Assembly (NCBI RefSeq): GCF_029962835.1 | Contig: NC_080582.1 | Coordinates: 70,428,177 to 70,492,176 of the forward strand | Direction: 5' to 3' | Length of the DNA: 64,000 nucleotides | Source of the DNA: Magnolia sinica | Lineage: Eukaryota; Streptophyta; Magnoliopsida; Magnoliales; Magnoliaceae | In this document: positions 1 through 64,000 of the stretch, in pieces | Numbering within the stretch: the stretch's first letter is position 1 | How the letters are laid out: the number at the start of each line of letters is the position of its first letter | Position numbers and translations under genes: made by a program | Notes under the pieces: generated by a model | Seen by the model: only the letters and a program-made list of their open reading frames with translations | The model's database searches: none | Told to the model about the DNA's origin: nothing

Positions 1-3000
1 ATCTTATAACCTAAACCTATACTTATTCCCTAAACCTATTCTCAAATCCCAAAACCTATTCTCAAATCCCAAAACCTATAACCTAAACCATACCCTAAAC
101 GTATAACCTATAACCTAAACTCAATTCCCTAAACCTTAACCTATAACCTAACCTAAACCTATACTTTTAACCTAAACCTATTCTCAAATCCCAAAACCTA
201 TAACCTAAACCTATAACCTATAACTTATAACCTGAACCTATAACCTAAACTCAATTCCCTAAACCTTAACCTATAACCTAACCTAAACCTATACTTATAA
301 CCTAAACCTATTCTCAAATCCCAAAACCTATAACTATAACCTAAACCTTAACCAAAAACCTATAACCTAACCTAAACCTAAACCTATAACCTATACCTAT
401 AACCTTAACCTTAACATATAACCTTAACCTAAACCTAAACCTATAACCTAAATCTATTCTCAAATCCCTAAACCTATAACCTAAACCTATTCTCAAATCC
501 CTATACCTAATCCTAATCTCAACTCTCTAACCTAAACTTAAACCTAAACTTGAAAACTCAAACCTAAACCCAATCCCGAACCCGAATCCGATTTTCTTAA
601 CCTAAACATTAACCTATTCTCAATTCCCTAAACCTATTGCTTATAACCTAAACTGAAACCTAAACATATACCTTAACCTAAACCTATAACCTATAACCTA
701 AACATAAACCTAAAACCTAAATGTATTCTCAAATCCCTAAACCTAAACCTACACCTAATCCTAATCTTAACTCCCTAACCTAAACCTAAACCTAAACTTG
801 AAAACCCAAACCTAAACCCAATCCCGAACCCAAAATCGATTTCTTAAACCTAAACATTAACCTATTCTCAATTCCCTAAACCTATATCTTATAACCTAAA
901 CCTAAACCTATACTTATTCCCTAAACATATTCTCAAATCCCAAAACCTATAACCTAAACCATACCCTAAACCTATAACCTATAACCTGAACCTATAATCT
1001 GAACCTATAACCTAAACTCAATTCCCTAAACCTTAACCTATAACCTAACCTAAACCTATACTTTTAACCTAAACCTATTCTCAAATCCCAAAACCTATAA
1101 CCTAAACCTATAACCTATAACCTATAACTTGAACCTATAACCTAAACTCAATTCCCTAAGCCTTAACCTATAACCTAACCTTAACCTATTCTCAAATCCA
1201 AAAACCTATAACTATAACCTAAACCTTAACCAAAAACCTATAACCTAACCTAAACCTAAACCTATAACCTATACCTATAACCTTAACCTTAACCTAAACG
1301 TAAACCTAAACCTAAACCTATTCTCAAATCCCTAAACCTAAACCTAAACCTATACCTTAATGTATTCTCAAATCCCTATACCTAAACCTACACCTAATCC
1401 TAATCTAAACTCCCTAAGCTAAACCTAAACCTAAACTTGAAAACCCAAACATAAACCCGATCCCGAACTCAAACCCGATTTCCTAAACCTAAACATTAAC
1501 CTATTCTCAATTCCCTAAACCTATATCTTATAACATAAACCTAAACCTAAACCCAAACCTTAACCTAAACCTCAACCTTAACCTAAACCTAAACCCAAAC
1601 CTTAACCTAAACCTATAACCTATAACCTTAACTTAAACCTAAACCTAAACCTAAACCTATATAACATATAACCTAAACCGAAACCTAAACCTATACCTTA
1701 ACCTAAACCTAAACCTAAACCTAAACCTATAACCTATAACCTAAACCTAAACCTAAAACCTAAATGTATTCTCAAATCCATAAACCTAAACCTACACCTA
1801 ATCCTAATCTCAAGTCCTTAACCTAAACTTGAAAACCAAAACCTAAACCCGATCCCGAACCCGAACCCGATTTCTTAAACCTAAACCTTAACCTATTCTC
1901 AATTCCCTAAACCTATAGCTTATAACCTAAAGCTAAGCCTAAACCTAAACCTGTAACCTGTAACATAAACCTAAACTTAAAACCTAAATGTATTCTCAAA
2001 CCCCTAAACCTAAACCTACACCTAATCCTAATCTCAACTCCCTAACCTAAACCTAAACCTAAACTTGAAAACTCAAACCTGAACCTGATCCCGAACCCGA
2101 TCCCGAACTCGAACCCGATTTCCTAAACCTAAACCTTAATGTATTCTCAATTCCCTAAACCTAAACCTACACCTAATCCTAATCTCAACTCCCTAACCTA
2201 AACCTAAATATAAACTTGAAAACCCAAACCTAAACCCGATCTCGAACCCGAACCCGATTTTCTAAACGTAAACCTTAACCTATTCTCAATTCCCTAAAGC
2301 TATAGCTTATAACCTAAACCTTAACCTAAACCTATAACCTATAACCTTAACCTTAACCTAAACCTAAACCTGTAACCTATAACCTAAACCTAAAACCTAA
2401 ATGTATTCTCAAATCCTTAAACCTAAACCTACACCTAATCCTAATCTCAACTTCCTAACCTAAACCTAAACTTAAAGTTGAAAACCCAAACCTAAACCCG
2501 ATCCCGAACCTGAACCCGATTTCCTAAACCTAAACCTTAACCTATTCTCAATTCCCTAAACCTATATCTTATAACCTAAACCTAAGCCTAAACCTAAACC
2601 TAAACCTGTAACCTATAACCTAAACCTAAACCTAAAACCTAAATGTATTCTCAAATCCCTAAACCTAAACCTATACCTAATCCTAATCTCAACTCCCTAA
2701 CCTAAATCTAAACCAAAACTTGAAAACCAAAACCTAAACCCAATCCCGAACCCGAACCCGATTTCCTAAACCTAAACCTTAACTTATTCTCAATTCCCTA
2801 AACCTATATATTATAACCTAAACCTAAACCTAAACCTAAACCTATAATATATAACCTAAACCTAAACCTAAAACCTAATGTATTCTCAAATCCCTAAACG
2901 TAAACCTACACCTAATCCTAATCTCAACTACATAACCTAAACCTAAACCTAAACTTGAAAATCAAAACCTAAACCCGATCCCGAACCCGAACCCGATTTC

Positions 3001-5248
3001 CTAAACCTAAACCTTAACCTATTGTCAATTCCCTATACCTATAGCTTATAACCTAAACCTAAACATTAACATAAACCTAAACCTAAACCTGTAACTTATA
3101 ACCTAAACCTAAAACTAAAACCTAATTGTATTCTTAAATCCCTAAACCTAAACCTACACCTAATCCTAATCTCAACTCCCTAACCTAAACCTAAACCTAA
3201 ACTTGAAAACCAAAACCTAAACCCGATCCCGAACCTGAACCCGATTTCCTAAACCTAAACCTTAACCTATTCTCAAATCCCTAAACCTATTGCTTATAAC
3301 CTAAACTGAAACCTAAACCTATACCTTAAGCTAAACCTAAACCTAAACCTATAACCTATAACCTAAACATAAACCTAAAACCTAAATGTATTCTGAAATC
3401 CCTAAACCTAAACCTACACCTAATCCTAATCTCGAGTCCCTAACCTAAACCTAAACCTAAACTTGAAAACCAAAACCTAAACTCGATCCCGAACCCGAAC
3501 CCGATTTCCTAAACTTAAACCTTAACCTATTCTCAATTCCCTAAACCTATAGCTTATAACCTAAAGCTAAGCCTAAACCTAAACCTTAACATAAACCTAA
3601 ACCTAAACCTAAACCTGTAACCTGTAACATAAACCTAAACCTAAAACCTAAATGTATTTTCAAATCCCTAAACTTAAACCTACACCTAATTCTAATCTCA
3701 ACTCCCTAACCTAAACCTAAACCTAAACTTGAAACCAAAACCTAAACCCGATACCGAACCCGAACCCGATTTCCTAAACCTAAACCTTAACCTATTCTCA
3801 ATTCCCTAAACCTATTGCTTATAACCTAAACCGAAACATAAACCTATACCTTAACCGAAACCTATAACCTATAACCTAAACATAAACCTAAAACCTAAAT
3901 GTATTCTCAAATCCCTAAACTTAAACCTACACCTAATCTTAATCTCAACTCCCTAACCTAAGCCTAAACCTAAACTTGAAAACTCAAACCTAAACCCGAT
4001 CCCGAACCCGAACCCGATTTCCTAAACCTAAACCTTAATGTATTCTCAATTCCCTAAACCTAAACCTACACCTAATCCTAATCTCAACTCCCTAACCTAA
4101 ACCTAAACTTAAACTTGAAAACCCAAACCTAAACCCGATCTCGAACCTGAACCCGATTTCCTAAACCTAAACCTTAACCTATAGCTTATAACCTAAACCT
4201 AAACCTAAACCTATATAACATATAACCTAAACCTAAACCTAAAACCTAATGTATTCTCAAATCCCTAAACTTAAACCTACACCTAATCCTAATCTCAACT
4301 CCCTAACCTAAACCTAAACCTAAACCTACACTTGAAAACCCAAACCTAAACCCGATCCCGAACCCGAACCCGATTTCCTAAACCTAAACCTTAACCCATT
4401 CTCAATTCCCTAAACCTATAGCTTATAACCTAAACCTAAACCTAAACCTAAACCTTAACCTAAACCAATAACCTAAACTTAAACCTAAAACCTAAATGTA
4501 TTCTCGAATCCCTAAACTTAAACCTACACCTAATCCTAACCTCAACTCCCTAACCTAAACCTAAACCTTAACCTATTCTCAATTCCCTAAACCTTAACCT
4601 ATAACCTAACCTAAACCTAAACCTAAACCTATTCTCAATTCCCTAAACCTTAACGTATAACCTAACCTAAACCTAAACCTATTACCTGCACTTATAACCT
4701 ACTAAGCCTAAAACTTAAACCTAAACCTAAAATCGAAATGTATTCTCAAATCTTTAAACCTAAACCTACACCTAATCCTAATCTCAACTCCCTAACCTAA
4801 ACTTAAACCTAAACTTGAAAACCCAAACCTAAACACGATTCCGAACCCGGACCCGATTTCCTAAACCTAAACCTTAACCTTAACCTTAACCTATTCTCAA
4901 TTCCCTAAAGCTATAACCTATATACTATAACCTATATACTATAACCTAAACCTTAACCTAAACCTATAACCTAAACCTAAACCTTAACCTAAACCAAAAC
5001 CTATAACCTAAACCTTATCCTATAACCTATAACCTCAACTTATATCCTAAAACCTAAAACCTAATCCTAAACCTAAGCCTAAAACCTAAAACCTAAAACC
5101 TAAAACCAAAACCTAAACCTTTGACCTAAATGTATTATCAAATCCTTAAACCTAGACCTAGACCTAATCCTAATCTCAACACCCTAACCTAAACCTAAAC
5201 TTGAAAACCCAAACTTAAACCCGATCACGAACCCGAACCCAAACCCAA
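1..5248. repeat. Degenerate telomere-like (subtelomeric) repeat block
   Basis: The block is built almost wholly from CCTAAA/CCTATAA/CCTTAA units, with the C-rich strand on top, as expected at a left chromosome end. The commonest unit is the hexamer CCTAAA (TTTAGG on the other strand), not the plant heptamer CCCTAAA, which appears only now and then (for example in TTCCCTAAACC). A higher-order repeat is visible. A marker string, ACCTAATCCTAATCT, recurs near 505, 755, 1391, 1794, 2008, 2170, 2430, 2671, 2908, 3155, 3415, 3683, 3930, 4068, 4279, 4526, 4766 and 5160, most often 240-260 bp apart. Each unit also holds a CCCGATCCCGAACCCGA-like stretch and an ATGTATTCTCAAATCC-like stretch. No coding sequence is seen. 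It could be true subtelomere or an interstitial telomeric block; the window cannot separate these. Confidence 0.9.
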
Positions 5249-5805
5249 TTGCTGTAATAATGTAGCCCAATCACATGGCAAGAAACAAGAATGTATCCCT
5301 TTTAACACATGCCCATTTTTACAAAGCTTTAATTTTTGTTGTTGTTTCTATTAACTTGAATTGAAACACTTTTTTGCATTATTTGCTTGCATTAGTTTTA
5401 TTTTAATGATCAGTTTTATTTTTAAAAAGTGCCCACTTTTTTGGAAGAAGTTTATGCAATTCTTCATGAATTTGAATTATAATGTTTTGTTGGTTTAATA
5501 TTTTTTTTTTCAGATGAAAGACAAAAAGAAAATTGTTGCTGATTTTTTTTCTTTTTTTATTTATGAAGTTAAACTCATATATATTTATGCGTGGATGAAT
5601 GTAATGTGGATAAGATTGTTTGTGTTTGGATGGATGTAGTTTATGTTTGGATGAATGTAGTTTATGTTGGATTTACGTAGTTTGGGTTTAGATGGATATG
5701 AATGTGAATATGATAAAATATATTATATAACAGGTGTATATCAGGAAGAATACGATGAAATATATTGTAACAGGTGATCCTCTCAAAATTTAAAATGTGC
5801 TTTGA
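5249..5805. other. AT-rich spacer, no gene seen
   Basis: The telomere-like units stop sharply near 5,248. What follows is AT-rich with long T runs and a short array of diverged 'GTTTGGATGGATGTAGTTTATG' style repeats at about 5,585-5,700. No reading frame or RNA gene is supported. Confidence 0.5.
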
Positions 5806-6308
5806 AGGCTCATAAGGGATGGTCCATGACAGTCCTTTTTAAGGATGGTTTGTGGCCGTCCTTTAAAGGCTCATAAGAGACGGTCCATGACAGTCTTTTT
5901 TAAGGATGGTCCATGACCGTCCTTTTAAAGGACAGTCCATAGTCGTCCTTTGAATGGCGATAAGAGACAGTCCATGACAGTCCTTTTTAAGGACGGTCCA
6001 TGACCATCCTTTTAAATGACGGTCCATAGCCGTCCTTTGAAGGCTCATCAGAGACGGTCTATGGCTGTCCTTAAAAAGGACTATCGATGGCTGTCCTTTA
6101 AAGGCTCATAAGAGATGGTCCATTACTGTCCTTTTTAAGGACAGTTCGTGACCGTCTTTTTTTCGTCAATAAGAATGACGGTTTTCGATCGTCCTTTAAG
6201 TAATACGACATGTTAAAATTTGACGGCCCTTGCGACGGTCCATGACCATCCTTTTTGGTCATTTGAGACAGTTTTGGACCGTCCTTTTTTCGCAGTTTTG
6301 GTGTAGTG
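5806..6308. mobile_element. CACTA (En/Spm-type) terminus with subterminal repeats
   Basis: A cluster of short direct and inverted copies of GGACGGTCCATGACCGTCC-like units fills about 500 bp, with 'AAGGCTCATAAGAGA' spacers. The cluster ends in TTTTGGTGTAGTG at 6,296-6,308, which read from the other strand is CACTACACCAAAA, the typical CACTA terminus. Dense subterminal repeats next to such a terminus are the transposase-binding regions of CACTA elements. No matching left terminus was found in the window, so this is one end of an element or a truncated copy. The 3-bp target duplication could not be confirmed without the other end. Confidence 0.7.
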
Positions 6309-7868
6309 ATGATTGGGTATGAAATTGATGATTGCTTGTATAATCCTTGCTCAATTCTTGTATGATGATTGCCCATAACATGTTTGATATACTAACTCTT
6401 GTGTATATTTTTGGTATTAGGAAATATATGAAATGCTTGGTTTCCTCACTAAACCACATAACACACATGCACCTTTATTTTACAACATTGTTAGCTTTTG
6501 CTTGTTTGAAAAATCTGAATTTTATGTTGGGAAGTATGGATGCATGATATCACTTATGCTAGTTGATAACCCTGTTTGTTGACATGTCATGGATTACCAT
6601 CAAAACCCTTAAGTTGGTCGGGAATCTGAGGAGAGAGACGGTGGTCCCGTTGATAGGACTACCCTGAGGCTAAACCCGTGAATTTGGGCGGGTTCGTATG
6701 GGCGACAGTAGTTAGACTACATGGGTTGCTTATACCTGATGTCGTCTGTCACGTACTCACTTGAACTCGTGCGGTCTAGTCTACTTACTGACCAACCATG
6801 TTTGTTAACCATGTCTGCTCACGCCTAAATGGAACCTGGGACACCCTTCACCCATTGATAACCGTTGGAAACTGATCCACTGTCATGAGAGCCGGGCATG
6901 GTGGAATGGGACACTGTGTCCGTGCTGTCGGCCTACGCTGGGGTGACGAGCCTCCCCGTAGTGACCGCGAGAGATCCCTTTCCCAACACTCCCCATGTGC
7001 TTGAAATCGGGGATGGGGAACCCGATGGGATCAAGGATTGTGGGGTCTTGGCCTCGCGAATTGAGGGGCCTTGGCCTCGTAACTAGTTAAGGGTATTGAT
7101 ATCGTGGGGTGTACTAGATTCCCCAATCTGCTGGATGAACGAAATTAACTAAATACTCGGTTAACATTATTCATGCATTGCATTAGCTAGGATTTGGCAA
7201 CTCGGCCGTTGAGGTCGCAATGAGGGAGTGCTGGTCATCTGCGATCGTTAGACGGAGTCGCTTGAGGGAGTGTTGTGGTGAGGTCATGCATCATATCATT
7301 TATCATGCATATGTAACAAGATTAGTTAAGGATTTATGAATATCTGCCTTTTATTAAATTCATAATATGATTGATGCTTGATGTAACTTAAGATTAAAAA
7401 CACTCACTGAGTTGATCACTCACTCCCACTCTAGGACGGTGTTTTAAAACACCAACCAGACTCTTTAGTATATGCAGGTGATGCTGAGTACGAGGAGCCT
7501 TTCGACACGAGCCTAAATGAGGAGGACAAGCTGTCCTATTTCCAGTTAATGGGCGATTTGCCGTAGATTTCGCAGGTGGACTTGAGTCGCTGAGCAGTAG
7601 ACTCAGCACACTATTCTTTTGGACTTGTCATTCTTTTGTAATTTTGTTGGGCAACGCCTTGAACGACCCATTTACATTCTTTTGGACTTGTATATATTTG
7701 ACCTCTTCCATTTCAGTAGACTAGTTGTGATTGTGTTTCATGTTCCAAGAAATTCCATGCTGCGCATTTAAACCTGATTAAACGTCAATTAGTAAAAATC
7801 AGTTTAAGTGATACTCGAGAACTTGGGAGTCGAGTGTATGCACGACCCCCAATTTTCAGGGTGTTACA
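6309..7868 (+). mobile_element. Ty3/gypsy-type LTR fossil, 3' part
   Basis: The stretch ends at 7,861-7,868 in GTGTTACA, the usual 3' end of LTRs that begin TGTAACACCC. Around 6,890-6,970 it carries a conserved block (CATGAGCCGG...GCTGTCGGC...GTAGTGAC) that recurs in diverged form at 10,880-10,955 within the next LTR-like element, so the two belong to related families. No internal coding part is attached. The left boundary is unclear; it seems to run up to the CACTA terminus. It is best read as an old solo or partial LTR. Confidence 0.5.
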
Positions 7869-8372
7869 TCTTCATATTAGTATTGTACATCAACACTTCC
7901 CCTCTCAATCCCTTGCTTTCATAGTCTACTCGAGTGTATGCTTTGCGGCTTGGTGGAATCCCAAATCTTACCCATCAAAAACTCAGATTAACCAGGACCT
8001 TTAAAAAAAAAAAAAAAACTTCTCTACTATCACTTATTAAGCAGGCAAGTCTTGTCCTTAGTTGGACATCGCATTGGCATCGTTATCGCACTCTATACAT
8101 CTGCATCAAGATATCACCTTTCAACCACCTTGTTGTATTAGTCATTTCGAGTGTATGCTTTATGACCCACCAATTCCTCGGATCTTGTCACATTAAAAAC
8201 TCAGACTAATCAAAGACTTTTTTCTCTTTCTTTATCGCCTATTTTCAGGTAAACAGGTCATGTCATATTGTCTTTGCCAATCCCTCAATCCCACTCCTGA
8301 ATTAGATATCGCACTATTGCCATACCATCTATTTTACTGCATTGTTTGGACACAAATAACTAACTAGATCCC
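7869..8372. repeat. Two diverged direct repeats of about 220 bp
   Basis: Two halves, starting near 7,929 and 8,148, share in the same order CGAGTGTATGCTTT, an AAAAACTCAGA(T/C)TAA block, a T- or A-rich run, and a (A/T)ATCGCACT block. They look like an old tandem duplication sitting between two LTR-like elements. No gene is seen. Confidence 0.45.
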
Positions 8373-10561
8373 TGTAACACCCCATACTTTTCAGTACTTA
8401 GGTGTTACCTCAGAAATTTAATTAGTGTATATATGTGTAGGAACACACAAGATCTACTCTACACACCATGCCTGATAATCCATTAACCCACCCATCTCAA
8501 CTGTCTGATCTTGGGTAGTGATAACCCATAGTGCAATCATACGATTTGGGATCAATTCACCCTTGATTGACCCTTGACTTCTCAATGTAGGGTTACATCA
8601 TTAATGATCATTCAAACCACGATCTAAATCTACCCGTTGAGGCATGTGATATTGCCCTCAAATCGATCCATGTACAGAGATGAACCAATCCCTCGATTTT
8701 TGTCCTAAACTGACACAAACAACCCTTTATCGTGACCATAGAATAAGGCCATTCATGCAATCGACCTCAAGATCAGCTTGTAAACTCAACCATACATCAA
8801 TCTAACCGTCAAGAACACTTTTCATCTATAAATCAAGTCATCCATCCGATTGATTTTCAAGATGGACCCCCACATTAACGGAGAAACCTATTTCATATTT
8901 CAATCTCCTAGATCGATAAATCTAATCATTCATCTTAGATTTAGAAGTCTGAATCACGAGATCCATTGTTGATTGGATCCACAACGTTCCGTTGATCAAT
9001 TCGACACATGATTTCCCTAATTCGATGATCAGATTATAAAATCAACTATTAGGTTGCAATTAGATAGCCTTATAAACCATCAAAACTGTTCATAATCAAT
9101 ATCGAGACCCAATTTGTCAAATCCGTCATCCATCGGGCCTACAACGTTGTGTCCATTGATACATCACTTGAACGTACAAATAGGGCAATGCAAGATAATA
9201 AAAAATTAAGCATTAAAGTTCATTTTACACTAGCCTAGGGATCCTTTCAAGCGTTGATGAACAAGTTTGAGGCAATCCAACTGTTGAATTCTTCGGGATT
9301 AGCGAATAAAATCTTAAATCCACATTTCGTGTCCCATTTAGGGACTAAAATCGTCTGACTATCAAATCAACTATTAAAATGAAATTGGACCAACTTAGGG
9401 AAACCTAGAACCATTAATGGTTAGTTGGAATACAATCAGACTATTGGATCAATGAAAATCAAAACCACCACCTATAAATTCGATGGAGCGGCCCACTTGA
9501 TTAAGTGAATCTACCTTATTTTGAATTCCCTGAGTGCAACACAGTTTGAACTTGGTTTGGTTTAGTTCAGTTCCAGCGACATCAGGGAACCTTAACTGGG
9601 TGATTCGCTGAGTTTGGTTCTAATAGAGGGCCAAGTTTCAACATCGAGTGAAGTTAAGTCAGTCTGGACAAGGTTAGTTAGTCTTGGAAATTTTAGGGTA
9701 CTAATTCTATTTAGATCTATGTCATTAAATTCTTATTGATACACACAAATCTCATGTGTAGGCATCTATCGTTTCGACCAAGTTAAATTTGAGTTGATTC
9801 AAACTGAGTTAAGCAAAGTGAATTGAATCATAGTTGAAGTGAGTTAATCTCTCAACTTTCTATTGGATTTGAATTAGAGCTAAGCATGGGTTAATTGAGT
9901 TAGTTTGGTGATGTGTATGTAGGGAATCTATTTTCCTCCATTTGCCAAACTTAAATCCACCTTTTAGTAAGGAGCACTGAAGTTGTAGCGATCCGAGCTA
10001 ATCTCGTGCTATTCCAAGTCAAGGGGTTAGTAACCTCTATACCTCTAATATGGAAATTCAATATTTAATTTAGATATGGTTACATCCATGAAACTCGGGA
10101 TTTTCAAAACTTAACCTTAATCCAAATCGTATATCAAGTTCTTAAATTTTCATAATCAAGACCCAAAAGATTATCTTAAACCATAGGTCAAATGCTCTAA
10201 TTCTGTACAACCAAAAATCTAACATTGATCCTAACCCTACAAATTTTATAAGTCTTGAACTTAAGGGCACATGCACTTCTTAACGACATTAGTAGGTGAT
10301 TCGATTCATAAAGTGATAACCTTTCCCCTCGGGCTTTCCGCCTTCATGTTAGTTAAAGTGATAATTTTTCTTTTAATTTTGACTAATAATTGATGGTTTT
10401 ATTTCATGATTACTTTTGTTAGTTATTGGAATGGATCCTCAAATCATATACTCAACATTTATATAGTATAAACATTTACATGTTGTGCATGAATATCTTC
10501 TAATATTTGTGGATTATTTATGAAGCTTGAATTGCCACATCAATTAGTGGAAAACTCAACT

Positions 10562-10646
<85 letters not shown>

Positions 10647-11944
10647 GGGATGTAACCTGATTGGTTGTGATTATAATGGACCCTCGAACTAGTGACTATT
10701 TTTGTCTAATGGATCAAATGAAATTTTGTTGTAGACTTACCATTTTGTGGATCATTTGTGCCTATGTAGCTTTGATGGATTATTTACCATATGTGGCTGC
10801 GATGGTAAATTTAATTTGTTGAACTATGATTGGCCACTAGTTGAAGAGGTTACCATTAAACATCTTAGTTGTTGGAGTCTCATGAGCCGGGGATGGTGGT
10901 ATGAGAGGTTATGCCCGAGCTGTCGGCTTATGCTGGGTGATGAGCCCCCCATAGTGACTTTTAAGTTTTCTTAAAATGATTGTTTGTAATTAGAACAATA
11001 ACAATTGGGCGAATCATACATTTCACGGCATATGGGGATTATCGAATGCATGGTCAACTGTTTAGAAAGATCATTGCATTGTACAAATGTCCAGTTTCGT
11101 GTGAACTGTCACTTGAGCATGTACTTGTTATACTTTCGTTGGCGATTAGCCATTTGAGATTATATGTGAGTTTCACCCCACTCATGAGTTTTGCCCAAGA
11201 AGCCAGTTAGATGAGCATCTCCATGCTAATGTGCATTCACACATCCACACATTTAAATAAGATTGCATTCGTGAATTGTTTTGTATATTTTCCTATTTAA
11301 AGTTATGCTTAACTAATGGGGTGATGTGTAATCTTAATGGAAATTTTTACTGAGCTGGCCACTCATGCTTTGAATATACAACCATACAAATGGTGCAGGT
11401 GATTTAAAAGGTACTTATGTTCAGACTGATGAGGAGTAGGATACAGATATCAAGGATGTATGATCGTATCTGCTCCAAGAGAAGTTGCATGATTTTGCAG
11501 CTCAAGTCGAGCTGCATTTTATTCCATTTTATGTGTTAAATTGTTTCATTCCTATATTTATTAGCATTGCGATATTGATTTGTATAAGCCCTATGAGTAG
11601 CCGCTCATATACTTTGAAGGTGTATGCAAACTTTTCTTTATGCTTGATTTGTTTCTTTTTCAGTAAAATGCTTACTTTTGAAAAAGAATATACACACACG
11701 TGTAATATGAGCTATCTTTAAAGGTTAACACTCGAGATTTTGGAAAACAAATACTAAACTTTTGTTAAGTTTTGTGAAGTAGAAATTGTACATTTGTGTG
11801 AGTAGAGAATGTGCCTAACACATTTCTTCTTTGTTATCGTGGTCCCCTACCCAAAATCCTATATTGCAGATCAGGAGTCATTTAGACAAGGGAATCTTCA
11901 AATTTTATAGTTTATAGATTTTGCAGGGTGTGACTGCTGAAATC
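8373..11944 (+). mobile_element. Probable solo LTR, Ty3/gypsy type (about 3.6 kb)
   Basis: The stretch opens with TGTAACACCCC at 8,373 and closes with GGGTGTGAC at 11,936-11,944, near-inverted ends typical of large LTRs of Tekay/Del or related Ty3/gypsy elements. The interior has no gag or pol reading frame. It shares the CATGAGCCGG...GTCGGC...TAGTGAC block with the LTR-like sequence to its left. I saw no clean target-site duplication, so the borders are approximate. Low coding content and the shared block suggest an old solo LTR. Confidence 0.45.
10561..10643. repeat. Compound (TA)n(GA)n microsatellite
   Basis: About ten TA units pass directly into about thirty GA units without interruption. 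It lies inside the LTR-like sequence and is a likely length-variable locus. Confidence 0.95.
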
Positions 11945-13369
11945 TAAGTAACCGGCCAATGACGACTCCAAGTCAAATATATAACACCCCGAGTCACAAC
12001 TGTATAAGAAAGTCTAAAAAGACCTCGTGAGTACAATCCCCGTGATCCAAAGCAATCTGCAACATTTAAGGGGCCCCATGCATTAATGTGGGATTACACA
12101 TATAATAGTCAGAGCCATATAATTTCTTCTTTTTAATATATCAATAGGGAAATCTCCTTTTTTCTTAAAACCCAGACACTTCCGAGATTGTTTCCAAGAC
12201 ACACCGTGATGTGTATGTGAAATCCAACCATTATATATGTAGTCCATGTGAGGTTTAGGGCCAAAATATAGGTTGGCCCATGATTCAGGTAGGCCACATC
12301 AAAGGAAAATAGTTGGGTGAGAGTCCACCCTTAATTTTGATAGGCTCACCATGATGATGACGTGAAATTCACTCCAGCCAGCCACTAGATGCCAAACAAA
12401 AAAAAGGCCCATCTATGATTTAGATAGGCCACACCATGGAAACATTTTAGAGAATAATGGTCCACTTCCATCATGGATGAAGCTGAGTTTTGGGCCTTAG
12501 GCCCAATGGGTGACCTACGTGGTGGTCATGGTGGATTTGTCATTAAAATCATGGTGGGCCCACACAGACCCCTTTGTTAATGATAATTACTGATTGAAAA
12601 CCTTCCAAAAAGGTAACGGAGTGTAAATTCCATGTTAAGCGGGTAGTTTTATTTTGTAAAATTTCCTTAATTAATATATTTTAAAACTGTTTCATCATCA
12701 GATAAGAGTCTGGGTCTCAAAAATTGTTGAGCGTTGGCGCAGGCCCAGCCGTTTGTTTTTCGGTATTGACAATGACACCTAGGCCCAGAGCAGGGGCCCA
12801 AACTTCATATCGCAGCCCGGACCATGCAGCTAGTCTTGGTAGCTCAACGGCCCAGATTGATCAATCGACACCCCTTGAAAAGGTAAATCATCTGGATATC
12901 AGCAACCCATGTACGGTCCAAATCAAAACAGAAGTTTCAGTGAAAATTCAAAGAAAAAGGCCAACCGAATCATCTGTGCACGATCTTGTTATCCATCCAT
13001 CCCATCTTGTGTACCAACATGTCAGTTTTGGAGGATATCCCGACCGTTAAAAAGGTTGATACCATCACAAAGATCATGTAATATGAAAATCAGACCATTC
13101 CACTAGTCAGGTAGGCCACATCATTGAAATTGAATAACCAATGTACTGTCTCTCTATATACAGGTGTGGTCCATCTTATGAGTGGATCGATATTCATCTA
13201 GGGCCCACCATTTTAATGGGTCAGATCTCCTGTACATGTGCCACATTGCTGGGAAAGGTGGGGATGCATACTAAGTAAGCATGGGACCGGCTGTAGGCGA
13301 TCACTTCTCAATTCTCGTTGAACGATTAAAACAGATGACTGGGGAAGGACGCGGATTTCCTGCGAAAGC
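11945..13369. other. Intergenic, diffuse GTGGGCCC-type repeat remains
   Basis: The stretch has pieces of the fold-back core seen elsewhere (CCGTGATGTGTATGTGAAATCC near 12,205 and TAGGCCACACCATGG near 12,425). A string AACACCCCGAGTCAC at about 11,982 resembles another LTR start. A frame of 108 codons at 12,724-13,050 shows no recognisable domain, so I do not call it a gene. Confidence 0.4.
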
Positions 13370-13851
13370 CTTTCGCAGGAAGTTCCTGCGCTGGGAACCT
13401 ACGTGGGGCGCACCGTGATGTTTATGAGAGATCCACCACGTCCATACGTTTTTTGAGATCATTTTAGGACTTAGGGTAAAAAATGACCCGGATAGAATAA
13501 TCCAGTGGCCACAAAAGTGAATATTTAATGTCCACAGTTGAAATATTTGTGGGGCAAATTTTTTTTTTGAATTAGGCTAATATTTGTATTTTAAGTATAT
13601 CCAAGTAGTAATGACGTTATGAACGGTATGGATGGAATGAAAACATCACTGTCGACCCCAGGGAGATTTCAACGGTAAGAATTTCCCTAGACACCTTTTC
13701 CTTTAGTACCGACCACTTGAGTATTGGATCCGGATAATTTTTGTCCTCATGTACTAAAATGATCTCAAAAAACGGATGGACGTGATGGATCTCTCATAAA
13801 ATTCACGGTGGGCCCCACCCAGGTTCCCAGCGCAGGAACTTCCTGCGAAAG
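13370..13851. mobile_element. Fold-back MITE-like element F1
   Basis: The ends are inverted copies beginning CTTTCGCAGGAAGTTCCTG and reading inward through GGGAACC, GTGGGGC(G/C)CACCGTGA, TCTCATAA and TTTTTGAGATCATTTTAG, so more than 100 bp on each side pair. Length is about 480 bp with no coding content. The family is not certain; long terminal inverted repeats without a gene fit a Mutator- or hAT-derived MITE. Confidence 0.75.
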
Positions 13852-14474
13852 GGAAGCAGATTGGCTGGTGTACCACACACCAGCTATATAGCTTGTGTCA
13901 ACACGTGTCGTGTGAAGACAAGCGCCGACGCTCCTCGAGCTCCGAGTTGTACGAACGGTTCAAACGAGATCAAAGTTACATGAGACCTATAATGATGTAT
14001 TTATTATATCCACACCGTTCATACATTTTTTGAGATCATTTTAGCGCATTAATCAAAAAATGAATCATATCGAATGCTCAAATGAACCACACCAAAATTA
14101 GCAATGGGATAATGATTTTCACCGTTAAAAAATTTGTAGGGCCCACCATAACGTTTATTTTCCATCCAATCTGTTCATAAGGTCACAAATACCTGTATGA
14201 AGAGGTAAAAAAATTTCATATTGTTCCGGAACTTCTGTGACCCCCAAAAGGGTTTCAATGGTAGACGTTCAATCCATCACTGCTTTTTTCAGTGTGGTCC
14301 ACTTGATACTTAGATCTGTGTTATTTTTTTTATGAAGCTTATGACTAGGTCGCAAAATGGATGGACGGTTTGGATATAACACATACCTCATGATGGGACC
14401 CACAAAACTTGCTGACGTCAATACACCAGCTATATAGCTGGTGTACATGTGGTACACCAGCCAATCCGCTTCCC
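13852..14474. mobile_element. Fold-back MITE-like element F2
   Basis: The left end GGAAGCAGATTGGCTGGTGT and the right end ACACCAGCCAATCCGCTTCC are inverted copies. Each end also carries its own small palindrome around ACACCAGCTATATAGCTGGTGT. Inside are the shared GATCATTTTAG and GTGGGCCC blocks. It begins at the base where F1 ends. Confidence 0.75.
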
Positions 14475-14789
14475 ATGATTGGACGGCAGCGATGTAGAGC
14501 CCCCAATCCATCAGCATCAATCAGGATTGGACGGCAGTGATAAAATTCATAAGCCAAGCCAAACATGTGAGTCATTTATCAAAAACCAAAGGGTGGGCCC
14601 CATCTAATTCTTGCTGCTGACTTTGGACCATAGCAAATTTCCATGGGTTTTGACGACGTGAGATGAGTTTGGGACAAAAATACCGACAAATGCAACCGTT
14701 GGTTAGTAAAAGTTCTTTCCATTTAGTAACTACATTCAAGGACGGATTAGAATTCTCTACGAGTATGGTAGGAAGGGCGGGGAACACCT

Positions 14790-15220
14790 GAGATCTGTGG
14801 GTCCCACTGTGATGTACGTATAACATCTACTCCGTCCATCGGTTAATCTACCCTATGTTCAACGTACAAAGCAAAAATCATTTGGATCTAACCCTCACAC
14901 CACGAGAACAATACAAAATCACACCTAAAACCTCTAAAGTCACTCTGTTTGGCCCACCTGATTTGTGAATTAGGATGGATTTTGGAATTTCTATTTATCA
15001 TTGTGGACCTCACTTGGTGAACGGGTTTGATGGTATATAAACGACACAGCGGCCCAGGAAGGTTTTCTATGATGAGTATCTCCATCCCCACCGTTATCTA
15101 TCTTGTGGCCCACTTGAGTTTTGGATCAATCTGAATTTTTGGGTCAGATCCAAACAGGAAGTTTCTCAACTGATGGACGGAGTGGATAACTCAAATATTT
15201 CATGGTGAGCCCACCAAAAT
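14790..15220. mobile_element. Fold-back MITE-like element F3
   Basis: The left arm reads GTGGGTCCCACTGTGATGTA...CTCCGTCCATCGGTTAA. The right arm reads the inverse, GATGGACGGAGTGGATAA...TCATGGTGAGCCCACC. The true tips are blurred. It belongs to the same general group as F1, F2, F4 and F5 but has different outer ends. Confidence 0.5.
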
Positions 15221-15279
15221 CGGGTGTTACATGCTCTACCTACAACAGCGGTTGTAGAGGATTCCGGCGCTTCCACTAC

Positions 15280-15818
15280 GGAAAGGGATTGGCTACTCCC
15301 CCTGCCACCACCCAATGGCTGGTGTTCGGTGCTCTATGGGCCCCACAATGATGCATGTGTTTCATCCATGACGTCCATCTATTTTTATAGATAATTTTAC
15401 AACATTACATAAAAAATGAGGTATATCCAAATCTCAATTGGACCACATTAGAGGAAACAGTGTTGAATGAACATCGACCATTAAAAACTTTTTTCGGGCC
15501 ATAAAAGTATTGGATGAAGCTGATATTTCTTTTTTCTCTTCATCTGGGTATTTATAACCTAATCAACATATTGGATTTATGATAAACAGTACAGTGGGCC
15601 TTAGGAGGATTTAAATGATGGATATCCAATCAAGATTGTTTTCCTGTGGTGTGGTCCACCTAAGGCTTATATCCCTCTTATTTTTAGCATAAAGCCCTAA
15701 AATGATCTTTAAAAATGGATGAACGGAACGAATGAAACACATACATCATGGAGGGGCCCACAGAGCACCGACCACCAGCCACGGGGCTGGTGTCGGGGGA
15801 GTAGCCAATCCGTTTCCC
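15280..15818. mobile_element. Fold-back MITE-like element F4
   Basis: The terminal arms begin GGAAAGGGATTGGCTACTCC and end with the inverse GGAGTAGCCAATCCGTTTCC. Inward they share CTGCCACC, GGTGCTCTGTGGGCCCCAC and ATGTGTTTCATCC. A second copy with the same tips lies at 48,038-48,599, where the paralogous chitinase segment gives its empty site. That shows the family has moved. Confidence 0.8.
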
Positions 15819-15887
15819 ACAACTACACGCCACTGAAAAAAAAATAGATACTCTCCTTCACTTCACTTTTCTTGGGGCCCTCGGATT

Positions 15888-16350
15888 GCGTACTGAGTAA
15901 ACTCAGTTGGACCCACCTTAAATGCATGTGGTATATCCACGCCGTCCATTCTTTTTTCCATCTAATTTTAGGGGTTGAGCCCAAAATTGAAGCATATCCA
16001 AAGATCAAGTGGATCATACCACAGGAAACAGTGGGGATACTGATTTCCAACGTTGAAACCTTTCTAGGCCCCACAGTGATTTTTATTTGTCATCCAATCT
16101 GTTCATAAGATCATACAGACATGGATGAACGGAAAACACAAATATAAGCTTGATCCAAAACTTCTTTGGCCCCCAAGAAACTTTCAACTGTAGAAGTTCA
16201 AGTCAACTGTTTCCTGTGGTGTGGTCCATTTGAACATTGTATATGCTTCTTTTTTTGGCTCAAGATCTAAAATTATCTGGGGAAATGGATGGACGGAGTG
16301 GATAAAATACATAAATCATGGTGGACCTCACAGAGTTTACTCAGTAGGCT
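15888..16350. mobile_element. Fold-back MITE-like element F5
   Basis: The inverted ends are GCGTACTGAGTAAACTCAG on the left and the inverse TTTACTCAGTAGGCT on the right. They run inward through GGACCCACCTTAAATGCATG-like and CACGCCGTCCAT-like blocks. No coding content. Confidence 0.7.
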
Positions 16351-16859
16351 AAACGTAACAATCTGCTTCCTTTATGTATATATCTAAATCCCGTCCATCA
16401 TACATGTGGCCCACACATACTTATATCCAGATTGTCGAAATCATGGGCTTATTGAGGTTGGAGGATAGCAGGAATATCACATGAATGAATGATCGTAACC
16501 ATTTAATTTTGGCTATTCGGCTTACAAGCCATTTTTCTTCTAACCATTCATTTGAACGACCATGATCATTCAATCGGTGTCATTGGAGCTATCCACCATC
16601 CACAACCTATGATCTAGAGGAATTGGCATACATGGATTCCACGTGGACGGTGGATGTTTTTATTTTCTTACTTTTCTATGCCTCAATGATAACGGGTTGA
16701 AATGTTCAACGTGGAAAGTATTAATTCATCATTAAAAAATTTCCATTGCGGTTCATATTTAAAGAAGATTAGTTTAATCCCCGAAGGGTTGAAATATTCC
16801 ATGTCGAAGATCTCTTGGATGTCCCTTTAGACAGTGAGGCCCACGAGATAAGCGGTTTT
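16351..16859. other. Intergenic, nothing recognised
   Basis: Unique-looking AT-rich sequence with no supported gene, RNA or repeat structure. Confidence 0.4.
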
Positions 16860-17125
16860 GATTATTAAAAAAATGTTGTTGTGGTTCGATCTACCGTTCA
16901 TATCATGTGACAAGTGCGGTCATACCTCAATTTTATGTACGGCTCAATTCAAACTGAACAACTATAACCCTAAGCATCAAGATGGGTAGACATAATAATA
17001 TATGACTGAGATTAAATAAAATTGATCACCTATTCAGTCACTCGCATGGTATGTTAAAAGTATCATATAATAGTCATATGGTAGTCTTCTGGTAATGAGT
17101 TACACTTTTGACTTCAGTACGAAAG

Positions 17126-17355
17126 TGTTAGTGATAGATATTATTATTGCCTTGATTGTAGGCTCTGATTTAGTCTTTCTTTGGCTAGTGTATATATGGT
17201 TAGAATATATTTAAGATATTTGACTGTATATTTAGACTATATTTAGTATATCTGACTGTATATTTCATTCTTGGGTTTTGCTATTCTTGTTATTGTATAC
17301 TGTATAAAGGAGTAATTACTCTTAATAACAATTCAGTCTTTGTCAAACGTTATCA
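17126..17355 (+). repeat. 5' LTR of the copia element
   Basis: It starts TGTTAGTGATAGATATTATT and ends just before the primer site. It contains a TATA-like ACTGTATAAAGGAG stretch near 17,300, a plausible promoter for the element. The pair differs at about 16 of 230 positions. Confidence 0.9.
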
Positions 17356-17367
17356 TGGTATCAAAGC
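17356..17367 (+). promoter_or_regulatory. Primer binding site (tRNA-iMet type)
   Basis: TGGTATCAAAGC directly follows the left LTR. It matches the usual plant copia primer site TGGTATCAGAGC at 11 of 12 bases. Confidence 0.85.
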
Positions 17368-20300
17368 CTTAACTCCTTTTTCACTTTTCAAAAAAAAAAA
17401 AAAAAAAGTGATTTCATAGATCCTTCTTTGAAACTATCAAAATCAAAGACTCTCCACGCTTCCCTTATGTTTGATGTTGTTACCACCGTCATTCACAGGC
17501 CGCCGATTATTCTCCGCCTATCTGTCTTCATCCCTATGGATCTCTTTACACCATGTCTACAGGCAATGAAATTTCCAAGCCTATTAATGTTAAACTTGAT
17601 GGGACCAACTACATATTTTGGTCTTAAAGCATAGAAGCATTTCTTCTAGGAGATGATACGTCAGGCTCTCACTAGTCCGGGTAATCCTCATCTTGTGGCT
17701 TGTGCTGCTGCTTCTTCAGGTATGCCTCGTGATTCTTTGTGGTTTCTAGACTCTAGAGCGTCCATTCATATGACTTTTAACTCTACTTCTCTCTCTCATT
17801 CATATCCTGTTACCTCTTCCTTTCCAATATACACTGCTAACAACACACCTCTTACAGTCACTCATACTGGAACTATTCGTACAACCTCCATTACCTTGCA
17901 TAATGTTTTACTTGTGTCTGGACTTTCCATAAACCTTATCTCTATCAGTCAACTATGTGATCAAGGTTTTCATGTTACGTTTACCGACTCTGGCTATGTT
18001 GTGAAGGATCATTGGACGGGGAAATCATATGGGAGAGGGCGTAGAGTTGGATGTCTCTACTGTATCGAGTCACTTCATCTTCTTGTGCCTTCTTATGTTG
18101 CTACCTGTGTTACTTCCTCTCTTTGGTATAACTGTCTTGGACATATTTCCTTTGATCGCTTAAAAACTTTATTTTCTGATGGCTGTTTAGGTTCTTTCAA
18201 AACTATTAAACCTGTTTATTGTAAGCATTGCCTCTTAGGCAAACAAGCTATCTTACCTTTTCCTTTGAATTCTAGGACATTTACTGCTGTTTTTAATTTA
18301 ATTCATAGTAATGTTTAGACTTGTTCTGTGCCTTCGTTAAGTGGTGCTCGTTATTATGTGATCTTTATTGATGATTTTTCTCGGTATACTTGGATTTATG
18401 TGATTAATAATAAATTTGATGTCTATAAAAAATATGCTGACTTCACTGCCATGATTTATACTCATTTTTCTAAAAGGATTAAAATATTTTGAGCCGACTC
18501 TGGTGGTGAATTTAGATCAGGCATTTTTATAGACCTTCTTAAGTCACACAACACTCTTCCTCAACTCTCCTGTCCAGACACACCACAACAAAATGGTGTT
18601 GCTGAACGGAAACACCGTCACATTGTTGAGACTGCTTGCACTATGCTTATCTCTTCTCGACTCCCCAAAACTTTTTGGGGGGAGGCCATCTCCTCTGCTA
18701 CCTACCTCATCAATTGCACTCCTACACCACTTCTACACGACAAGTCCCCTTATGAACTTCTGTTTGGCCAGGTTCCATCCTAAGCTCATCTTTGAACATT
18801 CGGTTCTACTTGCTTTGTGTTATTACCTAATGTTGAACGCTCCAAACTCTCTCCCAAATCTGCCAATTGTATTTTTGTAGGATATGAATCAAACAAAAAT
18901 GTTATCGCTGCTATGATCCGGAGACAAAACGCATTCGTATCTCACATAATGTTGTTTTCTGGGCTATTCCTTTCATGGACCTTCCTAGGAATCCTTCTCC
19001 TCCCTCCTCGATCATTTGTGTTGACCCCTTTCCTTCTGAGTCTCTTCCTATTGAACCTCTGCCATCTCTTCCTAACAATCCTCCACCATCTCCTCCGCTG
19101 ACTTCACCAACTCCACCTCTGTCCTCCACTGCCTCTCTGACAGATGATCCTCCAGAGGTACACTCCCGTTATCCCACTCATACTCGTGCCCCTCCCTCTT
19201 CTCTTAATGATTATTATTGTTATGCCACTCATATGTTTGACCTCCATGAGCTGGCAACCTACAGGGAAGTGAGTGTGCATCTTGAATTGTCCAAGGCAAT
19301 GTAAGCAGAGTGCAAGCTTTGGAATACACTCGTACTTGGGAACTGGCTACTTTACCTTCTGGCAAGTCTACTGTTGGTTGCAGGTAGGTGTTCAAAATAA
19401 AAACACGTGCTGATGGTTCCATTGAGCGGTACAAAGCTCGCCTTGTGGCTAAGGGTAACACTTAGGAGTATGGTCTTGATTATAAGGAGACCATGGTTCG
19501 CAGTGTTATTGTCGTTGCTTCCTTTCATCATTGGGCATTACATCAGATGGATGTCAAAAATACATTTCTCAATGGCGATCTTCATGAAGAAGTATATATG
19601 GAACCCCCACCTGGTCTCTCTCATTACCCTGGGCAAGTCTGCCGTCTTCGCCGAGCATTGTATGGTCTCAAGCAGGCCCCACGTGCCTGGTTTAAGAAAT
19701 TTCATTCCACCATCCACACCTTCGGCTTTCGTCAGAGTAATAATCAGCCTTGTTCATTCGACATGGTGCTCATGGTGATGTTTTTCTCCTTCTATATGTG
19801 GATGATATGATCCTGACCGGTGGTGATACCCAAGGCATTTCGGCTACCAAGTCCTTCCTCGCTCAACCATTTGAAATGAAGGATCTTGGTAACTTGTCAT
19901 ATTTTCTAGGCATTGAGGTTGGTCAGAGTTCTCAGGGCTATGTTCTTTCTCAAATCAAATATGCCTCCGACATTCTCTCTATTCCTCATTTTTCTGATGG
20001 TAAAGTGGTTGACACTCCACTTGCCCTCAATATCAAACTTCGACATACAGATGGTACCCCCCTTCAGGATCCTACTCTCTATCGCCAATTGGTTTGGCAT
20101 GCTTACATACTTGACTATCACTCGGCCTGACATTGCTCATGCAGTCCATATTGTCTCTCAATTTATGGCTTCTCCTCGCACTGCACACTACTCTGTTGTG
20201 CTTCGGATTGTTCGCTTTTTCGGGGCACCCTACATCATGATCTCTTACTCTTTTCCTCTTCCTCTCCCACTCTTTGTGCCTATTTAGATGTCGATTGAGC

Positions 20301-20762
20301 TGGGGACGTGACTGATCACAAGTCCACCACTGGGTTCCTTCTTTTTCTTGGCGACTCTCTCATTTCCTGGAAGAGTAAGAAGCAACGTGTTGTTTCCCAC
20401 TCTAGTACTGAATCTGAGTATCGTGCTCTTGCTGACACCACTGCTGAGATTGTGTGGCTCCGCCGTCTTCTTGCCGATCTTGGTGTTTCGCAAATGTACC
20501 CCACAACTCTATTATGTGATAATAAGAGTGCTATTCACATTTCTCAAAATGATGTTTTCCACGAGCGTACTAAATATATTGAGGTTGATTGTCATCTCGT
20601 TCGACATCATTATGATCGTGGCACTCTCTCTCTTCCTCATATTTCTACTAAATTGCAGCTTGTTGATCTCCTGACAAAATCTCACTCTGTTACTCGGTTT
20701 ACATCCCTATCATCCAAACTTCAACTGTTGCCCTTGCCCGCACCTTAAGTTTGAGGTGGGGT

Positions 20763-20991
20763 GTTAGTGATAGATATTATTATTGCCTTGATTGTAGGAT
20801 TTGATTTAGTCTTTCTTCGGCTAGTGTATATATGGTTAGACTATATTTAAGATATCCAACTGTATATTTAGACTATATTTAGGATATCTGACTGTATATT
20901 TCATTCTTGGGTTTTGCTATTATTGGCATTGTATTCTGTATAAAGGAGTAATTACTCTTAATAGCAATTTAGTCTTTGTTAAACGTCATGG
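20763..20991 (+). repeat. 3' LTR of the copia element
   Basis: It is a near copy of 17,126-17,355, preceded by a purine-rich AAGTTTGAGGTGGGG tract, which is the polypurine tract. It is followed by the GAAAG target duplication. Confidence 0.9.
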
Positions 20992-23081
20992 GAAAGTACT
21001 TTTCAATACAAATAAAAGAGGTTTGATTGGGTTAGTATGAGACCATTTTCTTTGCTGAATTCCTTTGATATTTATAGCCTTAATCCTGCCATCTAGATGC
21101 TTTCCACATTTTGACGGTTGCTATAACTGTTTTAGTACCACTTGGTATTTTGGATGCTTCCCACATTATGACGGTTACTATTCCCATTTCAGCACTACTG
21201 ACATTGTGGATGCTTCATTCTAAACTCGACATCTGTCTTAGTAACTGCTCCGGACCTCCTTACTGACTCAACCGCATTTCACTCGACTGCTCAGTCAAGC
21301 TCTTGGATGACTATCGGCCGCTTGATCGACTTCTTGAATAACTATCGGTCGCTTGATTGACCTCCTGGATGACTATTGGCCACTTGGTTTGTTTTTGAAT
21401 TCACTTTAACTATTCCATATTTTGTCATCTTATTAGCAGCTATGATTTCATAAAAAGTAATCTAAGCTCCTTAAAAATATTTAGCGTGCTATATCTTTTC
21501 CTTGCCATAACATGTGTCCTTTTTAATTGGGTTTCCAAAAAAGGTGAGGAATATGACATAATATTGCCCCCACAATACTTCGCCTTAGGTAAAAGATGAA
21601 TACAATATTAATTCGTTATTTGACACAATAAATGCGATTGATTGGCTATGTAAAAACATTAATTTCGGCCATCCTAGCTGAACTCAACCATCTAGATCGA
21701 AAAAATATCAAAGTCGGCCGACTTAGTCGAACTCAGCCGTCTTGATCGAAAAATGATAAAATCAGCCGTCATGGTCAAACTCGGCTATCTTGATCGAGAG
21801 ACAACAAATTCAGTCGTCTTGGTCGAACTTGACCATCTTAATTGAAAAATGACAAAATCGATCGCGACAATGGAGATTGTCGATCAATTCATTCGGAATA
21901 GAGTTTATGGTTGATTGAAGTAGTAATACGGCCAATAACTTAGCTACTTCTTAAACCATTTGAATAATTTGGTCACGGTTTAAACGACGTGATTCAGCCA
22001 TTGGAGGTAGTTTACAGGCTACCTGTTTTTATCTCTCATTATATGGTAGATTTCCAAGGAAGGGCTGCCCTATCCTGGTTTCCTTATTCAGGAATAAAAT
22101 TCCCAACCTCCCACTTTGGTTGCCTGAATTTGACAGAAAACGGAGCGTTTCACCCATCCTGGATCGAAATGGGAAGGGTGTTCTGATTAATGGGTGTTGT
22201 TAGTTAATCCATTCAAGATATGACATGTGGTAGATTAGGATAGTATTACATCTGAGTACTTGGCATGCTACCTCTTGAACCATCTGCATGATTTGGTCAC
22301 ATTCTACTCACTGAGCTTCAACCATCGACGATGGTTCAGGACCTACTCAGTTCTGTTTCGCATGCAACAACAAGTTCCCAGGGAATTGCTGGAAAGGCTG
22401 TCATCCCGGTAATCCCTAATTTCAAATTTCAAGAACAAAATTCATGGCCTCTCGCTTTGGTCAAATGAACTTGGCAGGTAGCGGAACATTATGTACTTCC
22501 TGATTTGGAATCGATGGTGGGTTCCACTGCGGGGAAGGCATAGGTAGCGGCTGTGTTGTGTTATCGATATAACTTCCCTTAATGTTATACTGCATTGCTG
22601 CAGGTGCTCTTTCAATCATCATGGTCATCAACCGATGCATGGCCTCGGTCTGACTAGCCATATAGTTATTATTGTTCTCAGTTTGAACACAGGACTGCTT
22701 GGCCTAAGCATGCACCAACTCTACCTGAGCTCTCTCATATTCCTGAATTTGTTGAATACTTAGTTGTACATCTGGGAGTGTAACCGTTATCTCTTTAGGA
22801 GATACGGTCCGTGAGGTTGAGGCCCCTTCTTGATTTCCAGTATTGAGTGTCGAGCTACAATTTAATTTTAACCGGCACGTCCTTGGTTGGAGATAGTTCG
22901 GTCGGTGTGAAGGGTTCAACCCCAACTTTCGATCACTTTTTCTATTTATATTTTTAATTGGCAACATCGTGCCGATAAGTTAGAGACAACGTCCCACTAG
23001 GCATGCCTAAAATCTATTGTGGTTTTACATGGCTGATGTGCAATGTATATTTATGGCAACCAAGTAGTATAGTGTCCCACC

Positions 23082-24478
23082 TGTAAGACCCGTATCCTAG
23101 TCCGTACTGTTCCGTCGACTCCTGCGATCCTCCCGGTCGAATTTTAGCAACCTGCGACCGATAATCGATGTTTACGCGCGATCCTAAGTCATATCTTGTA
23201 GATTTGAGTCGGCTCAATCTGAGACTTGTACTATTGTGACCACACCATCGCCGCGGTTCCAACTTCACGTCTTGCACACTGATTCGATACCCTGGCCAGG
23301 AGATGTGGGCTGGCGTTTATTTCAAAGAAACGCCGCGCATTTGTAATCCCAAGAGAATCTCTACAACATGTTCCATCAATCAATCAATCACCTCATGTCA
23401 AGTACAAGAGCAACCCATGCTTTCTTTCACCACAAGTCAAGCAATCTACCCCAAAAGTCAACAAATCTCTCACCTCACCCATCACTCACCTCACATCCAT
23501 CACCCATCTCTCTCTCTCTCCTTACAACCCTCTCTCTCTCATTTCTCAACACACATTCCAAGCTAGCAAGAGAGTGGACGTCCAACATTTCTAAGAGAGA
23601 AAAAGGTGTTTTGAGTGGCCCACTTCCCACCCCGAACCTTTATCCTACCCCTTCAAACCTCATCACCCTCCATCAAAGAGAAGCACAAGGAGATTGGCTT
23701 TCCATCGGACCAAGAAGATCGAACGGTGGGTGCTTCTATAGGCTAGTTTTCATGTTTTTATGATGGGCCAAGTGAGGCCTACCGATCGATGGTATGGATC
23801 TCACTTTGGACCTTAAGATGTGACCGATGACCCACCTTGATTATCATGATCATTCTATGATAGGGCCATTCTCCATGGACCCCATCATGATGTTTGCTTT
23901 CTAAGTTTGAAAGAGGTCATCTAGACCTTCCATTTTGATGGAGAAGGAATCTCCACCGTTGATTTTTTATTTGGTGGGCCCATATGTATTGGAACTCACT
24001 TGATGTATGATCGAATGCATGGAACGGAGGGCCCATAGTGTCGGGGTCCCTCCATCGCACATGTCTCTCTCTCTCTCTTTCCCTCTCTCTTTCTTTTTTT
24101 AATTGTATATGATGATGTGGCCGTGTGGCCCACCTGGATGGACCCCACCATGGAGCATGTATTTTATCCAAGCCATCTGTAGGTGGGGCCCACTTTACAT
24201 GTGTTGTACCCACATCATCCACCATTTAGTGGCCCACCTGAGTAGGGCCCACCTTATATGCATGAGTGTCCAAACCATCGACGCTGGACGTTAACTGAAA
24301 ACACAAATATTAGCTTTAGTTCAAAGCCTTTGGGAAGGGCCGCTCATGCAGGCCCCGCCTTGATGTATGTATTTGATCCAAGCCGTCCATTCCATTCCTC
24401 AGGTCATTTTAGGCGTTGAGCCGAAAAATGAAGTCAATCCGGTTTTCTGGAGGGCCATAGCATAGGAAATAGTGGTTT
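23082..24478 (+). mobile_element. LTR-like family X, forward copy
   Basis: The copy begins TGTAAGACCCGTATCC and matches, in inverse orientation, the sequence ending at 30,538. Shared blocks include the GC-rich start, a stretch of CT-rich simple sequence, a 'GGTCCGATGG'-like block near 23,710 (inverse near 29,915) and a GGGTCCCTCC block near 24,045 (inverse near 29,785). No coding part was found. The ends suggest a Ty3/gypsy-type LTR. It stops where family Y begins. Confidence 0.5.
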
Positions 24479-26469
24479 TGTCACGCCCCAAAACCGGAAA
24501 TCGGATTCACAGGAATTCCGATCGCCGAATCCGGTGCCGACAGCCTCCGTAGTACCCCATTCTCGGCTCCTAGCATCCATACGCCAGATTCCGATCCTGG
24601 GATCCTACAAGGAGGATTTTCCAACGTACATTTAACCCATAATAAGCATAACCACAAGATTACCCAATTCACAAAGGCAACGTCATCATCACATATCCAC
24701 TAATATAATCATTTGAGTACAATGCTAAAAGGAAATGCATAAATCAAAAATCAAGCTCCAGAAGGTCGCTGCATGCTCCAAGCTCAACACTGCTGTAACC
24801 TAACATCACCTGCACGCATCTATCGTGCATAAGCTTATAGAAAGCTTAGAGGGTGGTGTAAGTGTGTGCATAAGGTAAGTGCCAGGTAAGCAATATCAGA
24901 GTAATCACAGTAAGCAGAAATACTGATAAACCCATAATCATACAATATCAGAAACACTAGCAAGATCATAAATCATACAAAATCAGAGAAATGCGAAAAC
25001 ATACTGATAGGCCCATAAATACCATCAGTCTTATCCAGGCTATGCGACGCAGAAATATAATAAAAATAATATCATACACTGATGAAGTAATGTAGATCAA
25101 CTATGCAATGCGGAGACAACAAGCCAAATGTTAGATGCTGCTGATGCAATGCAATATACAAATCCTGATGAGTCCACGAATACCGACAGTTGTATCTAGG
25201 TCATATAAATGCATAAGCTTAGTAACCCGAAATGCCATATGCGGCGGATGTAATGCGATATGTGGTGCGAATGGAATGACCATGCTGGAGTGTGAAGTCG
25301 GGATGATAGTACGTAGTATCGCAGGTCACGGGGTCCATCACAAGGGACTTCTATCCAAACCAGTCCCATACCTAAATTTGGATAGTCAGACTCAATGTGG
25401 TAAACCCCTGATCTCAGGTTAGTCGCGCGCCCAACCGAAATCCTAGTCATGCGAATGTACACGTAACAAATAGTTGCGCACCACCAGCCCGAGTGGATAG
25501 TGAATGAATGAATGAATGAATGAGTATGCAATGCCTGCTCAATAAGTCCACATATCAGTACGGTTCCTCTCTGGGAAATCACCGGGGTCTATTACACTCC
25601 AAACCAGATTGCCGCCCCATCGGGCGCAATAAGGTGAGTGGAAGAGACCTCACTATCCGCCTGCCAATATCGGGCTCGGCTCGTCGATAGCGGACCCATT
25701 CCTCGAGCTGGTCAGACTCAGCCTAGCATTGCCCCCTCCTCTCGGGCAGGTAAGACTGTACCCCCTTCCAACCGACCACGACACAGTGGGAGACGCGGCC
25801 TAACGGTATACGACCCTCATGCGCTCATGCATCCACTCGGTCTAGACGTTGGAGCAACCTCTGGAACTAAGAGGGTTTAGGGACTTTCACCCAGGGATAT
25901 CTATAGCACCCCATGTAGAACAGATTTCCGGTGTCCCATCTGGCCATCCACAAAATACCTGTGGAGGCTACGACCCTGGTATCGCTAGGGCGTACAATAA
26001 TCACAACACATAATGTAAGATGCATGAGTCATACAATCTAGTCATGCATCAATCCTGCGCATACCGTGTACTCATGTGAGACAATCTCCGCCCATCCGGG
26101 AGTCTCATAACAACATGCCCAATGTCATATGCAATGGTCAACCACATCTCATAACAAACATGCAGATGATGCGTACGGGCATGTATCGTGATGCTATGCT
26201 GTCACATACTCATAATCGGTATCAATAACATGCACCGACGATCGGCATCGACAATGTGGACATTTAACCAACATTACCCCCAAGGAATGGCCCACATAGA
26301 GCCTCACATATAGTGGACCCATGCCTCATAAAGGGCCTGATATACAACACCATGAGCCTCACTCAAGAGCTTAATACATATCACAATTGGCCTTTCACAT
26401 GGGCCTAATATACATCACAATGGGCTCCATCGCCTAACCCTCAAATGCATCACAATGGGCCTCATCACA

Positions 26470-27445
26470 TAGGCCTTAACGATCGGCCTCGACAATCAAA
26501 ATCGGCCTCGACGATCGAAATCGACACTCGAAATCGGCCTCGACACTCGATCTCGACAATCGAAATTGGCATATATAATCGGCCTCGACCAGTCAAAATC
26601 GGCCTCGATACTCAGCCTCGATAAATTGGAATCTGTCGATAATCAGAATCGGCAAATCGGTTACGTCAATTGGATCGGTCGAAAATCAAAATCGGTCACG
26701 ACAATCGGGATCGATCGATAATCAGAGTCAGTAAATCGGTCACGACAATCGGATCGATCGATAATCAGAATCGGTAAATCAGTCAGGACAATCGGATCGA
26801 TCAATAATCAGAATCGATAAATCGGTCACGACAATCGGATCGATCGATAATCAGAATCGTCAAATCGGTCACGACAATCGGATCGATGGATAATCAGACT
26901 TAGCAAATCGGTCAAGACAATCGGATCAATTGATAATCAGGATCGGTAAATCGATCATGACAATCGGCTCGGTCGATAATTAGAATCGGTAAATCGGTCA
27001 CGACAATCGGGATCGATCGATAATCAGAGTCGGCAAATCGGTCACGACAATCGGAATGATCGATAATCAAAATCGGCAAATCAGTCACGACAATCGGATC
27101 GATCGATAATCAGAATCGATAAATCGGTCACGACAATCGGGATCGATCGAGAATCAGAGTCGGCAAATCGGTCACGACAATCGGATTGATCGATAATCAA
27201 AATCGGCAAATCAGTCACGACAATCGGATCGATCGATAATCAGAATCGGTAAATCGGTCACGACAATCGGGATCGATCGATAATCAGAATCGACAAATCG
27301 GTCACGACAATCGGATCGATCGATAATTAGAATCGGTAAATCGGTCACGACAATCGGATCGATCGATAATCAGAATCGTCAAATCAGTCACGACAATCGG
27401 AATCGGCAATCGGTCACGACAATTGGGATTGACAATCGGTCACGA
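26470..27445. repeat. Minisatellite, 43-bp unit, inside Y
   Basis: After a short array of ~20-bp units (ATCGGCCTCGACAATCGAA type, 26,470-26,640), a 43-bp unit containing TCACGACAATCGGATCGATC, GATAATCAGAATCGG and TAAA repeats about 17-19 times. Units differ by a few bases. The repeat is rich in CGATCGAT palindromes. The inverse Y copy lacks it. Confidence 0.92.
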
Positions 27446-27539
27446 TAATCGGCCGAACAAGGCCTAAGGGAAGGTCGCAACGTGGACATTAAACCATCAT
27501 TGCCCAACAATGTGGACATTTAACCATCATTACTCTCAA

Positions 27540-28130
27540 GAAGCGGTCCTCATAAGGCCAACATATAATGGGTCCATGGTCTCCCAAGGGCCTAATATAC
27601 AGCATCATGGGCCTTGTTTATGGGGCGTATACACATCACATTGGGCCTCACTCATGGCCCAATGTATATAACATCGGGCCGTATCAACGGGTCGAATTAA
27701 ATGGGCCACGTCAAATGGGCCGATACAAATGGGTTAAGTCGAATGGGCTGAAAATACATCTCAATGGGCCTCATCATATGGGCCATAAACACATTACGTC
27801 AGGTCTTACCCATGGGCCTCAAATACAACAAGTGGGCCGTATCAATGGGCCACAAGTATATCAAAGTGGGCCTGACGAATGGGCCTCAAACACATCAAAG
27901 GTGGGTCTCATGGATGAGCCATAAACATATCAAAGGTAAGCTTCATAGTGTATCGCATTGGGCCTCATCACGAGCCTCACATACATCGCATTGGGCTTCA
28001 TACAAGGGCCTCAAGTGTATTGCAATGGGCCACGCCCATGGGCCTCAAATACATCACAATGGGTCACGCCCACGGGCCTCAAATACATCAGAATGGGCCA
28101 CAAGATGCATTAAGGTGGGCCTAAGTGGAA
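27540..28130. repeat. GGGCCT/ATGGGCC tandem array in Y
   Basis: Irregular 25-40 bp units of the form ATGGGCCTCA...ATACATCACA repeat through this stretch. The frames open across it are a by-product of the repeat and are not genes. The inverse counterpart is at 31,484-31,860. Confidence 0.85.
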
Positions 28131-28150
28131 GCTTGGATTTCATCTAAAAT

Positions 28151-29689
28151 CATTTCCATAGTTGCAGGTGCAACATGTGTATAACTGGACATTATCATTT
28201 TATGGGGCACATGGCCCACTAATGATGATCAGCACGGTCCAAGCATTGTCTATGTAAACCAGTACCGTCCAAACATTCTCCAACACCTGGATGGTGTGGA
28301 TGAAAATAAATACATCATGGTGGTGTGGTGGCCCACCGGAGATTTGAATCTGCCTCAGTTTTAGTCTCAAACCTTAAAACGAGCTGGCCAAACGGATGGA
28401 CGGTTTGGATGGAACACACCCATCATGGGAGGTGGGTCCCATTAGCAGAAATGGATGGACAGCTAAAAACAAAACATACGGCTGAAAACAAAACACAACA
28501 GGTGCGTCCCACGCACATCGTCCAGGGACGGACGGTGGATATAAAACATATACATTTCAGTGGGGACCACACCGTCTGGACAGATGGTAAAGTGGGTATA
28601 CAGTTCATCCACCAAGGTGGGTCCCATTCCCCGTGTACAACACGTGTGGTATGGCTGCACATAAGCAAAAACAAATGGATGGACAGCGTGGTGAACACAT
28701 ACATTCATCAAGGTGTGCACCACACATCACACACACACACACGTTGCAGTGGGTCCCACCGTCCCCAAACAGATGGACGGCTAGGGGATATACAATACAT
28801 TCACCAAGGTGGGTCCCACACACGTGGCCCACCACAATTTGGATCCGCCTCACGTCCAGATGGACAGTGAGGAGAATACATATATCAAGGTGGCTGCCAC
28901 ACACGTGGCCCACCAGAGATTTGCATCTACCTCATCAGGGACCTTAAAGGAGTTCTGAACGGTGGATGTTACTATCCCCACTATTGAATTTAAATGGTGA
29001 GTCCGTTGGAACTTTAGATCTATCTCATTCTCTTGTGTTACCATAGGACGATGTCCACCATGGTTGGATGGTATGGATACAACACATGCATCACACGGCC
29101 ACACTAGTCCAGATGGACGGTCTGGATGTGAAATGGAGAGGCGGTTTGGATATAGTACATATATCACTGGGACCCACATAACTTGCTAACGTCGGACCTC
29201 AGCGAGGTGGAGTCCACTTGCTGACTGAAATGCAGCAGCAGCTGCTGCTTTAGGCACTCCAGCCATTCACGTCCACCGTCCATGGGTTGGACGGTGTGGA
29301 TGAAACACATCCGGTCAAGGTGGGCCCCACACGCTGCCATGGTGAGGTCTACATCCTGATGATGAATGGACAAGATAAAATACATACATCATGACGAGGT
29401 CCACATAGTAGACGGTATAGATAAAACCCGTACAGCATGGTGGGCTTCCCCTATCCATGAAATGAACAGTTAGATGGAACACATCCTCGTCAGTGGGCCC
29501 TGCAATAGATGGACGGTGTCCAGCAGCGTCATGGGCTGCTGGCCTAATCAATGGACGGTTAGGATATATAATTCTGGTGGGTCCCACCGTCCATAGTGTT
29601 AGACAGTGAGGACACCACACAAAACCAAAGTGCATCCAGCACCTCAGCAAGGTGTGTCCAGCACCACAACAAGGTGCGTCCAACACATC
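28151..29689. other. GTGGGYCCCAC-rich repeat sequence, no gene
   Basis: The stretch is dense with GGTGGGTCCCAC, GATGGACGGT and ACATACATCA blocks in alternating orientation. These are the same modules as in the fold-back elements. It probably continues family X or holds several decayed fold-back elements. Open frames here are artefacts of the repeats. Confidence 0.5.
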
Positions 29690-29736
29690 TGGATGGCTCA
29701 GATAATACACATCAGGTGGGCCATCAAAAAATCAAG

Positions 29737-29779
<43 letters not shown>

Positions 29780-30538
29780 GTAGTAGCGGAGGGACCCCGC
29801 CACTATGGGTCCCTCTTGATACCACAGATACATCAAGATGGGTCCCACATATGTGGCCCTTAAATCACAAATCAAATAATTGAAATCACCCACCGATTGA
29901 CCTTCTTCTTGGTCCGATGGAACGCCAAACTCCTTGCCTTCGACTTTAACGGAAGATGATAGACATTGGACGGTTGGATGGTGGAGATGGGGTAAGAAGT
30001 GGGCCACACAAACCTTTCTCATGGAGCTCTCATGTATGGCCGGTTGCTTGCTTTAAAAAAAATGGAGAAAAGAAATGAGAGAGAGAGAGAGAGAAGATGG
30101 GATGTAAAGAGAGAGAGAGGGATGGGTGTGAGTGATGGGTGATGTGTACTTGACATGTAAGGGATGGGTTTGTAAGAGAGAGAGTTGACTTTAAGGGAGG
30201 GGTGGTTGTACTTGACATGATGTGGTGATTGATGAGATTGATGGGATTGATTTGACATATTCTCTCTAGGATTTTGCAACTGCGCAGCGTTTCCTCGAAC
30301 TGAACGCGGGCCCACATCTCCTGGTCCGGGTATCGTCTCGGGGCGTGAGACGCGGCGTTGGAACCGCGGCGACGGCGCGGTCGCAAGGATACAAGTCTCG
30401 ATTCGAGTCGACTCAAATATAAGGAACACGACTCAGGACCGCACGCAAATACCGGTAACAGGTCGAGGGTTTTCGGAATTCGACCGAGAGTACCGCGGAA
30501 ACCTACAGAACGGTACGGTCTAGAATATAGGTCTTACA
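29690..30538 (-). mobile_element. LTR-like family X, inverse copy
   Basis: Read on the minus strand it starts TGTAAGACC at 30,538 and follows the forward copy through its GC-rich start, CT/GA-rich simple sequence and GGTCCGATGG block. The left limit is uncertain. A (GA)n microsatellite lies at about 29,731-29,778. Only the first ~0.9 kb clearly matches the forward copy. Confidence 0.5.
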
Positions 30539-31439
30539 GGTTTTCACTGTTAAAATGCACTCTGATGTTGCTGTACCCCAAAATATATCGAATATTGGGC
30601 TTGTTTAGCTTGTTTTGAGCCATAGGAGCCATTGGCAGGGTCGGATCCACCTGATGCGGGCCCCACCTGCGAAAAACCTCAGGAAAACTCATTTCAAAAT
30701 AAAAAATAAAAAAATATATAATAGGCAGCAGCTGCCACTAACGTCCTCTGGACGTGTAGCAGGCGCTGCTGTGTGCTGTGCGCTGGGAGGCAGGGACCCA
30801 CCATGGTGTGTGTTCTGTCCACACCGTCCTCGGTACTGGACGGTGGGACCCACCGTGATGTACGTGTTCTATCCATGCCATCTAGCCGTCAATCAGGTGG
30901 GCCACACAACAGGAAACAATGAGGATTTAATGTCTGCCATTGGAACCCTTTTGGGACAGAAGCTTTAGATCATATGAAATTTGTTTTTCCTTTTTCATCC
31001 AAGTATGCGTGGCCTTATCAACAGATTGGATGTCAGATAAACACTATGGTGGGCTCCACGTGGGACCCACGATGATGTATGTGTTTTATTCACACCATCC
31101 ACGGTATTAGACGGTGGAACCCACCATGATCTAGGTGTTTTATCCACACCGTCCACACTTGGACGGTGGGACCTACCATGATGCATGTGTTGCATCCAAA
31201 CCATCCAACCAATCTGAAAGCTCATTTTGTGGCATGAGCTAGAAAATGAGTCAGATCCATTGTTCAAGTGGATCCCCACCACTGAAAAATAGTGGGGATA
31301 GTAACATTCATCATTCAAATTTCTCAAGGGCCATGGTAGTATATATAACAGTAGGCCCTGTGGAGTTTTCAACAGTGGAAATCATTATCACTACTGATAT
31401 TTGGAGTGCAGTCCAGTTGATCATTTGATATGATTCATT
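30539..31439. other. Repeat-derived spacer, no gene
   Basis: The stretch contains several GTGGGACCCACCATGATGTA-type blocks in both orientations and a TAGAAAATGAGTCAGATCCA-type block, again from the fold-back repertoire. No coding sequence is supported. Confidence 0.4.
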
Positions 31440-33717
31440 TATATATATTATATACATCTTGATGTAGTTATGGCCCGTTGCTTAGGCCCACCTTGATATA
31501 TACATGAGGCCCATGTGATTAGGCCCACCTTGATGTATTTGTGGCCTGTTGTTGAGGCCCACCTTGATATTTATAAGGTCCATTTGAGGAGGCCCATCTT
31601 AATGTCGTTATGGCCCATCCATTGAGGCCCACCTTGATATATACATGAGGCCCATGTGATTAGGCCCACCTTGATGTATTTATGGCCTGTTGTTGAGGCC
31701 CACCTTGATATTTATAAGGCCCATTTGAGGAGGCCCATCTTGATGTAGTTATGGCCCATCCATTGAGGCCCACCTGATATACATGAGGGCCATGTTGTGC
31801 GGCCCATTTGATATATCTGAGGCCCATGGGTCGAGGCCCAAAGAGATGTATATAGGTCCATTGCAATGTGTGATTTCATCGTGGTATATATAATGATGTT
31901 TATGGTGGGCTGTGCTTTGGGAACAATGGTGGTTTAATGTCCACATTATAAGAATAATGTTGGTTAAATGTCCGTATTATAACTCTCCCTAGGGCTCATT
32001 GATAAGCCCGTACTTGTTGTGTGTAGGCCGTCTAGGCCCATCTGCGTTTTAAGGATAGTTCATTACTTTATAACATACTTAGTACAATTCCATGATTCAT
32101 GCCCATACGCATCATATGTATGCCTGATATGAGGAATGTTTGATCATAGCATATACCATTGGGCAGACTATTTACGGGACTCCTTATGAGACGGAGTGCC
32201 CACATTATCGCGCCGTATGCGCATGATTGCTACATGACTGGATAGTGTGACTCATGCATCTCGCATATATGTGACTTGATCATTGTACGCCCTAGCAACA
32301 TCAGGGTCGTGGCCTCCACAGGTACAATGTGGATGGCTAAATGGGACACCGAAAATATTTGGTTCTAGCATTGTGGGCACTTAGGATGTCCTTGGATTAA
32401 AATCTCAGAATCTCCGAGGCCAAGAGGTGCCCCAACGTCTAGACCGAGTGGAACATGAGCGCCCGAGTGCCGAATACCAGTAGGTCATGTCTCCCACTGT
32501 GTTGTGGTCGGTTGGGAGGGGGTGTGGCCTTATCCGCCTGAGCGAGGGAGCTATAAGCTAGGCTGAGTAAGACCAGCTCGTAAATGGGTCTGCTATCGAC
32601 GAGCCGAGTAGGTATTGGCAGACTACTGGCTAAGCAGATAGTGAAGTCTCTTCCACTCGCTGGGCTATATGGCTAGGGAGGCGGCAGTCAGTGTGGAGTG
32701 TAATAGACCTAGTGATTTCCCCAGAGAGCAACCGTACTGATATGTGGACTTATTGAGCAGGAATTGCATATCCATTCCTTTATTCATTCACTCTCCACTC
32801 GGGCTGGTGGTGCATAACTATTTGTTACGTGTACCATCGCATGGCCAGGATTTCGGTTGGGTGCGCGACTAACCTGAGATCAGGAGTTTACCACATTGAG
32901 TCTGACTATCCAAATTTAGGTATGGGACTGGTTTGGATAGAAGTCCCTTGTGGTGGACCTCATAGCCTACGATATTACGTACTATCATCCCGACTTCACC
33001 TTCCAACATGGTCATTTCATTCGCACCGCATATTACATTGCATCCGCAGTACTTAGCATTTTGGGTTACTATGTTTTTGCACTTATATGGCCTAGACAGA
33101 CTTAGCAAGATTTGCATATTGCATTGCATCATCGGCATCTGGTATTTGGCTTCCACATTTACATAGCCGATCCGCATTGCGTATTCTGTTATTGTATGAT
33201 TCATGGACCTACCAGTATATTTTCGCTTACTCTAATATTGTATGATTCCTGATCTTGTCAGTATTTCTGCTTATCCCGATGATGTATGACTTATGGACTT
33301 TATTGTATACTTAGCACTTACCTTACACACACTTTTACCACCCTCTAAGCTTTCTATAAGCTTATGCACGATAGATGTGTGCAGGTGACGTTAGGTTGCA
33401 GCAGCGTTGAGCTTGGAGCTTGCAACTGTCTTTTAGAGCTTTGATATATGTATTTCCCTTTTAGCATTGTATTCAATTGATTATATTAGTGGATATGTGA
33501 TGATAATGTTGCCTTTGTGAATTGGGTATACTTGTGGTTATGCTCCATTATAAAAAGAAAAAAAAAATCATTCTGAAAATCCTCCTTATAGAATCCCAGG
33601 ATCGGAATCTGGTGTATGAATGCTGGGAGCCGAGAATGGGGTACTACGAAGGCTGTCGGCACCGGACTCGGTGATCAGGATTCGTGTGAATCCGATTTCC
33701 GAGTTTGGGGCGTAACA
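31440..33717 (-). mobile_element. LTR-like family Y, inverse copy (short form)
   Basis: Read on the minus strand it starts TGTTACGCCCC at 33,717 and matches the forward Y copy. It is about 2.3 kb long because it lacks the 43-bp minisatellite; the two flanking AATGTGGACATTA-like strings sit close together near 31,940-31,975. It abuts the second copy of the older LTR repeat exactly at 33,718. No gag or pol frame. Confidence 0.55.
31484..31765. repeat. Two-copy higher-order repeat of 141 bp
   Basis: Four ~35-bp units, each starting AGGCCCA(C/T)CTTGAT, form a 141-bp block that occurs twice in a row (starts at 31,484 and 31,625) with few differences. It lies inside the inverse Y copy. Confidence 0.85.
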
Positions 33718-34830
33718 CCACCAGGCATGCCAAAAAGTTGTTGTGGTTCGATTTACAGTTTCTGTCACGTGACAAGTGCGGGCATGCCAAATTAAGTTGA
33801 ATGTATGGGTCAATTTAAACCAAACAACTATGACCCCAAGTATCAAGATAGACAAATATTTAATATGTAACCGAGATTGAATAAGATCGATCGCTTATTT
33901 AGCCACTCACAAAGTATGTTAAAAGGATCAAGCAATAGTCAGAGGGCATGGTTCGTCCTTTGATAATGGGTTGCACCTTTGTTTTCCGTACGAAAGGACT
34001 TTTCAATTCAATACATATAAATGAGAAATATGAAAAAAAACCTTACAGTGAGTGGCAAAAAACAACTGCAAAACACCTTTCTAAATGGAGAACTCTGATT
34101 GATGTTCGAACTGAATCCAATGTATAAGCGTAGATTCGAATTACAATTAAAGTTAATAGCTACTTAATCAATACTACGAATTACACTAAGGAATGTAAAC
34201 AACAGACAAAAAGTAAATGATTACACTAAGGAACTGTAATTGATATGAATAAAGTAAAGAGATTACACTAAGGAATGTAAATAACATGTAATTGAAAGAT
34301 ATATTTGGTTTGATTGGGTTGGTGTGAGACCATTTACTTTGTTGAATTCATTTGCTATTTATAGTCTTAACCTAACCATCTGGATGCTTCCCATGTTCTG
34401 ATGGTTGTTGTAACCGTTTTAGCATCACACGACTTTTGGATGCTTTTCATCTTCTGACGGTTGCTATAAACGTTTCAGCACTTGATCTTATGGATGCTTT
34501 CTTCTAAACTCACCTCGTGTAATAGAAACTGCGTCCTTACTAGCTCGAGTATATTATACTTGACCACTCAATCGAGCTCGTGAATAACTATATGCTGCTT
34601 GATCAACTTTCAAGATGACTATCAATTGTTTGGTTTACTTTTAAATTTGCTTCAAGTGTTAATTATCTTATTATTCTGTTAATCATGATAATCATGTAAA
34701 AAATACTTTAAGCATCCTTAAAGATATATAACCAGCTGTATCTTTAAGTCACTCATTTTCAATTATGTTCCGGGTGAGGAATATGATACAAAAAATTTCC
34801 CAGAATGTTAGAAATCCAGATCATCACTGT
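33718..34830 (-). mobile_element. Second copy of the older LTR repeat (unsplit)
   Basis: It matches 16,860-17,125 plus 20,997-21,570 without the copia insertion; GTACGAAAGGACTTTTCAAT at 33,988-34,007 is the empty site. Shared blocks include TTGTTGTGGTTCGAT, GTGACAAGTGCGG and TGTGAGACCATTT. Confidence 0.65.
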
Positions 34831-34840
34831 AGTGGAAGCT

Positions 34841-34983
34841 TTCTTCTTTTTTTTTTTCTTTTTTTTTATTTTGAGTTAGCCTGTTAATACACACCCATGA
34901 CAGTACACACACTCCATGTTAGCCACCCCCGCTAGGGATCGACGCCAAGACCTCAAGTGTTGAAACGAGCTATCTGGGTGTGG
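34841..34983 (-). mobile_element. tRNA-derived SINE, minus strand
   Basis: AGTGGAAGCT occurs directly on both sides (34,831-34,840 and 34,984-34,993), a perfect 10-bp target duplication. On the minus strand the body starts CACACCCAGATAGCTCG, with an A-box-like TAGCTCGTTTCAA and a B-box-like GGCGTCGATCC at the usual spacing. It then runs to an A-rich tail, seen as a T-rich run at 34,841-34,870 on the plus strand. The length of ~143 bp fits plant SINEs. The exact family was not identified. Confidence 0.7.
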
Positions 34984-35185
34984 AGTGGAAGCTCCTTGAT
35001 GAGGAGGGCCGGATAATGAAGACAATGGCTAGATTCATGGTGAGAGTTCATCACCATTTTCAAAATGGTGGTGACACTGTGTTCACCCCTGTGGCACTCA
35101 TGTATAGCCATAAGGACCATAAAAATTGTGGCGAGTGCCTTATTGGTGGACCATATCTCAAATCACAGTGATGAAGGAATCCTAA

Positions 35186-37413
35186 TGATCAGGGTCAAAT
35201 ATTGCATATCAGACCCCAGTAATTACCAGATTTTACGTATATGATAATGCTTAATGGAGTATTTTAATTGTATTTTTGTTACAGGATGAAGTCAGGAGCG
35301 TTAATTGAAAATTGATGTTAAAGGCATGGATTTCATGATCCAAAGTCTCCAGAGCACGGGATGGACTCCAGAGAATCAATAATGAAGATTTTACACGCCT
35401 GAGATCTGAGGAAAGCAAGCCAAAGGGGCCCGAAAAGGGTCCAGAATGCAAGATCACATGGTTCCCGCTATCCGATCAGTTCGAAACTTCATACATGGGA
35501 TGAGGGCCGTAAATTAACCGTACATATTAAATTTCAGCCATTGAAGAGCTCGGGAAGTGGTCCAACGAATAGATCAGCCTATTAATCTCCAATTTGGGGC
35601 CCACCTGATATTTGGAACTGCCTCAACCTTGGTGTTGACGGCTAAATTACCATGATAAAGACGATGGATGGTGTAGATTTCTCGTAAACATCACGGTGGG
35701 CCCTGTGTATGAGGAGCGTGCACACTGCACGTTTCCACCGGCTGAGCACCGAGCAAGCCGGCGTCGGTCAGCAGCGCTGACCCGATTCCTTTCAAAAAAC
35801 GGAACTTTTCATTTCCAGCGCCGCAACGGGCGGAAAGACCGCTTTTTACGGACCGCTGTGGGCCCCACCGGTAACACGTACGGCCGATCCGAGCCGTTCA
35901 TCATGTAGAAGGGTTCATCAGCTACAAAACCATGTTTGCAGTTTGTGCTCATGCGTGCACACGTGCGTGATACAGAGGCCACAAACAGGCCGTCTTGTGA
36001 CGTTCAAAACTGATTTTGTTCTGATTTCTTCTCTGGGCTGCGTCCACGCAAATTCAAAACCATCCATATTTGAACGAAATCTCGTCCTCTATCCAATGGA
36101 CGGGGTGGATTTCCCCGAAAAAGCTTATGTGGGGCCCACCGAGCATCACAGCGCCGGACGTGCGAAGGCTTACGCACGTCCGCGAAGAACTGACTTCCGG
36201 GTGGTTATGGCCCACCATCTTCGATCAGATGGAAGATCTGATCCGTCCATCGTGTAGAAGGCTTCGAAAGCTTCAAAACCATGTTGACATTCCTCGCCCA
36301 TGTGTACACACATGTGCGGTACAGAGGCCAAAAGTAGACTGCCCCGGGACGTTCAAAACTGAGTTTTTTTGAGATTTCTTCTGTGGGCCGCGCTAATGGA
36401 CCTTCAAAACCACCTATTCTTGACTGAAATTTCGTCCTGAATCCAATGGACGGGGTAGATTTTCCAGAAAATGCCTCTGTGGGGCCCACCAATCACGGCT
36501 GTGAAAAATTGCACTTCGAGTCCTTCTACGACTCTGCCACCGACCCCAGCCATCCAGCAGCTATAGAAGGAGAGTTTTGGACGTGGGAAAGGCATTCAGA
36601 ACGAGGGGATTCCAGATCTGGAGCAAGGAAGAGAAGAAAGAGAAGAAAGAGAAGAAAGAAGAGAGAGAGATTGTTTGGTTTGATGTTTTTTTATGAATTT
36701 TATTTAATATTTTTTATGGATTTTATGGGTCACTAATCTCTCAGCTAGGGCTGAGATGAAGCCCCTAATTTGATTAGCTCTTGTATTGGTTGATTTACTT
36801 TGAATTTCAATTAATTTGTTTCTTTCTTTAAGTGGGCTTTATGGGTTTAAATTCTATACTTCTCCATCTATGAATTTGATTAAAGTATATATATGGATGT
36901 TGTTTGGATGCTTATTATAGGTGCTTGTGTCTGATCAAGAACAAGTTTCCTATAGAGGAAGAAACAGGGTGCTTTAATGAATGTACATTCCATGTACCCG
37001 ACCAAGGATATGGGATATGTCATTCATGGCATTGCTTAAAGGAATTAGACAGTTTGTATGCCCGATTAAGGACACAGATTGTGCTTTCTCTGTATAAGTG
37101 GTATCAATCTAGATCAAGGTGAATCAACAGACAAAACAAGGTTAGGATAATTAGGGGTGGATTCGAAAGTCCTAGTGCTCTCTCTCTGATTGAATTTTCT
37201 TCCCTGTTCTTAATTAATTGTTTTTTTTTCATAAAATTGTGCTTAGTAATTCATTCCATTATTTGTTGGATTAGTTAAGGAGAATCGTAGATTTGAATTG
37301 TGACGACCAGTCCTCGTGGGAACGATCTCGTAATACGTACCGTATCTGCATCTGATTCGTATACTTGCGAGTTTAAATATCATTTAAATCGTGTTGGTTT
37401 AAATAAAACATCA
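35186..37413 (+). repeat. 5' LTR of the gag-protease element
   Basis: It starts TGATCAGGGTCAAATATTGC and ends AAATAAAACATCA. Inside is an imperfect tandem duplication with a period of about 350 bp (around 35,890-36,150 and 36,250-36,495). Both halves carry CAAAACCATGTT, a GTACACAC-type block, ACGTTCAAAACTGA and AATGGACGGGGT followed by TGTGGGGCCCACC. Confidence 0.93.
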
Positions 37414-37419
37414 AGTTTT

Positions 37420-37437
37420 TGGCGCCGTTGCCGGGGA
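37420..37437 (+). promoter_or_regulatory. Primer binding site, Athila/Tat type
   Basis: TGGCGCCGTTGCCGGGGA lies six bases after the LTR end. The same string marks many plant Ty3/gypsy Athila/Tat lineage elements. Confidence 0.85.
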
Positions 37438-38115
37438 CTGTTTCGTTCCAAATTGGATTTAGGATTCTCTCTTATCATAATTCATAGTCTTAGTTTTTTT
37501 GACTAACTTTAGGTTAAATTTTTTCTTTAGAAACTAACCTATTTCCTGTTTTGTAGGGACCTGACATAAACTACTAATTTGGTAATCTCTTTCCGAATTT
37601 TCTATTTTTTTCTAATTTCTATTTTTAGAATCAAGGTTTTATTTTTTTTTAGAAGTTTCTATTTCTAGGCTATTTTATTTTATTTTTAGAATTTTCCTAT
37701 TTTCTAATTCTAGATTCTGATTCTTCTTTCAAGTAACTTTCTATTTTCTAGTTTTAGAAATTTTTCCCTTTTTAGAAACTAACTTAGTTTTTTATTTCTA
37801 AGATTACAAACTTTCTTTTTTAGAAATTAACCGTTGCTTAGGATTTTTTTTCTAGCATTATTTTAGTAAATTTAATTTATTTTTGTTTTTGTTTACAGGA
37901 ATTAAGGAAGGAAGCTGCTAAATAACATTGTCTTCAAAAGGAGGAGCTCTCAAATCTTCAGACATTCATCATCTCCTTTTCTCGGGTTCTTCTTTCCAAT
38001 TCTCGTTTACATAGCTTTCTCTTGTTCTTAGGAATTCATAACTTTTTCCTTTAGTTTTATTCATCTTAGGTTGCATCTTAGTTTAGTTTTCTTTCTTATA
38101 TTGATAGCATAGTTT
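37438..38115 (+). other. T-rich untranslated leader of the LTR element
   Basis: The leader lies between the primer site and the gag start. It is very T-rich with many short TTTCTATTTTTAGAA-like repeats and no coding frame. A long leader is usual in Athila/Tat elements. Confidence 0.6.
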
Positions 38116-40926
38116 ATGCTAGGACGTAGATCTCTGAATAGAGAACTAGCACCGTTTGATCCTGAGATTGAAAGAACAATTCGTGAAAGATTGAGAAATA
38201 ATCCTGTTGAAATGGCGAATGAGACTGAAGTTAAAGCTCTCAAAGATTATTCAGCTCCTGTCCAATTTAATGCGCCTTCATGCATAGTGTTGCCAACCAC
38301 TACGGCAGCACACTTTGAACTTAAACCTGGAGTTATACAATTGTTGCCATCCTTTTATGGATTGGACAAGGAGGACCCATATCATCATGTGAAAGAATTC
38401 TTAAACATTTGCTCCACCTTTAAGTTCCAAAACTTCTCAGACGATTCGATCCGCCTACGCCTGTTTCCTTTTTCTTTGAAGGATAAGGCGAAAGCATGGT
38501 TGAATTCTCTAGAAGTTGGATCTATCACTACATGGGACCAACTGTCTAAGAAGTTCTTAAACAAGTTCTTCCCCGTTCACAAAACCAATGCCCTCCGTAG
38601 AGAAATTACTAACTTCACACAAAAAGAGGGCGAGCACTTTCATGAATGTTGGGAAAGATGGAAGGACTTGCTTCTTAAATGTCCTCACCATGGTTTTGAG
38701 AAGTGGCAACAAGTTCAATACTTCTATGACGGTCTGACACCACAGAACCATCGCATGGTTGATGCCACCAGTGGAGGGTCATTCATGACCAAAAGTGATG
38801 TCGAAGCATGGAACTTCTTTGAAACCTTGTGCGAAAATTCCCAGCAATGGGATTATTCAAATAGAGGTGACAGAAGTCCCCAACCACAAAAGAGAGGTGG
38901 TATATATGAGATAGGAGTCATGCCAGAGCTGAGCGCCAAGCTTGATAACCTGACAAAGAAAGTTGATGCTCTGGTATTAAATAGTGGACCACCACAAACA
39001 GCTCAAGTCGAGGCATATGCCACATGTTCTAGTCCTGCCCATCCTATGCAGTCTTGTCCATCTGGTGCAGCATTCCCAGAACTTCTCTCTGAACAAGTTC
39101 ATGCTATGAACACTTTTCAAAAATCTGGGAATGATCCTTACTCGAACACATACAACCCAGGGTGGGCTAGATATCCAAATTTCTCTTGGGCAAAAGGACC
39201 ACAACAAGGAGGACCATCTGGAAATCCTCCCATGCAACCGCACCTCCAAGTTGGCAGTCAACAACCTCAACAGTTTCCACAATATCAACAACTGCCTACA
39301 CAATCAAGGAAACCATCTCTTGAGGATACACTCCATCTTTTCATGCAGAGTTCTCTCCAATTCCAAAAAGACACCCAACAAACCTTACTGGTCAACCAGC
39401 AAAGCTTACATGCAAATGCACAATCCATTGCCAAGCTGGAAGTACAAATGGGTCAACTAGTTGCCACATTGAGTGAGAGAGAGAAGGGCAAGTTCCCTAG
39501 CCAACCTGAGGCTAATCCAAAGGGACAGTATGAGATTGGCTCTAATTCCAACCAAGAGCAATATCATGAACAGGCCAAATCGATCACTACCCTTAGGTCA
39601 GGCAAGCAGATTGATAACAGAATAGAGATGCCTGGGGATGAATCAAATTCTAAAACAGAAGATCAAGATGAAGCAAAGAGCCATACCAATGCATCCAAAG
39701 TCCAAAAGCTCTCTGACTCTCCAAGAGCCACTAATGTGCCACCTTATGTGCCCAAAGCACCCTTTCCTCAACGTCTGGCACCAATAAAGAAAAGAAATAA
39801 CTTTGATGAAATCTTGGATGTGTTTCAAAAAGTGCAAGTCAACATCCCGTTGCTTGACGCTATCAAGCAAGTCCCTGCTTACGCTAAGTTTCTTAAAGAT
39901 TTATGCACTCAAAAGCGTAAGCAGAATGTTCATAAGAAAGTCTTCCTTGCAGAGCAGCTCAGCTCCATGATTCAACATAACACCCCTCCTAAATTTAGGG
40001 ATCCAGGAGCTCCCACCATTTCTTGCGGCATAGGAGATCATAAGATCGGGAAGACATTACTTGATTTAGGGGCGAGTGTCAATTTGTTACCATATTCGGT
40101 TTATGAGCAGCTAGGACTTGGTGAGTTGAAACCGACTAAGGTAACATTACAACTAGCCGATAGATCTGTCAAGGTGCCCCGGGGTATTATTGAAGATGTG
40201 TTAGTCCAGGTTGATAAATTTTATTTTCCAGTGGGTTTCATAGTTATAGATACTCAGCCTGTCCAGAATCTTCATAGTCAGATCCCAGTCATTTTGAGTC
40301 GTCCATTTTTGGCCACATCTAATGCTATTATCAATTGCAGGAATGGAGTTATGAAATTGTCCTTTGGTAACATGAATATTAAACTCAATGTTTTTAATGC
40401 AGGACAACAACCCTCAGATTTGGATGACATATTTGAAGTGGACATGATCGAGAGCCTTGTACAGGACTCCTTCCGTACATCTTTTGAAGATCCTCTTGAG
40501 ACCTGCTTAGCACAATCGGGCATGGATTTTGACATTGATAGTCTCATCCATGAAGTCAATGCATTGCTCGACTCTACTCCTATATTGGAGACTGAAAAAT
40601 GGAGAGCGAAAGTGGAACCTCTTCATCCCTCTGAGACTCTTCCTGACAGCACAATTTGTAACTCTGAGAAGACAAAGGCGAGCAGGCTGCTTAATGTTCT
40701 TAAAGCATATAAGGCAGCAATTGAACGGAAGATAGAAAAAATTCAGGGAGTATGCCCCACTGTATGGATGGATCATGCTGTGGTAATATCGCATAACATG
40801 CAAAGGAAGCGTGATCCTAACATAGAAGAAGTCGTTCGAGCAGAAGTCCTTAAATTATTTGACGACAGTGTCGGTTGCCTTATTTCAGATAGCACCGTTC
40901 ATGGGAACTCACATCACTTATCCTAG
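38116..40926 (+). CDS. Retrotransposon gag-protease polyprotein
   Basis: A single open frame of 936 codons encodes the structural and protease part of the LTR element around it. Residues about 70-240 form a retrotransposon gag domain (YGLDKEDPYHHVKEF, FPFSLKDKAKAWL, FFPVHKTNALRREI, YDGLTPQNHRMVD). The middle is Gln/Pro-rich and low in structure. Residues about 640-760 resemble a retropepsin (ISCGIGDHKIGKTLLDLGAS, LADRSVKVPRGIIEDVLVQV, PVILSRPFLATSNAIINC); the active-site triad reads DLGAS, a common variant in plant elements. No zinc-knuckle CCHC was seen. The frame lies between primer site and 3' LTR with nothing like RT or integrase downstream, so the element would need enzymes from a relative. 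The start is the first ATG of the frame. Confidence 0.9.
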   Translation: MLGRRSLNRELAPFDPEIERTIRERLRNNPVEMANETEVKALKDYSAPVQFNAPSCIVLPTTTAAHFELKPGVIQLLPSFYGLDKEDPYHHVKEFLNICSTFKFQNFSDDSIRLRLFPFSLKDKAKAWLNSLEVGSITTWDQLSKKFLNKFFPVHKTNALRREITNFTQKEGEHFHECWERWKDLLLKCPHHGFEKWQQVQYFYDGLTPQNHRMVDATSGGSFMTKSDVEAWNFFETLCENSQQWDYSNRGDRSPQPQKRGGIYEIGVMPELSAKLDNLTKKVDALVLNSGPPQTAQVEAYATCSSPAHPMQSCPSGAAFPELLSEQVHAMNTFQKSGNDPYSNTYNPGWARYPNFSWAKGPQQGGPSGNPPMQPHLQVGSQQPQQFPQYQQLPTQSRKPSLEDTLHLFMQSSLQFQKDTQQTLLVNQQSLHANAQSIAKLEVQMGQLVATLSEREKGKFPSQPEANPKGQYEIGSNSNQEQYHEQAKSITTLRSGKQIDNRIEMPGDESNSKTEDQDEAKSHTNASKVQKLSDSPRATNVPPYVPKAPFPQRLAPIKKRNNFDEILDVFQKVQVNIPLLDAIKQVPAYAKFLKDLCTQKRKQNVHKKVFLAEQLSSMIQHNTPPKFRDPGAPTISCGIGDHKIGKTLLDLGASVNLLPYSVYEQLGLGELKPTKVTLQLADRSVKVPRGIIEDVLVQVDKFYFPVGFIVIDTQPVQNLHSQIPVILSRPFLATSNAIINCRNGVMKLSFGNMNIKLNVFNAGQQPSDLDDIFEVDMIESLVQDSFRTSFEDPLETCLAQSGMDFDIDSLIHEVNALLDSTPILETEKWRAKVEPLHPSETLPDSTICNSEKTKASRLLNVLKAYKAAIERKIEKIQGVCPTVWMDHAVVISHNMQRKRDPNIEEVVRAEVLKLFDDSVGCLISDSTVHGNSHHLS

Positions 40927-42314
40927 GATCGGTTAATGAAAGTGTTGAGGGAATTTCTTTGGCGGACCACGGTTATAAAGATTATTTCATTCATGGTCCG
41001 TTCTTGTCTGGTAAGACGTTAAACTTAGCGCTCATGGGAGGCAACCCCTTTTGCTTTATTGTATTGCTTTTTATTTCGTTCATTTTCATTTTTCTTAGTT
41101 AGTTACTTCAATGTTTGTGGGTAACATTACTGCAAACCCTCACGAGACTACAACTCGTCCACTAGGGGTAACCTAGGGGTTTAAAGGCTTGTTGCATGCG
41201 CTAAATGCAATCGAGAGCACTTGCGAAAGTGGTATAGGTAGGATCTTCTTTTGTTTTTCTTTTTGTTATTTTTGCTTATGTTTCTCTCTTGCCCTAACTT
41301 GCTCTTACATTGATAATTTGGGGAAGCCTCTTGATTCTCCGTCCAGGTACTATCTTTCCCTCATTCCTCTTTTATTATTCGTTGTTCCATGTGCATCGCA
41401 TGATTATTTCTTTTACATTGAGGACAATGTAGATTTTAGGTTGGGGGTGGGAGATTAGGTAACCTAATCAGTATTTTCTTGGTTTTGAGCAAAATTTGTG
41501 AAAATTTTAAAATTTTTTCTAGAATTTCTATTGAATTCAAAGTGATTTTGAAGGATAGTTGTGATTTTACCATTATAAGATACATGATGTTGGTAACTAA
41601 TGACTTCTAGATTCGGCCATCTGCTTGATTTCACAGTCCATTTTGATTTGTTAATCCATGATTAGACGTTGTAAACATTGATTGAGTCATGATTTCACAT
41701 ATCACATCTCGCTTACACATTAAGCTTTCGGTTCGATAACTGAATGATTAACTTGGTAAAAAGAAGAATTAAAAGGCTAAGTCACATAATCTTCACCATA
41801 GGTTTGCTCCCTATAGGTATAGATTTGATTCTCCATAGTTGACTTATAAAAAATGAGGCGACGAGTTTTCGCCATAGGTTTGCTCCCTATAGGTAAGAAT
41901 TTGATTCCCCTCATTTGCGTTACTGCTCATAAAGAAAATCAAAGGTTGGTAAAATTAAAAATTAATCTGTGAGATAAGTGTTGGTTTCAAGCTTGGTTGT
42001 CACGAATTACCAATGATATCATGAGATTGACAATTGGATCTCTTAATGTTTGTAAGTCGAGATTACACTTTACATTCATGGAGCTCGATGTTCAGAAATG
42101 TTCTAATTAATGGATTAATATGTTGAACTCGATTATGAAGTTTACTGTGAGCTTGATTTCAGGAGAAAACTCTACTTACCATTCATGAATCTTAGAATTT
42201 TCACATCTCAGCTGTCTGTTCACAAGTTACTTGAGTTACAGGAATCATCTTTTATTTCTAAAATTATTTTTCGCATACTTTGCTCGGGACTAGCAAAATG
42301 CTGGTTGGGGGTTG
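40927..42314 (+). other. Non-coding 3' internal region of the LTR element
   Basis: The region between gag-protease and the 3' LTR has no domain I recognise. It holds a purine-rich GGTTGGGGGTGGGAGA tract near 41,442 and another, GGTTGGGGG, right before the 3' LTR (42,304). The latter is the polypurine tract. It also holds a ~75-bp direct repeat with CATAGGTTTGCTCCCTATAG at 41,799 and 41,874. Confidence 0.7.
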
Positions 42315-44527
42315 TGATCAGGGTCAAATATTGCATATTAGACCCTAAACATTACCAGATTTTACGTATATGATAATGCTTAATGGAGTATTTTAATTGT
42401 ATTTTTGTTACAGGATGAAGTCAGGAGCGTTAATTGAAAATTGATGTTAAAGGCATGGATTTCATGATCCAAAGTCTCCAGAGCACGGGATGAACTCCAG
42501 AGAATCAATAATGAAGATTTTACATGCCTGAGATCTGAGGAAAGCAAGCCAAAAGGGCCCGAAAAGGGTCCAGAATGCAAGATCACATGGTTCCCGCTAT
42601 CCGATCAGTTCGAAACTTCATACATGGGATGAGGGCCGTAAATTAACCGTACATATTAAATTTCAGCCATTGAAGAGCTCGGGAAGTGGTCCAACGGATA
42701 GATCAGCCTATTAATCTCCAATTTGGGGCCCACCTGATATTTGGAACTGCCTCAACCTTGGTATTGACGGCTAAATTACCATGATAAAGAGGATGGATGG
42801 TGTAGATTTCTCGTAAACATCACAGTGGGCCCTGTGTATGAGGAGCGTGCACACTGCACGTTTCCACCGGCTGAGCACCGAGCAAGCCGGCGTCGGTCAG
42901 CAGCGCTGACCCGATTCCTTTCAAAAAACGGAACTTTCCGTTTCCAGCGCCGCAACGGGCGGAAAGACCGCTTTTTACGGACCGCTGTGGGCCCCACCGG
43001 TAACACGTACGGCCGATCCGAGCCGTTCATTATGTAGAAGGGTTCATCAGCTACAAAACCATGTTTGCAGTTTGTGCTCATGCGTGCACACGTGCATGAT
43101 ACAGAGGCCACAAACAGGCCGTCTTGTGACGTTCAAAACTGATTTTGTTCTGATTTCTTCTCTGGGCTGCGTCCATGCAAATTCAAAACCATCCATATTT
43201 GAACGAAATCTCGTCCTCTATCCAATGGACGGGGTGGATTTCCCCGAAAAAGCTTATGTGGGGCCCACCGAGCATCACAGCGCCGGACGTGCGAAGGCTT
43301 ACGCACGTCCGCGAAGAACTGACTTCCGGGTGGTTATGGCCCACCATCTTCGATCAGATGGAAGATCTGATCCGTCCATCGTGTAGAAGGCTTTGAAAGC
43401 TTCAAAACCATGTTGACATTCCTCGCCCATGCGTACACACGTGTGCGGTACAGAGGCCAAAAGTAGACTGCCCCGGGACGTTCAAAACTGAGTTTTTTTG
43501 AGATTTCTTCTGTGGGCCGCGCTAATGGACCTTCAAAACCACCTATTCTTGACTGAAATTTCGTCCTGAATCCAATGGACGGGGTAGATTTTCCAGAAAA
43601 TGCCTCTGTGGGGCCCACCAATCACAGCTGCGAAAAATTGTACTTCGAGTCCTTCTACGACTCTGCCACCGACCCCAGCCATCCAGCAGCTATAGAAGGA
43701 GAGTTTTGGACGTGGGAAAGGCATTCAGAATGAGGGGATTCCAGATCTGGAGCAAGGAAGAGAAGAAAGAAGAGAGAGAGAGATTGTTTGGTTTGATGTT
43801 TTTTTATGAATTTTATTTAATATTTTTTATGGATTTTATGGGTCACTAATCTCTCAGCTAGGGCTGAGATGAAGCCCCTAATTTGATTAGCTCTTGTATT
43901 GGTTGATTTACTTTGAATTTCAATTAATTTGTTTCTTTCTTTAAGTGGGCTTTATGGGTTTAAATTCTATACTTCTCCATCTATGAATTTGATTAAAGTA
44001 TATATATGGATGTTGTTTGAATGCTTATTATAGGTGCTTGTGTCTGATCAAGAACAAGTTTCCTATAGAGGAAGAAACAGGGTGCTTTAATGAATGTACA
44101 TTCCATGTACCCGACCAAGGATATGGGATATGTCATTCATGGCATTGCTTAAAGGAATTAGACAGTTTGTATGCCCGATTAAGGACACAGATTGTGCTTT
44201 CTCTGTATAAGTGGTATCAATCTAGATCAAAGTGAATCAACAGACAAAACAAGGTTAGGATAATTAGGGGTGGATTCGAAAGTCCTAGTGCTCTCTCTCT
44301 GATTGAATTTTCTTCCCTGTTCTTAATTAATTTTTTTTTTTTTCATAAAATTGTGCTTAGTAATTCATTCCATTATTTGTTGGATTAGTTAAGGAGAATC
44401 GTAGATTTGAATTGTGACGACCAGTTCTCGTGGGAACGATCTCGTAATACGTACCGTATCTGCATCTGATTCGTATACTTGCGAGTTTAAATATCATTTA
44501 AATCGTGTTGGTTTAAATAAAACATCA
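42315..44527 (+). repeat. 3' LTR of the gag-protease element
   Basis: It is a near-identical copy of 35,186-37,413 with the same TG...CA ends and internal ~350-bp duplication. It ends about 1.1 kb upstream of the chitinase A start codon, so its own promoter or enhancer sequence, if active, would sit next to that gene. Confidence 0.93.
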
Positions 44528-44879
44528 CCTAACCATCAAATTGACGTGTCCCCTCTCCAAATTCAATATTAAAAATAGATCGTAACCACCATTTTCTTGG
44601 TATAATTTCTTAATAATGTTCCATCAATTTGTTTCACAGATTTGGACGGTATAGATCATCGTACAACTATGACAAGACAGGCCTGAAGTTCAAGGTCCCT
44701 AAACCTTTAAATGGTGGTAAACTATCATAACAGTGTATCATGTTAAACGAAGAGCAGGCCAAGCAATCGGCTGCGAAGCGCCGAGCAAAACGTACGCGCA
44801 TTGCCTGCGACACGGCTTCTTCTGACCGTATGAGCTTCATGCGACGGGGCGTCGCACGCAATGCCAGCGCGGCGACCGA

Positions 44880-45310
44880 GATGGGAGGATCACTCAACGT
44901 AAGGCCCATCTTGATGTATGTGTCTTACATCCACGCCGTCCATCCATTCTGAAAGATCAATTGAGACATGATCCCCGAAAAGAAGCAGATCCAAATCTCA
45001 GGTGAACCACACCAAAGATAAAAATGGTGATGGAATAGCCTCCATTAAAAACTTCTTGAGGGCCACAGAAGTTTTCCATCGATCTGATATTCTTATGATC
45101 GCATCATCCAGACCTCTGTGACCTTAGTACACGTTGGATGGAAAATAAACATTGTGGTGGCCCCAAAAAGTTTTAATGGACGGTATTGAATCACCACTTT
45201 TTCCTGTGGTGTGGTCCATGAAAGATTTGGATCTGCTTCATCTATGTTATCATGCCCTCAAATGATCTGTCAAAACGGATGAACAGCGTGGATGTGAGAT
45301 CCTAGCCGTT
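44880..45310. mobile_element. Fold-back element in the chitinase A upstream region
   Basis: The left arm has TCTTACATCCACGCCGTCCAT and CTGAAAGATCA. The right arm has the inverse, TGATCTGTCAAAACGGATGA and CAGCGTGGATGTGAGA. It was already present before the duplication, because copy B has it at 60,445-60,850. Confidence 0.65.
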
Positions 45311-45579
45311 CATCAAGCGGGATCCTCTGAAAACATCACCCGTAACAAAATTCAATAAGGTACACTCATCAAGTGTGGCCCACTCATCATATCAACAGCT
45401 GAGGCACATTCACAACAGTCCCACCTAATGAACGTGATCCAAGTGGCTCCACATTCTCAAAACATTACATTAGTTTAAGCACTAGAAATCAATGAAACTC
45501 TCTTCGATGTAAACACAACCCTCCAAACACAACAAAAATGCTGCAACATCGAATATCGATACAACCGGAGCTCCACCCA

Positions 45580-45590
45580 CATAAATAAAT
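45580..45590 (+). promoter_or_regulatory. Likely TATA box of chitinase A
   Basis: CATAAATAAAT lies 74 bases upstream of the ATG, at the same place as the cleaner TATAAA of copy B. Transcription would start around 45,610, giving a short 5' leader. Confidence 0.55.
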
Positions 45591-45654
45591 ACACAATCTC
45601 TACAGCTTCATGCAAAGGAATACACCAAGCCCCTGTGTATTTCTCTAACTAGCC

Positions 45655-47181
45655 ATGGCCCACCTGACTATGGCACTGCTACTATTCATCTCAGCCTTGC
45701 ATGGTGGAGCCGATGCCGACAGCCCAGCATCGTCGCCGACACCAGCCCCTTGGTTTTCTATCCCTAGGATTCCTACACCATCTCTTAATTCGCCTGCACC
45801 ATGTAGCCCATCTTCCTCGACCAGCCCTGGACCCATTTCTAGTGCACCGATGTCGGTCCCACCTGCGCCGGCTCCATCTGAACCGTCGTATCCACCCATG
45901 TCGGCTCCACCAGCTCCATCTCAATTGCCTATTCATGCTCCACCTTCCCCAGCTCCCGGCCCACGAAGATCATCGGTCAAAGCTGCTTATTGGCCTTCAG
46001 GTCGATCATCGGCCTTCTCGGCATCGGCCATTGATACATCTTACTTCACACATGTATACTACGCATTCGTCATGCCCGATCAGAACACTTATGAGCTTGT
46101 GATAACTCAGCCACACGATCAGATGCTGCTGAACTTCACTGCGACGATGCACAGCAAGCACCCACCAGTCAAAGCTCTTCTGTCCATTGGAGGTGGAGGA
46201 AGCAATCGCACCATCTTTGCACTCATGGTCAGTAATTCATCATCGCGGGCCGTATTCATCAACTCAACGATAACCATTGCTCGGATGTACGGTCTAGATG
46301 GGCTTGATCTTGACTGGGAATTCCCACAGAATCAGGAGGAGATGGATAATCTCGGATTCCTCTTCGCTGAGTGGCTGGCCACACTCAGGAAAGAGGCGAA
46401 GGACACCGGCCGTCGCCGGCTACTTCTCACTGCTGCAGTCTACTTTTCTGTTGATATCTTACTAGACGGCGTCAAACGAACGTACCGCACCGGATCGATC
46501 CGTCGGAACCTTGATTGGGTGAGTCCTATGTGCTTCGACTACCATGGATCATGGGACACGTCGGTCACTGGGGCTCATGCAGCGTTGTATGATCCCAACG
46601 GTTCGAATCTGACGACTAGCTACGGCATCACGTCGTGGATCAATGCTGGTATCCCACCTTGGAAGGTTGTGATGGGCCTACCGCTCTACGGTCGAACATG
46701 GCAGCTCAAGGACCCGAGTATTCACGGTATCGGAGCACCGGCTGTCGGTGTGGGCCCCGGAGACGGCATCATCGTATACTCTGATTTGATGGACTACAAT
46801 GTCCAGAACAATGCCACAATGTCCTATGATGGGGCTACAGTGTCTGCCTATTCATATGCTGGGACATCGTGGATCGGTTACGATGATGCCACGTCAATCA
46901 TAGGGAAGATCAAGTACGGACAGAGGGAAAAGAACATACGTGGATATTTCTTCTGGGCGCTTGGATTCGACAAGGAGTGGACCATCTCTAAGCAAGGTAA
47001 CAAAGCATCCTCTTATTATTTTCAACGCATGTGTACAAAAGCTTCAGACCTTCAGTCCACGTTCAACTTAGGTGGGCTGGTCCTGGGCCTACATAAGAGT
47101 CAAAGCCCAGTCCATACATGGGCCCTGATCAGGTCAGGTCTCAACAGTAGTGATGAGCACGGGACAACCCGATATGGCTAA
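45655..47181 (+). CDS. GH18 chitinase (class V type), copy A
   Basis: Predicted secreted endochitinase. Residues 1-22 are a signal peptide (MAHLTMALLLFISALHGGAD). Residues ~24-102 are a Pro/Ser/Ala-rich linker. Residues ~103-447 are the GH18 barrel, with LLSIGGGG, the catalytic DGLDLDWE at 215-222 (acid E222), MCFDY at 292-296, and a closing FFWALGFDKEW. All expected catalytic residues are present. The ATG sits in AGCCATGGCC, a good plant start context. The open frame continues to 47,181, but similarity with copy B fades after Q447, where CAAG/GTAACA (intron from 46,997) looks like a splice donor. Acceptors conserved in both copies (47,685 and 47,923) would end the protein within a few residues. 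The last ~60 codons, which run into a transposon insert at 47,148, are therefore doubtful. The kinase-like tail of some class V relatives is not seen. Confidence 0.88.
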   Translation: MAHLTMALLLFISALHGGADADSPASSPTPAPWFSIPRIPTPSLNSPAPCSPSSSTSPGPISSAPMSVPPAPAPSEPSYPPMSAPPAPSQLPIHAPPSPAPGPRRSSVKAAYWPSGRSSAFSASAIDTSYFTHVYYAFVMPDQNTYELVITQPHDQMLLNFTATMHSKHPPVKALLSIGGGGSNRTIFALMVSNSSSRAVFINSTITIARMYGLDGLDLDWEFPQNQEEMDNLGFLFAEWLATLRKEAKDTGRRRLLLTAAVYFSVDILLDGVKRTYRTGSIRRNLDWVSPMCFDYHGSWDTSVTGAHAALYDPNGSNLTTSYGITSWINAGIPPWKVVMGLPLYGRTWQLKDPSIHGIGAPAVGVGPGDGIIVYSDLMDYNVQNNATMSYDGATVSAYSYAGTSWIGYDDATSIIGKIKYGQREKNIRGYFFWALGFDKEWTISKQGNKASSYYFQRMCTKASDLQSTFNLGGLVLGLHKSQSPVHTWALIRSGLNSSDEHGTTRYG

Positions 47182-47678
47182 CTCGACTCGTCTGATTCTG
47201 TCCGATCCGACTGGATCTAAACCGAATGGGTGAGTCGGTTTGAACCGAGTTAGTTTCGCCTAATCCGAACTCAAACCAAGTCGAGTTCGAGTTACCCTAT
47301 AACTCGACCCGAACTCGATCTAGTTAGACCCAACTCGATCCGAAATCCGACTCGACCCGACTCTTTAATCCTACCCCGACCTGATACCAACATCTCTCTC
47401 CCTCCTCATCTTCCTCCTCTTCCAAGCCCAGCAACCACCCACTACCATCACCCTCATCTTCCTCCTCTCTCCTCTCCACTCCCTCCCTCCCTCTCTCATC
47501 CTCCTCCTCTTCCTCTTCCAAGCTCAGCAACCACCAACCACCATCACCCTCCTCTCTCCTCTCCACTCCCTCATCTCTCAATTAGACCCGGCTCAGTACT
47601 TCTGACTGGATCAGACTCGGTCGAGATCAGTTCGAGCCAGCCTTAACTTGGTTCGACTCGACTCGATGCCCATCTCTA
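47148..47678. mobile_element. hAT-like insert with ACTCGAC-rich interior
   Basis: The ends TAGTGATGAGCA and the inverse of TAGAGATGGGCA form short terminal inverted repeats of hAT kind. Copy B is uninterrupted here (CTCTACATCCTATTGCAGCC near 63,432), so this is an insertion in copy A after duplication. The interior is full of short AACTCGAC/GACCCGAAC repeats plus a CTCCTCTTCC low-complexity run. The target duplication is not clear. The stop codon of the long chitinase A frame falls inside it. Confidence 0.6.
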
Positions 47679-48037
47679 ATTGCAGCCATTTAAAATAGAC
47701 AAGGATTATGGTTAAGCATCTCCCTCATCACTGCACACGTGGCAAACATATCTGGTAATTGGGAGTTGTGATGGTGGGCCATCACGTGGATAGGCTATAT
47801 ATATATGAAGGAACTCGTAGTGTTAGGACAGCTGTACAACCATCCATTTGGTGTGATTTTTTAAAAAAAATTTTTATATCTTTGATTGGATATGGACCAC
47901 TGCTCTAACCGTTCATGTTGCAGGCTACTGATTGGATGGCCGCCACATTCCAATCCCCTTACTTTTTCACAGATGGAAAATCCACGTGGTGGCCCACCAT
48001 GTGAACAGTTCTGATCACTGAAAAATGTTGATTTTAG

Positions 48038-48599
48038 AGAACGGATTGGCTACTCCCTCTGCCACCAGCCCCGTACCTGATGGTCGGTGCTCTGTGGGCC
48101 CCACCATGATGTATGTGTTTCATTCATTCGGTTCATACATTTTTACAGATCATTTTAGGGCTTTATCCCAAAAATGAGACGAATACAATTTTACATATCA
48201 TTTTAGGGGTTTATCCCAAAAATGAGACGAATATAAATCTCAGGTGGACCACACCACAGGATAACAATAGTGATTTGATATCCACCATTAAAACCTTCCA
48301 AAGTTCCACTGTACTGTTTATTTGACATCCCATTGGTTGATTAAGTCATACAGACCCAGATGAAGGGGAAAAACAAAGATCAGCTTGATCCAAAACTTTA
48401 ATGGCCTCATTAAACACTATTTCTTGTAATGTGGTCCATTTGAGATTTAGATATACCTCATTTTTTGTCTCATACCATAAAATGATCTAGAAAAATAAAT
48501 GGACGGAATGGATGAAACACATACATCATGGTGGGGCCCACAAAGCACCGACCATCAGCCATTGGCCGGTGGCAGGGGGAGTAGCTAATCCATTTCCGA
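48038..48599. mobile_element. F4-family fold-back MITE, second copy
   Basis: The ends AACGGATTGGCTACTCCCTC and the inverse of GGGGGAGTAGCTAATCCATT match element F4 at 15,280. Copy B lacks it. GATTTTAG (48,030-48,037) and GATTTTAT (48,600-48,607) look like an 8-bp or slightly longer target duplication. Confidence 0.8.
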
Positions 48600-48615
48600 G
48601 ATTTTATGCAAGGAG

Positions 48616-49226
48616 TAGGGGTGCACATCGAATCGGTAGAACTGTGGAACCGGACCGGAACCAACCAAACGGTCCGGTTTGATCCGGTTCTAGAGTGCAC
48701 CGATTTCGATTCTGGTTCCAAAAATCAAAGAACCGATTATATCGGTTTGGTTCTTGGTTGAGGGGTATGTAAAACCGAACCAAACCGTGAACCGATCCGT
48801 AGAACCAAATTACCGTGGATCTGAACTCTAGAACTGAACCTGGAACCGAACTTGGAACCGAACCAAAAACCCTTTGAATGTTTCCATATTTGACTCATGA
48901 TTTATGGTTTACAATGCATCATTTGATTGTTTCCATAAATATATTTTTGCATACCTTATACAATATCTAAACCATTCATCAAATGAATCACAACACGAAT
49001 GGACATAGGCTAAATTATAAAATAAAAGATGGAATTGAGCTGGATCATAAAAAGCCCAGAACCGTGGAACTGATCCGTAGCCGAACCGGTTTTAACAGTC
49101 CGGTTCCGATTCGGTTCTAGGCTGCTAATGGTACGGTTTTGGTTCCAAATATCCTAGAACCGTTAGGAACAGTTCGGTTCCGGTTTCACCCCAAAACCGG
49201 ACCGAACCGACCCATGTGCACTCCTA
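48616..49226. mobile_element. hAT-like MITE with GGAACCG-rich interior, copy 1
   Basis: Ends are TAGGGGTGCACA and TGTGCACTCCTA, with near 8-bp target duplications GCAAGGAG (48,608-48,615) and GCACAGAG (49,227-49,234). Copy B has the uninterrupted TTTATGCACAAAGGGGAG at about 63,814. The TAGGGGTG tip and 8-bp duplication fit hAT. The interior carries many short ACCGGAACC/CGGTTC repeats. Confidence 0.8.
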
Positions 49227-49447
49227 GCACAGAGGGGAGTTATTTGTTACTCTGGCAGACTCTGAAGCTTGATACACAGGCACCAAGAAATTATACACGT
49301 TGCATACATGAACACATATTAAACCGACCAAAATGTGGAACCCGCTGTCGCTAAGCGACAGTCCCAAAATGAAATTGGGACTGTTGGATGTTTTTTTTTT
49401 TTTTTTTTTTTACCGTCCAGTAAATGTCCACCAATCTGATACTTAGC

Positions 49448-51624
49448 CAAACAATCGTGACTTTCAGTCGATGATACATCTAATCTGGGACCTATATTGT
49501 GGACGGTTTAAGTTACTTGTATGCCATGTATGCAATTTCTAAGTGCATGTGTATCATCCATCGGATGCTTTCATTATGATAATATGATCATCAGCTTCTC
49601 AAGGCTCGGGACCATAAAGCTAGGTGGGCCACACACGGGAACCACAATTATAATAATAAGACTAAATCAAGTTAATGACCTGGTAATTGAATTGGCCATA
49701 TTTCTATATGTAGAAAAGTATTAAATTTAAATTTAAAATAATAAAATTAAATGAAGTTGATGACATGACAATTAAATTAGTTATATCTCTGTATGAAAAT
49801 TCTTATGAATTTAAATATAAAATTTTACAAATTAGAAATACACCCTATCCATCCTGTATTTATTTTGTATAATATCTTCTAAGTATTTTAGAAACTTGGG
49901 GAGAAAAAATATTATTTGAATTCAAATGATCTCTCCGCGCTCATAGAAATTATGGCCAAATTTTTATTTTATAATAGATGACCCGAAATGACTAACTAGC
50001 TTGTAATAGTGAAAATGAAATGAGAAATGCTAAGATTAGGGTATAATGCATACGTGAGGACTGACCGATCAGGTGATACCACCACCAACGCGCCTTGGCC
50101 CAAAAATCGGGCCAGTTGATAATCGTGTGGACCAAATGTGTAGGTTGAATGTAGCTAGACTATCCGGTGATTTTTTTATTTTATTTTTATTTTTTTTGCT
50201 AAAACCGAACGGTCTTTATTCGTACACTTGTGGTCCACCTTATGAGGGGACCCATCTGACATTTTGATGGTAGCATAGTTCACATTTATTATATTATTTG
50301 AACTTTGAAACTAACTTACAGTTTGCTCTATTGACAGCTTCTGATGCATGGGTGAATTGATGATCTCTATATGTGAAGATTTCTAATTTGTAATAAGGAT
50401 TTTCATTGGTTTTTTATTTTTTATTTTTTCTTTAAATGTGTCTTGAAATTCACAAGTGAATGATAAGTTGGTTTGTTTGCGTCCATCCGGACTAATCTTC
50501 CAAATGTGACAAAAAATAAAAATAAAAAAAATCATGGTACTCTAGTAGAGTTTGAAGACCCATAAGTGACATAGGGGAGGACGTGAGGTCGAGCACCATC
50601 TTCCTCAATAGAATAACTATTCTCCACCCAGAGACTCCTCGAATCCACAAGGAAAAGAACAAGAAAATAGAAAATAATTTCTATAAAATTCGAAATTAAT
50701 TGATGAATGAAATAAACGTGTTCACGACCCTTTAAAAAGGGATGTCAAGCAATGAGAGAGAAATCGGAATCAAACTATAACTAAATCTTTTAGAATTCAC
50801 AACTTACTATAAATAATAAACTTACTATTTATAGATGGCCCTGATGTCTACTGGTGCCCAAGGTTGTTGGCCAAAAATAGTAAGTGTCCTATTTGGCTTC
50901 ACCAAGCTGTTCTCCTACTTATTCTAAGCTCTTTTCACGTTGGGCACAACTCCTAAAGCTCAACGGATGAAGAGTTATAATCAAACTAAAACTTATTATT
51001 TATAATTAAAACGGAATTAAAAAAGGAAAACGATTATCAATCCGGTGGTATTTCGTAAATCTGGCTTGCGCATAGCAGGGTTGGGTGGCTAAAGTAGTTC
51101 GTTCTACCTCAAAATTATATAGTTTAGGCCCGATAACTGATTTCAGATTGCGAGATATGTCTGATTTAAGGTCTGTCATTGACTGGGCCTCTTCTGAGAT
51201 CCATCTTGGCCATGAAATTTTCCGCAACCCTCTCCAAATCAATAAGCATGCAAGCGGTACTGTACACACGGAATACACGCAGACCATTCGAAACTGACCA
51301 AATTGTAGACCCTGTTGCAGATGGATTGTAACCCGAAATAGGAAAAGAAAGGAAAGAAAAATGAAAGGATGATCTTAGCTTGTTGATTGGTGGGCACCCA
51401 CATTTAAAAATAAGCCAACAGTCAAAATTAGATCATCAATGTCCATCATCACTGGCTAGAACAGTACAATCTATCCAAAAGGTTAGATACTATCATGAAG
51501 AGACTGATGCAAAAATTAGACCGAACTAGTCATCACGTGGGCCACACCATGGAAAACAATGGGTATCTGCTAATCAGGTCAAGATTGCATATGTAGACTA
51601 GTTGATAAGTAGATTGGTCTGATC
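49448..51624. other. Intergenic, no supported gene
   Basis: AT-rich sequence. The stretch 50,570-50,780 resembles a decayed retroelement piece (AGACTCCTCGAATCCACAAGG, then AAATTAATTGATGAATGAAA). A short open frame at 51,085-51,297 has no recognisable domain. Confidence 0.4.
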
Positions 51625-51890
51625 TTTCCGGCGGTCATAACCGCCTGTAAAAGTCTCAAAAAACGCCGCCTATACTTTTACGGCGCTTGTCAAGCGCTGA
51701 TAGTTGGGTATGTCGGCAAAAAGTTATGCCGGCGCTAAGAGAATTGTGAAAGAAGCACCGGTAAAATTGGAAAAAGCGCCACAAAAGTCAATGCAAGTGC
51801 CGGCAATAATATGGTTTCTGGACACCTTTTGTTACAGAAAAAAGCCGATAGAAGTCTACACAAGCGCTGGTAAAAGTCTTTGTATAGATT
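51625..51890. repeat. Cluster of GCGC(C/T)GGTAAAA-type short repeats
   Basis: CCGGCGGT, ACCGCCTGTAAAAGTC, TTTTACGGCGCTTG, GCACCGGTAAAA and GCGCTGGTAAAAGTC repeat in both orientations over ~260 bp in otherwise AT-rich DNA. Such clusters are typical of the subterminal regions of CACTA transposons, but no CACTA tip was found next to it. Confidence 0.45.
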
Positions 51891-52650
51891 TGAGAGGACC
51901 CAGATTTTTTTATTATATATAATTCAATTAAAACCTGTATTTTTAATTGCAGGGGCAAAAATGTCCAAAAGCTACTCACATTATATCTAGTATAGATATA
52001 GGTGCTATGATATTTTTCAATATTTTAATTTCAACATGATGAGGATTCAAGTAAATTATATGGAATGAGGAAACAGGAAAGCAAGCAACGGACCTTTAGC
52101 AGATCAAAAACTTTCTATTAATATTGGTATTTGTGAGATGTGAAAAATATTAGCCAATCATCTCATGGAATATTCAGCAACGAAAAGGACTGTGACACTA
52201 GAAAACCCATGGAAAACTGTTCAAATCATCTGGGTCAACAGTTCAACCATCCAGGTCGGGCAGCCATCCAGTCCAACTGTCTGGTCCACCATTGATAACA
52301 CTATGATGATGCCACTGGTTGGCCCGGTTTGGATTGGACATAAAACTACCAATATGATGGAGTCAAATTATCTGTGTGAGGTGGACCTAGAAAAAAGAGG
52401 AAGATGACTTGATTTATGCCACAAGAAACTAGGACATGCCAATTCGGCTACAGTTAAGAAATGGGACTGAAGTCTCAGACGTTAGATGCCAATTTGGCTA
52501 CAGTTAAGAAATGGAATTGAAGTCCCTTCTCTGGTTTCCAGTACAGACATTGTAAAACTGCGTACAAAAATAGGTTAGGGTCTGTCTGGGTCTTACAACA
52601 TTGCTTTTAAGATGATAATAATAACCTAGTAGATCGTGATTTGATTTGGG
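51891..52650. other. Intergenic, nothing recognised
   Basis: AT-rich sequence with a near-duplicate pair of GCCAATT(C/T)GGCTACAGTTAAGAAATGG blocks at about 52,439 and 52,490. No gene is supported. Confidence 0.4.
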
Positions 52651-53218
52651 TCAGACAAACAGAAATGCAAGAATGTCACGCATATTTTTCTCTGCAAGAG
52701 CTTTTGCCTGAAATTTGAAATGAAAACAAAAAATGTAAGCTCACAGTAATTCCATTCAAGAAGCTTGTCTCCCAAATTAAACAGAACCACATCACCTACA
52801 GCAAAATATTTTATCTCTATTACTCATAACACAGAATATCATATAAACAGGTTGCAGACCTGTCAAGTGCATTCCCAGACATGTAGGTTTTGAACAAGGC
52901 ACATACCGCACGTTCAACTGTCCGTTGATTCCTCTCCCACCTTGCTTGACATCTTCAACCTCAGCTCCTTGATGCTTTCCATTAGAGTAGGAAGCTTCAT
53001 TGTGACAGAACAGTATAATTCATAAGCAAAGCATCCATGAAAATGCAAACAAAGCTCTGAAGAATCAATGGTATAAAAAGATGCAAGAAAATAGCACATA
53101 TGGAATTGCATACCACCTTGATTTGTGGAATTTGAATATCTCTGTGAAGTACTGCTGGAAGAATCTGTAGCAGCTGCCCGTTTTGCCTCCTGGGCTGCCT
53201 TCTCAGCTAGAGCTCTTT
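52651..53218 (-). pseudogene. Gene fragment resembling an auxilin-like protein
   Basis: Three exon-like pieces lie on the minus strand. The first, 53,218-53,117 (TTTTAG acceptor, GTGGTA donor), reads RALAEKAAQEAKRAAATDSS, a charged helical stretch. The second, 52,994-52,907, joins it in phase and reads SYSNGKHQGAEVEDVK. The third, from 52,707 after ATTTCAG, reads AKALAEKNMRDILA and then stops. ALAEKN-RD just before the clathrin/J-domain region is a hallmark of plant auxilin-like clathrin-uncoating proteins. Piece two does not join piece three in phase, and no J-domain follows. I read it as a truncated fragment. It could also be part of another coiled-coil gene. Confidence 0.4.
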
Positions 53219-53507
53219 CTAAAACAAAAGCAGATTCAGATGCTGCAGACTTTCCTGGACTTCCGGTTCAAATGATGATATTCAACTAAAACGTTCATAC
53301 CATAATCAGATACTTTGGAGAACATGACCAGTGTTAAGACATGCATGCACACATAGCATAAGCATGCAAAGCACAAAAATCACTTTCAATCCAACACAAA
53401 AGCAGATTCAGACACTTGCCGCATCAGTCGACAACATCACATTGAATGGAAATAACATTCTCAACACTGTTGCATAATATACCTGGATTGGGACTTTGAC
53501 ACACTTA

Positions 53508-54056
53508 GGCCGTGTTTGATTTCCAAGAGTTTGGGTAAATACCCAGGAAATGGGTAATTATTACCATTTCATCCGTTTGAAAATCCAGGGAAACTTCTGC
53601 ATTGGGAACTGGTTCAAATAGCTATTTAAAATTTTTGAACCTCAAGGTAATGTATATAATATATCAATTCCGTCGATATGTTTTACCACAATATTTTGAG
53701 ACATGAGCCAAAAAATGAGGATGATCCAACACTCAGGTGGCCCACACCAAAAGAAACAGTGGCCTCGCAAAGGTTTTAACGGTAAGTATTCGATTCCTGT
53801 TTTCGTATGGTGTGATCCACTTGAGTTTTGGATATACCTCATTTTTTTGCTCAAACTATAAATTCAAAAGGCATAATGGATGAACGGTGTGGATAAGCGA
53901 AATGCATCACAGTGGGACCCATATATATTTTGTAACGTCTTCAGTTTTCGTGTCAAAAAAGTAAGTAGTCAAATCAGGTGCCTTGTAAATACACAGGGAA
54001 GTAATTATTACTCTTTTCGCTGGTATGTACCATTTCACTGGAAATCAAACAGGCCC
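53508..54056. mobile_element. Tourist-like (PIF/Harbinger) MITE
   Basis: Inverted ends are GGCCGTGTTTGATTTCC and GGAAATCAAACAGGCCC, flanked by TTA on both sides (53,505-53,507 and 54,057-54,059), the target preference of PIF/Harbinger. Length is 549 bp with no coding content. A fold-back core (CTCAGGTGGCCCACACC, GATGAACGGTGTGGAT) sits inside. Confidence 0.88.
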
Positions 54057-54059
54057 TTA

Positions 54060-54749
54060 ATGAAATTGTTGAGACATCCAATTTTGGAGTCAACAGCTTG
54101 CTGTCTTTTATTCTTCCCGCGCTCAATGTTGGATTCATTAGTGAAAATTACCTGATGTTAAAAGAAAAAATAAGCTGATGACATAGGCTACCTCTTCAAT
54201 TTACGAGAAGAATGACTTCATTAGCTGGCCCTTCTCCCTCCTCCTTTACCCGGGCTTGGGACCGGCAATGCAAGTAGTTGCATTGGCGGAGTTAAAAAAG
54301 GGCTTAAGATCCATTTGGTTTGATAAAAATTTAGATTCATAAAGATTGGTGTGATGACCAAATGGAGCTTAAGACTTATAATACTTACATAAATGTAGTT
54401 GTTCTCCTTCACTTTGCTTCCATCATCTAATACTGCCTCAAAAAACATGCTAAAAAAGGTAGACGCCCTCCTATTAATGTTGTAAAGAAACATGGAAAGA
54501 ACAAGAGTTGGATTGAGTTATAAAGAAAATTGAAAAGAACAAGAGTAAATCATGTTGGCTAACTTGTTGATTTAGTAACCCAACCTATCATATGCATTGG
54601 ATCTTAAGTCAATCCAAATTGCAAAATTAGAGTCAAACACTTTCTATCCAAAACCAATCACACATCAATCCTGAACCCATGCACAAAATTTAAAATATTT
54701 ACAAGAGAGAAAGAGAGAGGTCCTTTCATTTAGCTCAATCCATCTCTCC
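54060..54749. other. Spacer 3' of the transposase gene
   Basis: One exon-like minus-strand piece near 54,395-54,445 reads DGSKVKENNYIYV; its origin is unknown. Otherwise no gene. Confidence 0.35.
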
Positions 54750-56984
54750 TTAAACCTGCAAAACAAAACAATAAAAAGAAATTAATTAGTACTTGCAATC
54801 TTTTGTACAAGAAATTCTATTGTATATGGCAAAAAATAAAATAAAATAAAATAAAAATCTTACCTTACATAAAATAGAAGGCCAAACAATACTCGTTCCA
54901 ATAGCATCCCCAATTGTTTTATATCGTCCATAGGGTCTTATCAAAACCTCATCCCGTACTATTGCCACATGAATTAATACTTCCCAAAAACCAATTCCAA
55001 GTTCATGCCCCCCTACTTTTGTGAGGGGATCCTTGCTCAAAACAACTCCTTTAGCAATAGTAACCCCAGGTTTCATGATACTTGTAAGACTAACTCCAGT
55101 CATATCCTAGAAAATAAAATATATCATCTAATTAAGAACATAATAACATTAAAATACAATAAAAGAACTATTCACTTGGTGTAAGGAATTACCCCGGCAC
55201 TAGTACAACTCGTGGTCTTCCCCTTATTCGTCGAGCGTTTCTGCAAATGATAAATCAATATCAATCATTATATACCAACTAAACTATATATAATCTAGGA
55301 CATAGTGCATATGTAAATATATACATGTATATAATATAATTACCCGATAGGTCACCCAATGTCTTGATAATGAGGACGGTTGGTTCATGTTAGAACTAGC
55401 TGCAACACCGAATACTGTGGGTGGGTTATTGTTTGCATTATTCATAGTGGCTATCAATTTCATCAGAGTTTCTTTTAAGGAAGAAATTTCAGCATCTCTT
55501 GTGGATGAGATTTCAACCATAGTTTCTTTGAGGGATGACATTTCAGCTTCTCTTAAGGATGAGAGTGCAGCTATATTTTCTTTTAGAGAGACTATGTCAG
55601 CATGTAGTTCATCATATCTTTCATCTCTTCTCTGAGCAATGGAGGCCATCCTTTGCTGGCTGGATGTTGTGCCCCACAAATCAGATGGAGATGGTCCTAA
55701 CCCATAAGTGCGGACACGACCATGCCTATCTTCTCCCATGACTTGAGATAATAGATCATTCCTTATCGTGCTACTCTGTGAGGCCCCAGGTTGCTGAGAT
55801 ATTTCTTCATTGAGTTTTGTCTGCAATAATAATTATCGCATGGTAACAGTTAATGTGTAAACACTATAGCTGCTGCAACACATTTATATGGAGCTCTTAT
55901 TGCATGTAAATACACTAACATACCATTACTACTGATGAGGCCTCATCCACAGGCTTTCCATCTTTGCATGTATGAGTCAATATAAACATATCTGCTCGGC
56001 TCGGACCCTCCCCATTGGCCTTTTTCCTCTATTATTATGTAAACAAGTTATATAACACAAATATACTAACATGGTTTGTCAGGTTATTAATAAAATTTAC
56101 CTCTTCCTCACGTATTCGCGCAAAACTCTTCGAGCCTGCTGCATGGTTAATCAGTTGTTTCTTCCGACTCTTTGTATTTGTTTTAGAACGAGCCTATATG
56201 TGATATACCAATAAAGTAAATTATAAGATATCAACAAAAAGATTTGTATAATTTTGTAATTGAATGAAGCATACCTTCCCCTCTTCAGAGTTCCAAAACT
56301 GAACGAGAATCTTCCATTGATCCTCTTGGACCCGCTCATCAAGATCTGCGAGCCGCTCCTCATCAATCTCATGAGAAGAGTAGTGGAGTTTCTTCAGCTC
56401 GCCCTTCCATTCCCTCCATTTTTTACCAATTGACTTCAACACCCAAGCCTTAGCATTACCGTCAAACTCAAACTTGGACTGCATCACATGTTAAAATCAG
56501 ACAATCACATAATGAACAAAAAAAAAAAAAAAAAACCATCGTAACCATTACCGTGACAAGCCCCCACATATCATCTTTCTTTGCATTCGGCACCGCCCTC
56601 CAATCATTAAATGTAAGGGGAGCATATTCCCCATTGCGTGCTAGTGTCCCTATGAAATTTGTCAGCTTACTAGCATTGTCACAAATGGGCTGCCCTAGAT
56701 CATTGACGGAAATAGATATCCGTTGACCTTCACGCTTTTTCCAAACATCAAAGCATCGCGTGGGGCCTCGAGTCTTTGTTTTCTTGGACGTTGAATCTGT
56801 TGAATAAAATCACAATGGTACATATAAAACTAATTAACAAAAGCAAATTACATGGTAAAACACATATTGGCCACGAGAGAAGAACACATTTTGTTATACC
56901 ACTAGTAACCTGAGGCAGCTGAGGTTGGCTGGTGCTATCAGTCATAGGGCCTACAGATTGCCTAACCCTGCGTCTAGTACTCAT
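54750..56984 (-). CDS. Plant transposase (Ptta/En/Spm family), nine exons
   Basis: I could thread nine exons on the minus strand with GT-AG introns and matching phases: 56984-56900, 56796-56552, 56478-56275, 56193-56101, 56028-55924, 55820-55344, 55240-55193, 55106-54864, 54755-54750. Together they give 501 codons with a stop at 54,750. Family marks, in order, are RGPTRCFDVW, NASKLTNFIGTLARNGEYAP, WVLKSIGKKWREWK, QWKILVQFW, GPSRADMFILTHTCKDGKPV and GEDRHGRVRTYGLGPSPSDL. They match the plant transposase_24 (Ptta/En/Spm) family, the TNPA-like second protein of CACTA elements, thought to bind DNA. Residues ~310-370 hold SLKE/SLRE heptads (a coiled coil from an internal repeat). The start is the second in-frame ATG (MSTRRRV); MLNM three codons upstream is possible. 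No flanking CACTA tips were seen, so it may be a stranded element gene or a host gene derived from one. Confidence 0.82.
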
Positions 56985-57254
56985 GTTTAACACCTGTATA
57001 TGTCTAGCAATATGACAATATGATAATCAAATATTTCTCATTTAAATGGAGATTCATAAAATGAACAACTTGATTTGTGGACAGTTGCATATTGAAATAT
57101 ACAAGCCGTACAAATTGCGAATCCCATTATCAATGGAACATATTCCAAAATCATCATATCAAGCTAAAACAGAAGCACATGTGTGGACAATAAAAATAAA
57201 TGAACATGTGAAAATAATAATAACAGAATGAATTTTAAACTAAAGAAACAAATT

Positions 57255-57415
57255 TATAATTGAATGTGTCTCTCTTTTAGACTCAACGGCCAGATCTGGT
57301 AGTTCCACGCTAGGACCCTTGGGTCAACGTGAAAGCGGGCTCCAAAGGAGCTACTGCTCAGAGAGCACAGGTAGAGGTGTTACCTTTTCTACCAAACGGG
57401 CAGTTGTTCTAAAGA
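57255..57415. other. GC-rich island upstream of the transposase gene
   Basis: The island stands out from its AT-rich surroundings and contains AACGGCCAGATCTGG and GGGTCAACGTGAAAGCGGGC. It may be an untranslated first exon or a promoter region of the minus-strand transposase gene, or a foreign fragment. I recognise no RNA gene in it. Confidence 0.3.
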
Positions 57416-57663
57416 AATTTACTGAATTTTATTTAAACTTATGTTAATTAGTTCTATTTTATAAATGCATCGGGAAGACAAAACATGGACCAAACACTTC
57501 AACTAAATCATTAATTATGGATGATGAAGATAACCATACACATATGCCACATGTATAGTACGGATAATAGGTGGATGATAACTCCAATGCACCTAGGAGC
57601 ATAGGTCAAATACTCTAAATGAACAATAAAAAAATCGAATTAGTAGCAAGATACAGACCTTAC

Positions 57664-57732
57664 AAGCTCCCGGAGAAATACTTCCTTGTGGTTATATAGA
57701 CTGTGAAATATCAGGTCCAAAAGGCGGCTGAC
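57664..57732 (-). pseudogene. Single exon of an HSP90 gene
   Basis: Between TTATGCAG and GTAAGG the minus strand reads VSRLLDLIFHSLYNHKEVFL then REL, 23 codons. This is the first helix and ATP-lid region of organelle-type HSP90 (family form VSRLMDLIVHSLYSHKEVFL). Exon borders fall where plant organellar HSP90 genes have introns. No preceding or following HSP90 exon (SNASDALDKL...) was found nearby, so this is a lone exon, not a working gene. Transduplication by a transposon is a possible origin. Confidence 0.75.
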
Positions 57733-58722
57733 CTGCATAATTAAGAAACCATGAGAACAATCAATCAAATATAAATAAATACTTAGAACATAATGTTGTT
57801 TGATGTTGGCCACAGTTGTAATGAAAGAGGAATCATAATGCACAAAATTATATTGCTTCATGATAGTCGAAGGTTGGCCTGGATTTTGAATTTGAATTTG
57901 CTGGCCCAGGCCCAACCCATTGCCAAGCTTGTTAAAAGGAGAATATTACATAGGATAGATGCCATTCACATATGAAAACTATCTTAATATGCTTTAACCC
58001 AAAAATCACAAGCTACTTATTGAGAAGTCATGAATTGTTACACTTTGGCATATGTTTCTAGGATAATTACTAGAATGCAGTAAACTCAATCATCCAAAAG
58101 GTATTTTATTCATCTCGAGTGGTCAGCATGTCTCTTCATTGATATTACATGAATATAAAATGGAAAAAATAAGAGTGAAGATGAAACAGAGGGTTGCTGC
58201 ATAGAATGTGCCATAAGTTTCTAGCTTTTGTATATTAAAATTGACAAAATGGAGTTCCTTTCACCAGTGTCTGCAGAGAGAAGGAAGCCTAAGGACTTGG
58301 AGCCCGAAGCTACTCTTTTATAAACGAAATGAAGCAAAAGAGTAGTTAACGCACATAAAGGGAGTCGCGTCGATTGAGTTTTCCAAGATGTAAATGCAGC
58401 TGTTTCTAAGGTGTTGGAATACAATAAATTTAATTCCTCCTAACGTGATAAATTGCTGCAAGCAAGGATATAGTAAGTACGATTGGGGACGACTAAGTAC
58501 TGAGAATTCCATACCGCTATACAAAGGGTAGGTGAATCACAAGATGATCACTCATCCTATGAAGTGCGGTCAGGATAGAAAACACACGCCATCTGAATGT
58601 TGACCAAGAGCTTAAAAATTTATTCATTATTATGCAGGTCATTGACCGCTTGGTTACAAGAGAAAGAAAGCAAGAGCACTACTGGAGACAGACAAGTCAG
58701 ATCTTTAAGCTGTCAAATTTTG
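57733..58722. other. Spacer, no supported gene
   Basis: AT-rich sequence; short minus-strand frames show no domain. Confidence 0.35.
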
Positions 58723-59360
58723 CTAGGAGGTCCTACATCTCTGCTTCATTTTTCTCTTTAGTGGGCTCCCAACAATTTTCTTTCTCAATGAAACGTGGCA
58801 AGAAGTGAAGTAATTGATCAACACAAACAAAAATAGAGTGTACTTTATTCTCAGCCGCTTTTTGGTCAGTTCATCTATGAACTCTAAGTCTATTGGGTCA
58901 GCCATTTCTTTTGCATAAAAGGCGCTGCCTCGCTTTTGTAATTCATCCATCGTGCCAGAGCAGTAAGACTGGAACATCCTAAGCATCTATCGGTTGAATT
59001 GGTGCGTCGGAACACAATGCAACTTGTTGTACCAGGTTCTTTCATATTTGCCTCATATCGGCCAATTCCTTCATGACTGCTTATTGCTGTTATAGGAGAC
59101 GTGTGCACCCCATGGAGATAGCATGATGTCTTATATTGATCTCCCATATCTGCTAACTGCTTCGGCTTTAAGAGTAAACCCTCGAGTTTATCGTTCAGCT
59201 CAGCCGAAGGATGAAAGTCGAGCGAACACAAAGCATCAGTAATGAATCTCCTTATGTTAGATGGTAGAAAGGAGAAAGAGAAGACTTTCAACCCTTCGCC
59301 AAAAATCTCTCGAAGATAGGACTCAACTCTTGCAATGAGGGAAGGTAGCTCAATAACCAT
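58723..59360 (-). pseudogene. Unrecognised gene remnant, minus strand
   Basis: A 156-codon frame (59,360-58,890) starts MVIELPSLIARVESYLREIF and continues SNIRRFITDALCSLDFHPSA and ELNDKLEGLLLKPKQLADMG, which has balanced composition and looks coding. A second frame overlapping its end (58,986-58,723) reads SYCSGTMDELQKRGSAFYAK then EMADPIDLEFIDELTKKR and also looks coding. A TTAG acceptor near 58,989 could join them through a small intron. I do not recognise the family. It may belong with the coiled-coil piece just upstream. Confidence 0.35.
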
Positions 59361-59637
59361 GAGAACACTCAGATTTGAAAAAGTTATGATGAGATTGGAA
59401 GTTCAATGCCATTTAAATAGTGGGTTCAGAAAGCCCCACTATCCGAAAAAGACGTGGCTAGAAGAAACTACACGATCTAAATTGCTTGTGGTATGAGCAG
59501 CTAATGCAATATATTCAGAAGCAGTTCATGTTTAACTAAAAACCAGTGAAAGCTCTGGAAGGCATAATTGCGTACTGTTATTCGAGGAAATGAAAGTCTT
59601 AAAAGTGGCTCGAAGGCCATTCATTCATACAAAAGTG

Positions 59638-59909
59638 TTACAGATTAAATGATAAAAATTGTTGAAAGAATGTTTCAACCATCATTATCCATCTTTTGGC
59701 TACTAATAGCGATGCTTCTCCCCTTGCCGTTGATCGAGATGCTTGATTCATTTCTTCTGCTTGTAAATGTACTGTAGCAACTAACCGGGAAACCTCATCC
59801 ACGGTTTTAAGTTGCTCTGGACGTTCCTCTGCTAATTGCTTTCTCAATGTGATTAGTTCGGCCTCCAAAGCTGCAATCTCTAAATTCCGGATTCTCAGCG
59901 GAGCCCGTA
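59638..59909 (-). pseudogene. Coiled-coil coding piece, minus strand
   Basis: The minus strand reads NLEIAALEAELITLRKQLAE, then EQLKTVDEVSRLVATVHLQA, a clear heptad coiled coil, and ends KRWIMMVETFFQQFLSFNL. The upstream end of the open frame (to 59,952) crosses into the duplicated chitinase segment, so the original start is gone or lies elsewhere. Such tails occur in several plant proteins of unknown role. It is probably the 5' remnant of the unrecognised gene downstream, cut by the duplication joint. Confidence 0.35.
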
Positions 59910-60444
59910 TTGATGAGGAGGGCCGGATAACGAAGACAATCGCTAGACTCATGGTAAGAGTTCATCTCCATTTTCAAAATGGTGGTGACACTGTTGACCC
60001 ATGTGGTACTCATGTATAACCATCTGGACCGTAAAAATTGTGGCGAGTGCCTTATTGGCGGACCATATCTCAAATCACAGTGATGAAGAAATCCTAACCA
60101 TCAAATTGACGTGTTCGCTATCCAAATTCAAATTTAAAAATAGATCCTAACCACCATTTTCTTGGTATAATTTATTAATAATGTTCCATCAATTTGTTTC
60201 ACAGATTTAGACGGTTTGGATCATCGTACAACTACGAAAAACAGGCCTAACGTTCAAGGTCACTAGACCTTTAAATGGTGGTAAACTATCATAACAGTTT
60301 AAAATGTCAAACGAAGAGCAGGCCAAGCAATCGGCTGAGAGGCGCCGAGCAAAACGGACGCGTGTCTGCAACGCGGTTCCTTCTGACCGTAGGAACTTCA
60401 TGCGACAGGGTGTCGCACGCAATCCCAGCGCGGCAACCGAGGTG

Positions 60445-60850
60445 TGTGGATCACTCAATGTAGGGTCAATCGTGATGTATTTTCCTTACATCCACGCCGT
60501 CCATTCGTTCTGAAAGATCATTTGAGTGCATGATCCTAGAAACGAAGCAGATCCAGATCTTATGTGAACCACACCACAGGAAAAAGTGGTAATTGAATAC
60601 CCTCCATTAAAAACTTCTTATGGGCCACAGAAGTCTTCCATCAATCTGATATTTGTATGATCGCTTCATCCTGGGAAATAATCATTCCGGTGGCCCCGAG
60701 AAGTTTTTAATGGACGGTATTGAATTACCGCTTTTTCCTGTGGTGTGGTCCATGAAAGATTCCGATCTGCTTCATTTCTGTGTTAATACCCTAAAATGAG
60801 CTGTCAAAACGGATGAACGGCGTGGATGTAAGTCAAATACATCCACCCGC
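60445..60850. mobile_element. Fold-back element in the chitinase B upstream region
   Basis: Counterpart of 44,880-45,310. The left arm is CCTTACATCCACGCCGTCCAT, the right arm the inverse AACGGATGAACGGCGTGGATG. Confidence 0.65.
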
Positions 60851-60926
60851 GCCCACCCAATCCGCATCCAAACACGCACCTATAGCAAGTTGGCCGCCGC
60901 AGCAACCGCCAATCATATTCGGCGCA

Positions 60927-60942
60927 CACGTGGGGTCACGTG
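60927..60942. promoter_or_regulatory. Paired G-boxes (CACGTG), chitinase B only
   Basis: Two perfect CACGTG palindromes lie at 60,927-60,932 and 60,937-60,942, about 370-380 bases before the ATG. CACGTG is the G-box/ABRE core bound by bZIP and bHLH factors in plants. Copy A jumps from GTGGATG straight to TGAGATCC (about 45,290-45,300) and lacks this ~115-bp stretch. Confidence 0.55.
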
Positions 60943-61239
60943 TGTGAGATCCTAACCGTTCATCAATCATTATCCTCTGGAAACATCACCCGGAACAAAA
61001 TTCAATAAGGTACACTCATCAAGTGTGGCCCACTCATCATATCAACAGCTAGGGCACACTCACAACAGGCCCACCAAATAAACGTGATCCAAATGGCTCC
61101 ACATTCTCAAAACGTCAGATTAGTTTAAGCACTAGAAATCAATGAAACTCCCTTCAAATCTATGGAAACCTATAAACACAACCCTACAAATACAACGACA
61201 ATGCAACATCGAATATCGTTACAACCGGAGCTCAACCCA

Positions 61240-61245
61240 TATAAA
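61240..61245 (+). promoter_or_regulatory. TATA box of chitinase B
   Basis: TATAAA lies 69 bases upstream of the ATG, in a position conserved with copy A. Confidence 0.65.
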
Positions 61246-61308
61246 CACATTCTCTACGGCTTCATGCAAAGCAATACACCAAGCCTCTGTGTATATCTCT
61301 AACTAGCC

Positions 61309-62715
61309 ATGGCCCATCTGAGTATGGCACTGCTACTATTGACTGCTGTGTTGCATGGTGAAGCCGATGCCGACGGCTCAGCAACGTCGCCAACACCGGC
61401 CCCATGGTTTTCTATCCCTTGGCTTCCCACACCATCTCCTAATTCGCCTGCACCAAGTGGGCCATCTCCCTGTCCCAGCCCTGGACTCACTTCTAGTGCA
61501 CCGATGTCGGTCCCACCTGCATCGGCGCCATCTGAACCTTCTTATCCACCCGTATCGGCTCCACCGGCTCCATCTCCATTGCCTATTCATATTCCACCTT
61601 CGCCAGCTCCTGGCCCACAAAGATCAACGGTCAAAGCTGCTTATTGGCCTTCATATCAATCATCGGCCTTCTCAGCATCGGCCATTGATACATCTTACTT
61701 CACACATGTATACTACGCATTTGTCTTACCCGATCAGAACACTTATGAGCTTGCGATAACACAGCTGGACGATCAGATGCTGCCGAACTTCACTGCGACG
61801 CTGCACAGCAAGCACCCGCCAGCCAAAGCTCTGCTGTCCATTGGAGGTGGAGGGAACAATTCCACTACCTTCGCACTCATGGTCAGCAATCCATCATCGC
61901 GGGCCGTGTTCATTAACTCAACGATAACCGTTGCTCGGAAGTACGGTCTAGATGGGCTTGATCTTGATTGGGAATTCCCACAGAGTCAGGAGGAGATGGA
62001 TAATCTCGGGTTCCTGTTCGATGAGTGGCGAGCCGCACTCTGGAAGGAGGCGATGGACACCGGCCGTCGCCGTCTACGGCTCACTGCTGCTGTCTACTTT
62101 TCTGCTGATTTCTTCCTATCCGACGTCAAACGGACGTACCCCACCGTATCGATCCGTCGGAGCCTTGATTGGGTGAGTCCTATGTGCTTCGACTACCATG
62201 GATCATGGGACACGTCGGTCACTGGGGCCCATGCGGCGTTGTATGATCCCAACGGTTCGAATCTGACCACAAGCTACGGCATCACGTCGTGGATCAATGC
62301 TGGTATCCCACCTTGGAAGGTTGTGATGGGCCTACCGCTCTACGGTCGAACATGGCAGCTCAAGGACCCGAGTATTCACGGTATCGGAGCACCGGCTGTC
62401 GGTGTGGGCCCCGGAGATGGCATCATCGTCTACTCTGATTTGGTGGACTATAATGTCCAGAACAATGCCACAGTGGTCTATGATGGGGCCACAGTGTCTG
62501 CCTATTCATATGCTGGGACATCATGGATCGGTTACGATGATGCCACGTCAGTCATAGGGAAGATCAAGTACGGACAGAGGGAAAAGAACATACGTGGATA
62601 TTTCTTCTGGGCTCTTGGATTCGACAAGGACTGGACCATCTCTAAGCAAGGTAACAAGGCATCCTCTTATCAATTTCGGGATGCACACGGTCCGTTTGGT
62701 CCGGTTCTGGATTGA
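61309..62715 (+). CDS. GH18 chitinase (class V type), copy B
   Basis: Paralogue of the gene at 45,655. The first 447 codons align without a gap and about nine residues in ten agree; most changes are in the signal peptide and Pro-rich linker. Signal peptide residues are 1-22 (MAHLSMALLLLTAVLHGEAD). The linker runs to ~102. The GH18 barrel is ~103-447 with DGLDLDWE at 215-222 and MCFDY at 292-296, so the catalytic set is whole. After Q447 comes the same donor-like CAAG/GTAACA (intron from 62,651). The open frame then runs into a hAT-like MITE that begins at 62,676 and supplies the apparent stop. If the intron is real, the MITE is intronic and harmless. If not, it replaces the C-terminus. It is likely secreted and acts on chitin or related GlcNAc polymers in the cell wall space. 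Confidence 0.88.
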   Translation: MAHLSMALLLLTAVLHGEADADGSATSPTPAPWFSIPWLPTPSPNSPAPSGPSPCPSPGLTSSAPMSVPPASAPSEPSYPPVSAPPAPSPLPIHIPPSPAPGPQRSTVKAAYWPSYQSSAFSASAIDTSYFTHVYYAFVLPDQNTYELAITQLDDQMLPNFTATLHSKHPPAKALLSIGGGGNNSTTFALMVSNPSSRAVFINSTITVARKYGLDGLDLDWEFPQSQEEMDNLGFLFDEWRAALWKEAMDTGRRRLRLTAAVYFSADFFLSDVKRTYPTVSIRRSLDWVSPMCFDYHGSWDTSVTGAHAALYDPNGSNLTTSYGITSWINAGIPPWKVVMGLPLYGRTWQLKDPSIHGIGAPAVGVGPGDGIIVYSDLVDYNVQNNATVVYDGATVSAYSYAGTSWIGYDDATSVIGKIKYGQREKNIRGYFFWALGFDKDWTISKQGNKASSYQFRDAHGPFGPVLD

Positions 62716-63276
62716 AACCAGAGCCGAACCAATCCTAACAGTTCTAGGAAAATCGAAACTGGAACCGTGCTGTTTGCACCCTGGAACCCAACCGGAACCT
62801 GACCGTAAAAATCGGTTCAGTTCTGGTTCGGTTTTATGGTTGCGGGCCAAATAGACAACTAAAATATATTGTAAACATATAAAATACTTTTAAGACAAGT
62901 CCAATTAAGCATGATAATTATACTCCATAACATAGTAGAAGTATGTTGCAAAATATAAAATCAATATGGAAATCCTTGGATAGAAGTTAGGGCTGCAAAA
63001 ATACATAATTTAGTAAATATTTATTGATTGGAATGGTACAGTTCCAAGTTCAATTTTGAGTTCGGTTCAACGGTCCGGCTCATAGTACAGTTCCAAGTTC
63101 GGTTCTAGGGTTCGGTTGACGGTTCGGTTCGATTCTACAGGATCTCAAACTGAGACCTAAACTAAACTAATTGGTTTTTTGATTTTCAGAACCGGAACCG
63201 AAACCGGTGCACTTCAGAACAGTTTGGTCGGCTTCGGTCCAATTTACCAGTTCTACCAGTTCCATGTGCACCCCTA
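62676..63276. mobile_element. hAT-like MITE with GGAACCG-rich interior, copy 2
   Basis: It has the same ends (T-GGG-TGCACA and TGTGCACCCCTA) and the same short CGGTTC/GGAACCG interior repeats as 48,616-49,226. Flanks CTTATCAA and CTTGTCAT are a diverged ~8-bp target duplication. Copy A is uninterrupted here (CTCTTATTATTTTCAACGC, about 47,010). Confidence 0.78.
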
Positions 63277-64000
63277 CTTGTCATTATCAACGCATGTGTA
63301 CAAAAGGTTCAGTCCACGTTCAGCTTAGGTAGGCTGGTGGGCTGATCCTGAGCCCACATAAGACTCAAAGCCCAGTCCATTTTAGGACCAACACCTGACA
63401 GCCATACATGGGCCCTGATGAGGTCAGGTCTCTACATCCTATTGCAGCCCTTTAAAATAGACAAGGATTATGGTTAAGGCGTCTCCCTCATCACTGCACA
63501 GGTGGCAAACATATCTGGTAATTGGGAGTTCCGATGGTGGGCCATCACGTTAATAGGCTGCATGTGAAGGAAGTCCTAGTGTTAGGACAGCTGTACAACC
63601 ATCCATTTGGTGTGGTTTTTTCTTTTTTGTGGTTGGATATGGACCACTGCTCTAACCGTTCATGTTGCAGGCTAATGATTGGATGGCTGCCAGATTCCAA
63701 CCTCCTTATTTTTTATTTTCACAGATGAAAAATCCACGTGGTGGCCCACCATGTGAACAGTTCTGATCACTGAAAATGTTTTCCACGTGTACCATGTGGA
63801 GGGAAATACATAGATTTTATGCACAAAGGGGAGTTATTTGTTACTCCGGCAGACTGACGCTTGATACGCAGGCACTAAGAAATTACACACGTTGGTGGAA
63901 CCTGCTGTAACTAAGCGACAGTCCCAAAATGAAATTGGGAGTACTGTTGGATGTTTTTTATTTTAACCTTCCAGTAAATGTCCACCAATCTGATATTTAG

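Follow-up and report, generated by a model that had tools for sequence, protein, structure and literature searches.

The stretch of Magnolia sinica DNA analysed here, 64,000 nucleotides long (the window), carries a GH18 chitinase locus in two same-direction copies on the same 88.5-Mb contig. Copy A spans 34,996 to about 51,339 on the plus strand (16.3 kb, about 11.7 kb of it private insertions); copy B, on the same strand, spans 59,910 to about 65,184 (5.3 kb), its last ~1.2 kb (~1,184 bp) lying beyond the window end at 64,000. As a preliminary description had it, the two match outside their insertions: they align on the same strand with BLAST E-values down to 0 and a K2P distance of 0.101 (4,357 aligned columns, after removal of gaps and of A 48,001-48,607), and for non-coding sequence the distance is 0.105 (3,024 columns, from which gaps, the MITE region and coding positions were removed). 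The left edges had been placed nearly correctly, at 34,994 and 59,909, with the first matching bases two (A) and one (B) further in. On the right, where the match had been taken to end at 49,447 in A and 64,000 in B, it continues: A 49,227-50,566 aligns with B 63,821-65,091 and A 51,238-51,336 with B 65,083-65,181. Being confined to the window, the description missed this overrun of the duplication, the repeat broken at B and the unrepeated spacer discussed below. The flanks of A and B differ on either side of the unit, on the right after 51,339 and 65,184. A SINE-like element (34,841-34,983), with AGTGGAAGCT on either side as judged by eye, lies immediately outside A on the left, and a relative from this multi-member family occurs at 65,284-65,398.

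The open reading frames of A (45,655-47,181, plus strand, 508 residues) and B (61,309-62,715, plus strand, 468 residues) match PF00704 with E-values of 9e-64 and 1e-64 over residues 112-439 and 111-439, respectively, and the DxDxE catalytic motif reads DLDWE at residue 218 in both. Both genes are predicted to be class V-type GH18 chitinases. The plant class V chitinases 4mnj (chitinase A, which we take to be from Cycas), 3aqu (Arabidopsis At4g19810) and 3alf belong to the same GH18 family, with E-values of 3e-90 to 2e-79 over residues 106-450; their chains begin at the GH18 domain, possibly as trimmed constructs, whereas A and B carry a Pro/Ser-rich stretch ahead of it (residues 23-108, with 29 and 30 prolines in 86 residues in the two copies). 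A genome-wide protein search found five places, namely A, B and three on contig C9 (45-46% identity), and the three relatives are without the Pro/Ser-rich stretch. The tail of the A frame past about residue 447 is doubtful. A candidate splice donor lies at 46,997 in A and at 62,651 in B, where the final residues, if the frame is read on, are those of an inserted element. At the equivalent position, A, B and the three C9 genes have CAAGGTAA, CAGGTAA or CAGGTGA; this shared CAGGT-type sequence suggests a splice donor, and the frames of two of the three C9 genes end at this position. Searches beyond the candidate donor in A, B and the C9 loci revealed no second exon, and a motif search for a short C-terminal exon gave two matches, which do not correspond between A and B, and none in the C9 loci. 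A GH18 receptor-kinase gene was likewise considered and rejected: the kinase motif has five matches in 114 kb, judged to be chance, two of which (HCDLR, minus strand, at 35,170 and 60,082) are one shared spot with stop-broken frames and three of which lie away from the copies. The motif is absent from the three C9 loci and their 1.5-kb flanks, and by eye there is no kinase-like frame downstream of one C9 gene.

Which of the two copies is the new one? A dispersed repeat, R, occupies 58,292-59,897 on the minus strand and stops 12 bases before B. In all three genomic copies that were fetched, R continues beyond the point of the B junction, by about 1.1 kb in a pair of copies (L048/L049) and by 0.2 kb in the third (L050). 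Because the left edge of B thus breaks a repeat that is continuous elsewhere, B is probably the derived copy, as far as the repeat structure indicates; with 12 bases between the last match of R and B, the cut could instead be an independent deletion ending nearby. The missing remainder of R was not found in the 114 kb around the locus, and the right boundary (51,339 / 65,184) offers no repeat usable for polarising. Two short open reading frames were seen in R copy L048. The spacer between the copies measures 8.6 kb and is not repeated after B. It contains a MITE (53,504-54,059) and, from 54,228 to about 58,291, sequence of transposon origin whose similarity to Transposase_24 is weak (E 8e-4, below the Pfam cut-off); searched against the 114 kb, it has matches only at MITE-type stretches, 53,650-53,923 (E up to 1e-8). 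A CACTA element carrying B as cargo was also considered and rejected: neither CACTACAA nor TTGTAGTG occurs within 45,000-80,000, and the looser patterns CACTAGAA, TTCTAGTG and CACTA+AAAA occur at six places, none at a unit edge, with two pairs among the six being the shared gene region itself.

The history that we consider highly likely as a whole is one in which a 5.3-kb segment, comprising a class V-type GH18 chitinase gene and a fold-back MITE on its promoter side, would have been copied over a short distance in direct orientation. The new copy would be B, landing so as to break R; A and B would then have diverged, by about 10% at neutral positions, under some constraint on the protein, and separate transposons would have arrived, five large ones in A, including a 9.3-kb LTR element, and one in B. 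We infer that the copying proceeded by break repair or template switching and not by simple unequal crossing-over. In a plain head-to-tail tandem duplication the second copy would adjoin the first and share its downstream flank; here the copies are separated by 8.6 kb and their flanks differ, and with R cut off at the left edge of B this model fits poorly. A modified version, in which unequal crossing-over was followed by later insertions making up much of the spacer and by deletion of the continuation after B, is unlikely: while the copies are neighbours in the same orientation, and the spacer does contain a MITE and the sequence weakly similar to Transposase_24, the match ends at about 51,339 / 65,184, the spacer has nothing beyond MITE-type matches in the 114 kb, and the cut-off R beside B would demand further deletions.

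The order of events within this history can be read from the transposable elements, all on the plus strand. The fold-back, at about 44,899-45,293 in A and 60,474-60,843 in B (145-nt arms, 83% complementary), is common to the two copies with matching flanks on both sides, which upholds the earlier proposal that it predates the duplication. Its right tip is absent from A. The final 17 bp of the fold-back belong to a segment of 116 bp present in B only (60,827-60,942), and for this reason a deletion from A explains the difference better than an insertion into B. Private to A is an LTR retrotransposon of 9,342 bp (35,186-44,527), with paired TG...CA LTRs (35,186-37,413 and 42,315-44,527) and a target-site duplication CCTAA matching 5/5; the single CCTAA in B forms a perfect empty site. 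The same holds for a solo-LTR-like element (50,567-51,241, TG...CA, ATAAG 5/5), with ATAAG once in B at its site. The latter lies beyond the range that had been described, so that A has five large private insertions and not four. Among the matches listed, the solo-LTR-like family includes one pair spaced by 5.2 kb on C55, both members on the same strand, and the LTR element has seven other LTR pairs in the same orientation at a spacing of 7.1-7.2 kb, compared with 7.13 kb here. The open reading frame at 38,116-40,926 encodes a gag domain (PF03732, E 9e-21) and a weak protease match just under the Pfam cut-off. Besides it the element has no frame longer than 116 codons, and five of the 12 short frames past it, when scanned, gave neither a reverse transcriptase nor an integrase, the sole match being PIG-Y (E 0.015, below cut-off). 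Non-autonomous gag-only elements such as TR-GAG likewise combine an LTR pair with gag, with no pol domain found here; unlike them, the present element has the weak protease match, and it is presumably longer than TR-GAG.

The two LTRs differ at 28 of 2,212 positions (K2P 0.0128), which is 0.12 of the non-coding distance of the duplication (bootstrap 95% 0.08-0.18). The element is thus much younger than the duplication. Whether it is very young, as the preliminary description had it, hinges on the substitution rate: a rice-type value of 1.3e-8 gives about 0.5 My, and the intergenic value of 1.51e-9 published for the magnoliid Liriodendron (PMC6784881) gives about 4.2 My.

Four DNA transposons make up the remaining private insertions. 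In A these are a multi-copy element with termini TAGTGATG/TAGAGATG (47,148-47,678), hAT-like in its termini alone; a hairpin MITE (48,037-48,597), Mutator-like by the length of a target duplication that agrees at 7/9 positions with ends picked by the analyst; and a hAT-like element (48,616-49,226) with ends TAGGGGTGCAC / TAGGAGTGCAC, terminal inverted repeats TAGGGGTGCACA / TAGGAGTGCACA and an 8-bp target duplication agreeing at 6/8, for which B has GCACAAAG once. B has, as originally described, a single private insertion, and this is hAT-like (~62,676-63,276, where the start may be off by a few bases); it shares the right terminus TAGGGGTGCACA with the element at 48,616-49,226 and is 70% identical to it over 240 bp in inverted orientation. 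All six private elements belong to repeated families, with 71 match rows for the LTR element, 42 for the solo-LTR-like element, 57, 138 and 40 for the DNA transposons of A in the above order, and 74 for that of B, all of these pieces with the longest covering 430 of 641 query bases (in each case 40 candidates scored, own copy included). Small indels of 10-32 bp occur in both copies beside the large insertions.

The assertion that every insertion has an intact empty site in the other copy survives in part: the site is exact for two of the six, both LTR-type, and fair for one (48,616). It is doubtful for the B element, whose flanking octamers agree at 3/8 if its left end is put at 62,680 and, as CTTATCAA/CTTGTCAT, at 6/8 if it is put at 62,674, a choice made by eye and post hoc, A having CTTATTAT. 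Two sites are not intact: at 47,148 no target duplication was found, the flanking octamers agreeing at 1/8 and B differing by ~4 nt, and at 48,037 B carries ~32 extra bp. Presence in one copy with absence from the other is proof of insertion only if the element is of a non-excising type; of the six, the LTR element and the solo-LTR-like one are of this type. The proposed order of fold-back, duplication and private insertions holds overall, with one-way proof for the LTR-type elements only; given the missing duplication at 47,148, the extra bases at 48,037 and the end-dependent duplication in B, it is unproven for DNA transposons at some sites. For these four we infer insertion rather than excision. 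hAT and Mutator elements can excise, and the sites of B at 47,148 and 48,037 are not clean, so that some private DNA transposons might be older than the duplication and have been lost from one copy; yet B at 48,616 resembles an ordinary unfilled target and no footprint was recognised by eye at the remaining sites, and we regard such losses as rather improbable.

An equally improbable complication is gene conversion between A and B, which would have set back part of the clock in the gene's 3' half. Between the copies dN/dS is 0.46 (dN 0.071, dS 0.154), and over codons 282-455 it is 0.25. Conversion would be in keeping with 146 consecutive identical bp (permutation p 5e-5) and with a dS of 0.091 in these codons, against ~0.19 (Fisher p 0.044, synonymous codons), but the longest identical synonymous run is ordinary (p 0.18), and with the 3' dS near the non-coding background of 0.105, constraint on the protein suffices; conversion is not established as the cause of the near-identical 3' coding stretch. 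Somewhat less probable still is a more elaborate scenario, in which a replication-based template switch placed the copy inside R, after which each paralogue independently gained a C-terminal end supplied by a transposon, both transposons entering beyond one and the same conserved coding boundary, 151 bp (A) and ~25 bp (B) after the candidate donor. The idea that misassembly, or two alleles placed end to end, produced the two loci has nothing in its favour and is scarcely credible, given the ~10% non-coding divergence, the differing flanks on both sides and the position of both copies on a single contig of an assembly described as ONT-based with a contig N50 of ~45 Mb.

Every component of this history, the copying nearby with B as the probable new copy, the divergence and the separate insertions, is of a known kind, and the locus records a readable but ordinary local history. 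Local (proximal) gene duplications in plants show the same orientation, short distance and private transposon insertions in each copy; there is no difference in principle, save that one edge is polarised here through a broken repeat. In maize, the hAT element Ac generates tandem direct duplications by reversed-ends transposition, as reported in PMC3744419, and here, too, the duplication is direct and hAT-type elements lie in the region; as a point of difference, no hAT end was noticed by eye at the unit edges. A literature search on paralogue-based dating, too narrow in its terms to count as evidence of absence, gave no description of this locus among the titles listed. While no general view is changed, the locus provides a worked example of how transposons can be dated against a gene duplication without a second genome: two retroelements serve as one-way markers, one of them as a clock, and the broken repeat indicates the probable new copy. 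If related Magnolia genomes confirm this history, the locus could help to calibrate the dates of magnolia transposons.

What can be discerned from the two chitinase copies about how they arose? Comparison of the window with itself, and of its 114-kb extension with itself, confirms two copies on the same strand, A and B; the ends set by the preliminary description have been corrected to 34,996 and about 51,339 for A, and to 59,910 and about 65,184 for B, which reaches 1.2 kb beyond the window. They differ by a K2P distance of 0.101 over 4,357 columns outside insertions (with all gapped columns and A's 48,001-48,607 excluded), and by 0.105 over the 3,024 non-coding columns alone. A published Magnolia sinica assembly draws on Illumina, ONT and Hi-C data (PMC10999834); the genome searched comprises 1,838,573,281 bases in 127 contigs, with the window on contig C10. 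The presence of A and B on this single 88.5-Mb contig makes an allelic or assembly artefact appear a very unlikely source of the pair.

A displaced duplication, through break repair or template switching, would fit the arrangement. In the 114 kb, the flanks of A do not match those of B except in repeats such as a SINE-like element; a simple tandem duplication, which would place A's downstream flank after B, fits poorly with the different sequence found there. The likely direction of the duplication can be read at the left edges. Adjoining B, with 12 bases between its last match and the copy, is a dispersed repeat, R (58,292-59,897), matched elsewhere in the genome by pieces of varied length at 67-84%. 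Among three R copies compared past the junction, L048 and L049 stay alike for about 1.1 kb beyond the point where the window's R stops, and L050 continues for about 0.2 kb; R thus seems to be broken by B's left edge. At A's left edge lies a SINE-like element (34,841-34,983); its 10-bp flanking repeat on the right stops 3 bases short of the point where A begins to match. Together, these edges argue that B is likely the derived copy. R's missing part did not turn up anywhere in the 114 kb, and a search for a polarising marker at the right edge gave the SINE family alone; a relative lies at 65,284-65,398, about 100 bp beyond B's right edge, which may be coincidental.

Elsewhere in the window, positions 1-5,245 hold a long satellite-like tandem array with dense self-matches at about 71-79% identity. 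The low-copy spacer stretch 51,944-53,221, perhaps a copied gene fragment, matches C2:139,468,633-139,470,715 in pieces at 92-95%. Multi-copy transposon sequence adjoins R at 54,228-58,291 (mostly 84-92% alike, 84-99% in a second search), with a minus-strand ORF at 55,284-55,826 weakly matching Transposase_24.

The previously proposed order of events, with the fold-back MITE preceding the duplication and the private insertions following it, proved largely right. The fold-back lies at about 44,899-45,293 in A and 60,474-60,843 in B, and 116 bp at 60,827-60,942 in B are missing from A. In 92 family match rows outside the window copies, where one place may yield several rows, 63 end at query position 930 or later, 14 at 919-929 and 15 earlier; the first two groups reach past position 918, where A's fold-back stops. 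As the tip thus appears to be a normal part of the family, the difference is most likely a deletion in A, not an insertion in B.

Large private insertions number five in A, one more than first described, and one in B, as first described. The LTR element (35,186-44,527) and a solo-LTR-like element (50,567-51,241) in A have perfect 5-bp target duplications and a single target in B. A's hAT-like element (48,616-49,226) has a target duplication matching at 6/8 positions. That every insertion faces an intact empty site was too strong a claim: the element at 47,148 in A lacks a target duplication (1/8), and at the site of A's MITE at 48,037 (7/9) B has about 32 extra bases. For B's hAT-like element at 62,676, the duplication reaches 6/8 only with the left end at 62,674, and 3/8 with that end at 62,680; its genome matches cover only pieces of the element. 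Family searches scored 40 candidates each, and their copy counts are lower bounds. In the LTR element, gag is accompanied by a weak protease match; neither reverse transcriptase nor integrase showed up in a scan of 5 of the 12 short frames past the gag ORF, the one frame longer than 116 codons. Among the matches listed, its family includes seven other same-strand LTR pairs spaced 7.1-7.2 kb, and copies reach 99% alike; it is apparently gag-only and recently active.

Of the private insertions, the LTR element alone carries its own clock. Its LTRs differ by K2P 0.0128 (24 transitions and 4 transversions at 2,212 sites), about 0.12 of the duplication distance (bootstrap 0.08-0.18). At the Liriodendron intergenic rate of 1.51e-9 per site and year (PMC6784881), the element would be about 4.2 My old and the duplication about 35 My; dS at 3.02e-9 (same source) gives about 25 My for the latter. 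These absolute ages are no better than the rate used, and the element may be younger, since 11 of the 24 transitions touch CpG.

All parts of the locus belong to known kinds. Both copies contain a GH18 chitinase frame with a DLDWE motif, and plant class V chitinases are the nearest solved structures. A protein search of the genome found five places: A, B and three on contig C9 at 45-46%, the latter forming a 45-kb cluster of further GH18 chitinase genes (C9:17,995,998-18,041,049); the single stop reported among the C9 matches falls at the final codon of the one in L018, a member of this cluster. At the GH18 domain end, all five loci carry CAAGGTAA, CAGGTAA or CAGGTGA, which looks like a candidate splice donor; two of the three C9 frames stop exactly there, and a search for a second exon found none. 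The insertions at 47,148 in A and 62,676 in B may therefore lie in coding, intronic or downstream sequence. Ahead of the GH18 domain, following the N-terminus, A (45,655-45,978) and B (61,309-61,632) both carry a Pro/Ser-rich stretch that is missing from all three C9 relatives. Between A and B, dN is 0.071 and dS 0.154, and the ratio of 0.46 suggests that at least one of the two chitinase copies has been under constraint.
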